Assembly (NCBI RefSeq): GCF_030116705.1
Contig: NZ_JAOTIK010000003.1
Coordinates: 71,039-135,038, forward strand
DNA length: 64,000 bases
Source: Streptomyces sp. ML-6
GTDB taxonomy: Bacteria; Actinomycetota; Actinomycetes; Streptomycetales; Streptomycetaceae
Reading direction: 5' to 3'
The position numbers and the translations under genes are program-made. The notes under the pieces are model-generated. The model was not told the origin of the DNA, did no database searches, and saw only the letters and a list, made by a program, of their open reading frames with translations. Every line of letters starts with the position of its first letter. The stretch's first letter is position 1. Below are positions 1-64,000 of this stretch, piece by piece.

Positions 1-203
1 GTGGTGGCGGTGCGGCGGGCGGCCCAGCCGAGCAGACCGCCGGAGCACAGGGCGCTGAGCAGGCCGATCAGCAGGCCGCCGGTGATGGCGGCCGCCGAGG
101 GCGCCTCGCGCCCGGTGCGCCACCACCGGGCGAGCGTGAGCACGAGGACTGCGGCCGCCAGGGCGAAGCCGCCGAGGGACAACTGGGTCGGCGTCACGTT
201 CAC
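1..203 (-). CDS. Partial small membrane protein (C-terminus beyond window)
   Basis: The frame opens with a GTG at 203 that overlaps the TGA of the upstream gene as GTGA, which implies translational coupling. About 67 codons are visible before the window edge. The visible part has two hydrophobic stretches, about residues 7-22 (rich in Leu, Ala and Val) and 40-62 (Gly/Leu-rich), separated by a basic segment containing RWWR. That suggests a two-helix inner-membrane protein. It is the last visible member of the minus-strand transfer-like cluster. No family is recognised. Third-position G/C bias is strong, which supports coding. Confidence 0.6.
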   Translation of the reverse strand, partial: MNVTPTQLSLGGFALAAAVLVLTLARWWRTGREAPSAAAITGGLLIGLLSALCSGGLLGWAARRTAT

Positions 204-592
204 GGCAGCACACCCCAGGTCAGCCATGTGAGCACGGGTCCGGATACGGCGATCAGGAAGGTTCCGAGGACTGTTACGGCCCACGGGGTGGCCAGGCGGT
301 CGTAGGCGGCGCGGCAGTCCGGGCCGGGCTCTGGCGGCAGGAGCCAGCAGCTGACCGAGAGGATCAGCAGGTAGAAGGCGGCGGCGACTGCGAGTTCGAC
401 CGGCACTGGCACGGTGTGGGCCAGGTACGGCCACCTCACGGCGGCGGCGACGGCGAGGAGGCCGAGCCCCGGCGCGGGGCGCCGCAGACGCTCCGCCCGG
501 TCGGTGAGCCCGCGACGGGTGAGCGTGCGGACAACGCTGGTCAGGTAAGGGACGGCGAGGCCGGCGAGCAACTCTCCCACGGGTACGTTCAC
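200..592 (-). CDS. Hypothetical polytopic membrane protein
   Basis: A 130-residue protein starting at a GTG. Hydrophobic segments lie near residues 5-20, 45-60, 63-85 and 105-128, so three or four membrane spans are likely. The start overlaps the stop of a 12-codon reading frame upstream, and its stop overlaps the GTG of the next gene. It belongs to a tightly packed minus-strand run that includes a Spd-like protein, so a role in plasmid transfer or spread through the mycelium is plausible. That is inference from context only; no conserved motif is visible. Confidence 0.6.
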   Translation of the reverse strand: MNVPVGELLAGLAVPYLTSVVRTLTRRGLTDRAERLRRPAPGLGLLAVAAAVRWPYLAHTVPVPVELAVAAAFYLLILSVSCWLLPPEPGPDCRAAYDRLATPWAVTVLGTFLIAVSGPVLTWLTWGVLP

Positions 593-627
593 CGCAGCAC
601 CGCCAGGAGAAAGGTCCGTACGGTCAT
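589..627 (-). other. 12-codon coupling mini-ORF
   Basis: The ATG at 627 overlaps the stop of the upstream Pro-rich membrane protein gene as ATGA. The frame encodes MTVRTFLLAVLR and ends at a TGA overlapping the GTG start of the next gene as GTGA. It is too short to be a domain. It may be a coupling relay for ribosomes or simply fortuitous. Its double overlap is the reason for recording it. Confidence 0.3.
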
Positions 628-1217
628 GACCACACCCCGGTGAAGAGGTAGCCGAAGAGGTGCAGACCGGCCGGGGTGACGAAGCAGGAAGCGACGATGT
701 TGCAGGTCAGGAAGCGGACCGGCCAGGAGCGGCCGCGCTTGCGCAGCTCCAGGATCCCGGCGGCGGCCAGGGCCGCCATCAGCACCCCGGGCTCGTCCCC
801 GAAGACGTGCAGGACCTTGCCCGTCACCGGGAGGAGGAGCAGGCCCGCGACCAAGGCGGACCCGTTCTTCAGCGGGCTGAGCCGGGAGACGCTGAACCGG
901 GGCGGCCGGTCCTGCTGTGCGGGCTGGGCGGGGTAGTAGTGGTGGTGATGCACGGTGGGGGCGGGCGCCGGTGCGGCCACCGCCACGCCCCCGTCGCCAC
1001 GGGGCGGCGGGGGAGCGGCCGGAGGCCTGGCCGGGGGAGCGGCCGGAGGTCCGGCCGGGGGCGGGGTGGTGCGCCGGGGCGGCGGCAGGAACGGGTCCGG
1101 CACGGACGGCGGGGTGGAAGGCGGGGGAGGTGGCGGCGTGGTGCCGTTGTCGGTGCGCTCCGTGGAGAGCTTGACGTCGGTCGGCTCGATCGGCCGGCCA
1201 TGGGTGGTGTCGGTCAT
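624..1217 (-). CDS. Pro-rich N-terminus membrane protein, hypothetical
   Basis: 197 residues. The chosen ATG overlaps the stop of the preceding gene (ATGA, 1214-1217). Residues about 28-85 are an Ala/Pro-rich low-complexity stretch, followed by a His/Tyr cluster (HHHHYY). The C-terminal half holds two to three hydrophobic segments, roughly residues 115-130, 138-152 and 165-195. The layout fits a cytoplasmic disordered tail on a small membrane protein. Such proteins are common in actinobacterial plasmid transfer clusters, but I do not recognise a named family. Confidence 0.6.
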   Translation of the reverse strand: MTDTTHGRPIEPTDVKLSTERTDNGTTPPPPPPSTPPSVPDPFLPPPRRTTPPPAGPPAAPPARPPAAPPPPRGDGGVAVAAPAPAPTVHHHHYYPAQPAQQDRPPRFSVSRLSPLKNGSALVAGLLLLPVTGKVLHVFGDEPGVLMAALAAAGILELRKRGRSWPVRFLTCNIVASCFVTPAGLHLFGYLFTGVWS

Positions 1218-1498
1218 CGCCGGACCTCCGTATCGGCGTCGGTGTGGCCGTGCTGGTCGTGGTGGAGCCAGGCCCGCACCGCCAGCTCGTCCGCGTCGGC
1301 GGTGGCCAGGGCGGTGGGCGCGGGGGCGGGGGTGGTGGCGGGACGGAACCCGTCGGGCAGCCGCCGCGGGACCGTGGCGGCCGGCGGGGCGGGCAGGGGA
1401 CGGCCGGGCAGGCGGGTGACCGTGACCGGGACATCGGCGAGGCGCCGCAGGTGACGCAGGCGGCGGGGACGACGGACATGCAGACAGACAAGCAACAC
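1214..1498 (-). CDS. Small basic hypothetical protein
   Basis: 94 residues from a GTG start with GGAG a short distance upstream. The N-terminus is Arg/Leu-rich (RRPRRLRHLRRL), the middle is Pro/Ala-rich, and the C-terminus is acidic (DADTE). Very high third-position G/C supports this frame over its shadows. The stop is coupled to the next gene through ATGA. No domain is recognised. Confidence 0.5.
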   Translation of the reverse strand: MLLVCLHVRRPRRLRHLRRLADVPVTVTRLPGRPLPAPPAATVPRRLPDGFRPATTPAPAPTALATADADELAVRAWLHHDQHGHTDADTEVRR

Positions 1499-1597
1499 GG
1501 GCTCTCCAGAAGGGAGTTGAGGCCCCGAGGGGCCGCCGTACCGGGTGTCGTTGCGGCGGCCCCTCGGGGTGTGTGGAATGGAGGTGGGGCGGGGTGG

Positions 1598-1798
1598 TCA
1601 GCGGGTGCGCCACCAGCCGCCGCGGTCCTGGCGGGCGCGCTCGGAGGCCTCCCACGCCTGGCCCTGCCGGTCCGCCGCCCGCGCGTTGCGGTGGTGGGAT
1701 TCGCGGCGTTTGCGGGCCGCCTTCTCGCTCGCGGACTCGCGGCCGCTGTACTCCTGTGCGAGCTTCTGGTCGTTGCCGATCAGGCCGAAAAAGGCCAT
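1598..1798 (-). CDS. Small charged hypothetical protein
   Basis: 66 residues beginning MAFFGLIG, preceded by AGGAG about 10 bases before the ATG. The in-frame extension upstream lies in the GGGTCTGCTCG repeats and is unlikely to be translated. After a short hydrophobic start the protein is highly charged and probably helical (Ser/Glu/Lys/Arg-rich). The C-terminus GGWWRTR is unusual. Its place directly downstream of the Spd-like gene suggests an accessory transfer role, by context only. Confidence 0.55.
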   Translation of the reverse strand: MAFFGLIGNDQKLAQEYSGRESASEKAARKRRESHHRNARAADRQGQAWEASERARQDRGGWWRTR

Positions 1799-1894
1799 GG
1801 TGAACACGCTCCTGACGGTTGGTTGGGGGTGATGGAGCCGCTCCTGGCCGGGCCGTGGAAAGCGGGCCGGGAGCGGCTTCGGGCGGGGCTCCTC

Positions 1895-2000
1895 CGGGGG
1901 CGCGCCGGGTCTGCTCGTCCGGGTCTGCGAAGCGCGTGGCTTTGCTCGCCGGGGTCGCTCGCCGGGTCTGCTCGACCGGGTCTGCTGCCGCCTGTCGACT
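1895..2000. repeat. Short GGGTCTGCTCG-type tandem repeats
   Basis: Several imperfect copies of a GGGTCTGCTCG-like unit occur between the Spd-like gene and the small downstream gene. They contain no credible gene. They may be a replication-slippage array; no function can be assigned. Confidence 0.5.
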
Positions 2001-2086
2001 GCGTGGTGCATGGTTCCGGCAGTCGCAGCGACGGCCAGTCCGGCGGTGCCGGGCTGGCCATCACTGGTGGTGCCGGGGGTTGGGGA

Positions 2087-3367
2087 TCAGGGCCGGGGAG
2101 CGGCCTCTTCCTCGTCGTCCTCGTCCGTGCTCTCGTGCTCGGAGTCCGGCTCGGCAGGGGTGTCGGTCTCCTCGGACGACATGAGCTCGCCCCAGACCCT
2201 GCGGACCCGCTTCTCGCTGCCGACGTATCCAGCGTCACGGAAGTCGCCCACAGCCCGGCGGTAGGACCGGGGAGGGTCCTCGCGGTAGCGGAGGTGGCGC
2301 AGCACGACCGCGAGCTGCTCGTCAGTCAGGTGTTCGCCCGGTACGGGGACCGGGACGCCCGCGACGGCCGCGAGGTCCTCCAGCGTCACGGTGTACTGCT
2401 CACCCGTGACGGTCTCGTCCGTGACGGCCTTCTCGGCGTGGTCCGTGACGGTTTCCGTCACACCCTCCGTGTCGGTGGCCGTGACGGTGTGACGGGGCAG
2501 GGGCGTGACGGTTTCCCCGCCCTGTGACGGATCGTTGCCCGTTTCCGGGCTGACCTGCGTGACTGTGTCCGTGACGGCCCCTGCCGGGGCCGTGCCGCCG
2601 GTGTCCCGAACGGTCCCGTCCGTCACGGACGGCGTGACGGACGGTGCGGCGGGTGCCCCCGGTTCGAGGGCGGGTGTGACGGACGCGGCAAGGGCCGGTG
2701 TGACGGCCGGGGCGAACATCGCGGTGAGCGCGGTGTCCGCACCGGCCGTCATCCGGTCGCGCTGGACGGTCACCAGGCCGGTCCCAAGGCCGTCGTCACC
2801 GACACCGACCCGGCGGGCCAGCCGCCAGGACTTGCGATCCGCCTTCTTGCGGGCCTTCTCGTCGGGGTGGTTCGTGGCCAGTGCCCTCTGCACCGCAAGT
2901 TTCTGCAGCGTCCTGGCGTTGCGGCGCTGGGCCTCCATGTCGACGCGCGTGCGGTAGATCACCACCCTGCGGGCCAGGAGTCCGATGCCCTCCGCGGCCA
3001 CGCACATCGCCATCGGGGTCACCGAATAGACGACGGCCTCCGTCGTGTCCTCGGCGACGACCGCGCCGGTGGCGGAGGCCACCGCGGGCAGCGCCCACAG
3101 ACCGAGCCGCACCGCCGGGGGCGAGGACTGCCCCAGCAGGGTCAGCCCGACCAGGACGAGGGCCAGGACCAGGGTGGCGCCCTCACCGGCCGCGACGACC
3201 CCGAGCGCCGTCGCGGACTCAGAAAAATGCGCCCGCATGTTCGTATAGGTACCTGCGGCTCCGATCCCGCCGACGACGAGCATCGGGACGGCTGCGGCTC
3301 CCAGCACCACCCCCTGGCCTCTGGTCAGGGCCCGCTCCTGCGGGACCGGTTCCTTTTCGTGCTCCAT
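2087..3367 (-). CDS. Spd-like DUF2637-type transfer membrane protein
   Basis: 426 residues, with AAGGAG just upstream of the ATG. About four transmembrane helices lie in residues 17-130. A basic stretch (about 140-190) resembles the DUF2637/Spd-type proteins of Streptomyces conjugative plasmids, which help spread plasmid DNA through the recipient mycelium. Residues about 205-330 are a low-complexity Val-Thr-Asp/Pro region encoded by repeated GTGACGG-type codons. Residues about 335-400 look like a winged-helix or helical DNA-binding segment, and the tail is very acidic (Glu/Asp-rich). The transfer role is inferred from architecture and the nearby KorSA-like gene; no TraB/FtsK motor lies in the window. 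Confidence 0.6.
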   Translation of the reverse strand: MEHEKEPVPQERALTRGQGVVLGAAAVPMLVVGGIGAAGTYTNMRAHFSESATALGVVAAGEGATLVLALVLVGLTLLGQSSPPAVRLGLWALPAVASATGAVVAEDTTEAVVYSVTPMAMCVAAEGIGLLARRVVIYRTRVDMEAQRRNARTLQKLAVQRALATNHPDEKARKKADRKSWRLARRVGVGDDGLGTGLVTVQRDRMTAGADTALTAMFAPAVTPALAASVTPALEPGAPAAPSVTPSVTDGTVRDTGGTAPAGAVTDTVTQVSPETGNDPSQGGETVTPLPRHTVTATDTEGVTETVTDHAEKAVTDETVTGEQYTVTLEDLAAVAGVPVPVPGEHLTDEQLAVVLRHLRYREDPPRSYRRAVGDFRDAGYVGSEKRVRRVWGELMSSEETDTPAEPDSEHESTDEDDEEEAAPRP

Positions 3368-3403
3368 GCTGAATCTCCTTCTGCCGAACGGTGTACGGGC
3401 GGG

Positions 3404-4075
3404 TCAGGACCGGGCGCGGTCGCCGGTGAGCGAGGCGACGGTCTGCAGGTGCTCGCGCTGCTGTGTGATCACGGCGGACATCTGCCGCACGAGCGGCCTT
3501 TCGCCGTAGCCCCGGTAGTCGTAGGAGTCGCCGATCACCCAGCCGGTGGTGTCGAGACCGGCCCGCGCGTACGCGTCCCGGCGGGAGAGGTCGCTGTACA
3601 GGAACTTTTCGTTGACCTCGACGAGGGCCGCGGCCTGCTCGTCCCAGGCCCGTGCGGCCTTCAGCGCCTGGTCCTGCGCGGTGACCAGCCTGGACACCGC
3701 GGCGTGCCAGTGGGTGTCGTCGGTGGTGGCCAGGGCGGCGAAGGCCTCGTCCAGCTGCGTGCGAGCCTGGTCGAAGGTGCCCCAGGCCTGGGTGGCGGCG
3801 GGGCGGAGGTTGGTGAGCGCGCGGACGTACCCGGCGTCGTACCAGAGGTTGCGGGCCTCCCGGTACTCCTCCTCCAGCAGGTCGCAGGCCGCGTCGCTCA
3901 GGCGGGAGTCGGTCCGTACCTCGCGGGGCAGGACGGGCTCCTTCTCCAGCCCGGTGAACGCGGCGAAGGTGAAGGAGACGCTGTTGTACTCGGTCTTGGC
4001 CACGCCCTGGAAGTGGGGGTGGTGGTAGGCGGCGGCTTGCTCGGCGAGCTTCGTTACGTCGTAAAGGCTGATCAT
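3404..4075 (-). CDS. Hypothetical helical cytoplasmic protein
   Basis: 223 residues. AGGAGG sits just upstream of the ATG (MISLYDV). No signal peptide or membrane span is seen. Much of the protein from about residue 60 to 170 looks alpha-helical and rich in Ala, Glu, Arg and Asp, so a coiled-coil or bundle fold is likely. I do not recognise a family. It lies between a small plasmid protein and the Spd-like gene, all on the same strand, so it is probably part of the same transcription unit. Confidence 0.55.
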   Translation of the reverse strand: MISLYDVTKLAEQAAAYHHPHFQGVAKTEYNSVSFTFAAFTGLEKEPVLPREVRTDSRLSDAACDLLEEEYREARNLWYDAGYVRALTNLRPAATQAWGTFDQARTQLDEAFAALATTDDTHWHAAVSRLVTAQDQALKAARAWDEQAAALVEVNEKFLYSDLSRRDAYARAGLDTTGWVIGDSYDYRGYGERPLVRQMSAVITQQREHLQTVASLTGDRARS

Positions 4076-4191
4076 GATCGGGTCCTCCTGGTCTTTGGTG
4101 GTCGTCCGGGCTGTCCGGGCTCCCCTCACCGTCCGGTCCGGCCGCTGGGGTTCGGCGGCCGGACCGGACGGGTCGGGCAACTGGCAGTCCG

Positions 4192-4578
4192 TCAGGGGCG
4201 GGGAAGCTCCGGGCGCCGGGAGGCGGTGGCGGTCTGCGCGGTGAGCCAGGCGACGGCGGCCGGGGTCATGTCGGCCGTGTCCGTGACCGTGTCGAGCGGT
4301 GCGGTGTCGATGTCGCGCATCGCGTCGGCCGGCGGCAGCAGCCGCATGTACGGGGCGCGGGCCTGCTTGATCAGCCCGCCGGTGCTGTCCAGGCGGGCCA
4401 GGGTGTAGCGGATCTCGCCGCTGCTGAAGGGGATGACCCCGTCGACCCGGCAGACCACCGTGTGCCCCGGCTTGCCGAGCCAGAACTTTTCGGGGTCGCG
4501 GTAGAGGACGTAGTCGTCGCACCGGTACGTGACCGGCGCGGCCACCTCGGCCACGGAAGAGGAAGAGCTGGCGTTCAT
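4192..4578 (-). CDS. Hypothetical plasmid protein
   Basis: 128 residues, with AAGGAG immediately upstream of the ATG. It starts with a Ser-rich N-terminus, then a mixed region with YVLYRDPEKFWLGKPG and a beta-rich middle, and ends in a Pro/Arg-rich tail. No catalytic motif stands out. It shares strand and spacing with the transfer-like cluster. Confidence 0.55.
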   Translation of the reverse strand: MNASSSSSVAEVAAPVTYRCDDYVLYRDPEKFWLGKPGHTVVCRVDGVIPFSSGEIRYTLARLDSTGGLIKQARAPYMRLLPPADAMRDIDTAPLDTVTDTADMTPAAVAWLTAQTATASRRPELPRP

Positions 4579-4711
4579 TTGTCTCCTTCGGATGATCGGG
4601 TCGGGTCTGTGCCCGGAGCGAGGGTTCGTGAAAGGCCGACTGCTCGTCGGGCGGGCAGCCGGCCGGGGATAGGAGCGCGGGGCGGGCCACGACTTCGTAA
4701 CCGGTCCCGCG

Positions 4712-4903
4712 TCACGGGCGGCGCGGCCCGGACCCGCGCGAGCGCAGCTCGCGGAGGTAGGCGTCCTGGAGGTCGGCGAACCGCTGGTACAGCGGGGCTC
4801 CGTCCGGGCAGTGCTGCCCGGACCGGCAGGGCTCGCAGTCCCGGTGGTGGGTGCGCCAGGCGCGGTGGGCGTGCATGTAGCGGGCGTACAGGTCGTCAGC
4901 CAC
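4712..4903 (-). CDS. Small zinc-motif protein
   Basis: 63 residues from a GTG start (VADDLYARYMHAH); the longer upstream extension lacks coding character. It carries CEPCRSGQHC followed by a Gly and a hydrophobic helix, which suggests a small metal-binding knuckle. A near-identical signature, CAPCGSGVSC, closes the larger zinc-motif protein at 6430-7071, so the two genes probably share an ancestral module. Function unknown. Confidence 0.55.
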   Translation of the reverse strand: MADDLYARYMHAHRAWRTHHRDCEPCRSGQHCPDGAPLYQRFADLQDAYLRELRSRGSGPRRP

Positions 4904-5117
4904 GGGGACCTGCCTGGTGGTTGGGCATGCGGGGTGACGTCTCTCGGGCAGCGGCCGGGTGAATCTCGGCGACGGCATGGCCGGCGTCCCGCGCCCGGAC
5001 GGCCGCCGGGATGGCGGCCGTCCGGGCGCGGGTAAGGTCAGCGGCTCTGGCCCGCCCCGTGTCACGGACAGCGCGGGCCAGAGCCGCGCGAGCGCAGCTG
5101 TCAGCTGTGCCGGGCGC

Positions 5118-5255
5118 TCACTTGCCGTTGAGTTTGAGCACCGACTCGGCGTGTCGCCGCAGGGCCTCTTCGGCCTGCCGGCGGTCCTCCTCGGCCTTGG
5201 CAGCGGCCTCGGAGGCCGCTGCCGCTGCCGCCTGCTGGTCCTCGAGGGCGCTCAT
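5118..5255 (-). CDS. 45-residue coiled-coil peptide
   Basis: The ATG overlaps the preceding gene's TGA as ATGA (5252-5255). The product is almost wholly helical: an Ala-rich first half, then AEEDRRQAEEALRRHAES, and a basic end (LKLNGK). That predicts a single amphipathic helix or coiled coil. Tight coupling to the upstream 99-residue protein suggests the two are partners. No homologous family is recognised. Confidence 0.5.
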   Translation of the reverse strand: MSALEDQQAAAAAASEAAAKAEEDRRQAEEALRRHAESVLKLNGK

Positions 5256-5551
5256 GCGGCGTACCCCCTGGCCTGCTCACTCGTCTCGAAGACGATGCTG
5301 GGGGCCATGTAGAGGACCGGCTGGCGGTCGTACGGTCCGGGGAGCATCTCGGCGTAGGTCCGACGAACACGGCGGCCAGCCGCCCGGGCCTGGTCATCGC
5401 CCACGGCGACGAGGCGGCCAACGAGCTGATGAAACTCGGTCTCGTCAGGCTCCGGCCCCCGCCGGTTGTCGTCATCGGTCATTTCGTCGATGAGCCCGGC
5501 GTGAGGGTCGTCGGTGGGCCCGACGTGCGGGCAAGTTGCCATAATGGCCAT
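5252..5551 (-). CDS. Hypothetical acidic protein
   Basis: 99 residues. GAGGAG lies about 10 bases before the ATG (MAIMATCPH); a second ATG three codons in is an alternative. The N-terminal third is acidic (DEMTDDDN), and the rest is mixed helix and strand. It is translationally coupled to a 45-residue coiled-coil peptide. No motif indicates a function. Confidence 0.5.
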   Translation of the reverse strand: MAIMATCPHVGPTDDPHAGLIDEMTDDDNRRGPEPDETEFHQLVGRLVAVGDDQARAAGRRVRRTYAEMLPGPYDRQPVLYMAPSIVFETSEQARGYAA

Positions 5552-5729
5552 GCGGATCAGCTCTCCTCGAGCTTGTTGGGATCCGTGCTGGCCCCCCGGC
5601 ACATATGGCGTGTGCAGCGCCGTGTCGGGGGCTCGCCCTCTTTCTGAAGACGGCGCACGGTGGGGTCCTGCGGCCCCACGCCGACACCAGCCCCGAAGGG
5701 CTGGGGACGACGTGCAGCACAGGAGCCGG

Positions 5730-6326
5730 TCAGGCCGCGAGCGGAAGGTCGCCGAAGTCATTGCGGGCAAAATCGAATTCGTCGGTGATATCAGCGCCAG
5801 CCGCGTTGTAGACGGCGATGTTCCAGGCCTCGCCCCGGTCAGCGGCGCGCATGGCTATCGCCCCGATCCGTTCCACGGCGTCGCGCCGCAGTCCCTGCCT
5901 GGTGATGGGCCCGGCTTCCATCGTGTAGTCGAGCGTGAACCGCTCACAGGCTGCGACGGCGAGTACCAGGAGGTGCTGCCGGTCTGCTGCGGCCACGGCA
6001 GCAAGGCGGGCGGGCTGGCGGATCTCCCGGTCGATGGCCAACTCCTGGCCGGTGCGGCCGCCACGGACCAGGCCGTCGCACGAGCGGTCGCCGATACCGT
6101 CCCGCAGCGCGAGCTCCTCGCAGGCCGGACGGACCGGGCACTCGGCGCAGAACTGCCGGGCGGCCGCCTGCTGCACCGACCAAGTCACGGGCGACGACTG
6201 GGGGTTGCGGTCGAACAGTTCCCGGTATCGGTCCTGGCCACAGCGGGCGCCGGCGTCGACGGCGGCCTGGAGCGCGGGGCGGCAGGCAAGGCGAGCAGCG
6301 GTGGGGGAGAGCCGGGCGAGCGTCAT
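5730..6326 (-). CDS. WhiB-like iron-sulfur regulator
   Basis: 198 residues. Four cysteines are spaced as in WhiB proteins: C29, then C60-x2-C63-x5-C69, expected to ligate a [4Fe-4S] cluster. After them comes GDRSCDGLVRGG, a variant of the family's G-[VI]-W-G-G turn in which Trp is replaced. WhiB proteins are actinobacterial redox-sensitive transcription factors that act with sigma factors, and plasmid copies are common. The C-terminal extension of about 100 residues is longer than usual. It is transcribed with the transfer-like genes. Confidence 0.75.
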   Translation of the reverse strand: MTLARLSPTAARLACRPALQAAVDAGARCGQDRYRELFDRNPQSSPVTWSVQQAAARQFCAECPVRPACEELALRDGIGDRSCDGLVRGGRTGQELAIDREIRQPARLAAVAAADRQHLLVLAVAACERFTLDYTMEAGPITRQGLRRDAVERIGAIAMRAADRGEAWNIAVYNAAGADITDEFDFARNDFGDLPLAA

Positions 6327-6429
6327 GGGCGGGTCCTTCCATCGTGGTGAGCGGGTGCGGGCAGCCTGATAAGCCCCCAGGCCAGGGGCGCTGGGGGCTG
6401 CTGTCGTGGTTCTGACTGGTCGTACGAGG

Positions 6430-7071
6430 TCAGGCAGTGCGGGCCAGGTGCTCCCGGGCGGCAAGGTTGCGGCCTGCGTCGCACGAGACGCCGCTCCCGC
6501 ACGGCGCGCAGGAGGCACGGTGCTCACGAAGAGCCGTGCGGATCTGGCCGTAGATCGGGGTGAGCGGAGCAGCGACGATCTGGGTGGTGCGGCGGATCCG
6601 CTGACGCAGCTCGATGACATGGGCGCAGCGGCCAGCACGGCAGTGGGGGCAGTCACTCTGCAGGTGATCGTCCAGTTGCTCGCGCAGCGGGCGGGTGGCG
6701 GCGGGCATCTGGACCGGCGCGGGCGTGGGCTGGGGACGGGGCTTGCGGATGGGGCGGGCGGTACGACGGCCAGCGGCTGTGGTCTCGGCCTCGAGCAGGC
6801 GCTCGGTCCACTCCTCCACGCTGATGTCGATGGCGATGCGTTGCGCGCTGCCGGGGCAGCGGCGTCCGCCGGATGGCTTGTCGCCGAGGTATCGGCGCCC
6901 GGTCCGCTCGGCGGGGACGCCGTTGCGGTGGGGCAGGATCATCGAGCGCTGGAGGCGGTGCCAGGTGTCGCAGTCCGGGCAGACCACGAGGCGGGGCTCG
7001 TTCTCGCGGAGGCTGAGGTGCTCGGGCCGCATCGTGCTGGCCTTCAGGGGTGTACGTCCGTTGTGACGCAT
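6430..7071 (-). CDS. Multi-zinc-motif protein
   Basis: 213 residues. AAGGGAG is close to the ATG. Three cysteine knuckles are visible: CPDCDTWH near residue 32, CPHCRAGRC near 150, and CAPCGSGVSC near 195. A basic Pro-rich linker joins them (about residues 105-130). The design suggests a nucleic-acid or protein-binding zinc protein. It is the first minus-strand gene of the cluster and diverges from the KorSA-like regulator, so the operators between them probably control both directions. Confidence 0.55.
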   Translation of the reverse strand: MRHNGRTPLKASTMRPEHLSLRENEPRLVVCPDCDTWHRLQRSMILPHRNGVPAERTGRRYLGDKPSGGRRCPGSAQRIAIDISVEEWTERLLEAETTAAGRRTARPIRKPRPQPTPAPVQMPAATRPLREQLDDHLQSDCPHCRAGRCAHVIELRQRIRRTTQIVAAPLTPIYGQIRTALREHRASCAPCGSGVSCDAGRNLAAREHLARTA

Positions 7072-7304
7072 TTGCTGTCTCCCTTGCTGTTGCGTTCTCC
7101 GACGGCCAGGTACAGGGGTTGGTCCTGCACTTGGCCCACGGGCAGCGCAACGGCTGCAGGTGGCACAACTGGCTGTGCTCCAGGGGACCGCGTCGTACTC
7201 GTCACCCTGGCCGGCGTGTAAGCACGGCAGCCAGACGTATGAAGTTGGAAGGGCCCGAGTTTGAAGACCCAGCGGTTCACGCCGCGCGGCTCCCTTGCGA
7301 GACC

Positions 7305-7430
7305 TCGCTAGCGATGCCTCAAGGAAACGGTATCTCGCTAGGGATGTCAAGACATCCCTAGCGATGTAGGATCCGCGTTGTGGCGCCGTCGTGATCGGCG
7401 CAACGAGAGGCCGTAGGATCGCTAGCGATG
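7305..7430. promoter_or_regulatory. KorSA-type operator array
   Basis: Four copies of TCGCTAG[CG]GATG lie in the divergent promoter region: 7305-7316, 7335-7346, an inverted copy at 7353-7364, and 7419-7430. The two central copies form a 14-bp perfect inverted repeat with a 2-base spacer (7335-7364). The last site is directly upstream of the GntR gene's ribosome site, so autorepression is expected. GntR dimers typically bind such palindromes. Confidence 0.75.
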
Positions 7431-7442
7431 TAGGGAGAGGGG

Positions 7443-8195
7443 ATGTCTCGCGGACCACGCAAGCAACCGAAGTACCGCCAGATCGCTGACGCCCTGCGGG
7501 CTGCGATCGACGCGGGCGAATACCGCCCGGGGGATCGCCTGCCTGGCGAGAATCCACTAGCAGCCAAGTACGGCGTAGCAGCCATGACCGCACGTCAGGC
7601 GCTCAACGCACTCAAAAATGAAAGGCTGGTCGAGTCCCGCAAAGGCGCCGGCTTCTTCGTCCGATCCTTCACGCCGATCCGCAGCCGACGCGTCACTCGC
7701 CTCTCCCGGGAACGTTGGCGTGCAGGTCAGTCAGTCTTCGAAGCCGACGACAATCGAGCGCTGACCACGGACAGCCAAGTACTGGGAGACGTCATCCCGC
7801 CAGCAGCAATTGCTCGCGTCCTGCAGCTCCCCGAGGGCGAAATGGCCTTCGCCCGCTCTCGACGGCACATCGTGGAGGGGCGGCCAGTGCTGCTCTCAAC
7901 GTCGTACCTGCCTCGCGATCTAGTGGCTGGTACGGCAATCACTCAGGCAGACACGGGGGCAGGAGGCATCTATGCGCGGCTTACCGAACAAGGAGCCGAG
8001 CCGGTCCACTTCCGTGAGGAAGTAGCGATCCGCATGCCATCGGCTGACGATTCCGCTGGCCTCAACCTGCCTAGCGATACGCCGGTGATCAAGATTTGCC
8101 GCACCGCGTTCACAGCAGACGGCCACGCGGTGGAGGTCAACGAAATGACCCTGGATTCTGCGGCTTATGTTCTGGAGTACGACTTCGACGCGTAA
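7443..8195 (+). CDS. GntR/UTRA family regulator, KorSA-like
   Basis: 250 residues. Residues about 9-72 are a GntR winged helix (YRQIADALRAAIDAGEY, GDRLPGE, TARQALNALKNE). Residues about 95-245 match the UTRA effector-binding fold with a typical VLSTSYLP-like strand. KorSA-type GntR proteins of Streptomyces plasmids such as pSAM2 repress transfer genes, and here the gene diverges from such a cluster with operator copies in between. The ATG follows a GGGAGAGGGG ribosome site. The ligand is unknown. Confidence 0.8.
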   Translation: MSRGPRKQPKYRQIADALRAAIDAGEYRPGDRLPGENPLAAKYGVAAMTARQALNALKNERLVESRKGAGFFVRSFTPIRSRRVTRLSRERWRAGQSVFEADDNRALTTDSQVLGDVIPPAAIARVLQLPEGEMAFARSRRHIVEGRPVLLSTSYLPRDLVAGTAITQADTGAGGIYARLTEQGAEPVHFREEVAIRMPSADDSAGLNLPSDTPVIKICRTAFTADGHAVEVNEMTLDSAAYVLEYDFDA

Positions 8196-8963
8196 CAGCC
8201 GCCCATGTCCTCAGCCACCCCAGCAGCCAAGAGGAACAGCTCAATGATCACAAACACAGACCGCCCGCCATAAACGAGCGATGGCCGCCCTGCGCCAACA
8301 GGAGCGGCCATCTGAAATGCCTCGACTCGCCAGCCCACTACAGCCCGAGTCGTGTCCGGTGAGGTGACCTCGCCGGGGTGATGCCCGTGCACCCATGGGT
8401 CCGCGCAGTCACCTGTACCCAGGATAGGCGTCCCTTCCCACGGGGCGCCACCACCCCTGGGCACCACCAGGTCACATTCGCTGGACATGGCTCCCCTGAC
8501 AGGGGAGAACCACCACCATGCGCCGCCCGCACCACCCCCGCCGGCCTCCGGCCACCTCGTCGGGATCTTTCTTCGACTTCTATGTCACATCTGCCGGTGA
8601 AACCGCACTTGTGGCAGATGTGACGCGCATCTACACCTCCAGCCGCCCCGGCCTGCGCCGTGATTCCGTACGCACGACGGGGACGGCCCGTCGGCATCGG
8701 ACTTGCGGGACTAACCCCCGCGTCGGCCACGGTGCCGCCATGACACCCATTTCTTCGCAGGCCGGGGCATCCGCCCTGATCCGGACGGTCCCGATGAACA
8801 CCGTAGCGGCGTCGGCCGCCGTCCCATGTGGCGGGACGCCATCCGAAGTTTTTGCTCACCGTGCGGGAGAGATCAGGGGTCTCGCCGCTCCCTCGCCTCT
8901 GTCCACAGGCGGTCTGCGCGAGGCTGCTGGGATGATCTCTTCTCTCGTTGTCCGGGTGGGTCG
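8196..8963. other. Noncoding leader upstream of rep
   Basis: 768 bases without a convincing gene; the open frames on both strands have poor third-position bias. It holds a CTCCCCTGACAGGGGAG palindrome near 8491-8507, a 12-bp inverted repeat at 8584-8624 and a TGTCCACAG near 8898. Position and structure suggest regulatory or origin sequence. Confidence 0.5.
8584..8624. repeat. 12-bp inverted repeat upstream of rep
   Basis: GTCACATCTGCC (8584-8595) and GGCAGATGTGAC (8613-8624) are perfect inverted arms around a 17-base loop. It may be a protein-binding site or a hairpin controlling rep. Confidence 0.7.
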
Positions 8964-10313
8964 GTGAGTGCCGTGGCGGCGTCGGCCGCCGTGGTGCCCG
9001 CTCCGGGTTCGTCGTCCGGGTTCGTCGACGGCCGGCTCGTCGACGACCAGGCCGTCGACGAGCCGGTGTCGGTGCTGGTCGTGGGTGAGGGCCAGGAGGT
9101 GTGGCGTACGCGGTCGCGGCGGTGTGAGCCGCGGGCGTGGCTGCGTGCGGTGGTGTGGCTGGTCTCTGCGGGGCTGCATCCGGGGGCCGGGGCGACGACG
9201 GTCGTGGTGGCGCGGGATCTCGCGGACCGGATGGACTACGGGCGCGGGCTGGTGATGTACGGGATGGAGGGCACCGCGCGGCGGTGCGGCGTGTCGGTCG
9301 CGACGGTGAAGCGGCACGTGAAGGTGTTGCGGGAGCTCGGTGCTCTGGCCTGGTGGCGGCACGGGTCGAAGACCAACCTCCGCCTGCCCGGACGGCCGTA
9401 CACGGCGACGGCGACGGTCTACGCGGCGGTGGTCCCGCCGGTGTACGACGAGGCGATGGGGCACCGGCTGGAGGGGTCGGGGTACCGGGCGCGGGTGTGC
9501 GGGGTGACCGGGGCCGGCCGGGAGCGGGCGGTCGCACAGTCCGCTGCCCGCAGCGAGGCGCGCCGGTCGCGGAAGTCCCGTACGGGGCGCCGTGCGGCCG
9601 CACGCCGGGGTGCCGGTGTTCCGGGGGCTGCTCCTGTGGATAACTCGGCTGTGGATAACCGCAGTTCAGCGGGCCGTGAGCCCCATTCTCTTGGTCGTTA
9701 CCCCGACGTACCTGATGTTGATGTTGATGGTGGTAGTAAAGACACCTCGCGCGAGGGCGCGAGCCGCCGAAACGCATGCCCTACCCCTCGAAAGACCAGA
9801 AGCAACAGCGACGGGAGCCGTCGTACGGCCCGTCAGACCCGGCAGGACATCGAGACGGCCCGGCATGTCAGGGCCCTGGTCAACTGGGCCCAGGGCACCA
9901 GGCTGCGAAGGCTGGCGTTCGTGCTGCGGCCGCTGACCGACGCGGGGTGGGACGCCTACCAGATCGCGGCGGAGCTCCACTCCTGGATGCTGACCTGGCG
10001 CCCGGCCCGGCCCGCGGAATACATCCGCGCCCGCCTCGACCAGCAGGCCACCGCCGAGCACCAGGCCCAACAGGCCGACCTGGGCGAGGGCTGGGACGAG
10101 ACCGCCGCCACCGGCCCGCTGCGCGCCTCGCGCCCCGGCCTGGTCCACAACGTGCTGGCCCTCCTCGACGCGGGCCTGACCGCCTTCGCCGAGCGCCAGG
10201 CCGAGCTCGGCTACGACGACCTCCTCCCCCAGATCACCACCAGCCACGGCACCTGGACGGACGCCGACACCGCCGCGGCCGACGTCGCCGCCTTCCTGGG
10301 AGGCACCGCATGA
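8964..10313 (+). CDS. Putative plasmid replication initiator (HTH)
   Basis: 449 residues from GTG 8964, where third-position G/C bias begins. Residues about 85-130 include a helix-turn-helix (GTARRCGVSVATVKRHVKVL), followed by a wing-like segment. A basic linker (about 195-225) leads into a variable region, then a C-terminal helical domain (about 300-440). This layout recalls helix-turn-helix Rep proteins of Streptomyces plasmids. Two DnaA boxes lie inside the coding sequence. The stop overlaps the start of a DciA-type gene (ATGA), supporting a replication function. No nickase or polymerase motif is visible. Confidence 0.6.
   Translation: MSAVAASAAVVPAPGSSSGFVDGRLVDDQAVDEPVSVLVVGEGQEVWRTRSRRCEPRAWLRAVVWLVSAGLHPGAGATTVVVARDLADRMDYGRGLVMYGMEGTARRCGVSVATVKRHVKVLRELGALAWWRHGSKTNLRLPGRPYTATATVYAAVVPPVYDEAMGHRLEGSGYRARVCGVTGAGRERAVAQSAARSEARRSRKSRTGRRAAARRGAGVPGAAPVDNSAVDNRSSAGREPHSLGRYPDVPDVDVDGGSKDTSREGASRRNACPTPRKTRSNSDGSRRTARQTRQDIETARHVRALVNWAQGTRLRRLAFVLRPLTDAGWDAYQIAAELHSWMLTWRPARPAEYIRARLDQQATAEHQAQQADLGEGWDETAATGPLRASRPGLVHNVLALLDAGLTAFAERQAELGYDDLLPQITTSHGTWTDADTAAADVAAFLGGTA
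9635..9658. promoter_or_regulatory. Two DnaA boxes inside rep
   Basis: TGTGGATAA occurs at 9635-9643 and again at 9650-9658, in the same orientation 15 bp apart. Both match the DnaA box TTATCCACA on the opposite strand. They encode a VDNSAVDN repeat in Rep. Just downstream (about 9715-9735) lies a short GATGTT repeat. Together they suggest an origin embedded in rep. Confidence 0.6.
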
Positions 10314-11062
10314 CCACCACCACGACCCCGACCGCGACGACCGGCACCACCACGGCCTCCGGCGTCGACCTGGCCCGCGTCGCACTCCAGAACGCCCTCG
10401 CGGCGGCCAAGACCCGCCCGTCGCAGCCACGGCGCCGCACCGGTGCGGCGGCCTCCCGGCGCGGCAGCGACGGGCGCGACCCGATGGGCCTGGGCGACGC
10501 CATCAAGCGGATGATGACCGAGCGCGGCTGGAACACCGCCGCGGCCGGCGGAAGCGTCCTCGACCAGTGGCCCACCATCGCCCCCACCCTCGTGGGCAAG
10601 GTCGCCGCCGTACGGTTCGACGAGGAGACCCGCACCCTGCACCTGCGCCCCGTCTCACCCGCATACCGCACCCAACTCACCCTCCACCAGGCCCGGTTCA
10701 TCAACCAGATCAACGCCGTCGTCGGCCCCGGCACCGTGCACCACCTGATGCTCCTCGCCCCCGGGGCCGTCGACGCCCCCGGCCCGGGCACGGCCGGGGC
10801 GGCCGTGCCGCACACCCCGACCCCGGCACCCGGCCCAGCCGCGCGGCCCGAGCAGCCCCGGCCCCGGCACCCCGGCTACCTCGCCGCCCTAGACGCCCAC
10901 CGCGCCGCCGGCGGCGCTTCCGAGACCGCGCTCGCGCCCCTCATCCGGGAGGCCGCCGACCGCCAGACCCAAGCCCTTCTCCAGAACCGCGAACCCGAGG
11001 CGGCCTTCACCGAGATCGCCGCCCAGAACCCGTTTCGTATCCCCTGCTGGCGAGTAGCCTGA
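10310..11062 (+). CDS. DciA-type (DUF721) protein, putative helicase loader
   Basis: 250 residues, start overlapping the rep stop as ATGA. Residues about 55-150 match the DUF721/DciA pattern: LGDAIKRMMTERGWN, then WPTIAPTLVGKVAAVRFD, TLHLRPVSPAYRTQL and a closing hydrophobic strand. DciA loads or activates the replicative helicase DnaB in bacteria lacking DnaC. An Ala/Pro-rich linker and a helical tail follow. A plasmid copy coupled to a Rep gene suggests the plasmid brings its own helicase recruiter. Family assignment is fairly sure; activity is inferred. Confidence 0.7.
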   Translation: MTTTTTPTATTGTTTASGVDLARVALQNALAAAKTRPSQPRRRTGAAASRRGSDGRDPMGLGDAIKRMMTERGWNTAAAGGSVLDQWPTIAPTLVGKVAAVRFDEETRTLHLRPVSPAYRTQLTLHQARFINQINAVVGPGTVHHLMLLAPGAVDAPGPGTAGAAVPHTPTPAPGPAARPEQPRPRHPGYLAALDAHRAAGGASETALAPLIREAADRQTQALLQNREPEAAFTEIAAQNPFRIPCWRVA

Positions 11063-11075
11063 GCCCTACGCTGGC

Positions 11076-11390
11076 GTGGTGGTTGAGGGTGCTGGCGGGG
11101 CCGTGCAGAGGGTGTGCGAGGGCTGTGGTGAACGGCTGAGGCCGGCTGCCCGGCCGCACGCGGTGTTCTGCTCGGCGGCGTGTCGTTCCAGGCAGTGGCG
11201 GTTGCGGCGCCGGTTGCGTCGGCGCCTGGCGGCGGTCCGCGGTGAGGGCGACCGGAGGTCGTGTCCGATCTGCGGGTCGGGCTGGATTGCCGGGGTCGAC
11301 CGGAGTGTGCGGGCGGTCTACTGCTCGAAGCGGTGCAAGGTGGCCGCCTGGCGGCTGCGGAAGGAAACGTTCGGGACTCGGTCACAGTGA
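11076..11390 (+). CDS. Duplicated zinc-ribbon protein
   Basis: 104 residues from a GTG, 13 bases after the DciA-type gene. Two related cysteine modules are visible: CEGCGERL...FCSAACRSRQWRLRRR (about residues 14-50) and CPICGSGW...YCSKRCKVAAWRLRKE (about 62-100). Each has CxxC then CSxxC followed by a basic Arg-rich helix, suitable for nucleic-acid binding. The same ribbon ends the nuclease-like protein at 31054-32292. It probably belongs to the replication operon. Confidence 0.6.
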   Translation: MVVEGAGGAVQRVCEGCGERLRPAARPHAVFCSAACRSRQWRLRRRLRRRLAAVRGEGDRRSCPICGSGWIAGVDRSVRAVYCSKRCKVAAWRLRKETFGTRSQ

Positions 11391-11557
11391 CCGTGCGGCG
11401 AACACTTCTGTGAACCCCATACGGTCACGTTCGGTCGTTTTCCGTCTTTTATTGCGATCTTCCTACTTCTGGTCTGACTCTCCGTAAAGGAAGCGGAACC
11501 GGTCCATCTCGGCCCGAAGTGCCGTGCCGGTTAACGCAGTTGGATGGTGAGTGCACC

Positions 11558-12559
11558 ATGCCGGAGGAGAACAGCAACGTCGGAGAAGTGACCTTGTCCC
11601 GCTACGAGCAGATCGTGGCCGAGCTGCGGGACGTGGTCGAACAGCAGACGCGCGGGCAGTTCACGATCGGGGACCGCGCCCTGGAGATCGAGCCGATGCG
11701 GGAGACGGGCGGCGGGGTGCCGACCGATCCGGAGTGGTCGGTGACCGCGACGCTGACGCGGCTGGCCGAGGATATCGGCCTGAAGTTCAGCACGGTGAAG
11801 TCGGCGAGGTGGACGTCCTCGCGATGGCCGGCCGACCGTCGTCAGCCCGGTGTCTCCTTCACCGTTCACCGGACGCTGGCCTTCATCGAGGACGAGGAGG
11901 AGCGGTTCGCCGTCATCCTCACTCCGCCCGAGGGCAAAACCCGGTGGGTGCCGGACGACGCCCGCCGCTACGTGGGCAACCAGGTCGAGACGCCCATCAC
12001 GCCCCAGGAGAAGATCACCGCCATCCACTCCCTGGCCCAGGACGACCAGGTCGCCGCAGCGGTGACCAGCGTGTTCCTGAAACGTCCGGAGGTGACGGCC
12101 TCGGTCACCCCGGTGGACAGGGCCCGGGTGGTGGAGGAGTTCACCCGCGACGAGCACGTCGCCACCACGGCGGCGACGAACCTGCTCCGGCGGCCGGACA
12201 TCGCGTTCAAGGCGATGAGCGACGACCACGCCCGCTTCCAGGTCAACCATGCCCAGAACGAACGCTCCCGACAAGCCCGCGAGCACTTCGAGGACACCAG
12301 CCCGGTCGCCCCGGCGGTCCGCAACATCGACCGGACAGTGGAGTTCCTCGACCTGGTCACCGCCTGCCACGCGTTCGTCGCCGCGGCCGGTCGCACCGTC
12401 CCCGGCCTGCGCGACCGGACCTTGTCCGAGGACGAAGGCGTCATCGTCCACCAGAACGTCGCCAAGGTGAGAGCGACGCTGGACTGGATCGAGACCGCGG
12501 TCGACACCGGCAAGGTCGACATGGACGACGAGCTCGCGGCCATGCTGCGGGGCGAGTAG
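11558..12559 (+). CDS. DUF6192-like plasmid regulatory protein
   Basis: 333 residues. The ATG follows a 166-base spacer. The N-terminal part (about 15-85) is helical with a possible HTH (LTRLAEDIGLKFSTVKSAR). The middle has a repeat-like pattern with TPQEKITAIHSLAQDD and later VEEFTRDEHVATTAATNLLRRP, and the C-terminus is helical. It resembles a family I recall from Streptomyces plasmids (DUF6192, some labelled RacO). The downstream gene starts 2 bases after its stop, so they form an operon. DNA binding is inferred, not demonstrated by a diagnostic motif. Confidence 0.5.
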   Translation: MPEENSNVGEVTLSRYEQIVAELRDVVEQQTRGQFTIGDRALEIEPMRETGGGVPTDPEWSVTATLTRLAEDIGLKFSTVKSARWTSSRWPADRRQPGVSFTVHRTLAFIEDEEERFAVILTPPEGKTRWVPDDARRYVGNQVETPITPQEKITAIHSLAQDDQVAAAVTSVFLKRPEVTASVTPVDRARVVEEFTRDEHVATTAATNLLRRPDIAFKAMSDDHARFQVNHAQNERSRQAREHFEDTSPVAPAVRNIDRTVEFLDLVTACHAFVAAAGRTVPGLRDRTLSEDEGVIVHQNVAKVRATLDWIETAVDTGKVDMDDELAAMLRGE

Positions 12560-12561
12560 TC

Positions 12562-12981
12562 GTGCCCCGCGCCTCCCGGCGCAAGGGAGACGCCGCCAGA
12601 CGGCACGCGGACACCGTCCGCTTCGTCCTCTTCGAGGCCCGCCCAGCCGGGCTGGAGTTCCACCAGCTGGTCAGGGCCAGCGCACTGTCCCCTCACCAGG
12701 TCCGCTCGGGCCTCGCGGCGCTGAAGGACGAGGCCGCATCCAAGGGCTGGCCCCCGCTGATCTGGACCCGCAGCGACGGCTACCAGCTCGGCGCAGAACG
12801 GGCCGCGCTGGAGGCATACGAACGGCAGGTGGTGGGCGAGAAGCTGACCCAGTTCCGCCGGTTCATCACCGGCACCGTCGCCCCGCACGCCGCCGCCCAC
12901 CCGAACGACAAGTGGGTACGGCACATCGTCGCCCAGCTCAACTCCATCGAATCCACCCTCGACCTCGTCGCCTCAGCCTGA
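12562..12981 (+). CDS. Winged-helix regulator-like protein
   Basis: 139 residues from GTG 12562, two bases after the upstream stop. Residues about 15-80 look like a winged helix (ADTVRFVLFEA, LVRASALSPHQVRSGLAALKDE, then a beta wing with WTRSDGYQL). The C-terminal half is a helix pair. It is probably co-expressed with the upstream DUF6192-like protein; such pairs have been labelled RacO/RacP in Streptomyces, from memory and with low certainty. A strong terminator follows. Confidence 0.5.
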   Translation: MPRASRRKGDAARRHADTVRFVLFEARPAGLEFHQLVRASALSPHQVRSGLAALKDEAASKGWPPLIWTRSDGYQLGAERAALEAYERQVVGEKLTQFRRFITGTVAPHAAAHPNDKWVRHIVAQLNSIESTLDLVASA

Positions 12982-12998
12982 CCCAACCCACCCGGCGG

Positions 12999-13023
12999 GG
13001 CCGGACGGCGAAGCCGTCCGGCC
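12999..13023 (+). terminator. Terminator after the two-gene regulatory operon
   Basis: GGCCGGACGGC, a GAA loop, then GCCGTCCGGCC form a perfect 11-bp stem just after the operon. There is no U-tract, as is common in Streptomyces. Confidence 0.6.
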
Positions 13024-13053
13024 CTGCACCCATGCCTGGAGGCACCCGTTGTC

Positions 13054-13881
13054 ATGCGCCGCCGCCGCTATCCCACCGACACCACCGACGCTGAATGGGC
13101 CCTGATCGAACCACTGCTACCCATCCCGGCGTGCGACACCGTCGTCGGAGGGCGCCCAGAGAAGCATCCGAGGCGCGAGATCGTGGACGCGATCCGCTAT
13201 GTCGTGGACACCGGCTGCAAGTGGAGGGCCCTGCCGGCGGACTTCCCGCCTTGGCGGACGGTCTGGGGGTTCATGGCCCGCTGGGCGGCCGCCGGGATCG
13301 TCAACCTGATCCGTGACCACCTGACCTCACGCATCCGCCGTGAGCTGGGCAAAGGGCCGAGAGCTGTCGCCACGGTCATCGACTCCCAGTCAGTGAAGGC
13401 CGCTGAGACCGTCTCCCGGGCGACACGTGGCTATGACGCGGGCAAGAAAATCAACGGCCGCAAACGGCACGTCGTGGTCGACACCCGCGGCCTCCCGCTG
13501 ATGGTGATGGTCACCCCCGCCTCCCTCAGCGACCGCGACGCGGCCAAGGAAATTCTCTTCCGACTTCGCCTCACCCACCCGGAGATCACGATCGTCTGGG
13601 CGGATTCTGCCTACGCGGGCAAGCTCGTGGCCTGGGCGAAAAGGCGTCTCAACCTCACGATCAAGCCGGTCAGCCGCCCGAAGGACACCTCCGGATTCAT
13701 CGTTCTGCCCCGACGCTGGGTCGTTGAAAGGTCGCTGGCCTGGATGATGCACGCCCGTCGCCACGCAAGGGACTACGAACGCCTCGTCCAGCACTCCGAA
13801 ACTCTCATCACCTGGGCAGCGATCACCTTGATGACCAGGCGTCTCACCCGGACGAAACAGCAACAGAACCGGCCATGCTGA
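13054..13881 (+). CDS. IS5-family transposase
   Basis: 275 residues. The N-terminus (about 5-85) has the IS5-type DUF4096-like start (TDAEWALIEPLLP, RPEKHPRREIVDAIRYVV, GCKWRALPADFPPW). The DDE residues appear in IDSQSVK (about 110), WADSAYAGK (about 187) and VVERSLAWM (about 227). Length and motifs are complete, so it may be active. I could see no matching left terminal repeat upstream; the sequence there is the neighbouring operon's terminator, so one end may be lost. Confidence 0.85.
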   Translation: MRRRRYPTDTTDAEWALIEPLLPIPACDTVVGGRPEKHPRREIVDAIRYVVDTGCKWRALPADFPPWRTVWGFMARWAAAGIVNLIRDHLTSRIRRELGKGPRAVATVIDSQSVKAAETVSRATRGYDAGKKINGRKRHVVVDTRGLPLMVMVTPASLSDRDAAKEILFRLRLTHPEITIVWADSAYAGKLVAWAKRRLNLTIKPVSRPKDTSGFIVLPRRWVVERSLAWMMHARRHARDYERLVQHSETLITWAAITLMTRRLTRTKQQQNRPC

Positions 13882-13885
13882 ACAG

Positions 13886-13907
13886 CCCTCTGAGTCTGCT
13901 CAGAGGG
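13886..13907 (+). terminator. Stem-loop after IS5 transposase
   Basis: CCCTCTGAG and CTCAGAGGG form a 9-bp stem with a 4-base loop just past the transposase stop. It could be a terminator or part of the element's right end. Confidence 0.5.
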
Positions 13908-14179
13908 TCTGACGTTGGTGCGGCAGACTTCCCCGGCGGTGTCATCTAGACCAAACGCACGAACCGCATCTCGTGTCCATCCCCGACGGGAGTGACAGCT
14001 CTTCCGGTCGCAATCTCCGCAGCCGAGGCGCCTCCACCGCTGGACTGCAAGGCGGACAGGAATTGAAACCGACTCTTTCCGGCTGGTCCCGCACCAGGGC
14101 AAGCAGTCACACCCTCCTTAAGCGTGCCCGGTTCGCTCAGGATGGTGGCAAATGCCGGTCAAGGAAGGGTGATTGCATC

Positions 14180-14890
14180 ATGGCGGACTGGGTGAAGGTC
14201 GCGGGAAGTCTCTCGGCCATCTCGGCGGGGTCCAGGACGACGGTGTGGGGTGTGAACGCGGCGAGCGCGATCTACCACTACACGAACTACGACGGAAGCC
14301 CCTGGATCAACATCCCGGGAGGCTTGAGTGACATCGGCGCGGCGGCGGACGGCACCGTCTGGGGCGTCAACAGCGGCAACCAGATCTACCGGTACACCGG
14401 AGACCAGAGCACGACGAACTGGGTGGGCATCAACGGCAGCCTGGTCCGCATCGACGCGGGCTCCCGGACCAACGTGTGGGGCGTCGACTCCGCCGGCAGC
14501 ATCTACCGGTACACCAACCACGACGCCAACCCGTGGCTCAAGATCCCCGGCTCACTCAGCGACATCGGCGCTGCGGCGGACGGCACCGTCTGGGGGGTCA
14601 ACAGCAGCAACCGGGTCTACCGGTACACCGGGGACCAAGACCCCTCCGACCCGTGGGCGGACGTCAACGGAAGTCTGAAGCGGATCGCGGTGGGCTCCCG
14701 GACCAACGTGTGGGGCGTCGACCCGGCCGGCAGTATCTACCGGTACACCAACAACGACGCCAGCGGAACCAACCCCTGGATCAAGATTCCCGGCACCGCC
14801 ACCGACATCGCCGCCGGCGCCGACGGCACCGCCTGGCACATCAACAACGCAGGGGACATCTTCCGCTACACCGGCGACCAGCCCAGCTGA
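14180..14890 (+). CDS. Tectonin-type beta-propeller protein
   Basis: 236 residues starting MADWVKVAGSLSAIS, with GGAAGGG upstream. The whole protein is about six repeats of 36-40 residues with the pattern W-x-x-I/V-x-G-S/G-L...DGTVWGVN...YRYTG, typical of tectonin/TECPR propellers. Such proteins bind glycans or phospholipids; fungal tectonins bind methylated sugars and are toxic to nematodes. No signal peptide or membrane span is visible, so export would need another route or the protein acts inside. It stands alone beside an IS element, as accessory cargo. Confidence 0.75.
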   Translation: MADWVKVAGSLSAISAGSRTTVWGVNAASAIYHYTNYDGSPWINIPGGLSDIGAAADGTVWGVNSGNQIYRYTGDQSTTNWVGINGSLVRIDAGSRTNVWGVDSAGSIYRYTNHDANPWLKIPGSLSDIGAAADGTVWGVNSSNRVYRYTGDQDPSDPWADVNGSLKRIAVGSRTNVWGVDPAGSIYRYTNNDASGTNPWIKIPGTATDIAAGADGTAWHINNAGDIFRYTGDQPS

Positions 14891-14904
14891 TCCCCACCAA
14901 GCAC

Positions 14905-14942
14905 TCCCCGCGGCCCTCTGACCGAAATCGGTCGGGGGGCCG
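14905..14942. terminator. Putative terminator after the tectonin gene
   Basis: A GC-rich inverted repeat with CTGACCGAAATCGGTCGG at its core lies 20-50 bases after the stop. It would end transcription of the tectonin gene. Confidence 0.5.
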
Positions 14943-15039
14943 CACACGTCGCACGAGCCACCGGACCGACACCGAGGGCTGTCCGGACCTACGGTTCCGC
15001 GGCCGAAAGATCGAGCTCTGACAGACGGCCCTCGACAAC

Positions 15040-15241
15040 CCGAAGCCGCGAAAGCGCTGGCGCCTGACCGCAAGGATCAGAAACAGGCACCCAGGAAGAA
15101 ATCCTCCAGACCCAGCAGCGCCGCACCGGGCACGACGGCACCCTGGAATCCAGCATCCGGGCCGCCCGTCACCGGGCCCGCACCGAGCGCGGCCAGGCCT
15201 CCATCGCACCGGCCCGGCCCCGGCACACAACCGCGGCGTGA
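15040..15241 (+). pseudogene. Possible remnant of a coding region
   Basis: The plus frame ending TGA at 15239-15241 shows coding bias for about 55 codons (for example TQQRRTGHDGTLESSIRAAR) but has an in-frame TGA upstream and no start. It may be the tail of a gene lost by an earlier rearrangement. Family unknown; the rest of 14,943-15,283 shows nothing. Confidence 0.25.
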
Positions 15242-15283
15242 CCCGGCGCAGACCACGCATGCCGAATCAGGGGCGCGTCTCGT

Positions 15284-15556
15284 TCAGTCGAGGCGGTCGT
15301 ACGCGCCCGGCTCCCAGTCGACGAACAACGTCAGCGCCTTCTCGGTCTCGGTGCGCTCCGGTTCGGTGGCGGTGGCCGGCCACCAATTCTCGACCCGGTG
15401 AGCGTCCACGAGAACACCCCCGCGGTACCCGTCGAAGTCGCCGGGATCTTCCGCGACACCGATGTGGATGGGCGCGTCGTCGGGAAGGTCCTTCAAGGCG
15501 TCGCGGAGTTGCGCGGCGTTCCAGATCTGCGGGGCGTGCTCGAAGATTTCAGTCAT
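15284..15556 (-). CDS. DUF6225-like small protein
   Basis: 90 residues from ATG 15556 (MTEIFEHAPQIW), with GGAG upstream. WNAAQLRDALKDLPDDAPI and the following IHIGVAEDPGD, ending in LFVDWEPG, recall the DUF6225 family of Streptomyces small proteins, as far as I can recall. A role is unknown. The hairpin-bearing repeat A1 lies just upstream. Confidence 0.5.
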   Translation of the reverse strand: MTEIFEHAPQIWNAAQLRDALKDLPDDAPIHIGVAEDPGDFDGYRGGVLVDAHRVENWWPATATEPERTETEKALTLFVDWEPGAYDRLD

Positions 15557-15606
15557 GGGCGCAGACTCCCGGAGCGGGATCTCCTGGCAGGGGAGGCTCA
15601 GCTGTA

Positions 15607-15708
15607 CCCCCGGCCAGAGCACTGGTTCGGGGGCACAGGGGGCCGGGGTGAAAAGCCGATCACCGGTGGGTGGTGAATCAGACCCGGCCGGTAGACACCG
15701 TACGTCAG
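15607..15708. repeat. Repeat A, copy 1
   Basis: About 100 bases similar to 17171-17275. It contains a hairpin (CCCCCGG...GGTTCGGGGG) and GGGTGAAAAGCCGATCACC. It alternates with repeat B in this region. Confidence 0.7.
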
Positions 15709-15836
15709 CCCGCGGCAGGCAGGTCCCACAGGCAGGAGAGCCGGCGGCGGGGCGGGGGCAGCCGGAACGGCGGCCGCGGTTCCGCAGACGGCGCCGCTGG
15801 GCAGGACCGCGTGAGGAGGGGAGGGCTCGAGGTGTC

Positions 15837-15985
15837 AGGGGCGGCGGGCGAGGACGTCGTCACTGCGGGTGTCTCGATCCAGGCGGCGGAACAGCAGCTC
15901 TGCGCGGATGAGCGCGGCGAGGCTGGCGGAGGAGCCGACGGCGGGGCGGTGCAGACATCGGCCAGCGCTCTGCGGCCTGCCTCCC
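15837..15985 (-). CDS. Possible short coding segment
   Basis: The minus frame ending near 15837 reads convincingly for about 45 codons (ASLAALIRAELLFRRLDRD, then TRSDDVLARRP) with high third-position G/C. No ATG or GTG start is seen before an upstream TGA. It is either a gene with a rare start or a truncated remnant. The remainder of 15,557-16,019 has no convincing gene. Confidence 0.25.
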
Positions 15986-16019
15986 CGGACTCAAAATCGA
16001 ACACGCATATCATTCAGGC

Positions 16020-16382
16020 ATGGCTGAAACCCCCTTCCCCGATGATCTCCGCGCTGCTCAGGTCCGTCTGCACGAGGCCACCGCGGAGCTCGCCGCGCTC
16101 GGGCGTACCCTGCCCTGGTCCGTGGAGCCGCACACCGGCTGGCCGGGGAAGGAGCACTCGCACACCGGTGAGGTCACGGGCGGCCGGCCGCCGTCGCCGG
16201 GCTGGACGGACGAGCAGAAAGCCGCCGTCGACGGGCTGCGCCAGGAATGCCTGGCACTGTCGGAGACCGTCAGCACCCACCCGTACTGGGGATCGTTCAC
16301 CGGCGGGGACCTGGTGGACCGGCGGATGAAACTGAAGGCGACCACGCGGTCGGAAGTCGCTCTCCCGGTTGACGTGGCCTGA
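16020..16382 (+). CDS. Hypothetical protein
   Basis: 120 residues starting MAETPFPDDLRAAQVRLHEATAELAALG, an amphipathic helix, followed by a Gly/Pro-rich middle with GWPGKEHSH and GWTDEQKAAVDGLR, and a C-terminal HPYWGSFTGGD segment. No ribosome site is obvious. No family is recognised. It is a small accessory gene among repeats A and B. Confidence 0.5.
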   Translation: MAETPFPDDLRAAQVRLHEATAELAALGRTLPWSVEPHTGWPGKEHSHTGEVTGGRPPSPGWTDEQKAAVDGLRQECLALSETVSTHPYWGSFTGGDLVDRRMKLKATTRSEVALPVDVA

Positions 16383-16476
16383 CCCGACGCTGCCCGTTCT
16401 CAGGACGACCGACGACTGCTCCGTGGCGCCCGCTGACGGCGAGGCTGGCTCTGCCCCCGGGGCGGCGGTTGCCCTG

Positions 16477-16734
16477 TCAGCTCTCCGCCCGCGTTCCTGC
16501 ACCGTGGCCGTAGGTGCGAGAGCCGGGATCCGGTGCCGCAGGGCGGTGGCCGAGCACGCCGCGGGCGCGCATGTCGGCGAGCGAGTCGAGGTCGGGGCGG
16601 TACAGGGCGCCCCCGTTCAGATCCGCGTCGGCCGCCTGGACCCGTGGAGGAACGGGGCCGGGGACAGTGCTGTCCGTCGCGGCGGGGGAGCGGTGTTCGG
16701 CGGGGCCGGGGCCCAGCCGGCGGCGGGTCGTCAT
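16477..16734 (-). CDS. Small hypothetical protein
   Basis: 85 residues from ATG 16734 (MTTRRRLGPGP). It is Pro/Arg-rich at the N-terminus, with DLDSLADMRARGVLGH near the middle. Coding bias is fair. No function can be assigned. Repeat B copy 1 is just upstream. Confidence 0.4.
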   Translation of the reverse strand: MTTRRRLGPGPAEHRSPAATDSTVPGPVPPRVQAADADLNGGALYRPDLDSLADMRARGVLGHRPAAPDPGSRTYGHGAGTRAES

Positions 16735-16790
16735 GCTCCCCGATCGTACGGACCACCGCCGAGGAGACCGTCGCCACGTCCTGCAACCAC

Positions 16791-16851
16791 CGCATATACC
16801 TGCCCCCAGGGACCGGCGGACCGGAATCCGGAAGACCGGCCACGGCCGCAA
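16791..16851. repeat. Repeat B, copy 1
   Basis: About 60 bases nearly identical to 17849-17909, containing CCTGCCCCCAGG and the palindrome CCGGAATCCGG. Confidence 0.75.
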
Positions 16852-16873
16852 CCCTCACTCCTACCGTGAGGGC

Positions 16874-17152
16874 ATGACACGTGATCACCTCACCGCGCCT
16901 GCCGCGGCGCTGACCGCGCGGGCCGAGTACCACTCCGACTGGCACGTCTATGTCGACGACCCCGTCGACGGCCCGCTCGGCTACTGCACCGGCACCGGAC
17001 CCGACGAGGATTTCGACCCTGCCGCAGCCACCCAAGCCCTGGAACGGGACGGGTGGCGGGTCACCGGCCCCTGGACGGCGACCCCACCGACAGATGAGGC
17101 GCCGTTCATCGCGACGGTTGAACGGGCCGGGGACCGGAGCGGGGTCTCCTGA
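16874..17152 (+). CDS. Small hypothetical protein
   Basis: 92 residues from ATG 16874 (MTRDHLTAPAAALTARAEYH). Acidic; contains DDPVDGPLGYCTGTGPDEDFDP and a terminal WRVTGPW strand. No domain is recognised. Repeat B precedes it and repeat A follows. Confidence 0.5.
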   Translation: MTRDHLTAPAAALTARAEYHSDWHVYVDDPVDGPLGYCTGTGPDEDFDPAAATQALERDGWRVTGPWTATPPTDEAPFIATVERAGDRSGVS

Positions 17153-17170
17153 CAGCGGAGACACGGCTGC

Positions 17171-17275
17171 GCCCCCGACCAGAGCGCACTGGTTCGGGGG
17201 CGCAGAGGGCTGGGGTGAAAAGCCGATCACCAGCGGTGGGTCAGGCCCAGCCGGCGGACATCGTACCGTCGGCGC
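17171..17275. repeat. Repeat A, copy 2
   Basis: Second copy of the block at 15607-15708. Its hairpin (GCCCCCGAACCAG against CTGGTCGGGGGC, read on the minus strand) is stronger here. It lies directly before the next gene's leader. Confidence 0.7.
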
Positions 17276-17324
17276 TCCACCCTCAGCCTGCCCGGCGCAT
17301 TTCACCGGAGGGGCCCACCAGACC

Positions 17325-17837
17325 ATGGCCGGCCCCGCATCACCGGCACGCGTGCGGGACATACTTGACCCAGACACTCAACTGGCAAGGGAGAATGGCG
17401 CGTTGTCGTGGAAAGACGCGGTCCAGCCCGTCCTGCGGATGCTGCTCCAGCCGGAGACCTGGACCGACCCGCACCTGGAGACGCTGCGCCTGGGCGCGGA
17501 GCACGAGGACATCGAGGCCGAGGACATCGTGGTGACCCTGGCCGTGGGCGGCGGCCTGGTGACCGGCACCCTGGTCTCCACCAACACCTGGGAACACCTG
17601 CACCTGCGCCAGCTCGGTGACCACGACGACACCCTGCGCCGGGTCGCACGCCACGCGATCGGGCACTTGGACGAGGCCGCGGAGAAAGGCCGGCGCCGCC
17701 GCGAGGTCGACCCCCGCTTCCTTCACCTGCAGGACGTGACCCACCGCTCCGGCCGGGCCACCCACACCCTGCCGACCTGGCGCGGCCCGATCTCGGCAGT
17801 CAGCGGCTGGACCCTCGGCGAACCCGAAAAGAACTGA
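17325..17837 (+). CDS. Hypothetical protein
   Basis: 170 residues from ATG 17325, preceded by GGAGGGG. Residues about 25-95 comprise helix SWKDAVQPVLRMLLQPE, an acidic stretch, then VVTLAVGGGLVTGTLVSTN, a beta hairpin that faintly recalls the GvpU-type gas vesicle accessory fold. This resemblance is weak and no gas vesicle genes are nearby. The rest is helical and basic. Function unknown. Confidence 0.5.
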   Translation: MAGPASPARVRDILDPDTQLARENGALSWKDAVQPVLRMLLQPETWTDPHLETLRLGAEHEDIEAEDIVVTLAVGGGLVTGTLVSTNTWEHLHLRQLGDHDDTLRRVARHAIGHLDEAAEKGRRRREVDPRFLHLQDVTHRSGRATHTLPTWRGPISAVSGWTLGEPEKN

Positions 17838-17848
17838 CCCACGACCGC

Positions 17849-17909
17849 CGCGCATACCTGCCCCCAGGAACCGGCGGACCGGAATCCGGAAGACCAGCCA
17901 CGGCCCCGA
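17849..17909. repeat. Repeat B, copy 2
   Basis: Second copy of 16791-16851, starting 11 bases after the preceding stop codon. Confidence 0.75.
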
Positions 17910-17964
17910 TGAGTTCTCGCCTGTCACGCGCAGGAATGAGGGGAGAGGCGGGACAGCCGTCTTA

Positions 17965-18159
17965 TCAGGCGTTGGCCTGCGACTTCGGGGTTCGGAAGCG
18001 GGTTGTGAACAAGCCGCCCTGCGGTGGCGTGGTGCGGGAGGCAGCGGCGGCGAACTGCGCGAGGGTCTCCTTCGATGCCTGTTCCAGGGCCCGGCGCAGC
18101 GGCATGGAGGTTTTGGAGCAGAGGCTCGGCCGCTGCTGGAGGACGGCGGCTGTCGGCAA
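17965..18159 (-). CDS. Possible small or truncated gene
   Basis: This frame has good third-position G/C to its stop at 17965, and reads LRRALEQASKETLAQFAAAA then SRTTPPQGGLFTTRF. Only a TTG at 18159 can start it. The open frame continues upstream to about 18345 without ATG or GTG. It may be the C-terminal part of a truncated gene. Confidence 0.35.
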   Translation of the reverse strand: MPTAAVLQQRPSLCSKTSMPLRRALEQASKETLAQFAAAASRTTPPQGGLFTTRFRTPKSQANA

Positions 18160-18333
18160 TGGAATCGTGGTTGATGAGTGCGACCGCAGCGTCTTGACCT
18201 GCTGTTTCTTCAGTGCTTTCGGCTGTTTTGCTGGCTCTTTCTGTTGCTTTCGTGGGCTGCTCCTGGCATGCTTGATTCTCGCAAGGTCCCATGCGTCCGA
18301 TTGAGGATGCCCAGGGGATCTTGCTCTCGTGGG

Positions 18334-18353
18334 CCCCCGGTTTTCGCCGGGGG
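18334..18353. terminator. Stem-loop downstream of DUF3800 gene
   Basis: CCCCCGG, TTTTCG loop, CCGGGGG, then TTT on the plus strand. It sits 10 bases after the minus-strand DUF3800 stop and is likely a terminator. Confidence 0.6.
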
Positions 18354-18363
18354 TTTCTGCGTT

Positions 18364-19131
18364 CTAGAGCTTGGTGTCGTTGTCGGCCCAGACGATGCCG
18401 TCAGTTCCGTGACCGGGAAGCCAGTGGCCGGCCAGGCGCTTGTATGCCTTCGACATGAGGCCGACCGGAGTCATCTTCGGCCAGATCTCGGGCTGCTTCA
18501 GCGCCAGATGATGGAAGGCGGCGTATCCGACCAGGTCAGCGGCCTGAATGAACTGGCTGTACTTGCTGTCCTGCATGACGGGATCTTCCAGTACCCGGCG
18601 GGAGGCCAGCGGGAGCCCGCGGTGGGCGTCGCGGTAGGGCTTGGCGTTGCGGATGGCCTGTTCCCATGCGGCCCGGGCGTTCTCGGGGGTCAGCGCGTCG
18701 GTGTCGAGGGGCCCGGACAGGCCATCGAACATGATCATGACGCGGGTGTCCTGGTCGAGGGCCCATGCTTCCAGGTGGTTCACGAAGGACTGGTACACCT
18801 CTGCCACCTGTGTGGTGCGGCCGGCCACGGTGAGAACCCGAAGGCTTTCGCAGCGGGCGAGCTGCTTGAGCATGAGGTCGTGAGCAGCCATGCGCGCGGA
18901 ACGGCTGAAGCGCCTGTTCTGTTCCTCGGTCGCACAGGGGCGGCCGCGCCCTTTCACCAGCTGGTTGGCGTGCAGCTCCGTGTTCTTGGGGACGCCCCAC
19001 TCTTCTTCCAGCTTGCGCCGTCCTTCGAGCCAGTGGTGGAGCAGGTCGTTCCACCCTTCTTCTGGGACGAGAAGGCCAGTCAGGGTGCGGCCTTGGTCGG
19101 CCCCGGAGTCGTCGGCGTAGCAGAAGTACAC
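18364..19131 (-). CDS. DUF3800 family protein
   Basis: 255 residues from a GTG start. The N-terminal YADDSG (residues 5-10) is the DUF3800 acidic signature. Two further family acidic positions appear in MIMFDG (about 150) and IQAADLVGYA (about 210-219). The fold is RNase H-like and probably binds metal. DUF3800 proteins are frequent in mobile and defence contexts, but their reaction is not established. Here it lies 195 bases downstream of a STAND NTPase on the same strand, so a two-gene system is likely. Confidence 0.75.
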   Translation of the reverse strand: MYFCYADDSGADQGRTLTGLLVPEEGWNDLLHHWLEGRRKLEEEWGVPKNTELHANQLVKGRGRPCATEEQNRRFSRSARMAAHDLMLKQLARCESLRVLTVAGRTTQVAEVYQSFVNHLEAWALDQDTRVMIMFDGLSGPLDTDALTPENARAAWEQAIRNAKPYRDAHRGLPLASRRVLEDPVMQDSKYSQFIQAADLVGYAAFHHLALKQPEIWPKMTPVGLMSKAYKRLAGHWLPGHGTDGIVWADNDTKL

Positions 19132-19326
19132 GAGCGGAATATATGGCCAGCGGATCGGCTGGGGGAAACCGCCTTTGCCTGCCCGGGCAGGACGGCCGCC
19201 ATCGCGCCTGGTCCGTGGCTGTTCCCTTCTGGCGTCAGCGGTTCAGCGGGGCCGGGGCCTGCTGTGGGGTGTCCGGGATGGGCCCGGTTCTGCGGCGGGG
19301 TGCCCGGAGAACCGCCCGGCGTGCTG

Positions 19327-21996
19327 TCATCGGCCGGCCTGTTGCCCGCGGCGGGAGATGACCAGGGCCCGCCACCGTTCCCGAGTGCGTGCCTGCCCGT
19401 CCAGCCACCGGGCTCCGGAGTCCTGGTCGAGGGGCACGTCGGCCATGAACTGGGCGATGTCGGCGTAGTACGTGTAGTGGTCGCGGGTGAGGTCGCGCAG
19501 CCGGGAGATCGCGGCGCCGGCCCGGGTGCGGTCGTTTCGGACGGCGTGGTGGAAGCACTCGGCGAGGTGGGCCATGGCCTGGGCGGAGACGATGCCGGCC
19601 GCGGCGGCTTCCGCCTGCAGGGCGCGGGCGCGGTCCTCCACGTCCGGGGTGGTTCCCGCGTCGCGTACGAGGGCGGCGATCTGGGTGGTCAGGGTGGTGG
19701 CGCGCAGGTCGAGTCCGTCCAGCAGCTGCTGGGCGGACTCGAGTTCGTCGTCGGCCCGGCGGGGGTCGGTGAAGGCGAGGACGAAGGCCCGCTGGGCCTG
19801 GGAGGTGGCCCGTTCACCGGCGACGCCGTGCTGTTCGGCGTCGTGGCGGGCTGCTCCGTAGGCGGTGGCAGCTTGGTTCATGTCGCCCTGGACCCACCAC
19901 ACGTCGCCCATGACGCGGTGGTGACGGCCGGGCCAGCCGAGGGTTCGGGCAGTGGCCAGGGCGGTGGGGAAGTCTCCGTCGAGGCGGGCCAGGTGGGCCA
20001 GGCCCCGCCGGCCGGCCGGTGCGAGCCGGCCGCCGCCGTCGGCCACCAGCTGCATCCCCCGGCGGGAGGCACCGGTGCGCCCGAGGTCGCGCTGGGCCTT
20101 GGCCAGGTAGTAGATGCCCATCTCGTGCAGGTCCGCGGGCAGCAGCCCGGCCGCGGTGACCGCGGTGAGACGCTCGGCGGTGCGCTCGCGGTGCTCGTGC
20201 TGCCGGCGGGCGAGCGTGCTGAGCAGCTCCACCAGGGCATCGGCGGACGTCTCCAGACTGCCGGCCTGCTCGGGCCGGGCCGTGGGGGCGAGCGGTTCCC
20301 ACACCGAGTCGCTGACGTAGGCCCAGGCGGCGTCGGCGAGCCAGTCGAGGTCGAGGCGGAAGTCGCGGGCGACGGCCAGGCCCTGGCGCAGACAGCCGGT
20401 CAGCAGCATGCGGTCCGGGCCGGTCGCGTTGTTCCACTGCTCGCCCAGGGCGGCGAAGGCGCGCTGGGCGGCCTGGCGCCAGTCGCGTGGTGACCACCGG
20501 TCGTCGGAGTGGTCATCAGCGGTGCGGATGGTGGAGCGGATCAGCCCGTGCAGGTGGAAGGGCCACAGGCCGAACGGGTTCTCCCGGACGAAGGGGCGCT
20601 CGACCAGCCGCATCGCCGGTGCCTCGTGGGTCATGCCCGCGGCCCGGGTCGCCAGGTTCAGGTCGAAGGAGTCCAGGAGAGCGACGGAGCGCAGGACGTG
20701 GCGCTCGTCGGGGGTGAGGTCGGTCAGGGTGCGGGCGATCAGGGCGGGGAAGTCGTGGTCGAAGTCGGCCGGCTGCGGGGTGCGGCCGGTGCGGCGGATC
20801 TCCAGGAACCGGGAGACCGCGAGATCGAGGTGGAGGGGCAGGCCGTGGGAGCGTTCGGCGATCACCGCACGCACAGGTTCACCGATCAGGGGCCGGCCGT
20901 CGCGGGTCAGCCGCCGGGCGAGGTAGTCCTCGCAGTCCTCCGGGCTGAAGTCCCCGATCAGGACCTGCCGCCCCCGCCCCGTACCGGCGGCCGCAGGCCG
21001 GGGGAGGGGGATGTCATGGGCGGCCAGGCCGGGCCATGCCGAAGGGCCGGTCCAGTCGAGCTGCCCCTGCAGCCCCTCCTGGGCCCACTGCAGCCGGGAA
21101 CGTCCGGCGATGATGAAGAACACGTTCGGCATGAGCCACACCACACGCTGCAGGAGCCGCTCCAGATCACGGTGAGTGCGGTCACCGATGTCCTCGAAGG
21201 TGTCCAGCAGCACCACCGGCACGACCCGCTTGCCCGCCGGGAGCCGGGAAAGCTCCCAGGCCAGCAGGTGCGGGTAGTAGGACAGGGCATCCACACCGGG
21301 TTCGGCCTGCAGGAGGTCGGCCAGACGCGCACACCCCGCCAGAGCACGTACGGACTGCCGCCGCTCGCGCAATGCCCGTACCAGCGAGCCGGTCACCTCC
21401 CCGACGACCGACCCGACGGTGCCGGGCAGGAGCAGCGCCTGGGCGACGTCTGCGAGCGCGGACTGCATCTGCTGCGGCAGCGCCTTCCCCGCCCGGGAGG
21501 CGAGGCCGCCGCGGCGCAGGTACTCCTCCAGGGGCTCGCCGGGATGCTGGTGTTCCCAGTAGCGGCGCAGGGCGAGGTCGAAGGCGGGCAGGGGGCGGCC
21601 GAGTTCGGCGAGGGCGAGCCGGATGGTGAGGACGACGCGTTCGAAGTCGGTGCCGGCCGCGCGGGCGAGGTCGATCCTGATGGGCAGGATCCGGGCCTGG
21701 GGCCAGGTGGGCTCGTCCCACTGGGAGGGGCGTTCCCCGGATCCGGCGAGAGCGGCTTCGAGTTTCCGGGAGAGCGTCGACTTCCCGATGCCGCCCACGC
21801 CGTGGAAGACCAGCACGTTACGCCGGGGCGCTTCGAGGTCCTCGACGTCGAAGCCGGGATCGGCGATGTGCTGAAGGTGCTCGGTGAGCGCCGCTGCCGC
21901 GATCTGCCACTGGCCCTGCCGGTTCGTGAACGCCTCCTCGACGCCCAGCTGCCGGTCGTTCGAACTGAACAGCGCCCGCAGATCCCGGCCCGCCAT
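19327..21996 (-). CDS. STAND NTPase with C-terminal helical/TPR-like region
   Basis: 889 residues from ATG 21996 with AAGGGGG upstream. A STAND-type entry motif (FTNRQGQW, about 23-30) precedes the Walker A loop GVGGIGKST (66-74). Walker B is VVLLDTFED (about 265-275), followed by a sensor-like IIAGRSRLQW and, further on, a GLPLHLDLAV segment typical of NACHT/NB-ARC relatives. From about 560 onward the protein is helical with TPR-like pairs, the usual sensor part. It lacks an obvious N-terminal effector domain, so the DUF3800 protein could be the effector. A defence role is inferred; a transcriptional regulator is the alternative. Confidence 0.7.
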   Translation of the reverse strand: MAGRDLRALFSSNDRQLGVEEAFTNRQGQWQIAAAALTEHLQHIADPGFDVEDLEAPRRNVLVFHGVGGIGKSTLSRKLEAALAGSGERPSQWDEPTWPQARILPIRIDLARAAGTDFERVVLTIRLALAELGRPLPAFDLALRRYWEHQHPGEPLEEYLRRGGLASRAGKALPQQMQSALADVAQALLLPGTVGSVVGEVTGSLVRALRERRQSVRALAGCARLADLLQAEPGVDALSYYPHLLAWELSRLPAGKRVVPVVLLDTFEDIGDRTHRDLERLLQRVVWLMPNVFFIIAGRSRLQWAQEGLQGQLDWTGPSAWPGLAAHDIPLPRPAAAGTGRGRQVLIGDFSPEDCEDYLARRLTRDGRPLIGEPVRAVIAERSHGLPLHLDLAVSRFLEIRRTGRTPQPADFDHDFPALIARTLTDLTPDERHVLRSVALLDSFDLNLATRAAGMTHEAPAMRLVERPFVRENPFGLWPFHLHGLIRSTIRTADDHSDDRWSPRDWRQAAQRAFAALGEQWNNATGPDRMLLTGCLRQGLAVARDFRLDLDWLADAAWAYVSDSVWEPLAPTARPEQAGSLETSADALVELLSTLARRQHEHRERTAERLTAVTAAGLLPADLHEMGIYYLAKAQRDLGRTGASRRGMQLVADGGGRLAPAGRRGLAHLARLDGDFPTALATARTLGWPGRHHRVMGDVWWVQGDMNQAATAYGAARHDAEQHGVAGERATSQAQRAFVLAFTDPRRADDELESAQQLLDGLDLRATTLTTQIAALVRDAGTTPDVEDRARALQAEAAAAGIVSAQAMAHLAECFHHAVRNDRTRAGAAISRLRDLTRDHYTYYADIAQFMADVPLDQDSGARWLDGQARTRERWRALVISRRGQQAGR

Positions 21997-22007
21997 GCCA
22001 ACCCCCT

Positions 22008-22017
22008 TGGTGATCAC
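22008..22017. promoter_or_regulatory. GGTGATCACC palindrome upstream of STAND gene
   Basis: A perfect 10-bp palindrome 12 bases upstream of the start codon, next to the ribosome site. It could be an operator. Confidence 0.3.
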
Positions 22018-22149
22018 CTGGCACCAACCTATGCCCGCCACACGGGCCTTCAAGGACAGCATCCCCTGACCAGTGGTGCGGACACAGCACCGTCTTCCCG
22101 CCCCGGCAGACGACGCGTCATCCAGGGCCTCTCAGAGCGGCCCTGAATG

Positions 22150-22480
22150 CGGGCCGACTGGACCGGGTACTTCTCAGACCTGCACACGGGATACGTGGCC
22201 GGGTACGACATCGACGTCATCGGATTGATCCCATGGGCCTTGGCCAGGAGCGCGGGCAGAGGCTCATCATGCTGCCGCCCGGCACCGAGTTCATGGGTGC
22301 AGTGCACTTTGAAAAGGCCGCCACGACCCGCGAAGAGGTCGACGAAAAGGTCCTCACGCCCTGCGAAGGAATCGGCAGGGGCGCGATGCTTTGCATGTCA
22401 TCTGGGGCGACATGCTGTTCGGCGGCCTGCCCTGCCAGCGAGTTTCGAGGTGGCGGGTCAGAGCCCTGAAAAGCTGCTCT
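22150..22480 (+). pseudogene. Frameshifted gene remnant
   Basis: Coding-like stretches follow one another in three different plus frames: FSDLHTGYVAGYDIDVIGLIP near 22170-22235, LIMLPPGTEFMGAVHFEKAA then TTREEVDEKVLTP near 22260-22365, and MHVIWGDMLFGGLPCQRV near 22391-22445. Together they suggest one gene broken by two frameshifts. The family is not recognised. An IS1182 element lies 0.5 kb downstream. Confidence 0.35.
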
Positions 22481-22489
22481 GACCTGCTA
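22458..22489. terminator. GGTCAGAG/CTCTGACC stem-loop
   Basis: GGTCAGAG and CTCTGACC form an 8-bp stem around a 16-base loop after the degenerate reading frames. Likely a terminator. Confidence 0.45.
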
Positions 22490-22727
22490 CTTCAGATGAC
22501 AGAACACCAACCCGCCTGCTGCTGGTCGCACTTGTCGGATGAGAACACCGGACGGGGGGCGCTTCGTGTGTCGCCCCGCAGACGTAGAGTCGGGGATGCC
22601 AAAAGCCCTTCGGGAGGACGACGAAGGGAGATCCCACCGCGAGGTTGCTTTGGACGGCTGGCCCCGCCGGGATCTCCCTCTCGCCTGTCGTAGGGCTGCC
22701 TGTCTCGTGTGAGGAGAGTGGAACCCC

Positions 22728-22934
22728 TTGACGCACATTGACCGTACCCCAGAGCACCCTCATTCCACCGTCCGGCTTGCCTGGGCCGTCACAGCCACCG
22801 GGCTGGTCTCGATCGTGGCTGTGGTGATTCTGACCCTGGCGCACAACACCGAGGCCGCAACAGCCGTGGCGACCATCGGGGGGTCGGTGACCGTGGTCGG
22901 AGGAGCCCAGGCAGGCCTGCGCTCCCGCCGGTAG
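22728..22934 (+). CDS. Small membrane protein
   Basis: 68 residues. AGGAGAG is correctly spaced from a TTG start. Residues about 15-40 form a hydrophobic helix (TATGLVSIVAVVILTLA), and 45-60 form a second weaker one, ending in RSRR. It resembles many short actinobacterial membrane peptides. It lies directly beside the left end of IS1182. Confidence 0.5.
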   Translation: MTHIDRTPEHPHSTVRLAWAVTATGLVSIVAVVILTLAHNTEAATAVATIGGSVTVVGGAQAGLRSRR

Positions 22935-23009
22935 CCGTGGGGTGAACACGGTGAGCAGCAAAGCCCCGGACCGTTTCGGATGCTGTTGGTTTATTCGGGG
23001 CCTGGCGTG

Positions 23010-23052
23010 ACGTCGGCCTTCAAGACCCGGTTGTGGTCTTGAAGGCCGACGT
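23010..23052. repeat. Internal stem-loop at IS left end
   Basis: ACGTCGGCCTTCAAGACC (23010-23027) and GGTCTTGAAGGCCGACGT (23035-23052) are perfect 18-bp inverted arms ending just before the transposase start. Such hairpins block read-through transcription or translation into transposases. Confidence 0.75.
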
Positions 23053-23058
23053 TGTCGT

Positions 23059-24744
23059 ATGGGGTGGGTGCGGATGTCGATGCAGCCGAAGGGATCTGGA
23101 GAGATCCCGGCGGAGACGGTGCGGGTGGCGCGGGCCGCGTTCCCGAAGGGGAGCCTGGCGGTCCGGGTGCGGGACGAGCTGGGGTTGTTGTTCACGGACG
23201 AGGAGTTCGTGGATCTGTTCCCGGTGCGGGGCAGGCCTGCCTGGTCACCGGGTCGGCTCGCGCTGGTACTGGTGTTGCAGTTCGTCGAAGGGCTCACCGA
23301 CCGGCAGGCCGCGGAAGCGGTCCGGGCCAGGATCGACTTCAAATACGCCCTCGGACTGGAGCTGGACGATCCGGGGTTCGACTTCTCGGTGCTGTCGGAG
23401 TTCCGGGACCGGCTGGTGGAGGCTGATGCCGGGCGGCGGGTGCTGGACGGCATCCTGGTCGCGGCCCGGGAGAAGGGCCTGCTGAAGACGGCGGGCCGGG
23501 CCCGCACCGACGCCACGCATGTGCTGTCGGCGGTGCGGGAGCTGTCCTGGCTGGAGATGGTGGCCGAGACCCTGCGCTCGGCGCTCAACGCGCTTGCCCA
23601 GGCTGCCCCGGACTGGCTGACGCGGGTCGCGGAGCCGGACTGGTTCAGGCACTACGCCACCAGGGCCGAGGACTCCCGGTTTCCCAAGGCTCGTGCCAAG
23701 CGTGATGAGGTGGGCTTGCGGGTCGGTCGTGACGGGATGCGTCTGCTTGAGGCGGTCTTCGCCGCAGACGCACCGGCCGGTCTCGGCGCCCTGACGGAGG
23801 TGGAGACCTTGCGGCAGATGTGGGTCCAGCACTTCCACCGGGTGGAGGGCGAGGTGAGGCGGCGGGACCCAAAAGACCGCCCGCCGGGCGCGTTGCGCCT
23901 GGTCACCCCCTATGACACCGAGGCCCGGGGCAGCGTCAAACGGGACACTCTGTGGGACGGATACAAGGTCCACCTGACCGAGACCTGCGAGCCGCAGACG
24001 CCGAACCTGATCACTAACGTGGCCACCACCCTCGCCACCGTCCACGACAGCGTGACCGTCCCCGAGATCCATGACGCGCTGGCCGAACGGGACTGCCTGC
24101 CCGATGAGCACTGGGTCGATGCCGGATATCCCACCGCCGGCCAGGTCGTGACCGCCAGACGGGAGCACGGCATCGTCCTGCACGGGCCGATGGCCGCCAA
24201 CACCGCCGTGTCGGCCGACGGCCCTTTCGGACAGGACGCCTTCACCATCGACTGGGACCGCGAGCGGGTGACCTGCCCGAACGGCGTCGTCAGTACGCAG
24301 TGGGCCGAGCGGCGTTCCCAGCAGGGCCTGCCCGTCATCCGGGTCCGCTTCAGCCCGGCCGACTGCCGCCCCTGCCCTCACCTGCGCGACTGCGTCAACT
24401 CACCCACAGCCCAGCGCCGTGAGCTCAACCTCCGGCAGGGCCGCGACGAACACGAAACCGTCCGCACGGCCCGAGCCGAGCAGCGAACCGATGCCTGGAA
24501 GGAGCGGTACAAGATCCGTGCCGGTGTCGAGGGCACCATCTCCCAGGCCGTCGGGCGCTGCGGCCTGCGCCAATCCCGCTACCGAGGCCTCGCGAAGACC
24601 AGCCTCCAGCACCAGCTCACCGGCGCCGCGATCAACCTCGCCCGCATCGACGCCCACATCACCGGCCAGCCACGGGCCCGCACCCGCACCAGTCACTTCG
24701 CAGCACTTCGCCCCGCCGATCAAACGATCGACGGGGCGAAGTAG
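23059..24744 (+). CDS. IS1182-family transposase
   Basis: 561 residues. Residues about 50-135 hold the N-terminal DUF772-type domain (RLALVLVLQFVEGLTDRQAA, DFSVLSEFRDRL). A DDE transposase core follows: RTDATHV (about 154), DAGYPT (about 352), and the C-terminal YKIRAGVEGTISQAVGRCGL segment carrying Glu. A zinc-like CRPCPHLRDC knuckle is near residue 440. The length is that of an intact IS1182 transposase. A second ATG lies six codons in (MSMQPKG). Confidence 0.85.
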   Translation: MGWVRMSMQPKGSGEIPAETVRVARAAFPKGSLAVRVRDELGLLFTDEEFVDLFPVRGRPAWSPGRLALVLVLQFVEGLTDRQAAEAVRARIDFKYALGLELDDPGFDFSVLSEFRDRLVEADAGRRVLDGILVAAREKGLLKTAGRARTDATHVLSAVRELSWLEMVAETLRSALNALAQAAPDWLTRVAEPDWFRHYATRAEDSRFPKARAKRDEVGLRVGRDGMRLLEAVFAADAPAGLGALTEVETLRQMWVQHFHRVEGEVRRRDPKDRPPGALRLVTPYDTEARGSVKRDTLWDGYKVHLTETCEPQTPNLITNVATTLATVHDSVTVPEIHDALAERDCLPDEHWVDAGYPTAGQVVTARREHGIVLHGPMAANTAVSADGPFGQDAFTIDWDRERVTCPNGVVSTQWAERRSQQGLPVIRVRFSPADCRPCPHLRDCVNSPTAQRRELNLRQGRDEHETVRTARAEQRTDAWKERYKIRAGVEGTISQAVGRCGLRQSRYRGLAKTSLQHQLTGAAINLARIDAHITGQPRARTRTSHFAALRPADQTIDGAK

Positions 24745-24796
24745 GCAGGCCCCGGATTAACCAACAGCATCCGTTTCGGTTCGGGGCTTTGCTGCG

Positions 24797-24994
24797 TCAC
24801 CGGCCTGAGGCGTTCTGCTCGCCGGGCAGCCGGCGGGCGTAGACGGCCTCCTCGGGATGGGTGGTGGTACGGAGCTTGATCCACGCGGTGCCGTGGTCGA
24901 TCCCGGTCATACGTGAAAGCCGCCTGGCCTGCCATGAAGTAATGGGAGAGAAGATCCAGCGGCGTCGGGTGAGCTGATCCATGCCGCGATTCAT
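24797..24994 (-). CDS. Small protein abutting IS end
   Basis: 65 residues starting MNRGMDQLTRRRWIF, basic and rich in Arg, Trp and Thr. The stop lies at the outer edge of the IS1182 right end, so the original C-terminus may have been replaced by the insertion. No family is recognised. Ribosome site is weak. Confidence 0.35.
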   Translation of the reverse strand: MNRGMDQLTRRRWIFSPITSWQARRLSRMTGIDHGTAWIKLRTTTHPEEAVYARRLPGEQNASGR

Positions 24995-25153
24995 ACCCGT
25001 CTCGCCAGCCGCCCACCGCCGGTCCCGACGGGTTGCTCTGCCCACCGGAGGAACACCCTGCCGGTTATGCCCTGCGGGCAGGCCTTCGTGCTGCGCACCC
25101 CGGGGACAATAGCGCCTTCCCCCTTTTCTTTTGAGATCTGCAAGGAGTGCAAG

Positions 25154-25429
25154 GTGACCGATCCCGAGACCCCCGACTTCTCCGGCCTGGAGGGCGGCGA
25201 GGAATCCCAGGCCGCGGACATCGTCCGGGACGTGGTGCTCTGGTACAGCACCCGGATCGCCGCGGAGCGCAGGGCCGCGGTGCCCGATGAGGAGCTGCTC
25301 AAGGAACTGAAGGCCGGCAGGCAGGCGGCGCTCGCCGACCAGGCCCAGCTGGCGACCGCCGACCCGCAGGAGGCGGCCCGGATCGCCGCGGTCTACGCGG
25401 CCCGGCTGAAGGAGCTCAACAAGCCGTAG
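25154..25429 (+). CDS. Small acidic protein, possible antitoxin partner
   Basis: 91 residues from GTG 25154 with AAGGAG nearby. The protein is acidic and helical: EESQAADIVRDVVLWYSTRI, then EELLKELKAGRQAAL. Its 3' end overlaps the 3' end of the convergent zeta-toxin gene by 37 bases. Size and charge fit an antitoxin, but classical epsilon or PezA antitoxins are encoded upstream in the same direction, so this is a hypothesis. Confidence 0.45.
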   Translation: MTDPETPDFSGLEGGEESQAADIVRDVVLWYSTRIAAERRAAVPDEELLKELKAGRQAALADQAQLATADPQEAARIAAVYAARLKELNKP

Positions 25430-27219
25430 CCCGATGCCCGGTGCGGTACGGGCAGGGACCGGGCGGGCGGGTGGGGGCGGCCGAGCCGGGGCGGTTGCAT
25501 CCGCGCGGGCATCAGGGGACGGGCGAGCGCGGCGATGTCGTCCAGCTCGTCCTGGTGCTGCGGCAGCGCCTTGCGCAGCGCCTGGTGGAGCCGGAGGAAG
25601 GCGGCGGCCTCCTGTTCGGTGTACGGGCGCAGCTGTTCGGCCGTCAGGGCCCACGATGCCCGTCCGGCCGCGCCCGCCTCGTGGCGCAGCAGTGCCTGCC
25701 CGTCGCGGCGGATCACCGTCACGGCCGCGATCGCCGGATGCTGTTCGGCGGCGGCGGTGACGTCGGTCAGGGCCCGGAAGCATGTGCCGTGCCCGGCGCG
25801 GGTGGTGAACCGGGGATGGCCGCCGATCTGCAGGGCGCGCGCATACCGCAGTGCCGTCGACAGCAGGCTGTCCGCCTCGCGGACGGCCAGGACGACGAGT
25901 TCGACCGGATAGCCGTCGGCCGCGAACGGCAGGGCGCTGGAGAGGAACTCTTGCACGCTGCCCGGTGCGCCCTCGATGAGTACGTCGCCGCGCTGGTGGC
26001 GTACGTACTGTTCGGCCCGGGTGAACCAGGCCCGGTAGTCGGCCCGGATCGCGGCCCCGGCGTTGCGGGGGTCCTCTTTCAGCAGCCGCAGGTAGTCCGG
26101 GTGCGAGGCCTTGAAGTCATCACCGACCAGATGGGTCGTTCCCGGCCGCATGGCCCGGCGGACCGTCCTGGCCGTCAGGAGCTTTCCGGCCCCCGGCTGG
26201 CCCAGCACGTACACCGCCCGTGGATCGTCCCGGGCGATGATGCCGCTCAGGTACGACGGGGCGATCAGCTCGTCGAAGACCCACCGGTGCTCGCTGTCCG
26301 AGAGCCGGTGGTAGTCGACTCCGGGCGCGCGTCGGCGGGGCTGGGCGATACGGCGGACCGGTTCGGCGAGCGCCGCGGCACGGGCGACGTCACGGTGAAC
26401 GGCCAGCCGCTCGTCCTCGGGCAGATCCCGGTGCACCCGCACCTCGGCATGGGCCAGCTCACGGTGGAAGACGCCCGTCTCCCTGGCGCTCCAGGGCCGG
26501 TGCTGTTCGAGCACCACGGCTTTGTCGGCGGCTGTCCTGCGATCCCAGGTGCCGTCGACGAGCTCGTTGTCGTACAGCACGGTGCCGTCGCGCCGCACGA
26601 CGGTGATCCGGTCGGCCAGCCGCTCGGCCTCGATGGCCGCCAGCGTCTTCGGCAGTTGCGCCACGCACGTGTCGTGGTTGTCCCAGGCCACATACCGTGC
26701 ACCCTCGCCGGTGGCCGCCCCGGTCAGCAGACGGTCCAGGATCCCGAGCTGGCTCCACGCCTCAGCGGTCGCGACCACGAGGATCTCGATGCGGTGACCG
26801 GAGCACCGGTAGGCGGCGGACGAGGCACGGAACTCCGAAGGGCTGGCGAGAGCGGATTCGACGACCGCGTCGAACCGGCGCGCGCGGACATGCTCTTCGA
26901 CCTGGGCCTGCCAGTGGCTGGTGTCCGGCCGCACCTTGGCACCAGCGGTGCGGACATCGGCGGCCAGGAACCCGGCGTACTCACGGTGCACGGGCTTGTA
27001 GAGGTCGCGGCAGACCCGCACGGACCCGCCCCGCCGGTCAAGAACCGCCTGAACCACGTCCGCCAGCCCGGTCTTCCCGGCCCCGGGCTGACCACCGACG
27101 AAGACGACGACCGGCTGCTCCTGCACCGCAGCCGTGCCCGCCGCCGCCGGAATGATCTGGCAGCGCAACACCTCCCAGCGCTCCTCCTGGCTCAACTCCA
27201 CCGAGCCGGACCTCTCCAT
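25393..27219 (-). CDS. Tandem double zeta-toxin domain protein
   Basis: 608 residues from ATG 27219 with AGGAGG upstream. Two zeta-toxin P-loop kinase halves are visible. In half 1 the Walker A is GQPGAGKT (about 43-50), but the substrate motif is RDLYKPVHREY instead of D-x-x-R-x-x-H-P. In half 2 the loop is GQPGAGKL (about 340-347), losing the Thr/Ser, while DDFKASHPDY keeps the substrate motif. Zeta toxins phosphorylate UDP-N-acetylglucosamine and block wall synthesis. The halves may act as one split site or be decaying. Plasmid maintenance is the likely role. Confidence 0.75.
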   Translation of the reverse strand: MERSGSVELSQEERWEVLRCQIIPAAAGTAAVQEQPVVVFVGGQPGAGKTGLADVVQAVLDRRGGSVRVCRDLYKPVHREYAGFLAADVRTAGAKVRPDTSHWQAQVEEHVRARRFDAVVESALASPSEFRASSAAYRCSGHRIEILVVATAEAWSQLGILDRLLTGAATGEGARYVAWDNHDTCVAQLPKTLAAIEAERLADRITVVRRDGTVLYDNELVDGTWDRRTAADKAVVLEQHRPWSARETGVFHRELAHAEVRVHRDLPEDERLAVHRDVARAAALAEPVRRIAQPRRRAPGVDYHRLSDSEHRWVFDELIAPSYLSGIIARDDPRAVYVLGQPGAGKLLTARTVRRAMRPGTTHLVGDDFKASHPDYLRLLKEDPRNAGAAIRADYRAWFTRAEQYVRHQRGDVLIEGAPGSVQEFLSSALPFAADGYPVELVVLAVREADSLLSTALRYARALQIGGHPRFTTRAGHGTCFRALTDVTAAAEQHPAIAAVTVIRRDGQALLRHEAGAAGRASWALTAEQLRPYTEQEAAAFLRLHQALRKALPQHQDELDDIAALARPLMPARMQPPRLGRPHPPARSLPVPHRASGYGLLSSFSRAA

Positions 27220-27284
27220 CAACTCCTCCTGCCTGAAGGGGTGTTCACCGACCTCACACCCATCTGACGCCAGATTACCAGATC

Positions 27285-27338
27285 TTCGAAAGGGTTAAAT
27301 ATTCAGGTTAAAGAAACCATCGCGGAAGGGTTAAAATG
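27285..27338. promoter_or_regulatory. GGGTTAAA repeats upstream of tap
   Basis: AGGGTTAAA occurs near 27291 and near 27329, with a GGTTAAAG between. They lie in the AT-rich promoter between zeta and tap. Because Tap begins with an XRE-type HTH, they are candidate autoregulatory sites. Confidence 0.4.
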
Positions 27339-27368
27339 TGCTACGGTCCAGGCTGGAAGGAGAGCCAC

Positions 27369-29534
27369 ATGGCAACTGAGGAAGAGCTGTTCGCGAACAT
27401 CGACGCCCTGCTGGCGGAGGAGCCGCAGCTCCCGCCCCCAGCGGAGCGCGCCCGGCTCCGCGAGGCCGCTGGCATCACCCAGGCCCGCCTCGCGACCGCG
27501 CTGAAGACCACGACACAGACGGTGAAGAACTACGAGAACGGCAGGAGCGAGCCGAGGCCGCCGCGGCTGGAGGCGTACCAGCGGCTGCTGAAGGGGTGGG
27601 CGGCGAAGTACCCCGCCAACGGCGCCCCCGCCGCACCCGCCCCGGCCCCACCCGTCGCGCAGCGGCCCGAGGCGCCGGCCGCGTTCACCGGCCCGGCCGC
27701 CCCCGAGCAGACGGAGGCCGCCGCACCCGCACAGGCTCCTGTCCCGGCCGCGCCGGCCGTGGCGGGGCGTCCCGCCCGGTCGGCCGCGGCCGCGCGTCCG
27801 GCGGCGGCGTCGTCGCGGCGCCCGGCCGCGAAGAAGGCCGCCAAGCCCGCCAGGCCCGCCGTCGACTCGCGCTTCCCGCACGGCCCGCTCGCCGTGCTGG
27901 ACGGTGACGGGTCCGCGTACGGCACGGGTGGGATCGTGCTGGACTGCCCCGCGACCACGGTGCCCGAGCTGGTCGAGTGGACGCTGCGCGAGTCCGGCCT
28001 CGGCGCGCCGAGGCTCCACCGCTACGGCAAGGACAGCGACCCGCTGATCGTCCTCACGGCGGCGGCCGCGGTGAAGCTCGGGCTACCCGAGCGCCTGGAG
28101 GGCCACGAGCAGCGCCGCTCCCTGCGCCTCCCGGAGGATCACCCGGTCGTCAAGCAGGTCACCAAGGCCCGCTGGCAGTTGACCCAGCGCGGGTTCGGCC
28201 CGTGGGCCAGGATCTACCGCAAGGCGCAGGGCCGCGAGCGGCAGTGCGTGCAGCTGGCGATCCTGTCCTGGGACGCCCTCGACGAGCGCTCCTGGCCCGG
28301 CGTGAGCGAGATGGAGCCGGCCGACATCGCCCGCGTCCTCGGGGTGTACGCGACCCGGGTCATCACCCCGCGCGGCTCCACCGCCGTCTCCGGCCTGGAG
28401 CTGATGACCGCGCTGCGCCCGCCGACGAGGGCGGTGCAGGATGCGGAGAGCGGGAACTGGGTGCCGGGCCACAACCCCGGCTCGCTGGGGACGGAACCGA
28501 TGGACCCGGCGCCGCCGGAGGCCACCCCCGAGCACCCCGTCGTCGTCAACTCCTGCTGGAGCGGCGGGTTTTTGAACGAGGAGGCCTACCAGTGGGTGCG
28601 GCCGGTGGACATGCTCACCGACGAGGAGTGCACCCTGCCCTTCGCGGTCGGCCTGGACCTCAACACCGCGTTCCTCGCGGCCGCCGCGAGGCTCACGGTC
28701 GGCCTGTCCGCCCCCGACCACTTCGTCGGCCCGAAGTTCAACCCGAAGATCCCCGGGAGCTGGCTGGTCGACCTCAGCCACATCGAGCTGGACCCGCGCC
28801 TGCCCAGCCCGTTCACCCCGGACGGCTCCCGCCCGACCGGCCCGGCCTGGTACCAGACGCACACCGTCGCCTACGCCCAGGAGCTCGGCCACGACGTGCA
28901 CCCGCTCGAGGCGTACCTGCGCCGCGAGACCGGCGCGTACCTGGATCCGTGGCACGACCGGCTCAAGACCGCCTACGTCGACACCCTCGCCGACCTCGGC
29001 GTCACCAAGGACCTCACCGACGCGGAGTTCCTGGCCGCGATGGAGCGGCACAAGCAGGTCGACCCGGCGCTGGCCGCCGTCCTGTCCGCGATCAAGGCCA
29101 CGGTCAAGGGCGGTGTCGGCAAGCTCCGCGAGCGCCCGCAGGGCCGCCACTACAAGGAAGGGGAGCGGTGGCCGGCCCTGGAGCGGCCGACGTGGCGCCC
29201 CGACATCCGCGCCGCCGTCATCTCCAAGGCCCGGGTCAACATGCACCGCAAGCTGCTGAACATGTCCCGGATGACCGGGCTGTTCCCGCTCGCCGTGCTG
29301 TCCGACTGCGTCGTCTACCCCAGCCCGGGCGAGAGCCCGCTCGACTTCCTCCCATACGCGGCCTCGGGCAAGCCGCAACCGGGCGGGTTCCGGCTCGGGC
29401 CCACGCCGGGCCTGGCGAAGGTGGAGGGCGTGCAGTCGATGCTGTGGGCGGTCGACCTGATGGAACAGGGCCTCAACCCCGCCCGGCACATCAAGGGCGG
29501 CGGACATGACGCGTCGCTGGACGAAGGAGAGTAG
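27369..29534 (+). CDS. tap: Telomere-associated protein Tap
   Basis: 721 residues from ATG 27369, with GGAAGGAGAG upstream; an earlier in-frame ATG lacks a ribosome site. Residues about 25-70 are an XRE helix-turn-helix (GITQARLATALKTTTQTVKN). A long Ala/Pro-rich linker (80-165) follows, then a large C-terminal region. Tap recruits terminal protein Tpg to Streptomyces telomeres. The C-terminal part has polymerase-like segments: GLDLNTAF (about 430), KATVKGGVGKLRER (about 576-589) and SDCVVY (about 645). The tpg gene follows 2 bases later, the classical order. Confidence 0.85.
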   Translation: MATEEELFANIDALLAEEPQLPPPAERARLREAAGITQARLATALKTTTQTVKNYENGRSEPRPPRLEAYQRLLKGWAAKYPANGAPAAPAPAPPVAQRPEAPAAFTGPAAPEQTEAAAPAQAPVPAAPAVAGRPARSAAAARPAAASSRRPAAKKAAKPARPAVDSRFPHGPLAVLDGDGSAYGTGGIVLDCPATTVPELVEWTLRESGLGAPRLHRYGKDSDPLIVLTAAAAVKLGLPERLEGHEQRRSLRLPEDHPVVKQVTKARWQLTQRGFGPWARIYRKAQGRERQCVQLAILSWDALDERSWPGVSEMEPADIARVLGVYATRVITPRGSTAVSGLELMTALRPPTRAVQDAESGNWVPGHNPGSLGTEPMDPAPPEATPEHPVVVNSCWSGGFLNEEAYQWVRPVDMLTDEECTLPFAVGLDLNTAFLAAAARLTVGLSAPDHFVGPKFNPKIPGSWLVDLSHIELDPRLPSPFTPDGSRPTGPAWYQTHTVAYAQELGHDVHPLEAYLRRETGAYLDPWHDRLKTAYVDTLADLGVTKDLTDAEFLAAMERHKQVDPALAAVLSAIKATVKGGVGKLRERPQGRHYKEGERWPALERPTWRPDIRAAVISKARVNMHRKLLNMSRMTGLFPLAVLSDCVVYPSPGESPLDFLPYAASGKPQPGGFRLGPTPGLAKVEGVQSMLWAVDLMEQGLNPARHIKGGGHDASLDEGE

Positions 29535-29536
29535 CC

Positions 29537-30127
29537 GTGGCACGCAACATCCAGCCGGGCACCGCGGATGCCGACGACGCCCTGGTCGTCGACGCGATCG
29601 AACGCACCGCCCAGGAGGCGTTCACCGCCGCCCCGCCCAAGAGCCTCCAGGCCCAGGTCAACTTCCTGGTGAAACAGCTCAAGACGACCAAGGCCGTCGC
29701 CGCCGAACTCGGCATCAGCCAGCGCTCCGTCGAGCGCTACCGCAAGGGCCAGCGCAAAAACCCGCCGAAGAACATCGCGGCCCGGATCGAGACCGCGGTC
29801 CGGGCCCGCTGGCAGCCCAGGATCCGTCAGCGCGCGAAGAAACGGGCCGCGACCAGCACCGGCATCACCATCGAAACCCGCGCCACCTTCGGCTACCGGG
29901 CCCCCGTCGGGACCACCGACGAAGGCCGCCAGCGCCGCCTCACCATCCACCTCCCCGCCCACTACGCCAGGCGCCTCTTCGACGCACAGCAGGGCATCGG
30001 CGACCAGACACCGAACGAAGTGATCGCCGACGGAATCAAAGAAATCTATTTCCAGGACGGCGGACACCGCGCCCAGGACCTGGAAGTGGAATTCACAGGA
30101 ATCGACTACATCGACGTTTCCTACTGA
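29537..30127 (+). CDS. tpg: Terminal protein Tpg
   Basis: 196 residues from GTG 29537, with AAGGAGAG in the end of tap. The sequence matches the Tpg plan: PKSLQAQVNFLVKQLK, an HTH (AVAAELGISQRSVERYRKGQ), a basic segment with WQPRIRQRAKKRAA, the conserved GITIETRATFGYRAP, and the C-terminal FQDGGHRAQDLEVEF. Tpg caps the 5' ends of linear Streptomyces replicons and primes synthesis that fills the 3' overhang. Length is near the usual 184. Its presence is strong evidence for a linear plasmid. Confidence 0.9.
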   Translation: MARNIQPGTADADDALVVDAIERTAQEAFTAAPPKSLQAQVNFLVKQLKTTKAVAAELGISQRSVERYRKGQRKNPPKNIAARIETAVRARWQPRIRQRAKKRAATSTGITIETRATFGYRAPVGTTDEGRQRRLTIHLPAHYARRLFDAQQGIGDQTPNEVIADGIKEIYFQDGGHRAQDLEVEFTGIDYIDVSY

Positions 30128-30136
30128 AAAAGAAAG

Positions 30137-30171
30137 CCCTGCCCCCGGCATTGCAGCTGCCGGGGGCAGGG
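30137..30171. terminator. Bidirectional terminator after tpg
   Basis: A 14-bp perfect stem (CCCTGCCCCCGGCA against TGCCGGGGGCAGGG) with a 7-base loop, followed by TTTTT and preceded by an A-rich run. It can stop both tpg and the converging minus-strand gene. Confidence 0.85.
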
Positions 30172-30189
30172 TTTTTCAGTATCGCAGGG

Positions 30190-30747
30190 TCAGCGGGAAC
30201 AGTGCGCGCAGGACGGGGTGCCGGCGAACGCGCGGTCCGCCGCGGCGACGTCGCGGCCGGTGAGATGCGCGGCCGCGTCCAGCGAGGCAGACAGCGGACG
30301 GCCGGCGCTGGGCTGGTAGGGCTTGTCGGTGACGAGGTACCGGTCAGTTGCTGCGGCGTATGCTCCCGGCTTCTTCCGGTAGAGATCATCTGCTCGGCTG
30401 GCGCGGCGCCACTGCGACTCGGCACTACCCCATTTCTGCTCCGCCTCCTCCGCACTCATGCGGGCTGCTTCGCCGATGACCTCCCAACCAGTTCCCCGGA
30501 CCCGCTCGGCGATCACCGCAGCCGTCACGAACGTGCCTTCCACCGATCTCTCCGCGCGCACCGCCTGGCGCACGTAGTCACCGCTCTGCGCCAGGTCCTC
30601 GCTCACCATCTGCGCGAACTTTCCGTAGCGTGCCGCACGGCTTTCGGCGGCCCTCACCATCGTGATCCTGGCGATGTCGGAGTCGGTGAAGCTGTCGGCC
30701 GGCAACTGCCGCGGGTTCACCGGAACGGTGTCAGTCTCGCTGCTCAT
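30190..30747 (-). CDS. Hypothetical helical protein
   Basis: 185 residues from ATG 30747 (MSSETDTVPVNPRQLPADSF). It is mostly alpha-helical, with FVTAAVIAERVRGTGWEVIG mid-protein and a terminal CAHC. No membrane span or catalytic motif is seen. It converges on tpg across a shared terminator. The 306 bases upstream to 31053 show no gene. Confidence 0.5.
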   Translation of the reverse strand: MSSETDTVPVNPRQLPADSFTDSDIARITMVRAAESRAARYGKFAQMVSEDLAQSGDYVRQAVRAERSVEGTFVTAAVIAERVRGTGWEVIGEAARMSAEEAEQKWGSAESQWRRASRADDLYRKKPGAYAAATDRYLVTDKPYQPSAGRPLSASLDAAAHLTGRDVAAADRAFAGTPSCAHCSR

Positions 30748-31053
30748 GGCGCGGATCGTAGAGGTACTCCGCTGCCTCACGGCCCTCTGCCGCCTGTGCG
30801 GCGCACAGCCTGCGTGCCTGGGCAGATGCGTCGGCCTGCGACTGTGAAGTGCGGTGGGATGACGCGCCCTCACGCCCGTCTCCGGCGCCGGGCCCGGGGC
30901 TCAGATCACACGATCCGGTGAACCGCCGAACTACGGATACCGCTGGCTACTTCCTGCGGGCGACATGGTGTCAGTCCCGGTTCCTACCGTCCGTTCCGTG
31001 ACCACTTCATCGCCCCGCCCCCGGGAACGCTTCTGCCGAAGGACGGCCCCTGC

Positions 31054-32292
31054 ATGAGTCTCAAGAGCGGAGTCGACAACCCCCGCAGCCCGCTGCGCCG
31101 GTTCCTGGACCGCGAACTGTCCGCCGGCGCCAAGCCGTTACGGGAATCCTTCCGGTCCCAGCACCGCACCGATCACGTCCTGCTTCCCCTGCCCGGCGTC
31201 GGCACCGAGGCTGGCACCGCCGGAACGGCAATCGACACCCGGCTGCGCCTCGCCTTCACCACGGCCGCGCCCGTGGACCTGGCCGCCGCGATCGGCATCG
31301 AACTGACCGGCGGCATCTGCCAGGCCGCGGGCCTGCGGATGCGCGCCGTCGGCAACGAGCTCGCCGCGCGGCTGACGTACACCGTCCACGCCCTGGACCT
31401 CGCCAACCGAAACACCCCCATCGACCGTGCCCACGACGAGGAGGAGGACCTAGCCCGTCTCCTCATTGCCGCGGCCTGGTACCAGGTGCTCGCCCGCACC
31501 CCAATTGGCTTCGCGGACACCCCGCTGTCCCTCGCCGCGCGTGAAGACCCCGGCTCCTTCACCCTCGACCGTCTCCTGCAGCTCCCGCACCGCGACTTGG
31601 TGGCCGACGTCGTAGCTCAGCTCCACCACGCCGCGGACAGCCCCCTGCGCGCCCTGCGCGCTCGCACCCGGCCCGAGGACTGCACACCTGGCCCCACATT
31701 CTCCAACGCGCAGATCACCGCCGACGCCGACCTCGTGGCCGACGGACTCCTCATCGACTTCAAGAGCGACAGGCACCCGCACCGCTTCCCCAAGGCAAGC
31801 GCCTGGCAGCTGCTCGGCTACCTGCTGCTCGACACCGCCGACCGCTACCGGATCGACACCCTCGGCTTCTACCTCTCCCGCTCCGCCGTCCTGGCCACCT
31901 GGCCGGTGGAGGAATACCTCGACCTGCTCGGCACCTGCCGCCGCGACCTCACCGCACTGCGCACCGTCTTCGCCGAACTCCTCGCCGGCTGCGACGCCGA
32001 CACCGAGCCGTACACCCCCAAAGACGAAGACCACGTCCAGCGACTGCTCCGGAAACTGGCCCCGGTCATCAAGGACGGCCACTGCCCCACCTGCGCCCAG
32101 CCGCTGCCCTCATCCACCCGCCGCCCACGCAAGTTCTGCACCACCTGGTGCCGCAGCCGCGACCAGGCCATGCGCCGCAGAGGCCTCCTCCCCGACGGCC
32201 CCACCCCATCACTGCCGCACCTGAACAAGGAACGCCTCGAGCCCGGCGAAGGCTGGCAGGTTGTGAGCCTCACACCCCGTTTACGCAGGTAG
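31054..32292 (+). CDS. PD-(D/E)XK-like nuclease with C-terminal zinc ribbon
   Basis: 412 residues, with GAAGGA upstream of the ATG. Residues about 222-285 look like a PD-(D/E)XK core: DADLVADGLLIDFKS (Asp, then Asp-Phe-Lys), followed by AWQLLGYLLLD, the Q/Y helix of Cas4/RecB-type nucleases. The first 200 residues are helical and unassigned. Residues about 345-380 hold CPTCAQPL...KFCTTWCRSR, a zinc ribbon like that of the protein at 11076. Being 6 kb from the telomere it could process ends or act in defence; both are conjecture. Confidence 0.55.
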   Translation: MSLKSGVDNPRSPLRRFLDRELSAGAKPLRESFRSQHRTDHVLLPLPGVGTEAGTAGTAIDTRLRLAFTTAAPVDLAAAIGIELTGGICQAAGLRMRAVGNELAARLTYTVHALDLANRNTPIDRAHDEEEDLARLLIAAAWYQVLARTPIGFADTPLSLAAREDPGSFTLDRLLQLPHRDLVADVVAQLHHAADSPLRALRARTRPEDCTPGPTFSNAQITADADLVADGLLIDFKSDRHPHRFPKASAWQLLGYLLLDTADRYRIDTLGFYLSRSAVLATWPVEEYLDLLGTCRRDLTALRTVFAELLAGCDADTEPYTPKDEDHVQRLLRKLAPVIKDGHCPTCAQPLPSSTRRPRKFCTTWCRSRDQAMRRRGLLPDGPTPSLPHLNKERLEPGEGWQVVSLTPRLRR

Positions 32293-32504
32293 ACAAGGGG
32301 AGCTGTGAGACTGTGAGGCGAAGTTCGCGCCCGCACTTCTGACCTCTGACAGGGGATCTCGCTCGTTTATCAAATGGCCTTGACGGCCGGTGGGTTTCTA
32401 ACCCTTGATCTCGACTGATGGGTCTCGTCGGGGCGGGGTCGTGGCTGTTGCCGCCAGAGGAAACCAGTCGATCGCGCCGGTGAGTCCAACGCTCTCGCCG
32501 GCCC

Positions 32505-32560
32505 CTCCTGACACACGAGCAGCCTCCAACGAGGCGGTCAAGATCATCTGTCAGAGGTCA
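32505..32560. repeat. Direct repeat, copy 1 (left of small TM gene)
   Basis: CCTCCTGACACAC, then CCTCCAACGAGGCGGTCAA and AAGATCATCTG, matches a block at 33018-33090 on the same strand. The pair brackets the gene at 32611-32940. The rest of 32,293-32,610 shows nothing coding. Confidence 0.6.
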
Positions 32561-32610
32561 CCCAAGTCAGGAGGCGGGGTGGCTGAAATCGACCCGCAGC
32601 TCCTCGGGCA

Positions 32611-32940
32611 TCACTTGGAAGACAGGAAGGCGATCACAAGGAAGATAAAGATGATCAAGCCGATTGGAAGTCCGTTCGATGACTCCCTGGAGACGGTCGG
32701 CTCTTCGGGTACGGCTGGTTCTTCGGGAAGAATTTCCCGGGCGACCTCGTACTCGACGATCCGGTCGCCTGCCTTGGGGCGCAGGCCGCCGTGGACTTCT
32801 TCGCGGTGCTCGGCGCGGCGTTTCTCCGCCCCTTCTTTTTCTGCCGAGCCCTCCGAGTCCCCAGTGCACTGATCACACTCGTACCTGTAGTTATAGATGA
32901 TCTTCGCATTGCCGGGATGCTGCTCCCGTTCATCGCTCAC
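32611..32940 (-). CDS. Small tail-anchored membrane protein
   Basis: 109 residues. It starts MSDEREQHPGNAKIIYNYRY, then CDQC, a charged Glu/Arg-rich middle (about 30-85), and ends with one hydrophobic helix (GLPIGLIIFIFLVIAFL) followed by SSK. That is the layout of a C-tail-anchored protein facing the cytoplasm. It is bracketed by direct repeats, so it may have arrived as a cassette. Base composition is lower in G/C than its neighbours. Function unknown. Confidence 0.55.
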   Translation of the reverse strand: MSDEREQHPGNAKIIYNYRYECDQCTGDSEGSAEKEGAEKRRAEHREEVHGGLRPKAGDRIVEYEVAREILPEEPAVPEEPTVSRESSNGLPIGLIIFIFLVIAFLSSK

Positions 32941-33017
32941 GCGTGGAGGATAGCCAGATCAGTACGCACCGTGATAGCTCGCACGCTAAGAGTGACGCGT
33001 TGCACATTGTTCGGCGG

Positions 33018-33090
33018 CCCTCCTGACACACCGGCGGTCTCCAGCGAGACGGTCAACCGCACCCGGTAAACGGCCAAGATCATCTGCCGC
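33018..33090. repeat. Direct repeat, copy 2 (right of small TM gene)
   Basis: Contains CCTCCTGACACAC, CGGTCTCCAGCGAGACGG and AAGATCATCTGCC, aligning with 32505-32560 with a short insertion. Same orientation. Confidence 0.6.
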
Positions 33091-33147
33091 GGGTCAACTT
33101 CCGTACGCCCTGGCCCGGTCCGTCGGCGCGCGGGACGATGATGGGTC

Positions 33148-33915
33148 GTGGGTACCCGCGACCAGGACCAGGAGCACGCTGTCGAACAGGCGCGGCCGCC
33201 ACTCACCGCAGCCCTCGCACGGGAGATCACGGCCGGGCTGCGCGAGGCGATGGACGACGTCCGGCGCTCCGCGGCGGTGCTCGCCACCCGCGTCTGGGTG
33301 CCTCTGGGGCACAGCAGCTGGGAGTCTTACTGCCGGGTGGAGTTCGGCATCAGCCGCACGCAGGCGTACCGGCTCCTCGACATCGCCCACGCGCTCGCCG
33401 CGATCCACGACGCCGTCGCCGCCGGCCCCGAGACGTCTCGCACGCGAGACAGCGATCCGGCCGTCGCGTCCGCGCTCGACTACGGCCTGTCCCAGCGCGT
33501 CCTGATCGCCGTCTCCGCCCGCGCGGACACCGTCGCGGAGCCTTGATACACCCACCGCCTCGCCACGCTCGCCCACAGCGGCCTCCAGGACCTCGACGGG
33601 CCCACGGTGCGCGCCGTGGTCCGCCAGGTCGTCCGCGACGTCCGCACCACCCCGGCCCCCCGCCCGCCGAACCGCCGGCCGGACCCGACTGTCGCCGCGC
33701 TGCGCCGCACCGTCGACAACCTGGTCGCCAGCACCCAGGCGATCGGCGAGCTGATGCTCGAAGTCGCCCCGGCCTACCTCTCCGACACCGAGGCGGCGAC
33801 CGGCGCCCTGGCGCTGCTGTGCGAGCAGATCGGCGAACCCCTCGAGAACGGCCTCGCCGCCCGCCGCTACGCGATCTCCGGCGACCGCCGCGCCCTGCAC
33901 GGCACCGTCCTGTGA
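33148..33915 (+). pseudogene. HTH plasmid protein with in-frame TGA
   Basis: One frame runs 256 codons but has a single TGA at 33544-33546; coding bias and sense continue unchanged on both sides. The N-terminal part has GHSSWESYCRVEFGISRTQA and YRLLDIAHALAAI, an HTH recalling plasmid partition or regulatory proteins. The part after the stop (YTHRLATLAHSGLQDLDGPT onward) is helical. CGA to TGA would explain it. The mirrored copy also shows GCCTGATTCAC at this spot, mild support that the stop is real. Starts at GTG 33148. Confidence 0.55.
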
Positions 33916-34029
33916 AGCCGCTGCCGCCCCGTTGCTGCTGTGAGGCACACAGCCCGTTTCCCCAGGCGGGCGGGGATCCTGTGAGGGTGTGAGGTGAGGG
34001 TCCGTGGCAGCCGGGGCTGCCAGTGTTGT

Positions 34030-34467
34030 TCAGCTGGCCCGCAGGACCTCGTTGCGCAGCGCGCGCAGCAGGGTTAGGGCGTCTTGGGTGTCGGCGTCGG
34101 TGAACGCGTGGATCGCCAGGAGGATGGATCGGGCGATTGGCTTCGCTGCGGCGGGGTCGTCGCCCGCGAGAGCGGCCTGGGTGTGCAGGGCGTCGGTCAG
34201 GGCGAAGACCATGCGGGCCATCGGATCGCTGTTGATCTCCGCGACCAGTCGGCCTGTTTCGTCGTAGTCCGTGGTGGCGTCGATGCCGACCGCGGCGACC
34301 AGGATGCGGTGGAGCGTGTGCTGCCCGTAGGCCGCCAGCAGCGCTGGCAGCGGGCGCTCGCCATCGCCGCCCGCCAGGATCTCCAGGACATCGTCGTCGT
34401 CCCCGACGACCGCCTCCAACGCGGCCAGGGACCGCAGGTGTTCGTCGTCGGTCAGCTCGATGTCCAT
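34030..34467 (-). CDS. Hypothetical acidic helical protein
   Basis: 145 residues from ATG 34467 (MDIELTDDEHLRSLAALEAV), with no clear ribosome site; a leaderless or weakly translated start is possible. The protein is acidic and helical with ALLAAYGQHTLHRILVAAV mid-protein. No domain is recognised. It lies immediately next to the iteron-like region. Confidence 0.5.
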   Translation of the reverse strand: MDIELTDDEHLRSLAALEAVVGDDDDVLEILAGGDGERPLPALLAAYGQHTLHRILVAAVGIDATTDYDETGRLVAEINSDPMARMVFALTDALHTQAALAGDDPAAAKPIARSILLAIHAFTDADTQDALTLLRALRNEVLRAS

Positions 34468-34499
34468 GGCCCACAGAGTAGGCCAACACCCATGTACAC

Positions 34500-34935
34500 C
34501 AGCGGAGTTCGCCACGAATCCACCCGAAAGCACCTGACATCCTGCAGCCACCGGCCAAAGTGTGGTACCCGGCGGCTGCTGCTCCTGGTCGTGCTGCACA
34601 CAACTGCATGCAGAAGCAGTTACCCGGTGGAGTCCGGCGAATGGCGGTGGCTGTCGTTGAAGGGCTGCAGGGTGGTCCCGGGGTGCAGCGCAGCATTTGC
34701 ATGGGCCAGGCGGCACACAAGTGCTGCACGGGTAGCAGGCCGGCCCCGGCCGGTGCAGCACGGCCAGCTGCTGCACGCTGCTCGGACCCGTTGCTACCCA
34801 GTCGACGTCCGCTGCTCCAGGGCCAGGCAGCAGGACCACGGGCCCGTTCCGGCGGCTGCGTAACAGCGCAGATCTGCCATGTCCGGCAGGAGATCCATGC
34901 ACGGCTGCTGCATACAGCGCCCGTGCTCCGAGGAA
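34500..34935. other. Candidate replication origin (iteron-like region)
   Basis: No gene is supported here. GTGCTGCAC occurs at 34591-34599 and 34721-34729 and inverted at 34753-34761, with further degenerate CTGCTGCA copies to 34910. GGGTAGCA at 34730 and TGCTACCC at 34792 form a longer inverted repeat. Two RepL-like genes are adjacent. Iterons next to a rep gene are typical of plasmid origins. Confidence 0.45.
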
Positions 34936-34940
34936 CCGCC

Positions 34941-34987
34941 GTTTGTTCTGCTCCTTCAGAACAAACCGGTTCACCTGGTGCTACCGG
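34941..34987 (+). promoter_or_regulatory. Rep-associated composite element 1
   Basis: Palindrome GTTTGTTCTG-N6-CAGAACAAAC (34941-34966) followed directly by CCGGTTCACCTGGTGCTACC. The same composite recurs at 35031-35077 and inverted at 36329-36374. Confidence 0.7.
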
Positions 34988-35030
34988 CCGCCCGCTGTTC
35001 ACGGTGGGCGAGGGCCGCGGAACGGACGAC

Positions 35031-35077
35031 GTTTGTTCTGCTCTCCCAGAACAAGCCGGTTTACGTAGTGCTACCGG
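35031..35077 (+). promoter_or_regulatory. Rep-associated composite element 2
   Basis: GTTTGTTCTG-N6-CAGAACAAGC followed by CCGGTTTACGTAGTGCTACC, one arm with a single change. It lies downstream of the 139-residue winged-helix gene. Confidence 0.7.
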
Positions 35078-35189
35078 CTTGATCGCGTGCGGGCATGAAG
35101 AAGGCGCCGCACCTGGGGCGCAGCGCCTGTGTGTCTTCGCGGGGCCAGGAGGCCGTTGGAGCGTCGCTCAAGGCCCTCGGTGGGGTTGT

Positions 35190-35609
35190 TCAGCCGGTGG
35201 CGGCGAGATTGGCCGTCTGGGCGGCGAACCTGGCCCGTCGCTGTTCGGTAAAGCGGCCGGGTTCGGCGGCTCGGATCTCCGGGACCTCCATGACGGGAGA
35301 GGAGACGGCGCCTCCAGTCAGCAGCGGGTGGAGCTGGTAGAGGCCGTCTTCCAGGCTCCAGACGAGTCCGCACTCGCGGAGCTCCTTGAAGCCGCGGTTC
35401 ACGGTCGGCTTGCTGGCGCCCAGCTCACGTGCCATCTCGTTCTGGCTAATCGCGGCGGTGCCGGTCTCCGGGTCGCTGAGGTACAGAAGCTGGTCCAGGA
35501 CGCGGCGGCCGGCGGTGGAGACGTCGACCAGGGCCAGGAGGCGCAGGACGTCACGAGCCATCGTGACGGGCGCCTCGGTGGGAGGGCTGGGGACGTAAGA
35601 GCTGCTCAC
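35190..35609 (-). CDS. RepL-like winged-helix protein 1
   Basis: 139 residues from a GTG. Residues about 25-95 form a winged helix: DQLLYLSDPETG, ISQNEMARELGASKPTVNRG, FKELRECGLVW and the wing LYQLHPLLTG. RepL-type plasmid initiators share the order HTH, then a hairpin ending in an N-P or H-P-containing strand. It lies downstream of a related larger gene and is surrounded by a conserved palindrome, so origin binding or copy control is likely. Identity with RepL is inferred from motif order only. Confidence 0.5.
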   Translation of the reverse strand: MSSSYVPSPPTEAPVTMARDVLRLLALVDVSTAGRRVLDQLLYLSDPETGTAAISQNEMARELGASKPTVNRGFKELRECGLVWSLEDGLYQLHPLLTGGAVSSPVMEVPEIRAAEPGRFTEQRRARFAAQTANLAATG

Positions 35610-35667
35610 GGAGCCTCACCACTTCCGATCAGGTCGACGCTGTATGTCGAGGATATGCCGCGCGAGG

Positions 35668-36288
35668 TCATGCGCTCGCCTTGCGTACAGGCCGCTTCTG
35701 CCGCAGCGTGACGACCTTCTCCCTGCGGCGGGCGGCCTCGGCGGCCTTCTTCTCCGCCTCTCGGGCCTGGCGCCACTCGGTGGGGTAGTCGGAGTGCGGG
35801 ATGATGCAGGCCGGGCCCTCCGCGCTGTTCCACAGCGCCTGCCACTTCTCCTGCTCGCCGGAGGTGCCGGCCACCGTGAGCCACGGGTTCAGCTGGAGGA
35901 TGCCGCGCTTGGCAGTGCGCATCCAGCCGATGTGCGCGAAGAACTGGCTGGCCTCGTTCACCGAGGCGGCGGACAGGTTGCACCGGGCCTGGAGGTCACG
36001 CTGGTTCGTCTTCACGAAGCCGCGGGCGGCGGCCCGGAGGTTGTCGTCGGCGCGGTTGGCGTTCTGCAGCGCCACGAGCTTGCACCAGACCTGGAACCAG
36101 GACCCGGGCATCTTGAGACTGCCGAGAACATCCATCAGCAGCCGGGCGTCCAGCACGTAGCCGCTGCACCCCGCGCTCGCGGCGAACTCGCGGCCCTTGA
36201 TCTTCTCCACGCCCAGAATCAAGCCGCCCTTGCCGTCCGACCTCGCGACAACGCGCTCGCCGGGGCGGACGATCGGCAGCTGTTCCAT
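35668..36288 (-). CDS. RepL-like winged-helix protein 2
   Basis: 206 residues; ATG 36288 is preferred because GGAGG is 9 bases away, though a GTG at 36294 is in frame. Residues about 55-130 hold GSWFQVWCKLVALQNA, ARGFVKTNQRDLQARCNLSA and ASVNEASQFFAHIGWM, a winged helix, with the wing ILQLNPWLTV matching the LYQLHPLLTG of its neighbour. The tail is very basic and helical. It is a plausible replication initiator for this end of the plasmid. Its promoter carries composite element 3. Confidence 0.5.
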   Translation of the reverse strand: MEQLPIVRPGERVVARSDGKGGLILGVEKIKGREFAASAGCSGYVLDARLLMDVLGSLKMPGSWFQVWCKLVALQNANRADDNLRAAARGFVKTNQRDLQARCNLSAASVNEASQFFAHIGWMRTAKRGILQLNPWLTVAGTSGEQEKWQALWNSAEGPACIIPHSDYPTEWRQAREAEKKAAEAARRREKVVTLRQKRPVRKASA

Positions 36289-36328
36289 CAGCACAGTCCT
36301 CCAGAGATGATCAACGTTTCGGGGAGCA

Positions 36329-36374
36329 CGGTAGCACTAGGTAAACCGGTTTGTTCTGGAGGGGCAGAACAAAC
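36329..36374 (-). promoter_or_regulatory. Rep-associated composite element 3
   Basis: Inverted copy: CGGTAGCACTAGGTAAACCG then GTTTGTTCTG-N6-CAGAACAAAC. It lies 41 bases upstream of the larger RepL-like gene, so it probably covers its promoter. Confidence 0.7.
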
Positions 36375-36413
36375 GGCGTCTCAAAGCCAGCTGACGTGGC
36401 GTCAGTTTTCGGG

Positions 36414-36476
36414 GGTTTTTGTTCTAGGTTTCCAGAACACCCGGGACGCGTTTGTTCTGGAAACCTAGAACAAACG
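36414..36476. promoter_or_regulatory. Two further TTGTTCT palindromes
   Basis: TTTTGTTCT-N6-CCAGAACAC (about 36417-36440) and GTTTGTTCT-N9-AGAACAAAC (36450-36476) repeat the element without its side motif. Five copies in all lie around the two RepL-like genes. Confidence 0.65.
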
Positions 36477-36479
36477 GTT

Positions 36480-37077
36480 TCACATCACCGCAGGTCAGAG
36501 CCGGTTTCGACGCGGAACGCTCTTATGTGTCACTAGAGCCCGGCTGCTACACGAACCCCCGCCAACACGCCGCGGGGAACAAGCAGCTGGCAGCAGCGGG
36601 TGTGTTGCCGCCGACAACGACCGGATCGGGGAGACCGGCCCCGTGGCTGAGCTCGCTTCGCGTGCCGCGCCGCGCCCTGGTGCGGGTCGTGGACAGCAGC
36701 AGCGGTACTGAGTCTCGGGTGGTACCGGCCGTGACGCTCAAAAGCATGGAAGAGTGGTCGGCGCCGGTGGACGGTTCCGCCGCCCGGCCCTGGGGGGCCG
36801 TTCGGCTCCGGTACCTCCGCGCGTCGAATTTCGACACTCGCATATCGGAGCTTCCGTTCTGTGGCTGAGGTATCAATGGCGGCACAATGATGAATTCATC
36901 CGGTAGCTTTTGGCCAGGGTGAGGGGTGGTGCAGCAAGGACCCAAACCCTACACAGCTGTATTTCCTGATGCATTAAGCTGTCTACGTAGACGCTCACAT
37001 GGGTGATGCGTCACCACTTTCGGCCCCATAGTGTCGGATTGATGTGTATTCTGACGGAGTACTGATGAACGTGAGGG
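36480..37077. other. Terminal noncoding region of left arm
   Basis: About 600 bases with no credible gene. It contains the perfect palindrome GTCTACGTAGAC (36981-36992) and the hairpin GGTGA-TGCG-TCACC (37002-37015), and leads to the fold-back centre. Palindromes this close to a tap-tpg-bearing end suggest a telomere, although the sequence is not the canonical Streptomyces type. Confidence 0.5.
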
Positions 37078-37107
37078 CGGTCTGAACCCGGCCCCTCACG
37101 TTCATCA
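37063..37107. repeat. Fold-back centre / hairpin loop
   Basis: TGATGAACGTGAGGG (37063-37077) and CCCTCACGTTCATCA (37093-37107) are perfect inverted arms around a 15-base loop. From here outward the window is its own reverse complement, imperfectly. Confidence 0.85.
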
Positions 37108-37721
37108 ATACTCGGAAGTCGAGATACATCAATCCGACACTGGGCCGAAAATGATGACGCATCACCCCATAGTGTGTCTACGTAGACAACTATGTAGGGT
37201 TTGAGGTCACTATACCCCAAGCTACAGTTCAGTTCATCCATTGTGCCGCCATTGATGCCTCAGCCACAGAACTGGAAACCCATATACGTGTCAGAGGCCG
37301 ACGCGCCGAGGTACCGAGGCCAGGGCCAGCGGCAGGCTGCGACCCTCTGTGCAGGCGTCACGGTGGCCACCCAGACTCACAGCTACCCGCCTGACTACAA
37401 AGCTGCTCAGCACGGGGCCGATCCAGTCGTTGTCAGCAACAACTACACCCCGCTGCCTCCCATGCCCGCGGCACATATGAGTGGCGGGGGGTTCGTGAGC
37501 CCAGCAGCCCGAATATAAGTGACATAGAAAGCATTCCTTGTCAGGTGATCTGAAACCGTTTGTTCTGGGTTTCCAAATTCGGCCCGTCCAGATTGTTCTA
37601 AGAAACCCTAAGACAAAAACCCCAGCTGACCTTACGTCCAGCTGAAAGCAGACGCGTGCATTCTGCCCTCCAGAACAAACCCAGTTTATGCCTACCACTA
37701 TGATCATCTCTGGAGCTGTGC

Positions 37722-38590
37722 TGATGGAACTGGCCTGTCGGCGCGTGCGAGAGTGATCAGTTGCAAGAGGCGGCCCAGTTATCAGGCGTGGAAATATCAA
37801 AAATTGCGGATTCGCCGCAGGCTCTTGTAACCCGTGCTGTAGATGATGATTCTCGGCGATTCGAGATCCCTGTTCCAGATCTGACCGCAAGCCGTGGCGC
37901 CAGGCCACCAACCGCGCCGACAGCCTGGCCGCCGCCCGCGGCTTCGTGAAAATTGGCTGACCTCCAGGCCCTTGTATCACCTCAGTGAACAGACCCGGCC
38001 AGTTCTTCGCGCACATCAGCTAGTGCCCTGCTAAGCGCAGCCCTCTCCAGCTGAGAACCTGCGCGATGACCCCGACACTCATGCAGGAAGGTGGCCGGAG
38101 CCAAGCGTGGAACAGCAGGAAGTGTTATCGTGCCCACCGAGTGGCACCAGGCACAGGTACCGAGAACCGCCGCCGCCCCGAGAAAAGATCTCGTCCACCC
38201 CTTCGCATCAAGCGGCACAGGCGGCCTGACCTCGTGCGCTCATCTCGACATGTCGACCTGATCAGAGAGATGTGAGCTCCGTGGCTTATCTTCCACCAGG
38301 CGCCCGTCACGATGGCTCGTGACGTCCTGCCTCTGGCCTAGTCGGCGATCTCCACCGCCGACGCCGGCGTCCTGGACAGCTCTGCCCTCAGCGACTGAAG
38401 CGTACCGGATGGCCTGTGGGCCTCCTTGCTCGACCGTCGAGCTGGAAGCAGACGACTCTGCCCCGCTACTGACTGGAGAGCCGTCCTCTCCCGTCATGGT
38501 GTCCCCGGGATCCAGCCGCCGGAACACAGGCGACTACGACAGTGTGCCCTTGACGTTGTCGCTGCGCCGTGCCCGCCGAAACCTTGGCGA
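37722..38590 (+). other. Corrupted mirror of both RepL-like genes
   Basis: Starts at CTGATGGAACTGG (mirror of 36288) and passes the second start near 38272 (mirror of 35609). No open frame survives. The palindromes appear at 37556-37680 and near 38733. Confidence 0.7.
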
Positions 38591-39082
38591 CGCCTGGCCC
38601 ACCGAGTTTACGCAGGCGCTGCACCCCAGTGCGGCGCCCCCACCCCGCGCTGTGTGGCGCTGCGTGGCCGGCTGGGGGGAGCAAGTGGGCGTCGTCCGTT
38701 CCATCGTGAACCAGCTAGCTTCCAGATGAGTATTTTGTTCTGAAGAATATATCACAGGGCGCTGTAACCGATGTATGCGGAACATGTACAGGCTGGCCGC
38801 CGGAACAGCCTGCCTGGCAGCGGACGATCGCTGGCTCGAGCAGCGTAGCGAGCTGGCCGTGCTGCCGGCCGAGACCTGTGCCGCCCGTGCAAATGCGTCG
38901 CTGCACCCCGACCTGCAACCCTTCAACGACACCGCCATTCGCCGAGCTCCACCGAACAACTGCTTCTGCATCTGGACAACGACACGACGAGCAGCTTACA
39001 GCCGCAGGTGCCGCTGGCCGGTAATCTCCTGTGCTTTCAGTGTCAAATGGCAGTATACCATGGGTGTGGCCTACTCTATGGG

Positions 39083-40430
39083 CCATGGACATCGAGGCTG
39101 ACCGGCTGACAGTGCCTGCCCTGGCCGCAGTGGCGGCTGTCGTCGGGACGACCGATCCCAGGCGGCGATGGCGCTAGCCAGCGCTGCTGAAGGCAACACG
39201 CTCACCGCGTCTGTCGCCGCGGTCGCTTCATCGACACGCACCCTGGACTACGCTCTCGCCAAAACTGTCCCCACGTAATCTTCGCCCTGACAGACGCCCT
39301 GCGCGCCCAGCTCTCGCGGGCATCCTTCTGGCGATCCCGCGCGTGCGCCGACGCCGACACCCAGGAACGCCCTTCTTCGCTGCGCGCGCGTAGCGTCCTG
39401 CCAGGGTAACAGACAACGCTGCGGCCCGTACGGACCCTACCTCCGCGCAGGATCCCCGCCCGCCTGCGGCTGGCTGTGTGCCTCACAGCAGCAGCACTCA
39501 CGGGACTGGTGGCGGCGAAATATCGGCGTAGCGGCGATGTCGATCCGTTGCTCGTCTGCTCGCGCGGCGGCGGCAGGCGCCGGTCTGCCTCGTGTCGAGA
39601 GGAGATCGGGCATCGGCTGGTCGCCTCAGTCTGTTCCAGTTATCGGAAAGCGAGTGCGCCGGCGTCGACCAACGAGGATGCGGCGCGTGTGGCCGCGGCG
39701 CCGATGGGCCGTCGAGTAGTGAATCAGGCTCCAACGATGTCGGCGGGCGATCGGGCAATGGCGTAATGGCTGGGTGTTCGTCAGTCAGCAGCGCGGCGAT
39801 CTGCATGCGGGCCGAGGAGCCGGCGACGTATCGTGGATCGCGACGGCCGCGATGTCGGCGGTGATGCTCCCGCCCGACGGTAGACCGGCTGCTGTGCCCC
39901 GAGCGTACCCGAACAGTGGCGGCTGCACCGCCGCGAGCCGGACGTGTCATCGCCTCGCGTGTCTCCCGTGCCCGGGCCCGATGGCGAGCGCGCTATTCGA
40001 CGGCCTGTCGCGGGCACCCGACCATCATCGTCCCGCTGCCTGGTTCCAAGAGGCATGCAGCCCGCGGCAGGTGGCCGTCACACCGGTGCGGTTGTCGCGC
40101 CGATATCGAGGGCCGCCGGCTCGCGGCAGCGTCATCGCGATCTGGCCATCTCCCCGAGCGACTGAACGAGACCAGCCTCCCGGCTCATGCGAGATCATCT
40201 GCCTGGCTACGGGTGCAGTGATCGGTATGAGATCGAGCTCGGCTGAAGGGCGGAGCTGCCGCGCCGAGCTGCGAGAGTCCGCGGCGTACCAGCAGGCGAG
40301 GCGACGGATCGTCTGCCGAATGCCGGCCCTATTTCGAAGAATATTGCCGAAGGCTACGGCCGCTCTCGATCGAGTGGAACTCGATCCGGCGATCATCGCC
40401 TCTTCGCTATGATCGCCTTCCTGTCGTCGT
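39083..40430. other. Corrupted mirror of 32.6-34.5 kb
   Basis: 39083-39415 mirrors the 145-residue protein, 39490-40015 the TGA-interrupted HTH gene, and 40158-40425 the tail-anchored protein. The mirrored HTH gene keeps TGAT at the nonsense position. Confidence 0.65.
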
Positions 40431-40664
40431 CTTGTCCCTGACTTGGGTGACCTCTGACAGATGGTGACCGCTCTCATGTAGTCAGGAGGAACCGGCGAGC
40501 GGCTTTTTTCCTCGACTGGACTCCTGGCGGCAACCCCCGACAGACCACATCAGTCGGATCAAGGGTTTAAATTACCGGTCGTCAAACCATTTGATGGCGA
40601 GATCCTGTCGGAGGTCAGTGCGGGCGCGGCTTCGCGCCACCTGCTCGCGGCTCGCTATCTGCCT

Positions 40665-41405
40665 GCGTAGTGTGTGAACTCTGTCGGCGGCGACGTTCCT
40701 TGTCGGGTGCCGTCGTGATGAGCCGTCGAGGAAGGACCTGCGGCGCTGTCGCGCCGGCACGCCGGAATGTGCGCTGGAAGAACGATGAGATGTGATCCCA
40801 GGCGATGGGCGATGGCGGTCGGCTGTCGGCGTCGCGGCCGGCAGGTTCGTGGAGCGATCCAGTAGTCGCGGCGGCCGTACCGAGTAGTCGAGATCATCCG
40901 CCGGCGAGTCGGCGAAGATCGGCGGTAACGATCGGCGATGTCGAGCGAGCCAGACAGCAGCTGCCGGGCTGAGGCGTGGTATGTCGCTCTTGAAGAGTCG
41001 ATGAGATCGTCGACCGCGGGTCGGCGTCGGCGACGATCTGCGCGCGGTTGGAAGGGCCAGATGTCCTCAGGCCGAATGCCAGCGCGGGGCATCAGGCGGC
41101 GTGGTGAAACGAATGCTGAGTGTGAGGCAAGTGCTTGCGTGGGTGTCCGCGGTGAACCCGGGTTCGAGGCGCGTCAATGAGGTGGAATCTCCTCTGATAG
41201 GGCGACCGTCAGCCGCTGCCCGACGGCCTGGGCACGTCGGCGACGGCGAGCCGCCGGTCCGGTTGGCGCGACCGCCATGGTGGCGGGCGCGCCGACGGTC
41301 GCCAGCCTCGACCGCCTCGTCGCAGGCCGGAAGAGTTCCGTGGCGGCGCGGCATCTCGGCTCAGCGTCAGGAACTGGCGCGGCAGCGACCGTGTCGACTC
41401 ATCTT
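40665..41405 (-). other. Corrupted mirror of PD-(D/E)XK-like gene
   Basis: GTCGCTCTTGAAG at 40984 mirrors the nuclease-core region near 31770. Compression here is stronger, about 0.6. Confidence 0.65.
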
Positions 41406-41609
41406 GAGACTGTCGGCCGTCGTCGAAGAAAGGCGGTTCCAGTGTGCAGGCGGCAGGACGGGACTGCTCGCCGCCGAGGTAGCCAGCCGGCGATTCATTG
41501 TCTGGCGAGGCCGACAGACCTGAAGGCGTCGGCGCGTCATCTCGCCTTCGCGGTCGCGGGCCGGCGCTCTGCCGAGCACACGGCTGTGCGCCGCGAGGCG
41601 AGCGAGGGA

Positions 41610-44142
41610 GCCGTGAGGCGGCGTGAAGTACCTCTACGATCACTTTCCGTGCGCCGTTCGGTGGACCGGCGCCGTTCGGCTCGGCATCCGACGATGTGAG
41701 AGTACCAAAGCCGTGCGGCCTCTCTAGAAAGTTCGCGCGAACTCGGCTGAGCGGGCCAGCAGGCGGTATTCCGTGCGCCGACGTGCCTATCGGAGCATCG
41801 GTGAAGGCTCCGCGCGGCTGAGCGAGGTCGAAACTGGACAGGGCATCGAGCAGCCCGCATGAGGGGTATGCTGGCAAGAAATGATGGTCGCCAGTGCGAT
41901 GGCCGTCTCGCGGAGCCAGGAGCCGACGAGCTGACCCGGTGCCTCGTGCCGACAAGCCTCACCAGCGTCTGCCTGAACGCCGGCCGCGCATCTCGCCGGC
42001 CGCGACCGTCGGCGCGACGGTGCTGCTGTTGCCCGTCTACATGTTCCTTGGTGCAATTCTTCAGTACTCTTTGGCGGCGCGATCACCGGACAGCTTCACC
42101 TCAGCGGGGCGATGCGATCGTCCGTTCGCGTGATTTCCACTTCCGGGTCACGGAAAATGTTTCTTTGTTCCGTCGGCATTCGCCCTGGTTAAACCACCGC
42201 TATCGGCCTGACCCGCGAAGGTGTATTCGTCGACGAGGCTAATGGCGTGGCGCCCGTGGTTTCGATGCCGGTTGCTGATAAAACATTTCTTCGCGCGCCC
42301 TGGCGAGAGGATCCTGGAGCTGCTTTCCAGCGGGGCCGCGGTCGGCCTCGGCGGGTTTTTGCGCTGGCCCTTGCGGCCTTCGGCGGAAGCTCGTCAGCAG
42401 GCTGTTTCGCCGAGTGGGCCTGGAATGCTGGGCAGGGGGTGTGGTACACTCTGGCGGCGTTGATCGCGTCGCGACCAGGGTCGTCATCGGCATCCGCGGC
42501 TGGATGTTGCGTGCGCAGTACTCTCGTCCGGCGACGCGACGAGGTGAGGCTCCCTGTTCCTCGAGTCGACCGCCCACGCTATCTCTCCCGCCGCCAGGCC
42601 CGGCGTGGGCCAGACAGACCACCGGCCCGCCGGGCCTCACGCTAAATGGGAGCTCGCCGGGCGGCGCGGTCGAACGGCGGCGGGCAGAACAACCCGGTCA
42701 TCCGGGACATGTTCCCGCCCAGCTTGCGGTGCATTCCAGGCCTGGGGTGGTGTCAGCCACTCCGGAAGCCGCAGCCGCCTCCCGCTCCGCCTGTGGCGGC
42801 CCTGCAGGCGCTCACCGAACCCCGCCGACCGCCCTTGACCGTGGCAGCTGATCGCCCGGACAGGACGGCGGCCAGCGCCGCGTCGATACTGCTGTGCCGC
42901 TCCATCGCGGCATATGTACGTCAGCTAGTGTAACGCCGAGGTCGGCGAGGGTGTCGCGGATCTCTCGCCGATTCTCGAGCGGAGCACGACCTCGTGACGC
43001 TCCTGGGCATGGGCTGGCAGTGTCCGGCGGCGATGCCGAGCACCGATCAACTCGATGTAGTCCGAGATGTCGGGCCGACGAAGAATGATGAGGACGATTC
43101 GGCGGCCGTGAGCCGCGGCGGCCGGCTGTTGGTCAGGCGTCGTACGAAGAACGCTTCTCGTCGATGAACATGTCCGCCGGCCGCGCCTACGCGATCCTCG
43201 TTCAAAAACACCGCTTCAGCAGAGTTGACGTCGACGGCGCCGAGGTCGTCGGTTCCGTCCCCAGCAGCCGGGGATGACAACCCCGGCAGTTCCGCTGCGC
43301 GCGCGCGTCGTCCAGGCCGAGACAACGGTGGGCCGCGCGGAATGGGCATGCACCCCGAGGACGCAGGCGATGTCGGCGATATCTCGCCGCGCCGACCAGG
43401 CGCTCGTCGAGGCGATCCCAAGGGACAGGATCGCCAGCTACCCACAGCCCCGCAGGCCTGATCAACTGCCAGCGGGCCTTGATGACCTGCTTGACGACGG
43501 GTGATCTTCCGGGAAGCACGGGAAACGGCGCTGTCGTGGCCTCAGGCGCTCGGGTGTAACTTCACCCGCGACGCCGCCGTAATGCTCCTTGCCGCTCGCG
43601 TGGGTGCCTCGGCGCGCCGAGCCAGGGCTCGCGCGGCATCCCGCTCGACCGATCGGCCGCACCGCCGGTCGGCGGTGATCGCGCGATCCCGCCGTCACGC
43701 TGGGCCCGTCCTGCGTGACGACGGCGCAGCGCTGGTCGACGGCGACTGGCGAGCGAACGGCCTTCGCGGGCGCTGGCCCGCCGCCGCCGGACGCGCGGCA
43801 CGACCGGCCGAGCAGAACGCCGCCGCGGCGGCGACCGGTTGGAGGCTGTGCGAAGTCGGCGGCTTCCATCTGCTCGGGGTGGCGCCGGGCCGGTGGTCGC
43901 CGTGCCGAGCCGCTGCGCGACGAGGCGGCGAGGGCGCCGTTGGCAGGCCGCTTCGCCGCGCCCCTTCAGCGCGCCGCTGGGCTGCGCCTCCGGCCGGCGA
44001 CTTCGCTCGCTCTGCTGTTCGCTGGTTCTCTGCCGTCGTGATGTCGCTCGGCGTTGACTGCCGGCATTCTGTTCAGGCGCGCTCCGCTGAAGCTGCGGCT
44101 CCTCGCCGGGCAGGAGTATGTTCGCGAGCAGCTGCTCTCGTG
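41610..44142. other. Corrupted mirror of tpg, tap and the gene beside them
   Basis: 41610-42060 mirrors 30190-30747, 42105-42510 mirrors tpg, and 42515-44142 mirrors tap, ending at GTTCGCGAGCAGCT (start of tap). GCGGGTTTTTGCGCTGGCCC at 42353 matches tpg exactly. Confidence 0.75.
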
Positions 44143-44276
44143 TAATACTTCGCTTCGGCCTGGACAATGGCGATACAACCCTTCCTGTCTTTCGCGGCCT
44201 GAATATTGGCTCGAGGTCTGGTGATCTGGCGATCAGATGTGATAGTCGGTGGGTACCCGCTCAGGCAGGAGGAGTT

Positions 44277-45780
44277 GATGGGGAGGTCCACGGCTCGATG
44301 GGTGAGCCGGGAGAGAGCCAGATGTTGCTGCCGAAGTCATTCCGGCGGCGGCGGGCCACGGCTGCGATGCGAGGCGGCGATGTCGTCTTCATCGTGTCCA
44401 ACCCGAGGCCAGACCGATCTGTGCGATTCAGGCGATTCTGGCTCGGCGAGGCCGCGCTATACCAGCCCGTGCGCCGTGGCAGGTTCCCTGGCGCCGATGT
44501 CGCCGCTGTGGAATACGGCCGGTGCCTCGGCCTGGCAGACTGATCAGAAATGTCCGCGCTCGTGGAAATCCGCTTCGCCAGCCGCTTCGGGTTCCGCTCG
44601 CCTCGTCCGCCCGTCTACATCGAGATCTCGATGGTCGACACCCCAGCTCGGGATCTGTAGATCTGCTGACCGGGCGGCCGCCGGCATTGGCGCGTGCGTG
44701 GCGCAACTGCCGGACGCTGGCGGCCATCGAGGCCGGCGGCGGCGACTGGTTCGCAAATCGCGGCACATGCGCGACAACGAGCTGTCGACGGCGCAGATCG
44801 CAGGACGGCATATGACAAACCTGTGCTCGGTGCTGGGCCCTGGAGGCGCCGGGGAACATCTTCCCACCGTGAGACTGGCCGCCAGCGCCGGCGTGCGAAT
44901 ACCGGGATCTGCCGGGCAGCAGATTCACCGCTGGGCCGATGCCATGCCGCGGCGCTCGCCGAACCGGTCCGCCTTCTCGGCCGACCCGCGCGCCCGGAAT
45001 CATTACCACCGGCTCTCGGACCGGCGCGGCCACCGTGGGTCTCGACGGCTGTCGCCCCGTCTCGTCTGAGCAATCATCGCCGGGACGATCCCGCGAGCCC
45101 GGCCGAAGCGAGCAAGCCGGCGTCAGGCCTCGCACCCCGGACCTGCGGCTGCTGAAGAGGACCCCGTACGATCGAGGCCGACCTGGGCCTGAGCAGGTGT
45201 GCGCCGCCGGGCGCGCCGATCCACTCCTCGGGGGCGCGGGCAGCATGCAAATGTGCTTCTCCAGCGCCCTGCCGTTCGGCCGGCTATCCGAGTCGAACTC
45301 GTCGTCCGCGGAGCGAGACAGCCGCTGTCGGCGGCCATCCCCCAGTTCTACCGCGCGGCCCGCATTTGCCACTCCGCGGAACCTGTTGTCCTGCGCCAGC
45401 CATCGGCTGTGTGGCGACCCTCTGCCACGCTGGGCGCGGCCGGACAGTGCGCAGCCGGGTACAGCCCGCTACACTGCCACCCTCCGGCTCCGCAGGCGCT
45501 TGCCTGGAAGCACTGCCGCAGCGCCAGGACGAGCTGGACGACATCCGCCACTCGCCGCCCGCGCCGGATCTCTACCACAGCTTGTTGAGCTCAGCTCAGC
45601 AGGCCCGTGGGCGCCGACCTCCTGCGCGGGTCGGCGGTCGCCAGCGGCTGCCCGCACGCCTGCCGGCCTTCGATTCTGAGCAGCTCCTCGACCTGCGCTT
45701 CGCGGCGATCAGATAGCCCGCACAGAACGCGGACGTATCGCGACTGGATTCTCATGCCCGCTCCCGGGTGATCGTCTGCG
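44277..45780. other. Corrupted mirror of zeta-toxin and convergent gene
   Basis: Begins GATGGGGAGGTCC (zeta start) and passes CAGGACGAGCTGGACGACAT near 45528 (zeta C-terminus). 45580-45775 mirrors the small acidic gene. Confidence 0.7.
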
Positions 45781-46074
45781 CTCGCTGCGGATCTCGAAGA
45801 GGGAGAGCTGGTGTCCCGAGGATGCACGTACAGCGGGGACCGTAACCGGCGTCGGTGTAGCTGGCCAGATCGAGGTTTCGGCCGATGGCCTGCGGGCAGT
45901 GCCGATCGTGGATCAGCCCGACGCCTTCGGATCTTCTCTCCCGACGAGCGACCTCCTCCTTGACGGATGCGACGCCGCCGTCTTTCCCATCGCAGGAGGC
46001 GTCTACCGCCGGCTGCCCGGCGCTCAGCAGGCCGCGGGCGCCCCGAACCAGGCGATGTATTGGCGAGACTTACC

Positions 46075-47575
46075 CCGTCGATCGTTTGATCGGCGACCAG
46101 TGCTGACTGGGCAGTGCCGGCCGTAACTGTGTGATGTGGGCGTCGGTATGCGAACGAAGGTGTCACATCGTGAGCGCGGAGCTGATGTTGCTGGGCCTCG
46201 ATGAGCAGACGGCGCGGACCCGGCGCTACCAGGGCATCATTTACCTGGAACTTGTCGCTGTCCGCGAGCCTATGCTCAGGTGGAAACCGCGGCTGGGCGC
46301 AGGTGGGGCAGGGGCGGCGATCGGCCGGACGGAAAACGGACCTCGACAGGCAGTACTGGAACGCCGCTCGGCCCGCCTGCTGACGGTGATCACCCTCGGC
46401 ATCGACAGAGCGTCCCGCAATCCAGGCCCGTCGGCCGGCAGCGATGTTCCAGCGACCATCAGCCGGTGATTCTGGCAGTCTTCCCCACGGCCGCGATAGA
46501 TCCGGCATCAGTAATTGTCATCAGGCAGACAGTCCCGACAACAGCGTCAGCTCCGGGACTGTCCCGCGGTGGCGCGCTTGCGATTAGTGATCAGGTTCGG
46601 CGTCTGCGGCTCGCGGGTCGATCAGGTGAGACCTTATCGACTCCCGCAGGTGTCGGTTGACAGCTCGAAATAGGGAGTGACCGGCAGCGCGAGCGATGGG
46701 TCGCCGCCTGCCGTGAAGTGCTGGACCCGGCCTCTGCCGAGGGCAGGAGAGACCGGCGGTGCGTCTGCGGCGGGCCACCTGGGCGCATCCGTGCGACACC
46801 GACCCCGCAAACCCGCATATCACGCTGGCGCGAGCAGCCAGGCTGGGAGTCTGGTGCTCCCGTAGACTGATCGGCTCCGCGGCCCGGAGCGGCCTGAACT
46901 GGCGTTGGCCGCGGTCTGGCCGCGATCTCCGGCCGGAGACAGCTCCGCCGACAGCATGCGACCGGCGTGTCGTGACCCGCCGTCGCTCAGCTCTCTCCCA
47001 GGAAGTGCCGTCGGCACCCGCTGCCGGCAGTCCTCCGACAACGCCAGTAGCTCCAGTCAGGCGTGGCGAATTCTGATCTGGCAGGCACCCGCTCGCGGCC
47101 GCCGTGTCCTTCGCGGAACTCGCCTTGCCAGCGCGGGCCGACCCGGTGACGAGGCCACCGGAACAGGCGTCCGCGAACATCCTCGTCGACAACTGGCTTG
47201 CTCGTCCCGCCCGGGACCGCCGAGCCCCTTCGGAACGCGGCCCATACCACGCCGTCATCGCCGAGTAGTCCTTCGATCGTATCCACGCCCACTATCCCGA
47301 CAACGTCTTCTGGACCGCGGCCGATCTTGAGCCGTACTGTCGACAACGGCCTCAGATGATCCGATGTTCTGCAAATGACTGCTTCTGGGCTCCTCCGACA
47401 CGTCCTGATGTCGCCCGCGAGTATTTACGGCCTCAGTGACAATGCACCAGATCAAGATCTACACAGCCGGACAACGGAGGTGGGTGTCGCTCCTGAGATT
47501 GCGATGTCTCTCCTCACGCGGAACAGACAGCCCTACGACGGGCGGAGGAGGATCGCGGTGGGCGATCTCCGCTGT
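46075..47575. other. Corrupted mirror of IS1182 and small membrane gene
   Basis: GATCGTTTGATCGGCGA at 46079 mirrors the transposase 3' end. GACAGCCCTACGACGGGCGG near 47527 mirrors the leader of the small membrane gene. It is not a second insertion. Confidence 0.65.
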
Positions 47576-47974
47576 CCTCTCCGAGAATCCCGGCTCTCCG
47601 TCTGCGGGCGATCCGCGCAGTCTCAGCTATGTGTATCTGGCGAGTGTGTTGTCATCTGAATTAACAGTGGCTTGCTCTCCACTCACCTCAGCGCCATGAA
47701 AACAATATGTGCTAGATGACGTGTTCGCCTGTACATTCGCGGTATGAGTAGTTTCGTGGGCTTTCTTCGCCCCGGGCTTTCGGTGCCGGGCGGCAGCGAT
47801 GTGGACACTCGCGCGCGCTCTGGCGATCCGGTGACGTCGATGTCTCCGCCAGCCGCATCCCGTGTGCGGAGTGGCTCCGGTCAGTCGGCCCGCCGGCCAT
47901 GCAGGCTGGATGAAGCGTGCCGGGCAGCGCTTCGGTGCTGGCGTGGCGGGCATAGAGCCAGTGCCGGAAGGGTT

Positions 47975-50590
47975 GGCGGGCCGGATCTCGGGCGCTATCG
48001 GCGACGGCCGACAGGATTCGCGGGCGGCAGACCGGTGGACTGGGCTCGCGGCGGCGCTCGCCAGCGCGCTCGACATCGCCCGTCCGGCTTCGACGTCGGA
48101 CTCAACGCCCCCGCTGTCTTCCGCGGCGTGGTCAGTGCTCCCGAAACTCGAGGCGCTCTCGCGCCGGATCGACGCCCTGCGTGGACAGGCCACTGACCCG
48201 GCCCGTCCTATCAGGCTCGACCGCCGCGATCCTCGCCATCCGTAAGCCTCGCCTTCGTGCATCTCCCTGCGCCGCTACTGGAACACCTGGATACCTGCAT
48301 ACGGCGGCCTGCCTCCCGGGCGAGGCGCTGCGCGCGGCTAGTGCGATCCGCGCCCGGGCAGCAGCCATGCCCGGCGCCTCGGGAAAGGTGACAGGCGTGC
48401 GCGAGCGGCGTCCGCCGTGTCTCTGGCAGGAAGGTGTGCAGCCGCAGGCCGAACCCGTGGATGCCTGTCTACCCGCCTGCTGGCCTGGAGTTTCAGCTCC
48501 GTGCCGGTGAATGCCTGGTACCTTCGAAGGACATCGGCCGTTCCGCACTACCGGCGACTCCTGCGGCGTGATGTGTGGCTCATGCCGGGCGTGATCGCCG
48601 GGCGTCCCGCGGAAGGCAGGGCAGCTCACTGGACGGCCTTCAGCATGGCCCAGCACAACACCTTGACCTCCCCCTCCCCGTACCGCGGCCGCCGGCCGCA
48701 ACGATCGAGGCTTCAGCGGAGGGCGCTGCGAGGACTACATAAGCCCGGCGGCTGACCCGCGACGTGATCTCGACGTTGTTGCCTGTGGCGTCCCGTACTG
48801 TCTCGCCCCGATCTCCCCGGATAGAGTGCCAGCCGCACCCCGCCAGCGGCTGGCCGACCGCCGTCTGCCGCCTGGCCGACCTCACCACCCCAGCGCGTCC
48901 TGCGCCGTCCGCTCTGGGTCATCGACCCCGCCAGACCCCCTGGCGACCCGGGCCGCGGGCATGACCCTGAAACACCGGCTATGCAGTCGAGCCCTTCGTC
49001 AGAGAATTTATTCGACTATTGCTCCCGCCTGCGCGAGGCTCGATCCGCTCCGCCATCCCGCACCGCTGATGACAAACTCCGGCAGCCGGTGGATCTGCGC
49101 GACTGCTCAACCGCACTGGCGCGCCTGCGCCGCCCTGGCAGTACGAACCAGCCCGGACCTGTACTGACCGGCTGTCGGCTGGCCGTCGCCCGCATTCGAC
49201 CTCGAGCAGCTGCGCCGTACCTGGCCTACATCGGCGACCGGTGTGAACCGCTCGCCCGGCGAGCAGGCCGGCGGTCTGGCATCGCCGACCAGCGCAGTGG
49301 AGCTGCTGGCGGCGCAGCGCCGCGACGCATATCAGGCCATCGGCCGACCACCGAGATGGCGTCTACTACCGCGGGCCAGGCCCAGCTTGCGACCTCGGCG
49401 CAGTCGCACCGAGTGGTGACCGGCGGCGGCGACGGCACCGGCCGGCCCGGCCAGGCCTGTACCTCGACGGGGCGCTTCCCCGCCGCTGGCCGCTGCCCGA
49501 GACCTCGTACGGCGGCCGTCCTCACCGCGTCATGTGGTAGTCCCGGGGCGACGCCAACCAGGCTGCCGCATACCGAACGTATACGGCACCGGGCGCGACG
49601 GTGACCGGGCGGTTCATCTGTTCTCCCACCAGGCGACTGACTCGAGGGCATCGCCCCGGCGGCTCTTGCCTGACCTCGCGCGTGCGCGGGCTCACCCCGG
49701 TTCCCGCCAGGCAAGCCGCCGCGGCCGGCACATCGCCCTCCAGCCCACCTCGCCGAGTGCTACCACGCCGTCAGGCGGCCACGCCGGCGCCGCGATCTCC
49801 CCGGCGCTGCGGTCTCGCGACCCTCTGCGTCTGCGCGACATCTCGGTCGCGGCCGGCAGGACTCCGGAAGCCCGAGCTGTGGACGAGCGGCGCCCGCTCG
49901 AGGTGGCGGGCCTGTCGTCTCCCTGCGCGGCGGCCGCTTCCGCAGCTGGGCCCGCTCGAACGCCCCACGACCCCGTACGAGGAAAGGGGCCGCCGGTCGG
50001 GCGACCAAGCGGCATCTGCGGGCAGCAGGCGATCCTTGTATGATTCCGCTCGTGTACTTCTGCTGCGCCGACGATCGAAAACCGACAAACCGCACTGACT
50101 ATTCTCGTCCCGAAAGGAAGGGGGCCTGCTTCACCACTGGCTCGAAGGGCGTAAACAGGCGTCCCAGAACGGGTGCCCGCGCTGGCTCCAGCGGTGGGGC
50201 GCGGCCGCCTGTGCGACCGATGCAGCCGTTCACGCTATACGGCCCTCATGCTCAAGCAGCTCGCCCGCTGCGGGCGGGGTTCTGGCCGACCTGCTAAGTG
50301 AACTACCTCAATGGGCCTGGTGGACGCCCGTCATGATCATGTTCGGCGTCGAGCTCGACGCAGGCATGACCAGTGCCAGGGCATGGTGACATCGCGCCAA
50401 ACCTCCGCGACGCCCACGCGAGCGCGACCGCCGGCCACTGGAAGATCCGTCATGCGGGACGCTGAATGCAGCCGGTTCGTCGGGCCGACCTGGTCGGCCG
50501 CCTTCGGCGCTGAAGCAACCTGGATCTGGCCGAGATGACTTCGGTCGGCCTCATGTCAGCGTCTGACGGATCATCGTACCAGCTCTAGGC
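47975..50590 (+). other. Corrupted mirror of STAND NTPase and DUF3800 genes
   Basis: 47975-49945 follows the STAND gene from its start to its end; 50040-50590 follows DUF3800, starting CGCTCGTGTACTTCTGCTGC. All frames are broken. Confidence 0.7.
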
Positions 50591-51004
50591 GCGAGGCACC
50601 CCGGCGAGGCGGGGCCACGAAGCAAGTCTCAATCCCGGGCCTGGGACCGTACGAGAACAGCAGAGAAAATTGGCAAAACGACCGAGCCTGAGCTGGCAGG
50701 TCAGACGCTGCGGTCGCATCATCAACCGCGATTCCATTGCCGTCCTCAACGGCCGGCCTCGCTCCAGGCCTCCATGCGCTGCGCCGAGGCCCTGGAACAG
50801 GCGTCGAAGGGACCTCGGCAGTTCACCCGCCGCTGCCTCCGCCGCGCTGCAGGACGGCTGTTCTGAAGCCGCTCCGAACGAAGTCACTGGGCAACCTGAC
50901 TGTCCGCCTCTCTCCTGCGCGTAACGAACAGCGTCGGGCATCCTGGCCCCTGATGCTCCACTACATTTCCTGAGGAGACAGACATGCGACGTCATCAGGT
51001 CGGT

Positions 51005-53440
51005 CCGAGGTTCGCCGAGGATCCGACCGGGAGGCACTGCGGATCAGACGCGCCGGGTGGCGGCCCGAGCGGTAGTCGCGTCCTGCAGGTGAAGAGTCGG
51101 CCTCGCGGCGCGATCGTGGCGTGCGACCCGGCGCGAAGTGTCGTCTGGTCGCCGGAGCTGGCGCGAGGGTGGAGTGTTCCCAGTGTTGGTGGAGAGACCA
51201 GGTCAGCGTCGCAGACGCCGCCCTGCAGCGATGTCCTCGGCCTCGATGTCGTGCTCCACGCCCAGGCCTGGCCTCTCAGATCTCCGGCGAGCAACAGTCC
51301 GGTGCGCGCGCGTCTCGCCAGTTGTCCCACGCGTGCCCGGTGATGCGGGGACCCGCCGGTGAGCCGGAGCGAGCTGGTGGAACGGCGATCGCCGGCTGGG
51401 CCTGACCCTGCTGTGATCGGCTTTTCACAACCCTCTGCGCCCCGAACCGGTGCATCGGCGGGGCGTGCCGTGTCTCCCTCGGGACCCGGCCCGTTAACCG
51501 TCGCGATGGGCAATCTCATCTGTCGGTGGGGTCGCCGTCCAGGCGGTGACTCTCCAGCCTAGTGGCTGCCGACGGGATCAAATCTCGTCGGGATCGTGTC
51601 TGTGCAGCTGAGGCGGGGCCCGTCGGTCGTCGTCCAGTAGACGTCTAGCCCGTCTCGGAGTGCGCGATCAGCGCCGCGACAGCGCCAGTCAGAGGTGATT
51701 CCGTGTCATGCCTCGCGTACAGAGTGAGGAGTTGCGGCCGTGGCCCGTCTTCCGGGTCCGGTCGGGGCCAGGCGCCGATGCGGTGGTTGCAGGGCTTTGT
51801 GGCGGGCGTCTCCTCGGCGGTGGTCCGCCGCGATCGGGAATCGGCTGTGCCATGGCCGAACGCCGCTCTGCCGCGACGGCGGCGCGATACGACCCCGATT
51901 CCTCCCGCGGGTCCGAACGGCCCGCGGGTGTGAGGGCGCTCCCTGGCCGCCCGACCTCGAGCTCGCTCGCCGGCAATGCGCGCCCGCGTGCTCGACCACT
52001 CTTCTGCGGCACGGATCCCGGCTTCTCATTGGGGGCGGCCCGCCGCTGGCGAACCAGCCTGCCAGGCGGCGCCGCAGGTGTGGACCGTCCTGAGGTGGTG
52101 ATCGGTTCCGCATCAGCTCCGGAAGCATTCCGACGCCGCTGTGCGGTGGTGCTGACTGATCTCGATGGTGCCATTGTCTAACGAGCAGCGACTCTGCTCG
52201 TCCGTCAGTAACGACGGCAGCCAGCCGCCCATGTTTGTGCTTGTACTCCTCCCCGGCCGGCCGGTTCTTGCCAACCTCCACGGACCAGGCGAATACGCTG
52301 GCGCGGCAACTCCGCGGTGGCGCGCGGCGGGCAGCGCGGGATCATCGAGAAGAGGTTTCAGCCATGCCTGAATGATATGCGTGTTCGGTACCACAGTCGA
52401 GGCAGGCCGCAGGCGCAGCCGTCGTGCCACGCCCCGCCGTCAGCCTCTCGCCAGCCTCGCCGCGCTCATCCGCGACTCCGCCTGGATCGGCGATTACCAC
52501 GATGTTTGGGCCTCCCCTCGCGCGGTCCCCCGCGGCGCCGTCTGCGGAGCGCGCGCGACCGGCGCGCGCCCATACCGCTCTCCCTGCCTGTGAACCTGCC
52601 TGCCGCCGGTGTACGGCGTCCTGTTCACCACCACGATCGCTGTGCCCCAGACCAATGTAACTCGCAGCCGGGGTATCCCTACAGGGATCCCGCTCCCAGG
52701 AGGGTCTGCATATGATAAGAGCTGGACACGCCCCGCAGATCGACCGCGCAGCTCCGCGGCGCTGATCCGGACCTTCCCCGCCCATCCAATCAGTGATCGC
52801 CGAATCCGGCGAGTCGATATTTCAAATCTCACCAGATCAGAATAATACCAGGCACGAACAGCCTGAGCGTGACAAATCAGCACAGAGGCTGTAACGAACG
52901 CGCCCTGATTCGGCGTAAATGTCCTGTACTGTCTGTCGTTGCATCGGTGAACCCGTGACGAAGCTAGATGCTGGACATCCGGTGCCATATTGCCGTTATC
53001 TGGGATTTCTTCCTGAATACTGTCCTTGCGGTCGAGCGCTCGCCGCTCGAGACGTCGAAGGTATCGGGACTCGATCTTCGTCTCGATCCGATAACTCATG
53101 CGACATGTGCAGCACCCCCCGACCGATTTCAGTGCGCGAAGGTGAGCCGCGGTGTCGTAGTTGTGCCGTGTCGAGAGCCCGCGTCGGCCGTTGGCTGCGG
53201 TGTCTGCTCGGCCTTCACCGGTACTCGATGCCGGCAGATGGTTGCCGCGACCGGTACCCCGGACGGCCGTCCGCCGCATCGAACCTCGGAATCTGTTGTG
53301 AGGGCTTCCGTCGCCGGACAGTGGCAGATCGCCACACCCACGCCGATCGTCCTGGACCCCGCCGGATGGCGAGAGCGCGACCCAGCCCGATCCGCCATGT
53401 CAATCCTTGACGGCCATCTGGTACCGGCGTGGCTGCCCTG
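51005..53440. other. Corrupted mirror of 14.2-17.8 kb gene set
   Basis: CGTCCTGCAGGTGAA at 51080 mirrors the 170-residue gene, TTCCGTGTCATGCC at 51700 the 92-residue gene, and GCCTGAATGATATGCGTG at 52365 the gene starting at 16020. The tectonin mirror ends near 53440. Confidence 0.65.
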
Positions 53441-53609
53441 GTTCGTCGCCGAAAGATCTGTTTCAGACCTGCCTGGTACTCCGGCGGTGAAGCACGCTTC
53501 GGCTGCCAGTTGCGACCGAGGCTGTCGCTTCCCGTCGGGATAGGCCGCAGTCCGCATTCACCTTTGTCTAGACGGTACCGCCGCGTGCCGCGCAGCGTGA
53601 ACCTGAGCG

Positions 53610-54257
53610 GGCTCGACGTTCGCCAATGGCAGTTCTATTGCATTTCATCGGAGTGAAGACGCCTGGTCATCAGGATGATCGCTGCCCAGGTGATGAGAAC
53701 CAGTGAGCGGGCGTTCGACAGTCTGCGCATCACCGGCGACTTGGCGTCGGGTGGCGATAGTCCGGAGGTGAGCTTCGACTGATCGGTAGTTGGGTGCTTT
53801 CGCCCGAACGCGGCCGTAGATCGCGGGTTGTCGATGATCTCCGGGTAGATGAGGCGAAGTCGGAGGAAAATTTCCGCTGGCTTACGTCGCGGACGCTGAG
53901 GAGGCGGGGGTGACCGAGGCCGCAGTCATTCCGGCGGCAGCCGTTGCGGCCGTTGTGCTGCCGCGTCGCCAGCGCCGCGTGTCGCCCGAGACGATGGCCT
54001 TCACTTGACGAAGTCGGCCGTGGCGGCAACTCTCCGCTGGCTTCACGGCAGTGCGTGAGATCGATGAGTCGAGATCGGGGTGACGTCCCAGCGGCGTGAG
54101 GCCATGAACTACCAGACCAAATCGCCAAGGCAGAAGAGCACGGCCGGTGTCGACATGGCGGATCCTCCTCGCCTCGGATCTTTCTGGGCGCCCTCCGATG
54201 ACGGTGTCTGCAGGCCGGTTCGAGCGTCGGCTGTCGGTGGGGATGGCGGCGGCGATC
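53610..54257 (-). other. Corrupted mirror of IS5-family transposase
   Basis: GCCTGGTCATCAGGATGATC at 53651 mirrors the transposase end, and CATGACAGGTGCCTCCAGG near 54257 its start. Confidence 0.7.
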
Positions 54258-54289
54258 ATGACAGGTGCCTCCAGGGGCGTGGAGTGCGG

Positions 54290-57200
54290 GGGGGCCGCCG
54301 TCGGCTACCAGCGTGGAGGCAGGTTGACGGTCGTTCGGGTGAACTGCTGCCGGCGATGAACCGGCGGAACTGGGTCGGCGCCTCGCCCGCCGCCTGCCGT
54401 TCGTACTCCAGCGGCCGTCTACCATCGCGCGTAGACCGAGATTCCGCAAGATCCTTCCAGCGCGCGGCGACGAGCGGTGCCCGTGGCCCTGACCGCTGTG
54501 TCCAGCCCCGGCGCAGGCGACCTCGAAAGAGGACTACAATGGGCGATATCCGCGTGGCAGAGTCTGGCGGCCATGGGCGCGAGGCGCGGCACTACTCGCC
54601 CACGGCGCATGGCCGCCCGCTCGGCGTCTCGACACGCGCGTCGCCGCGTCTCAGTCAGTCCAGCGTGGCGACGTGCTGATGCGTTGTACCTCTCCGTCCT
54701 CGGACAGATCCGGCATTCGCGCAGGCCAGCGCAGCCCGGCGGCCGCGCGACTGCAAGCCCGTGGCAGACGGTGACCAGGTCGAGCTCCACTGCTCCGGTC
54801 AATGTTGCAGACCACCGAGCGATAGACTTATTGTCTCGAAATGCTCTGTCAGGGGCGTTCGTTCTTGGTATGGTGGAAAACAGACGTGATCGTCGCTCAT
54901 CGCCTTGACGCGGATGTCCGCCGCGTGGGAATTCGTCGCCGCCGTGTGGCGGCGTGAGCGCCGTCGCAGTGGCTCTCCCACCGCCCGGGCCTGCCGGGGC
55001 CGACAGGTACCGTCACCTCCAGCTGTTTCGAGGCTACGCTGTCTGCCACGTGCGTGTCGTCCGAAATGAGAGTGGCTGGCGTCTCTCCTGGGAGCTATGG
55101 GGCCCTGCCCGCAACGGGCGTGGGCGGCGTCCGGCACCCATGAGTTTGCCACTTTCAGGCCGGGAGTGAGGATGACAACCGGTTCCGCCTCCTCGTCCTC
55201 GATGAAAACCAGCGTCATTGGGCGAGTGAAGGACTAGGCGGTGACAGTCGGTAGTATCCGCGGATCCGGCCTCGCCGACTCACGCCGTGCTGTTTCAGGC
55301 CCGATAATGTTGTCACCGATCGCCGGCACTCCGGATCGTCAGCACCACCATCGGCTCGTCTCAGGGCGCGATCCCCGACCGTCGCGGTCGACCACGTCAT
55401 ATCTGGCGGCGGCCTTCGTTATCGCCGGCATGTCTTGCCAACCGGCGCGGCCTCTGAGATGGATTGGTCCTCGCTGCGGAGTCGGACAAGTAGAAGATCT
55501 GAAAATGAGACAGTGAGTGCAAGTATTCGCCACCTGTCCTGTTCCGAGGAGTCCCAGCGCTCTTCGCGGCTGCCAGGCAACGCGCGCACTTCGGCGATAG
55601 TACCCGCGCGCTCGACCCGATGGCCGACCGCTCGATGAGGCGCGTCTCGGTCGCCCTCACCCGGACCGCCGGCGCCGACGCAGCCGCCGCTGCCTGGAAC
55701 ACGCCGCCGAGCCGGAACACCGCCCGGACGGCCGGCCTCAGCCGATTCGCCACGACCTGCGCACCCTGCCGCGGCCCGCCAGCGCCACTCAACCACCGCG
55801 CCGGCGTGAGGCCTCGACCGAAGTCGAACGGTTCACAGGCCGGCGATCTCGGTAGTATCAATTCCTGAAGGCTAGTCTGGCGATCTTCGGCCCTCGTGCC
55901 GGGCCAGGCCATCGGCTTCTGACGCCCGGCCAGGCCATCGGCGGCCCCGGACGTAGGCATCAGATGTGCAGACCGATCTGGTGATGAACCAGTACCTGGT
56001 GGTAGTGCCGGTGGTGAGGGCTGCAGGCCAAGTGCGGATCTCGATCGAACTACCACAGCTGCTGACCTTGCGTGGGCATGGTGGGCTGCTCGAGGCACTC
56101 GCGGCGTGTTCAGCCGCTGCTCGTCATCCGCTGTGTAGGCCATCGGAACTGCCGCTCGGAACCGCACGCCAGTGCGTCGTGGCGCGTGCGTCGACGCCGG
56201 GCGACCTGCGTGCCACTCCCAGCGGCGTCGGCCGCGGCGATGTCCGATCCGTAGCCAGTGATCGTCATGCTCCGAGCTCCGTCGCGTCGGAGAACCAGCG
56301 TTGTGGACAGGCTGCCGGGCAGCGGCTGTCTCGTCAGCCCTCGCCCAGATCAGCCTGTCGGCGTGATTACGAAGGCCTGCCGGGCCGGGCATCGCAGATC
56401 CGCCCGTCCAATTGCTCCGCCGCGTCGGCGATCCACCCCGGCCTCGAGCCTTCGCAGCCTGTGCCCGAACTGGGATTGCCGGCATGCGGGCCGTCTCGTG
56501 TCTGCCGTCTGGCGCGGGCCGCGCGATTCCCATAGCTATTTATTCTGTCGAGGGTGGGCGTGCGTTTCGCTCGCGCTGAAATCAACATCAGCATCAGGTA
56601 CGTATCAGATTGAACGACCAAGAGGATAGATGCGGCCGCTGAACGATTATCCACAACCGAGTTATCCACAGAATTTAAGTACCGGCACCAGCATGCGACC
56701 ACGGCGCCATGAACCCTCGCGACCGCGCATGCGCCGCGCCACCCAGCGCCCGCTCTTACGCACTTAGCGGCCCGACACAGCATCATGGATGTTACGCCGG
56801 CAGGTTTCTGCCGGCAGACAAATAAAAGTCATGTACCGGCTCCGTCTATTTCGACCCGATCTGCCTCGTCGCCAGTAAGCCGTCGCGGCCAGACGCACCA
56901 CACCATGCATATCCAGCATCTGACCCGCCAGCCAGTCTGGTCGCAGTCCAGCGCCGATAATATCGCGACACGGATCATTACCTTTTTTCCACGCGCATTG
57001 CCGCGCGCCGACGCGTACCACTCCTGACACCTGACCAGCACTCAGTATCGACAGCTTCCAGCGACGAACCGAACTGAGCACCACGCAGCGGCCCGCGTAT
57101 CACCGACCCGCCGCGAACCTGTGGTTTTGAGGCGGCGGATTGTCTCCGCGGCGTAACAAAAGAGAATGTCCGCCTGTATTCGTAGTTAGCGATCCCAGTG

Positions 57201-57322
57201 CCCGGCTACTTAGTGTCATGGCACCCAGAATTGGCCGCGCCGTGTTATTTCGTCCAGTGCGTTTCATGGGCTCGTCTCATCTGCCGCAGGTGCGGTTTCG
57301 CCGTGCCGAATGTGACAGATCG
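54290..57322 (-). other. Corrupted mirror of regulatory operon, DciA and rep
   Basis: 54290-55432 mirrors 12981-11558, 55535-55797 the zinc protein, 55810-56266 the DciA-type gene, and 56264 to about 57100 rep. TTATCCACA boxes recur near 56647 and 56663. The 8584 hairpin recurs near 57277-57322. Confidence 0.7.
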
Positions 57323-57559
57323 GAAGATCCCGACGAACGGCCGAACTACCGTCAGCGCGAGCCCTGATAATGATTCTCCCTAAAGAGGAGCCATGTCAAC
57401 GATCTTGTTGTGCCGGTGATGTGCCGTGAGGACGCTATCTGGGCGCAGGCGGCTGTTCATCGGTTTCAACGAAGGTGCGGGCGATCGCCTCGCCGAGTGA
57501 ACTGCTGGGAGTCAGGCCTCTGTTGGCGCGGGTATGCCATCTTCGTCGTTGGCTGTTGT

Positions 57560-59386
57560 CTGGCTGTTGATGGCGATATGACATTTTTAAATCGATCATC
57601 ATCAATTTCAAACATGGAAATCCAGTTATTCTGTTGACATACGTGACCATCTGCGTAAATCTGATCGCCAACATTAATCTTAGGCGGTGAGACCAACAGA
57701 TCGTCATCTGGATCATCCTTCTCTGGAAGTATCGCTCTTCTTGACCAGGCCGCTGCATATCACGCTCTGCAGTGACCATTCAGATCGTGCGACGTGTTTA
57801 CTGGCCGCCCCTACTATCCACGTGGCTGAAGTGACGTCTCGGTACTTGGCTGTCCGTGGTCAGCTCGGTGTTCGTCGGCGCCTTTATTCAAGGGGCGAGT
57901 ATTGCGTCGGCTGCAGTTGTCGACCGGCCCTTCATTTTGAGTCGCGTTGAGCGCCCGACGTGCGTCTCGCCCTGCCGCCATGCGCGGCCTGTGATTATAA
58001 GCTGACGACTGGGCGTATTCTGCGTCGATCTTGGCCATCGATCTTCCGTCTGCTGGTATGGTGCGTGATCGCGGACATCCCCTCTCACAGCGATCACCGA
58101 CACCTCGTTGTACGGCTCAGCTGCCGGATCTAATCGCCAAGTGTCTTCGGGCATCTAGCGGATCTGTTTCCTTGAAGACATCGCTAGCCGCAGGGATCGC
58201 GGCGTGGACCGCTGGGTCTTCCAGCTCGGGCCGCTCCGAGCTTCGCCGTCTGGCTGCCGTGCTTACACGCCAGTAGTGACGACCTGCGCGTCCCCTGGGC
58301 AGCCGGTGTCGCCACCTGCCAGCTGCGCGCCCGTGGCGAATGCCGGACGACCTGCGCAATCGAAATCGCGAGGGGTCAATCACGTCTGTGTCCGGCGACC
58401 AGCGCGATGCTGGCCCGTACCTCGGCCTCCGCTGGGCCCCCGCCTGTGTCTGCCCGGATGACACCGCAACCTCCAGCGGCTCCGATGACCGCTGGCCGGC
58501 GTCCAACGCCGGCCCGAACCAGGCATGTGCCGTCGGCGACAAATAATCCGGCGGAACGCCGCTGGCATCGCCGATCGGCGATGGAGAAGGAGTGGACCGG
58601 CCCCGCCGGAGCCGAGCCACGGCCATGGCCGTTACGTCCCTGCGCCCGCGCCCGATCCCAGTGCCCGCCGCCACCGCTGCGCGGACTGGACGATCACCTG
58701 AAGTGACTGCGCGGCCGCTGCGCCCACATGTCATCGAGCCGTCGAGCGGATCCACCCGCACCTTGAGTCGTCGCTCCAGCCTTCACCCCGATCTACGACG
58801 CGATATGGCCGGCGTCTCTGGTACAACTGCCGCCAGCACCCTGGCCCGCGCCGCCGATGCACGACCGGTGGGGTGGCTTGCGCCCTGACCTGAGCGAAAC
58901 GCGCGCGTCTTCTACGATGGGACCGCGTGACGCTTACTCCCCACACTATCCTTGCGCGCTAGGCGCCGTCGGCCTCGGCGCTCCTCTCGTCAGGTGTCGG
59001 CGATCAGCCTGGTCGTCAGCGGCGACGGCTCGGTGCGGCGGACGACCGCCCATGTCTGCGCCGTGCTGTTCGAGCGCAGGTGTATCGACGGTATCGTGCG
59101 ACTGGCTCAGTCGTAGCAACACCACCTGGGTGGCCGTCATTTTGACCACCTTGCCGTGACCACCCTCCTGTGCTCGCGTCGCGGCCCTATGTTCGGTTCC
59201 ACTCGGCCACGATGAGCCGGGCCACGTCGCCGGGCGAGACACCCGGCGCGACGCCGTGGCGACCGGACGTGTATGCGCGCCATGACCAGGCAACCTGGGG
59301 TATCGCCGTCCATGGCCCGCGGCTGGCTATGATATCTCGGCAAGTGGGACACGCCCGCGTGGCCTGGCGACTCCGCCCGTGCTGCA
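57560..59386. other. Corrupted mirror of KorSA-like, zinc-motif and WhiB-like genes
   Basis: GGACATCCCCTCTC at 58075 mirrors the KorSA-like start, the operators recur near 58150-58195, the zinc-motif gene spans 58376-58885, and the WhiB-like gene 58927-59386. Confidence 0.7.
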
Positions 59387-59449
59387 CTAACCCTCGGGGC
59401 TGGTGCGCTGGCCGCAGGTTCCACCGTGCCGTGCCAGAGCTACCGGCGC

Positions 59450-62400
59450 CACCGCCGGAGGCGGCAGGATATAAGCGCCTCGGCGCGGCCCCCTATGGCC
59501 TTAACCCCGCCCGCGCGTCGGGAGCCCTCCCGCCGGAACTCATCGGCAAGTGGCCGGTGACGCCGGCGTGCGAGAGACCAGTGCTCATCAGCTCGTTGAC
59601 CGCCCGCAGGCAGTGACTGAAAGCCCAGGCAGCCGATCGGACTACGCAGACCCATGGCCCCAGCATCGTCTTCTCAGATTGTGAGCAATTGGGGCCCGCT
59701 ACATGAGGCGCGCCTCGAAGGCCAACAGGCGGCAGCGGGACATCTCCAAAGGCAGGGCGGCGAGGCCGAGAGCCGCCGCGGCGGTCCGCCTCTGTGCGAC
59801 CCGGCACAACTGACAGCTGCGCGTCCCGCGGGACCGCGATACCCACGCCCGGACGGCCCGCCATCCCGGCGGAGACCGCGAGCCGTGCCGTCTCTCACCC
59901 GGCCCGCCCCTCGCCCCGCCTTCTTCACCAGGCGGGTCCCATGGCTGACGACCCGCTACATGCACGCCCCACCGCATCTGGCGCCGCCCTGCCAGCCCTC
60001 CGAGCGCTTGGACCTGCCGGCGGTTCGCCGACTCCGGCCGCCCTCGCATTTCCGCGCTCCTGGAGTCGGCCCTCCTCCCGCCCCATAGGCCCGTTGCGAA
60101 AGTCTGGCCCTCTCACTCTCTCGGCAAACTCGCCCGCTAACAGCTGTCCTTTCACAGTTTTGACAATCATCGAAGAACAAATGAGCGCTCTTCTCTTTCC
60201 GTGACGGTGGCCGCGCCGACGACCGTCTGCCGCGACCGAAAAATTCTGGCTCGCGAAGCCGAGCAGCCTGTGGTCTGCGGGTCGCGAAGTCATCCTCGCC
60301 CTTGTACCGGCGCGCCGCGACCTTCTGCTCGGCGATGACCGCCCACGAGCGGACCGCCGTGCCAGTATCCAGATCGGCGCCAGGCCCTGGCAACCTGGCG
60401 CCGAGAAGGCGGGCAGCGGACGACACCAGACAGGAGGTGTCATGATCAGCGGCAGCTTCGCCGAACGAGCCGCCTTACCTGCGCCCCTTCCGGGGCGTGG
60501 CCGAACCGAGTACAGCGGCGTCTCCTGCCTTCGCCCATCGTCGCCGGGCGCTGAAGGTCCGTCACGGGACCGACTTCCCGCCTGAGCGGGCGCGGCGCAG
60601 CATTCTGGAGGAAGGAGTACCAGGAAGACCCGCAGCCTCGTTGCGGCCGATATCGCGCGCTCACCAGCTCGCGCCGCCACCCGAGCACCTTCGGCCGGGC
60701 TCTTGCGTGGACCGGGCCTTCGCCCTGGCACCGCCCGCTCGGCGCCGCGTGTCCGGGCTGTTTCCGCGCAGAACCAGGCTGAGCGGTTGGCTCAGGCGCA
60801 GCCAGTGCGGCAGCGACCTCTCCCACTACCGGGACGCGTACGCAGCTGTCTCGACCCGCCGCAACTGGGTGATCGGCGACTCCGATGCCGGGCAGCTGGC
60901 GAAGGCTGCTCGTGCGTCTCAGCGTGACGCCATCTTCTTCATGACGGCGCTCTGTTCCGCCCATTTTCATTCGGCAGAGATTCAGCATGGAACGCGAAAG
61001 GCCGATCCACGGAGCAGGCCTGACCAGGGCCGAGTGTGCTGGGCTGCAGCCATCCCGTGCTCGTCGTCCGAGGCCGCGGTACTATACGAGCAATGCCGGG
61101 CCTCCGCCCTCTGAGTCCGCGACGGCGCTCCAGGGCGCGGCGGCTGAGCGCCCGCCCGTCTGGCCCTCGTCCTGTTTTCAGGCCGACCCTCCTGCGGAGT
61201 CCTCGCCCCCGGCGGTTATCTGGAAGCGCTGCCCAGTGGCTCCGCCGGCGCGATGGATCGCCCGCGCAGGTTACGGCAGGCCGTCATCTGACCTGGCGTA
61301 ATGCGCGGAGGACATCGGACATCCACCACGCACGCGCATCATTGCAGAATTATTTGTTTTCACAAAAACTGCGATTGCGGAAAACCGCAAAGCGGATCCT
61401 CATCTCGTGACTGGCCCGCTGGTGTCGGTGACGACGACCGCCCGGGACCGGCTGGTGACCATCCAGCCGCGAGCATGTTCGACGATGCGGACATGCATCA
61501 CCGCGATCTTCGCCCGGCTGCCGCAACCGCTGCGTCCGACAGGCACCACCGCGCCGTCCTCGCGCCGTCCGGCGAGACCGGGACCGTTCGGGACACCGGC
61601 GGCACAGCTGGCGGGGCCTGTCCTGGGTCAGCCAGAGCGGGCAACGAACTGAAGACATCGCCCCGCCTTATCACGCCGTGCGACCTGTCTGAAGATGAGC
61701 GAAGCCGTCTGAACCTACCGAGGCACCGTCTGAACAGTTTGCAGATGGCTGTACCGTGACGCTGGGAACCTCGGCCGTCGCAACTACATGCCAGGCAGTG
61801 ACTGTGAGCAGCCGCGTCATGCGCGCCTCGCCGGGCCTCGTCTGCCGGGCTGTAGGCGACTCCGTGACGCTGGACGGCGAGAAGCCAGGTCCGCAGGGCT
61901 CATGTGCGTCGAGACTGACACTGCCGACCAGCTCCGAACGAAGACGGACGGGGACGGTACGTCGGCGCTGGCGCGATGATGGCCGTGCTGCGGACTGGCC
62001 GTCTGCCAGGGCTCCTGCTGCGCAGTCGACAGGCGGCGGCCGCAGGCCGTCGAGCCAGACCGCGCTCGCAGGCGAGACAGGCAGACAGCGCTGAAGAGCC
62101 CGCCCAGGCGCCCGGCCCGCGTATGAAATCTTTGGCCAACCGTCGAGGCGTGTTCTCCTTTTCGGCCGCGATCGAGCAACGACAGAGCTGCAGGAGCGCA
62201 GCGACCGCGAGTCCGCGGCCGGCCCTGCGCGCCGCAGCGACCGCCGGGCGGCGCGAGACCGGCAGGCCAGGCGTCGGGGCTCCGGCAGACCCGCGGCGGC
62301 TGGTGGCGCGCCCGCGCTATCTACCTCCATTCCACACTGAGACCGCCGCAACGACACCCGGTACGGCGGCCTCGGATCTCCTTCTGGGAGAACCCGTGTT

Positions 62401-63419
62401 GCTTGTCTGTCATGTCGTCATCCCCGCCTGCGTCTGCGGCGCCTGCCGCGATGCCCGCCTGCCTTCATCCCCTGCCCATGCCATTTCTGACATCACCTGC
62501 CCCGCGCCCGCGACCTGCCGACATGACTTTGGCGGGGCGGGCCTGGCTCCACCACGACTGTACGTTCACCTGTTTGCCGTACGGGAGTCGGCGATGGTAC
62601 ACCACACCCGTAGCCGGCATCAGCTACGTCAGGAGCTCTCCGCAGACCCTCGCGCCCGCCGTGCCGGACTACCATACTACGCTCCGCCCCGGCCCCGCCG
62701 CGCCGCCCCGGCCCCCGCCGGCCGCGGGCTCCCATTCCCCACCGCCCCCGACCGACTACTGCCCCGCCCCGAGGCCCCGCGAGACCGGCCGCCCCGGCCA
62801 TCTTAGCTCCGAGCCGCTGAGGGCGGGTCGCCTCGCGGAGTGCGCATCTTCGGGACGGCGAGACGGCGGCCTGGCCTCTCGGCTGCGCAACGTTCGCTCT
62901 GGCCAGTCCTTCTGACACGGCCTCGTCACTTCTGCTCGGCCTCTTCGGCTACATAGCTACCGGTGTGTGTCGACCGGCGCGGACACTGCTCTGGCTGACC
63001 TACGGACAACAAGCCGACCGTCTGACCGGCGCCCTCGCCCGGTGCTCCTGACTCGGCCTGACGTCTGCGCCCGCCAGGCTTCTCGCCGATCGCGCCGCCG
63101 CTGGTGACCGTACAACTGCGTGCCCGGTGCCACCCGCTCTCCCCCCGCCTTTGATCCTCTCGATCCTTTGCTGGCTCCCTGCCGCGCTGGTGCCGCGACC
63201 CACCCCGTAGACATGGCAATCCTCGGAATTCCTGATCGCCGGCAATCCCCCAGGTACGTGTCCCAGCGGGGTGTGCTGCCGCAGGGTGTGACCGCCCGCC
63301 GGGCGGTCCTGTGCTCCGCATTCCCCTCGCCCGTGGTGGCGCACCAGGCGCGAAGGGCGCCCTCAGCGAAGCCGCCATCACCCAGCCAGCTCCCGCCAGG
63401 CCGCCCGCGCCGCCACCTC
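59450..63419. other. Corrupted mirror of the transfer-like cluster
   Basis: Landmarks: 59938 (63-residue zinc protein), 60180 (4578 start), 60438 (4075 start), 60984 (Spd-like start), 62157 (MAFFGLIG gene), 62398 (1498 start), 62594 (1217 start), 63350 (position 120). Confidence 0.7.
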
Positions 63420-64000
63420 GCCGGCCCTCGGCAGCGATCGCCGGGCAGGGCGAACGGCCGGCAAGCGCCCCAGTTCACGCCCACATAGACGCTCTCGCCA
63501 CGATGCTCTCTGGGTATCGTCTCTTTTCTTCTTACGCTGGCTCCAACTGCGCCGCCAGGTGGCCGAAATACACTGTGTGGCGGCCGGAGCTGACCGCGGA
63601 GCGTGGCACCACCCTCATCCCCGGCCATTGAATGCCTCGGCGATTGAAATCTGCCTCCACCTGCCCTGCTCCAGTGGCCCCTCTTCCCCTGCCGGAGAGA
63701 TGCGTGCTCAACCCTGCCCGCATCCCCTTGCTCAGATTCAATGAAGTCAGAAAAAGGGTGGGGCGACCTGTTTTCGCCAGTGGCGCCTGCAGCGGCCCGC
63801 AACTCCAGCGGCCCTGTCACTCGGCCATCACCCCTGATTTTCATGAGATCACCGAGCGAGACACCACGCCCGCGCGTCCGCTCTCCGCCCGTCGCGGCGC
63901 AGCATCTCACCTCCTCTGACAAATCGTCTATCTTCTCGACTGTATGGGCGACCTGCGTAAAAATCCGAGAAAAGCTCGCCAAGCAGCCAGTGTCGTGTAT
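63420..64000 (-). other. Mirror of sequence left of the window
   Basis: Past 63,419 the mirror has run out of left arm. These 581 bases should correspond to about 800 bases upstream of position 1. No gene can be called reliably at this error level. Confidence 0.55.

Follow-up and report, generated by a model that had tools for sequence, protein, structure and literature searches.

The right arm of a giant palindrome at the end of contig NZ_JAOTIK010000003.1 most likely does not represent real DNA. Instead, it seems to be the left arm's opposite strand, read with many base-calling errors and added by sequencing and assembly. This contig (hereafter C3, 135,038 bases) belongs to a 9.13-Mb assembly of five contigs from Streptomyces sp. 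ML-6. The window, by which we mean the whole stretch of 64,000 nucleotides analysed here, corresponds to C3:71,039-135,038. It is the final 64 kb of the contig, and its end is the contig end.

We rate the palindrome as an artefact and put at about 0.94 the probability that it arose from a fold-back long read near the end of a linear plasmid, kept by the assembler as a contig extension. Our reading is based on the contig-terminal place of the right arm, its shortening, the blindness of its errors to codon position, their strand asymmetry, a 57-to-2 result in an ancestry test and a centre lying near a telomere. We therefore present a caution and not a discovery: 27 kb of C3 are probably not real sequence, and annotation of the right arm would give spurious pseudogenes, palindromes and gene counts. 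The three-way ancestry comparison, the strand asymmetry of the errors and their codon-position blindness help to distinguish an artefact of this type from a duplication that has decayed, without recourse to raw reads.

Geometry of the palindrome

Self-BLAST of the window returned 92 reverse-strand self-matches, of which 81 span position 37,085, and a single collinear chain holds 80 of these 81. As controls, five other 60-71-kb stretches of the same genome gave 7-8 reverse-strand self-matches each (0-5 of them non-local), and three Markov-2 resamplings of the window gave 0, 0 and 1 self-matches, none of them non-local. The ends of C1 and C2 (60 kb each) and the whole of C4 and C5 contained 2-6 reverse-strand self-matches per piece and no mirrored series.

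The sequence-only reading had proposed one giant imperfect inverted repeat centred at 37,085, with mirrored landmarks in unbroken order and a continuous anti-diagonal expected in a dot-plot. Our data confirm this structure far beyond chance. The innermost aligned pair of bases is 37,077 on the left and 37,093 on the right, with a midpoint of 37,085, and it is this pair that defines the centre here. The ungapped mirror score is maximal at 37,085.0 and 37,085.5, where it reaches 25/59, barely over the 24/59 found elsewhere; by itself this score proves little about the centre.

The palindrome thus has three parts. The left arm (1-37,077, forward strand) is the genuine right-hand part of the linear plasmid contig, with its long genes intact. 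The turn-round point (37,078-37,092) consists of the bases between the innermost aligned positions. The right arm (37,093-64,000, reverse strand) is, on the present evidence, a noisy, shortened reading of the left-arm complement and not a real second copy. The arms measure 37.1 kb (inside the window) and 26.9 kb and differ in quality, much as had been described from the letters.

Since the right arm falls steadily short of the left, the mirror point shifts from 37,062 by the centre to 31,731 at the outermost end. The right arm extends to the final base of C3, where its last aligned piece corresponds to C3:70,685 onward. When the final ~275 unaligned bases are added by extrapolation, the right arm reaches back to about C3:70,300, that is, ~0.7 kb to the left of the window start. 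In the right arm, 26.9 kb stand for around 37.8 kb of left sequence, a ratio of 0.71.

The same reading had argued that no ordinary mobile element or terminal repeat accounts for such a palindrome, and none of our findings makes either of them the explanation. Its treatment of the structure as an unexplained genomic palindrome did not hold. The unequal quality of the arms itself provides the explanation, with the noise profile of a single-strand long read, a stop at the contig end and a start near a telomere. The mirrored landmarks are what a double reading of one DNA would give.

The left arm is a linear-plasmid end

The left arm is a genuine Streptomyces linear-plasmid end carrying tap and tpg. 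The tap gene for the telomere-associated protein (27,336-29,534, forward strand) matches NF047542 at 1133.7 bits against a cut-off of 600, and the tpg gene for the terminal protein (29,537-30,127, forward strand) matches NF047541 at 268.9 bits against a cut-off of 90. The arm also encodes an IS1182 transposase exceeding its NCBIfam cut-off and a zeta toxin exceeding its Pfam cut-off, and its open reading frames are as long as 911 aa. Plasmid records matching a 25-kb query come from Streptomyces in 280 of 287 cases; the closest of them, NZ_CP109371.1, covers 37% of the query at 87.4% identity.

The left arm shares tap, tpg and a conserved subterminal kilobase with the Tap/Tpg type of Streptomyces linear plasmid ends. 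It differs from them in that the last ~0.3 kb of most relatives is absent at the turn-round.

On the same linear plasmid, positions 13,973-14,890 of the window encode a product with a strong Tectonin-domain match (337 bits).

Errors in the right arm

In a gap-tolerant global alignment of the two arms, each 2-kb block lacks 25-46% of the left bases and has 5-8% of them substituted. These per-block rates and deletion fractions are only rough because unrelated sequence scores close: matches and deletions amount to 0.61 and 0.325 here, compared to 0.53 and 0.375 for unrelated sequence. We did not use them as absolute rates and repeated the tests on local alignments. The chained local alignments (91 of 95), which are biased toward the better-read pieces of the right arm, span 9,119 bases of the left arm, in which we counted 805 substitutions, 844 deletions and 227 insertions. 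Deletions are about as frequent as substitutions within these better-aligned pieces, and it is the net shortening that supports an excess of losses. We also used flanked columns, defined as columns of the global alignment bounded by exact matches on both sides. With five exact flanking bases per side there are 1,532 such columns, compared to around 9-11 per 37 kb for unrelated sequence.

The right-arm errors are blind to codon position. Across 12 mechanically picked genes, local alignments of right versus left show substitutions at 137/1427, 134/1420 and 120/1433 of first, second and third positions, and deletions at 115/1427, 141/1420 and 118/1433; outside these genes, there are 414 substitutions and 470 deletions in 4839 bases. 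The flanked columns agree, with 15/247, 23/258 and 12/238 differing at the three positions. Natural divergence looks different: for the same genes, the left arm compared to a related plasmid differs at 208/2536, 186/2532 and 441/2532, a distribution heavy in third positions.

A three-way comparison used the 60 flanked columns at which the left arm and NZ_CP109371.1 carry different bases. The right arm agrees with the left arm at 57 of them, with the relative at 2 and with neither at 1. A duplicate older than the split from this relative would carry the relative's base at about half of the columns, and noise is expected to produce 1.4 such columns of 60; a duplication younger than that split would fail this test too. 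The result therefore indicates that the left arm from which the right arm stems already resembled the present one closely, and any heavy decay would have come later.

These observations bear on the possibility of a real inverted duplication that decayed through mutation. The collinear order, without a break across the whole right arm, fits such a history. Nonetheless, we consider it very improbable given the 57-to-2 split, the strand asymmetry described below, the lack of a codon-position effect and the stop at the contig boundary. Neither an equality of transitions on both strands nor a third-position excess, either of which would have favoured a decayed duplication, was found, and the relative's bases are shared at 2 of 60 columns, where noise would produce 1.4; on these tests together we rejected this candidate.

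The strand asymmetry is pronounced. In left-strand notation, the local alignments contain 391 pyrimidine versus 128 purine transitions. The counts become 211 versus 32 when three exact flanking bases are required and 70 versus 12 when five are, compared to 26 versus 27 for unrelated sequence aligned alike. We see no evident reason for this lopsidedness in double-stranded mutation over time, and it is expected of a base caller reading one strand.

Strand-biased transitions would also fit a cellular process that actively scrambles or hypermutates one arm. Deamination, however, is a one-way transition process, and here both directions are common, with 105 C to T and 106 T to C at three flanking bases (222 and 169, respectively, in the local alignments). 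Together with the net loss of around 3 in 10 bases across the whole arm and its contig-terminal place, these two-way transitions led us to reject cellular hypermutation, which we regard as the least credible of the explanations weighed here.

At the gene level, the longest open reading frame entirely inside the right arm has 378 aa, compared to 911 aa in the left arm. When ten left-arm proteins were traced in the right arm by tblastn, seven gave a match of any kind and none was fully covered, the matches consisting of pieces only. A comparison of homopolymers told us little, since long runs are already scarce in the left arm. In the noisy arm, ARAGORN places a tRNA of undefined type, with four bases in its anticodon, at 45,153-45,227; this call is very likely false.

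Position of the turn-round relative to the telomere

The conserved subterminal kilobase occupies 36,085-37,081 (forward strand), the latter being the final base aligned to NZ_CP109371.1. Among 20 listed of the 152 matching plasmid records, it lies at most 515 bases from the record end in 15 and is internal in 5. We also examined 20 related contigs, many of them draft, so that their ends need not be replicon ends: 14 of the 20 end 275-341 bases past the point homologous to the centre. The remaining six end 157 and 199 bases past this point, 76 bases before it and 4.1 kb past it, have it internally in one case, and fold back in another (G149, see below). Relatives found through the subterminal protein (ten, among the matches listed) show a similar spacing, with five ending 280-337 bases past the point and the others at 393, 177, -183, -227 and -767; equal spacing is assumed in this comparison, and at least two of the ten are apparently the same contigs as among the 20. 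The stretch missing from C3 carries, as judged by eye, short palindromes in four of five aligned relatives.

Six telomere classes have been described (PMC8743542), and the 3′ overhang of the Streptomyces telomere is given as ~300 nt (PMC4513846). With most related contigs ending ~0.3 kb past the centre-homologous point, an overhang of this size places the turn-round near the inner edge of the expected overhang. A read or a library molecule presumably stopped at the turn-round point.

A fold-back long read as the probable source

We found that near-identical 31-kb ends within this assembly differ mainly by homopolymer indels (7/7, 12/14 and 11/13 of the indels in three comparisons, with 1, 3 and 2 mismatches), a pattern which fits a long-read consensus. 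Base losses of the kind seen in the right arm point to nanopore rather than PacBio.

The following sequence of events would produce the palindrome. A long read, very probably nanopore, would have travelled rightward along a linear Streptomyces plasmid until it had almost reached the end, and would there have reversed and read the complementary strand back. Behind the pore, the first strand would have re-annealed to the second and pulled it through too fast, leading the base caller to miss about three bases in ten and to miscall others. The assembler would then have retained the noisy tail as a 27-kb contig extension; the tail stayed uncorrected, possibly since the clean left arm is the better target for the remaining reads. 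From the sequence we infer the nanopore platform, the fast translocation, one or a few reads as the source and the reason for the lack of correction. The two strands may have been joined as an unsplit template-complement pair, by self-priming or ligation of the end, or in a hairpin made in the cell. Whether the joining took place in the tube, the pore or the cell, the right-arm letters are unlikely to be real.

A failure of this kind is documented. In nanopore reads over inverted duplicates, quality drops close to the junction, translocation is faster and bases are missed (Spealman 2020, PMC7229812). According to the same report, the second part mirrors the first but is shorter, and re-annealing behind the pore is proposed to pull the strand. 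The right arm resembles these cases: it is collinear with the opposite strand and shorter throughout, with missed and wrong bases, a loss of sequence quality near the junction, and errors that are strand-specific and blind to coding function. Two differences concern the setting and the degree. The earlier cases were real inverted duplications seen in reads, while ours is an assembled contig; and the shrinkage to 0.71 looks stronger than the 'slightly' of the figure legend in that report, which counts against the match.

Fold-back reads with nothing between the halves are also a documented long-read artefact, and sequence between the halves was searchable in fewer than half of artefact reads (Breakinator, PMC12870357). 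As covered there, they occur in read sets including human and mouse, while the present case lies in a bacterial assembly near a telomere. Against the fold-back reading, a search for adapter-like sequence at the centre found no 14-mer shared with the tail of plasmid record NZ_CP108594.1, the sole tail tried. Assembly artefacts at Streptomyces terminal repeats have been reported, but those in the part of that report available to us are not of this fold-back kind (PMC11260486). Among titles and abstract openings on Streptomyces telomeres, nanopore sequencing and fold-back, we found none describing such a case.

Could the palindrome be real in the cell?

A palindrome might also exist in the cell, as a closed hairpin end or as head-to-head plasmids, with the right-arm letters still wrong owing to nanopore noise. 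We consider this unlikely, although it has precedents. For example, hairpin-ended plasmids of Rhizobiaceae yield reads that run through from strand to strand (PMC13293297), and pELF1 has one presumed hairpin end, where the prototype sequence carries a 5-kb inverted repeat, and one protein-capped end (PMC6863802). What these plasmids share with the present case is that reads reaching the end cross to the opposite strand. They differ in that here no ResT/TelK resolvase was found and the relatives have open-type ends.

Two observations argue for a protein-capped open end. Both tap and tpg are intact near this end of C3, and the homologous ends continue, as judged by eye, into short palindromes in four of the five aligned relatives. 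A search of this one genome for a ResT/TelK-type resolvase (PF16684) gave no hit, with a control positive in 1 of 14 genomes, so that the reach of the search is uncertain. With tap and tpg present and the resolvase not found, a closed cellular hairpin is not what one would assume first. Moreover, the centre lies ~0.3 kb short of the end found in most relatives, and fold-back occurs in 1 of 20 related contigs and in 0 of 10 subterminal-protein relatives among the matches listed, a count from which noisy cases could escape.

The one related contig that folds back, from genome G149 of the same genus, speaks for a molecule of this kind, as it ends in a clean palindrome of 22.2 kb (99.94%) whose centre falls in a telomere-like stretch rich in palindromes. 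The palindrome spans 336,647-358,841 of contig C4 of that genome, is centred at 347,744 and reaches the contig end; its self-alignment has 5 mismatches and 8 gap positions. We read it as a fold-back artefact that was polished or else as a genuine head-to-head end. More widely, matches converge on one centre in 2 of 45 matching genomes, ML-6 itself and G149, a survey that would overlook noisy fold-backs in distant relatives. Apparent fold-back in three further genomes, G075, G091 (at both ends) and G107, was rejected since the both-orientation matches point apart.

A narrower version seems to us somewhat more doubtful still, namely a real molecule whose two strands connect at the inner border of the 3′ overhang, as a transient hairpin or head-to-head form in Streptomyces. 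It could arise, for instance, by self-primed fold-back of the single-stranded telomere or by joining of an unpatched recessed strand. Extension from a fold-back of Palindrome I has been observed in vitro (PMC4513846). If such a molecule exists, a transient joined telomere would leave a readable trace in assemblies, in the form of contig ends that fold back.

Other contig ends

The left ends of C1 (7.78 Mb), C2 (0.99 Mb), C3 (135 kb) and C4 (122 kb) share 31-34 kb at 99.9% identity or more, with starting points no more than 12 bases apart. Possibly C1 and C2 represent opposite ends of a single chromosome bounded by terminal inverted repeats; the shared end is also found on the two plasmid-sized contigs, C3 and C4. 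Directly past it, C1 and C3 have a 1.3-kb repeat (90%).

Finally, the 'complete' plasmid record NZ_CP108594.1 has a palindromic tail (81%) of ~106 bases, which we take to resemble a nanopore rapid-kit barcode adapter. A 61-base piece of this tail matches 18 plasmid records, 14 of them from Streptomyces, most over half its length only. Among the 15 listed of these 18 records, all 12 from Streptomyces have the match within ~120 bases of the record end.
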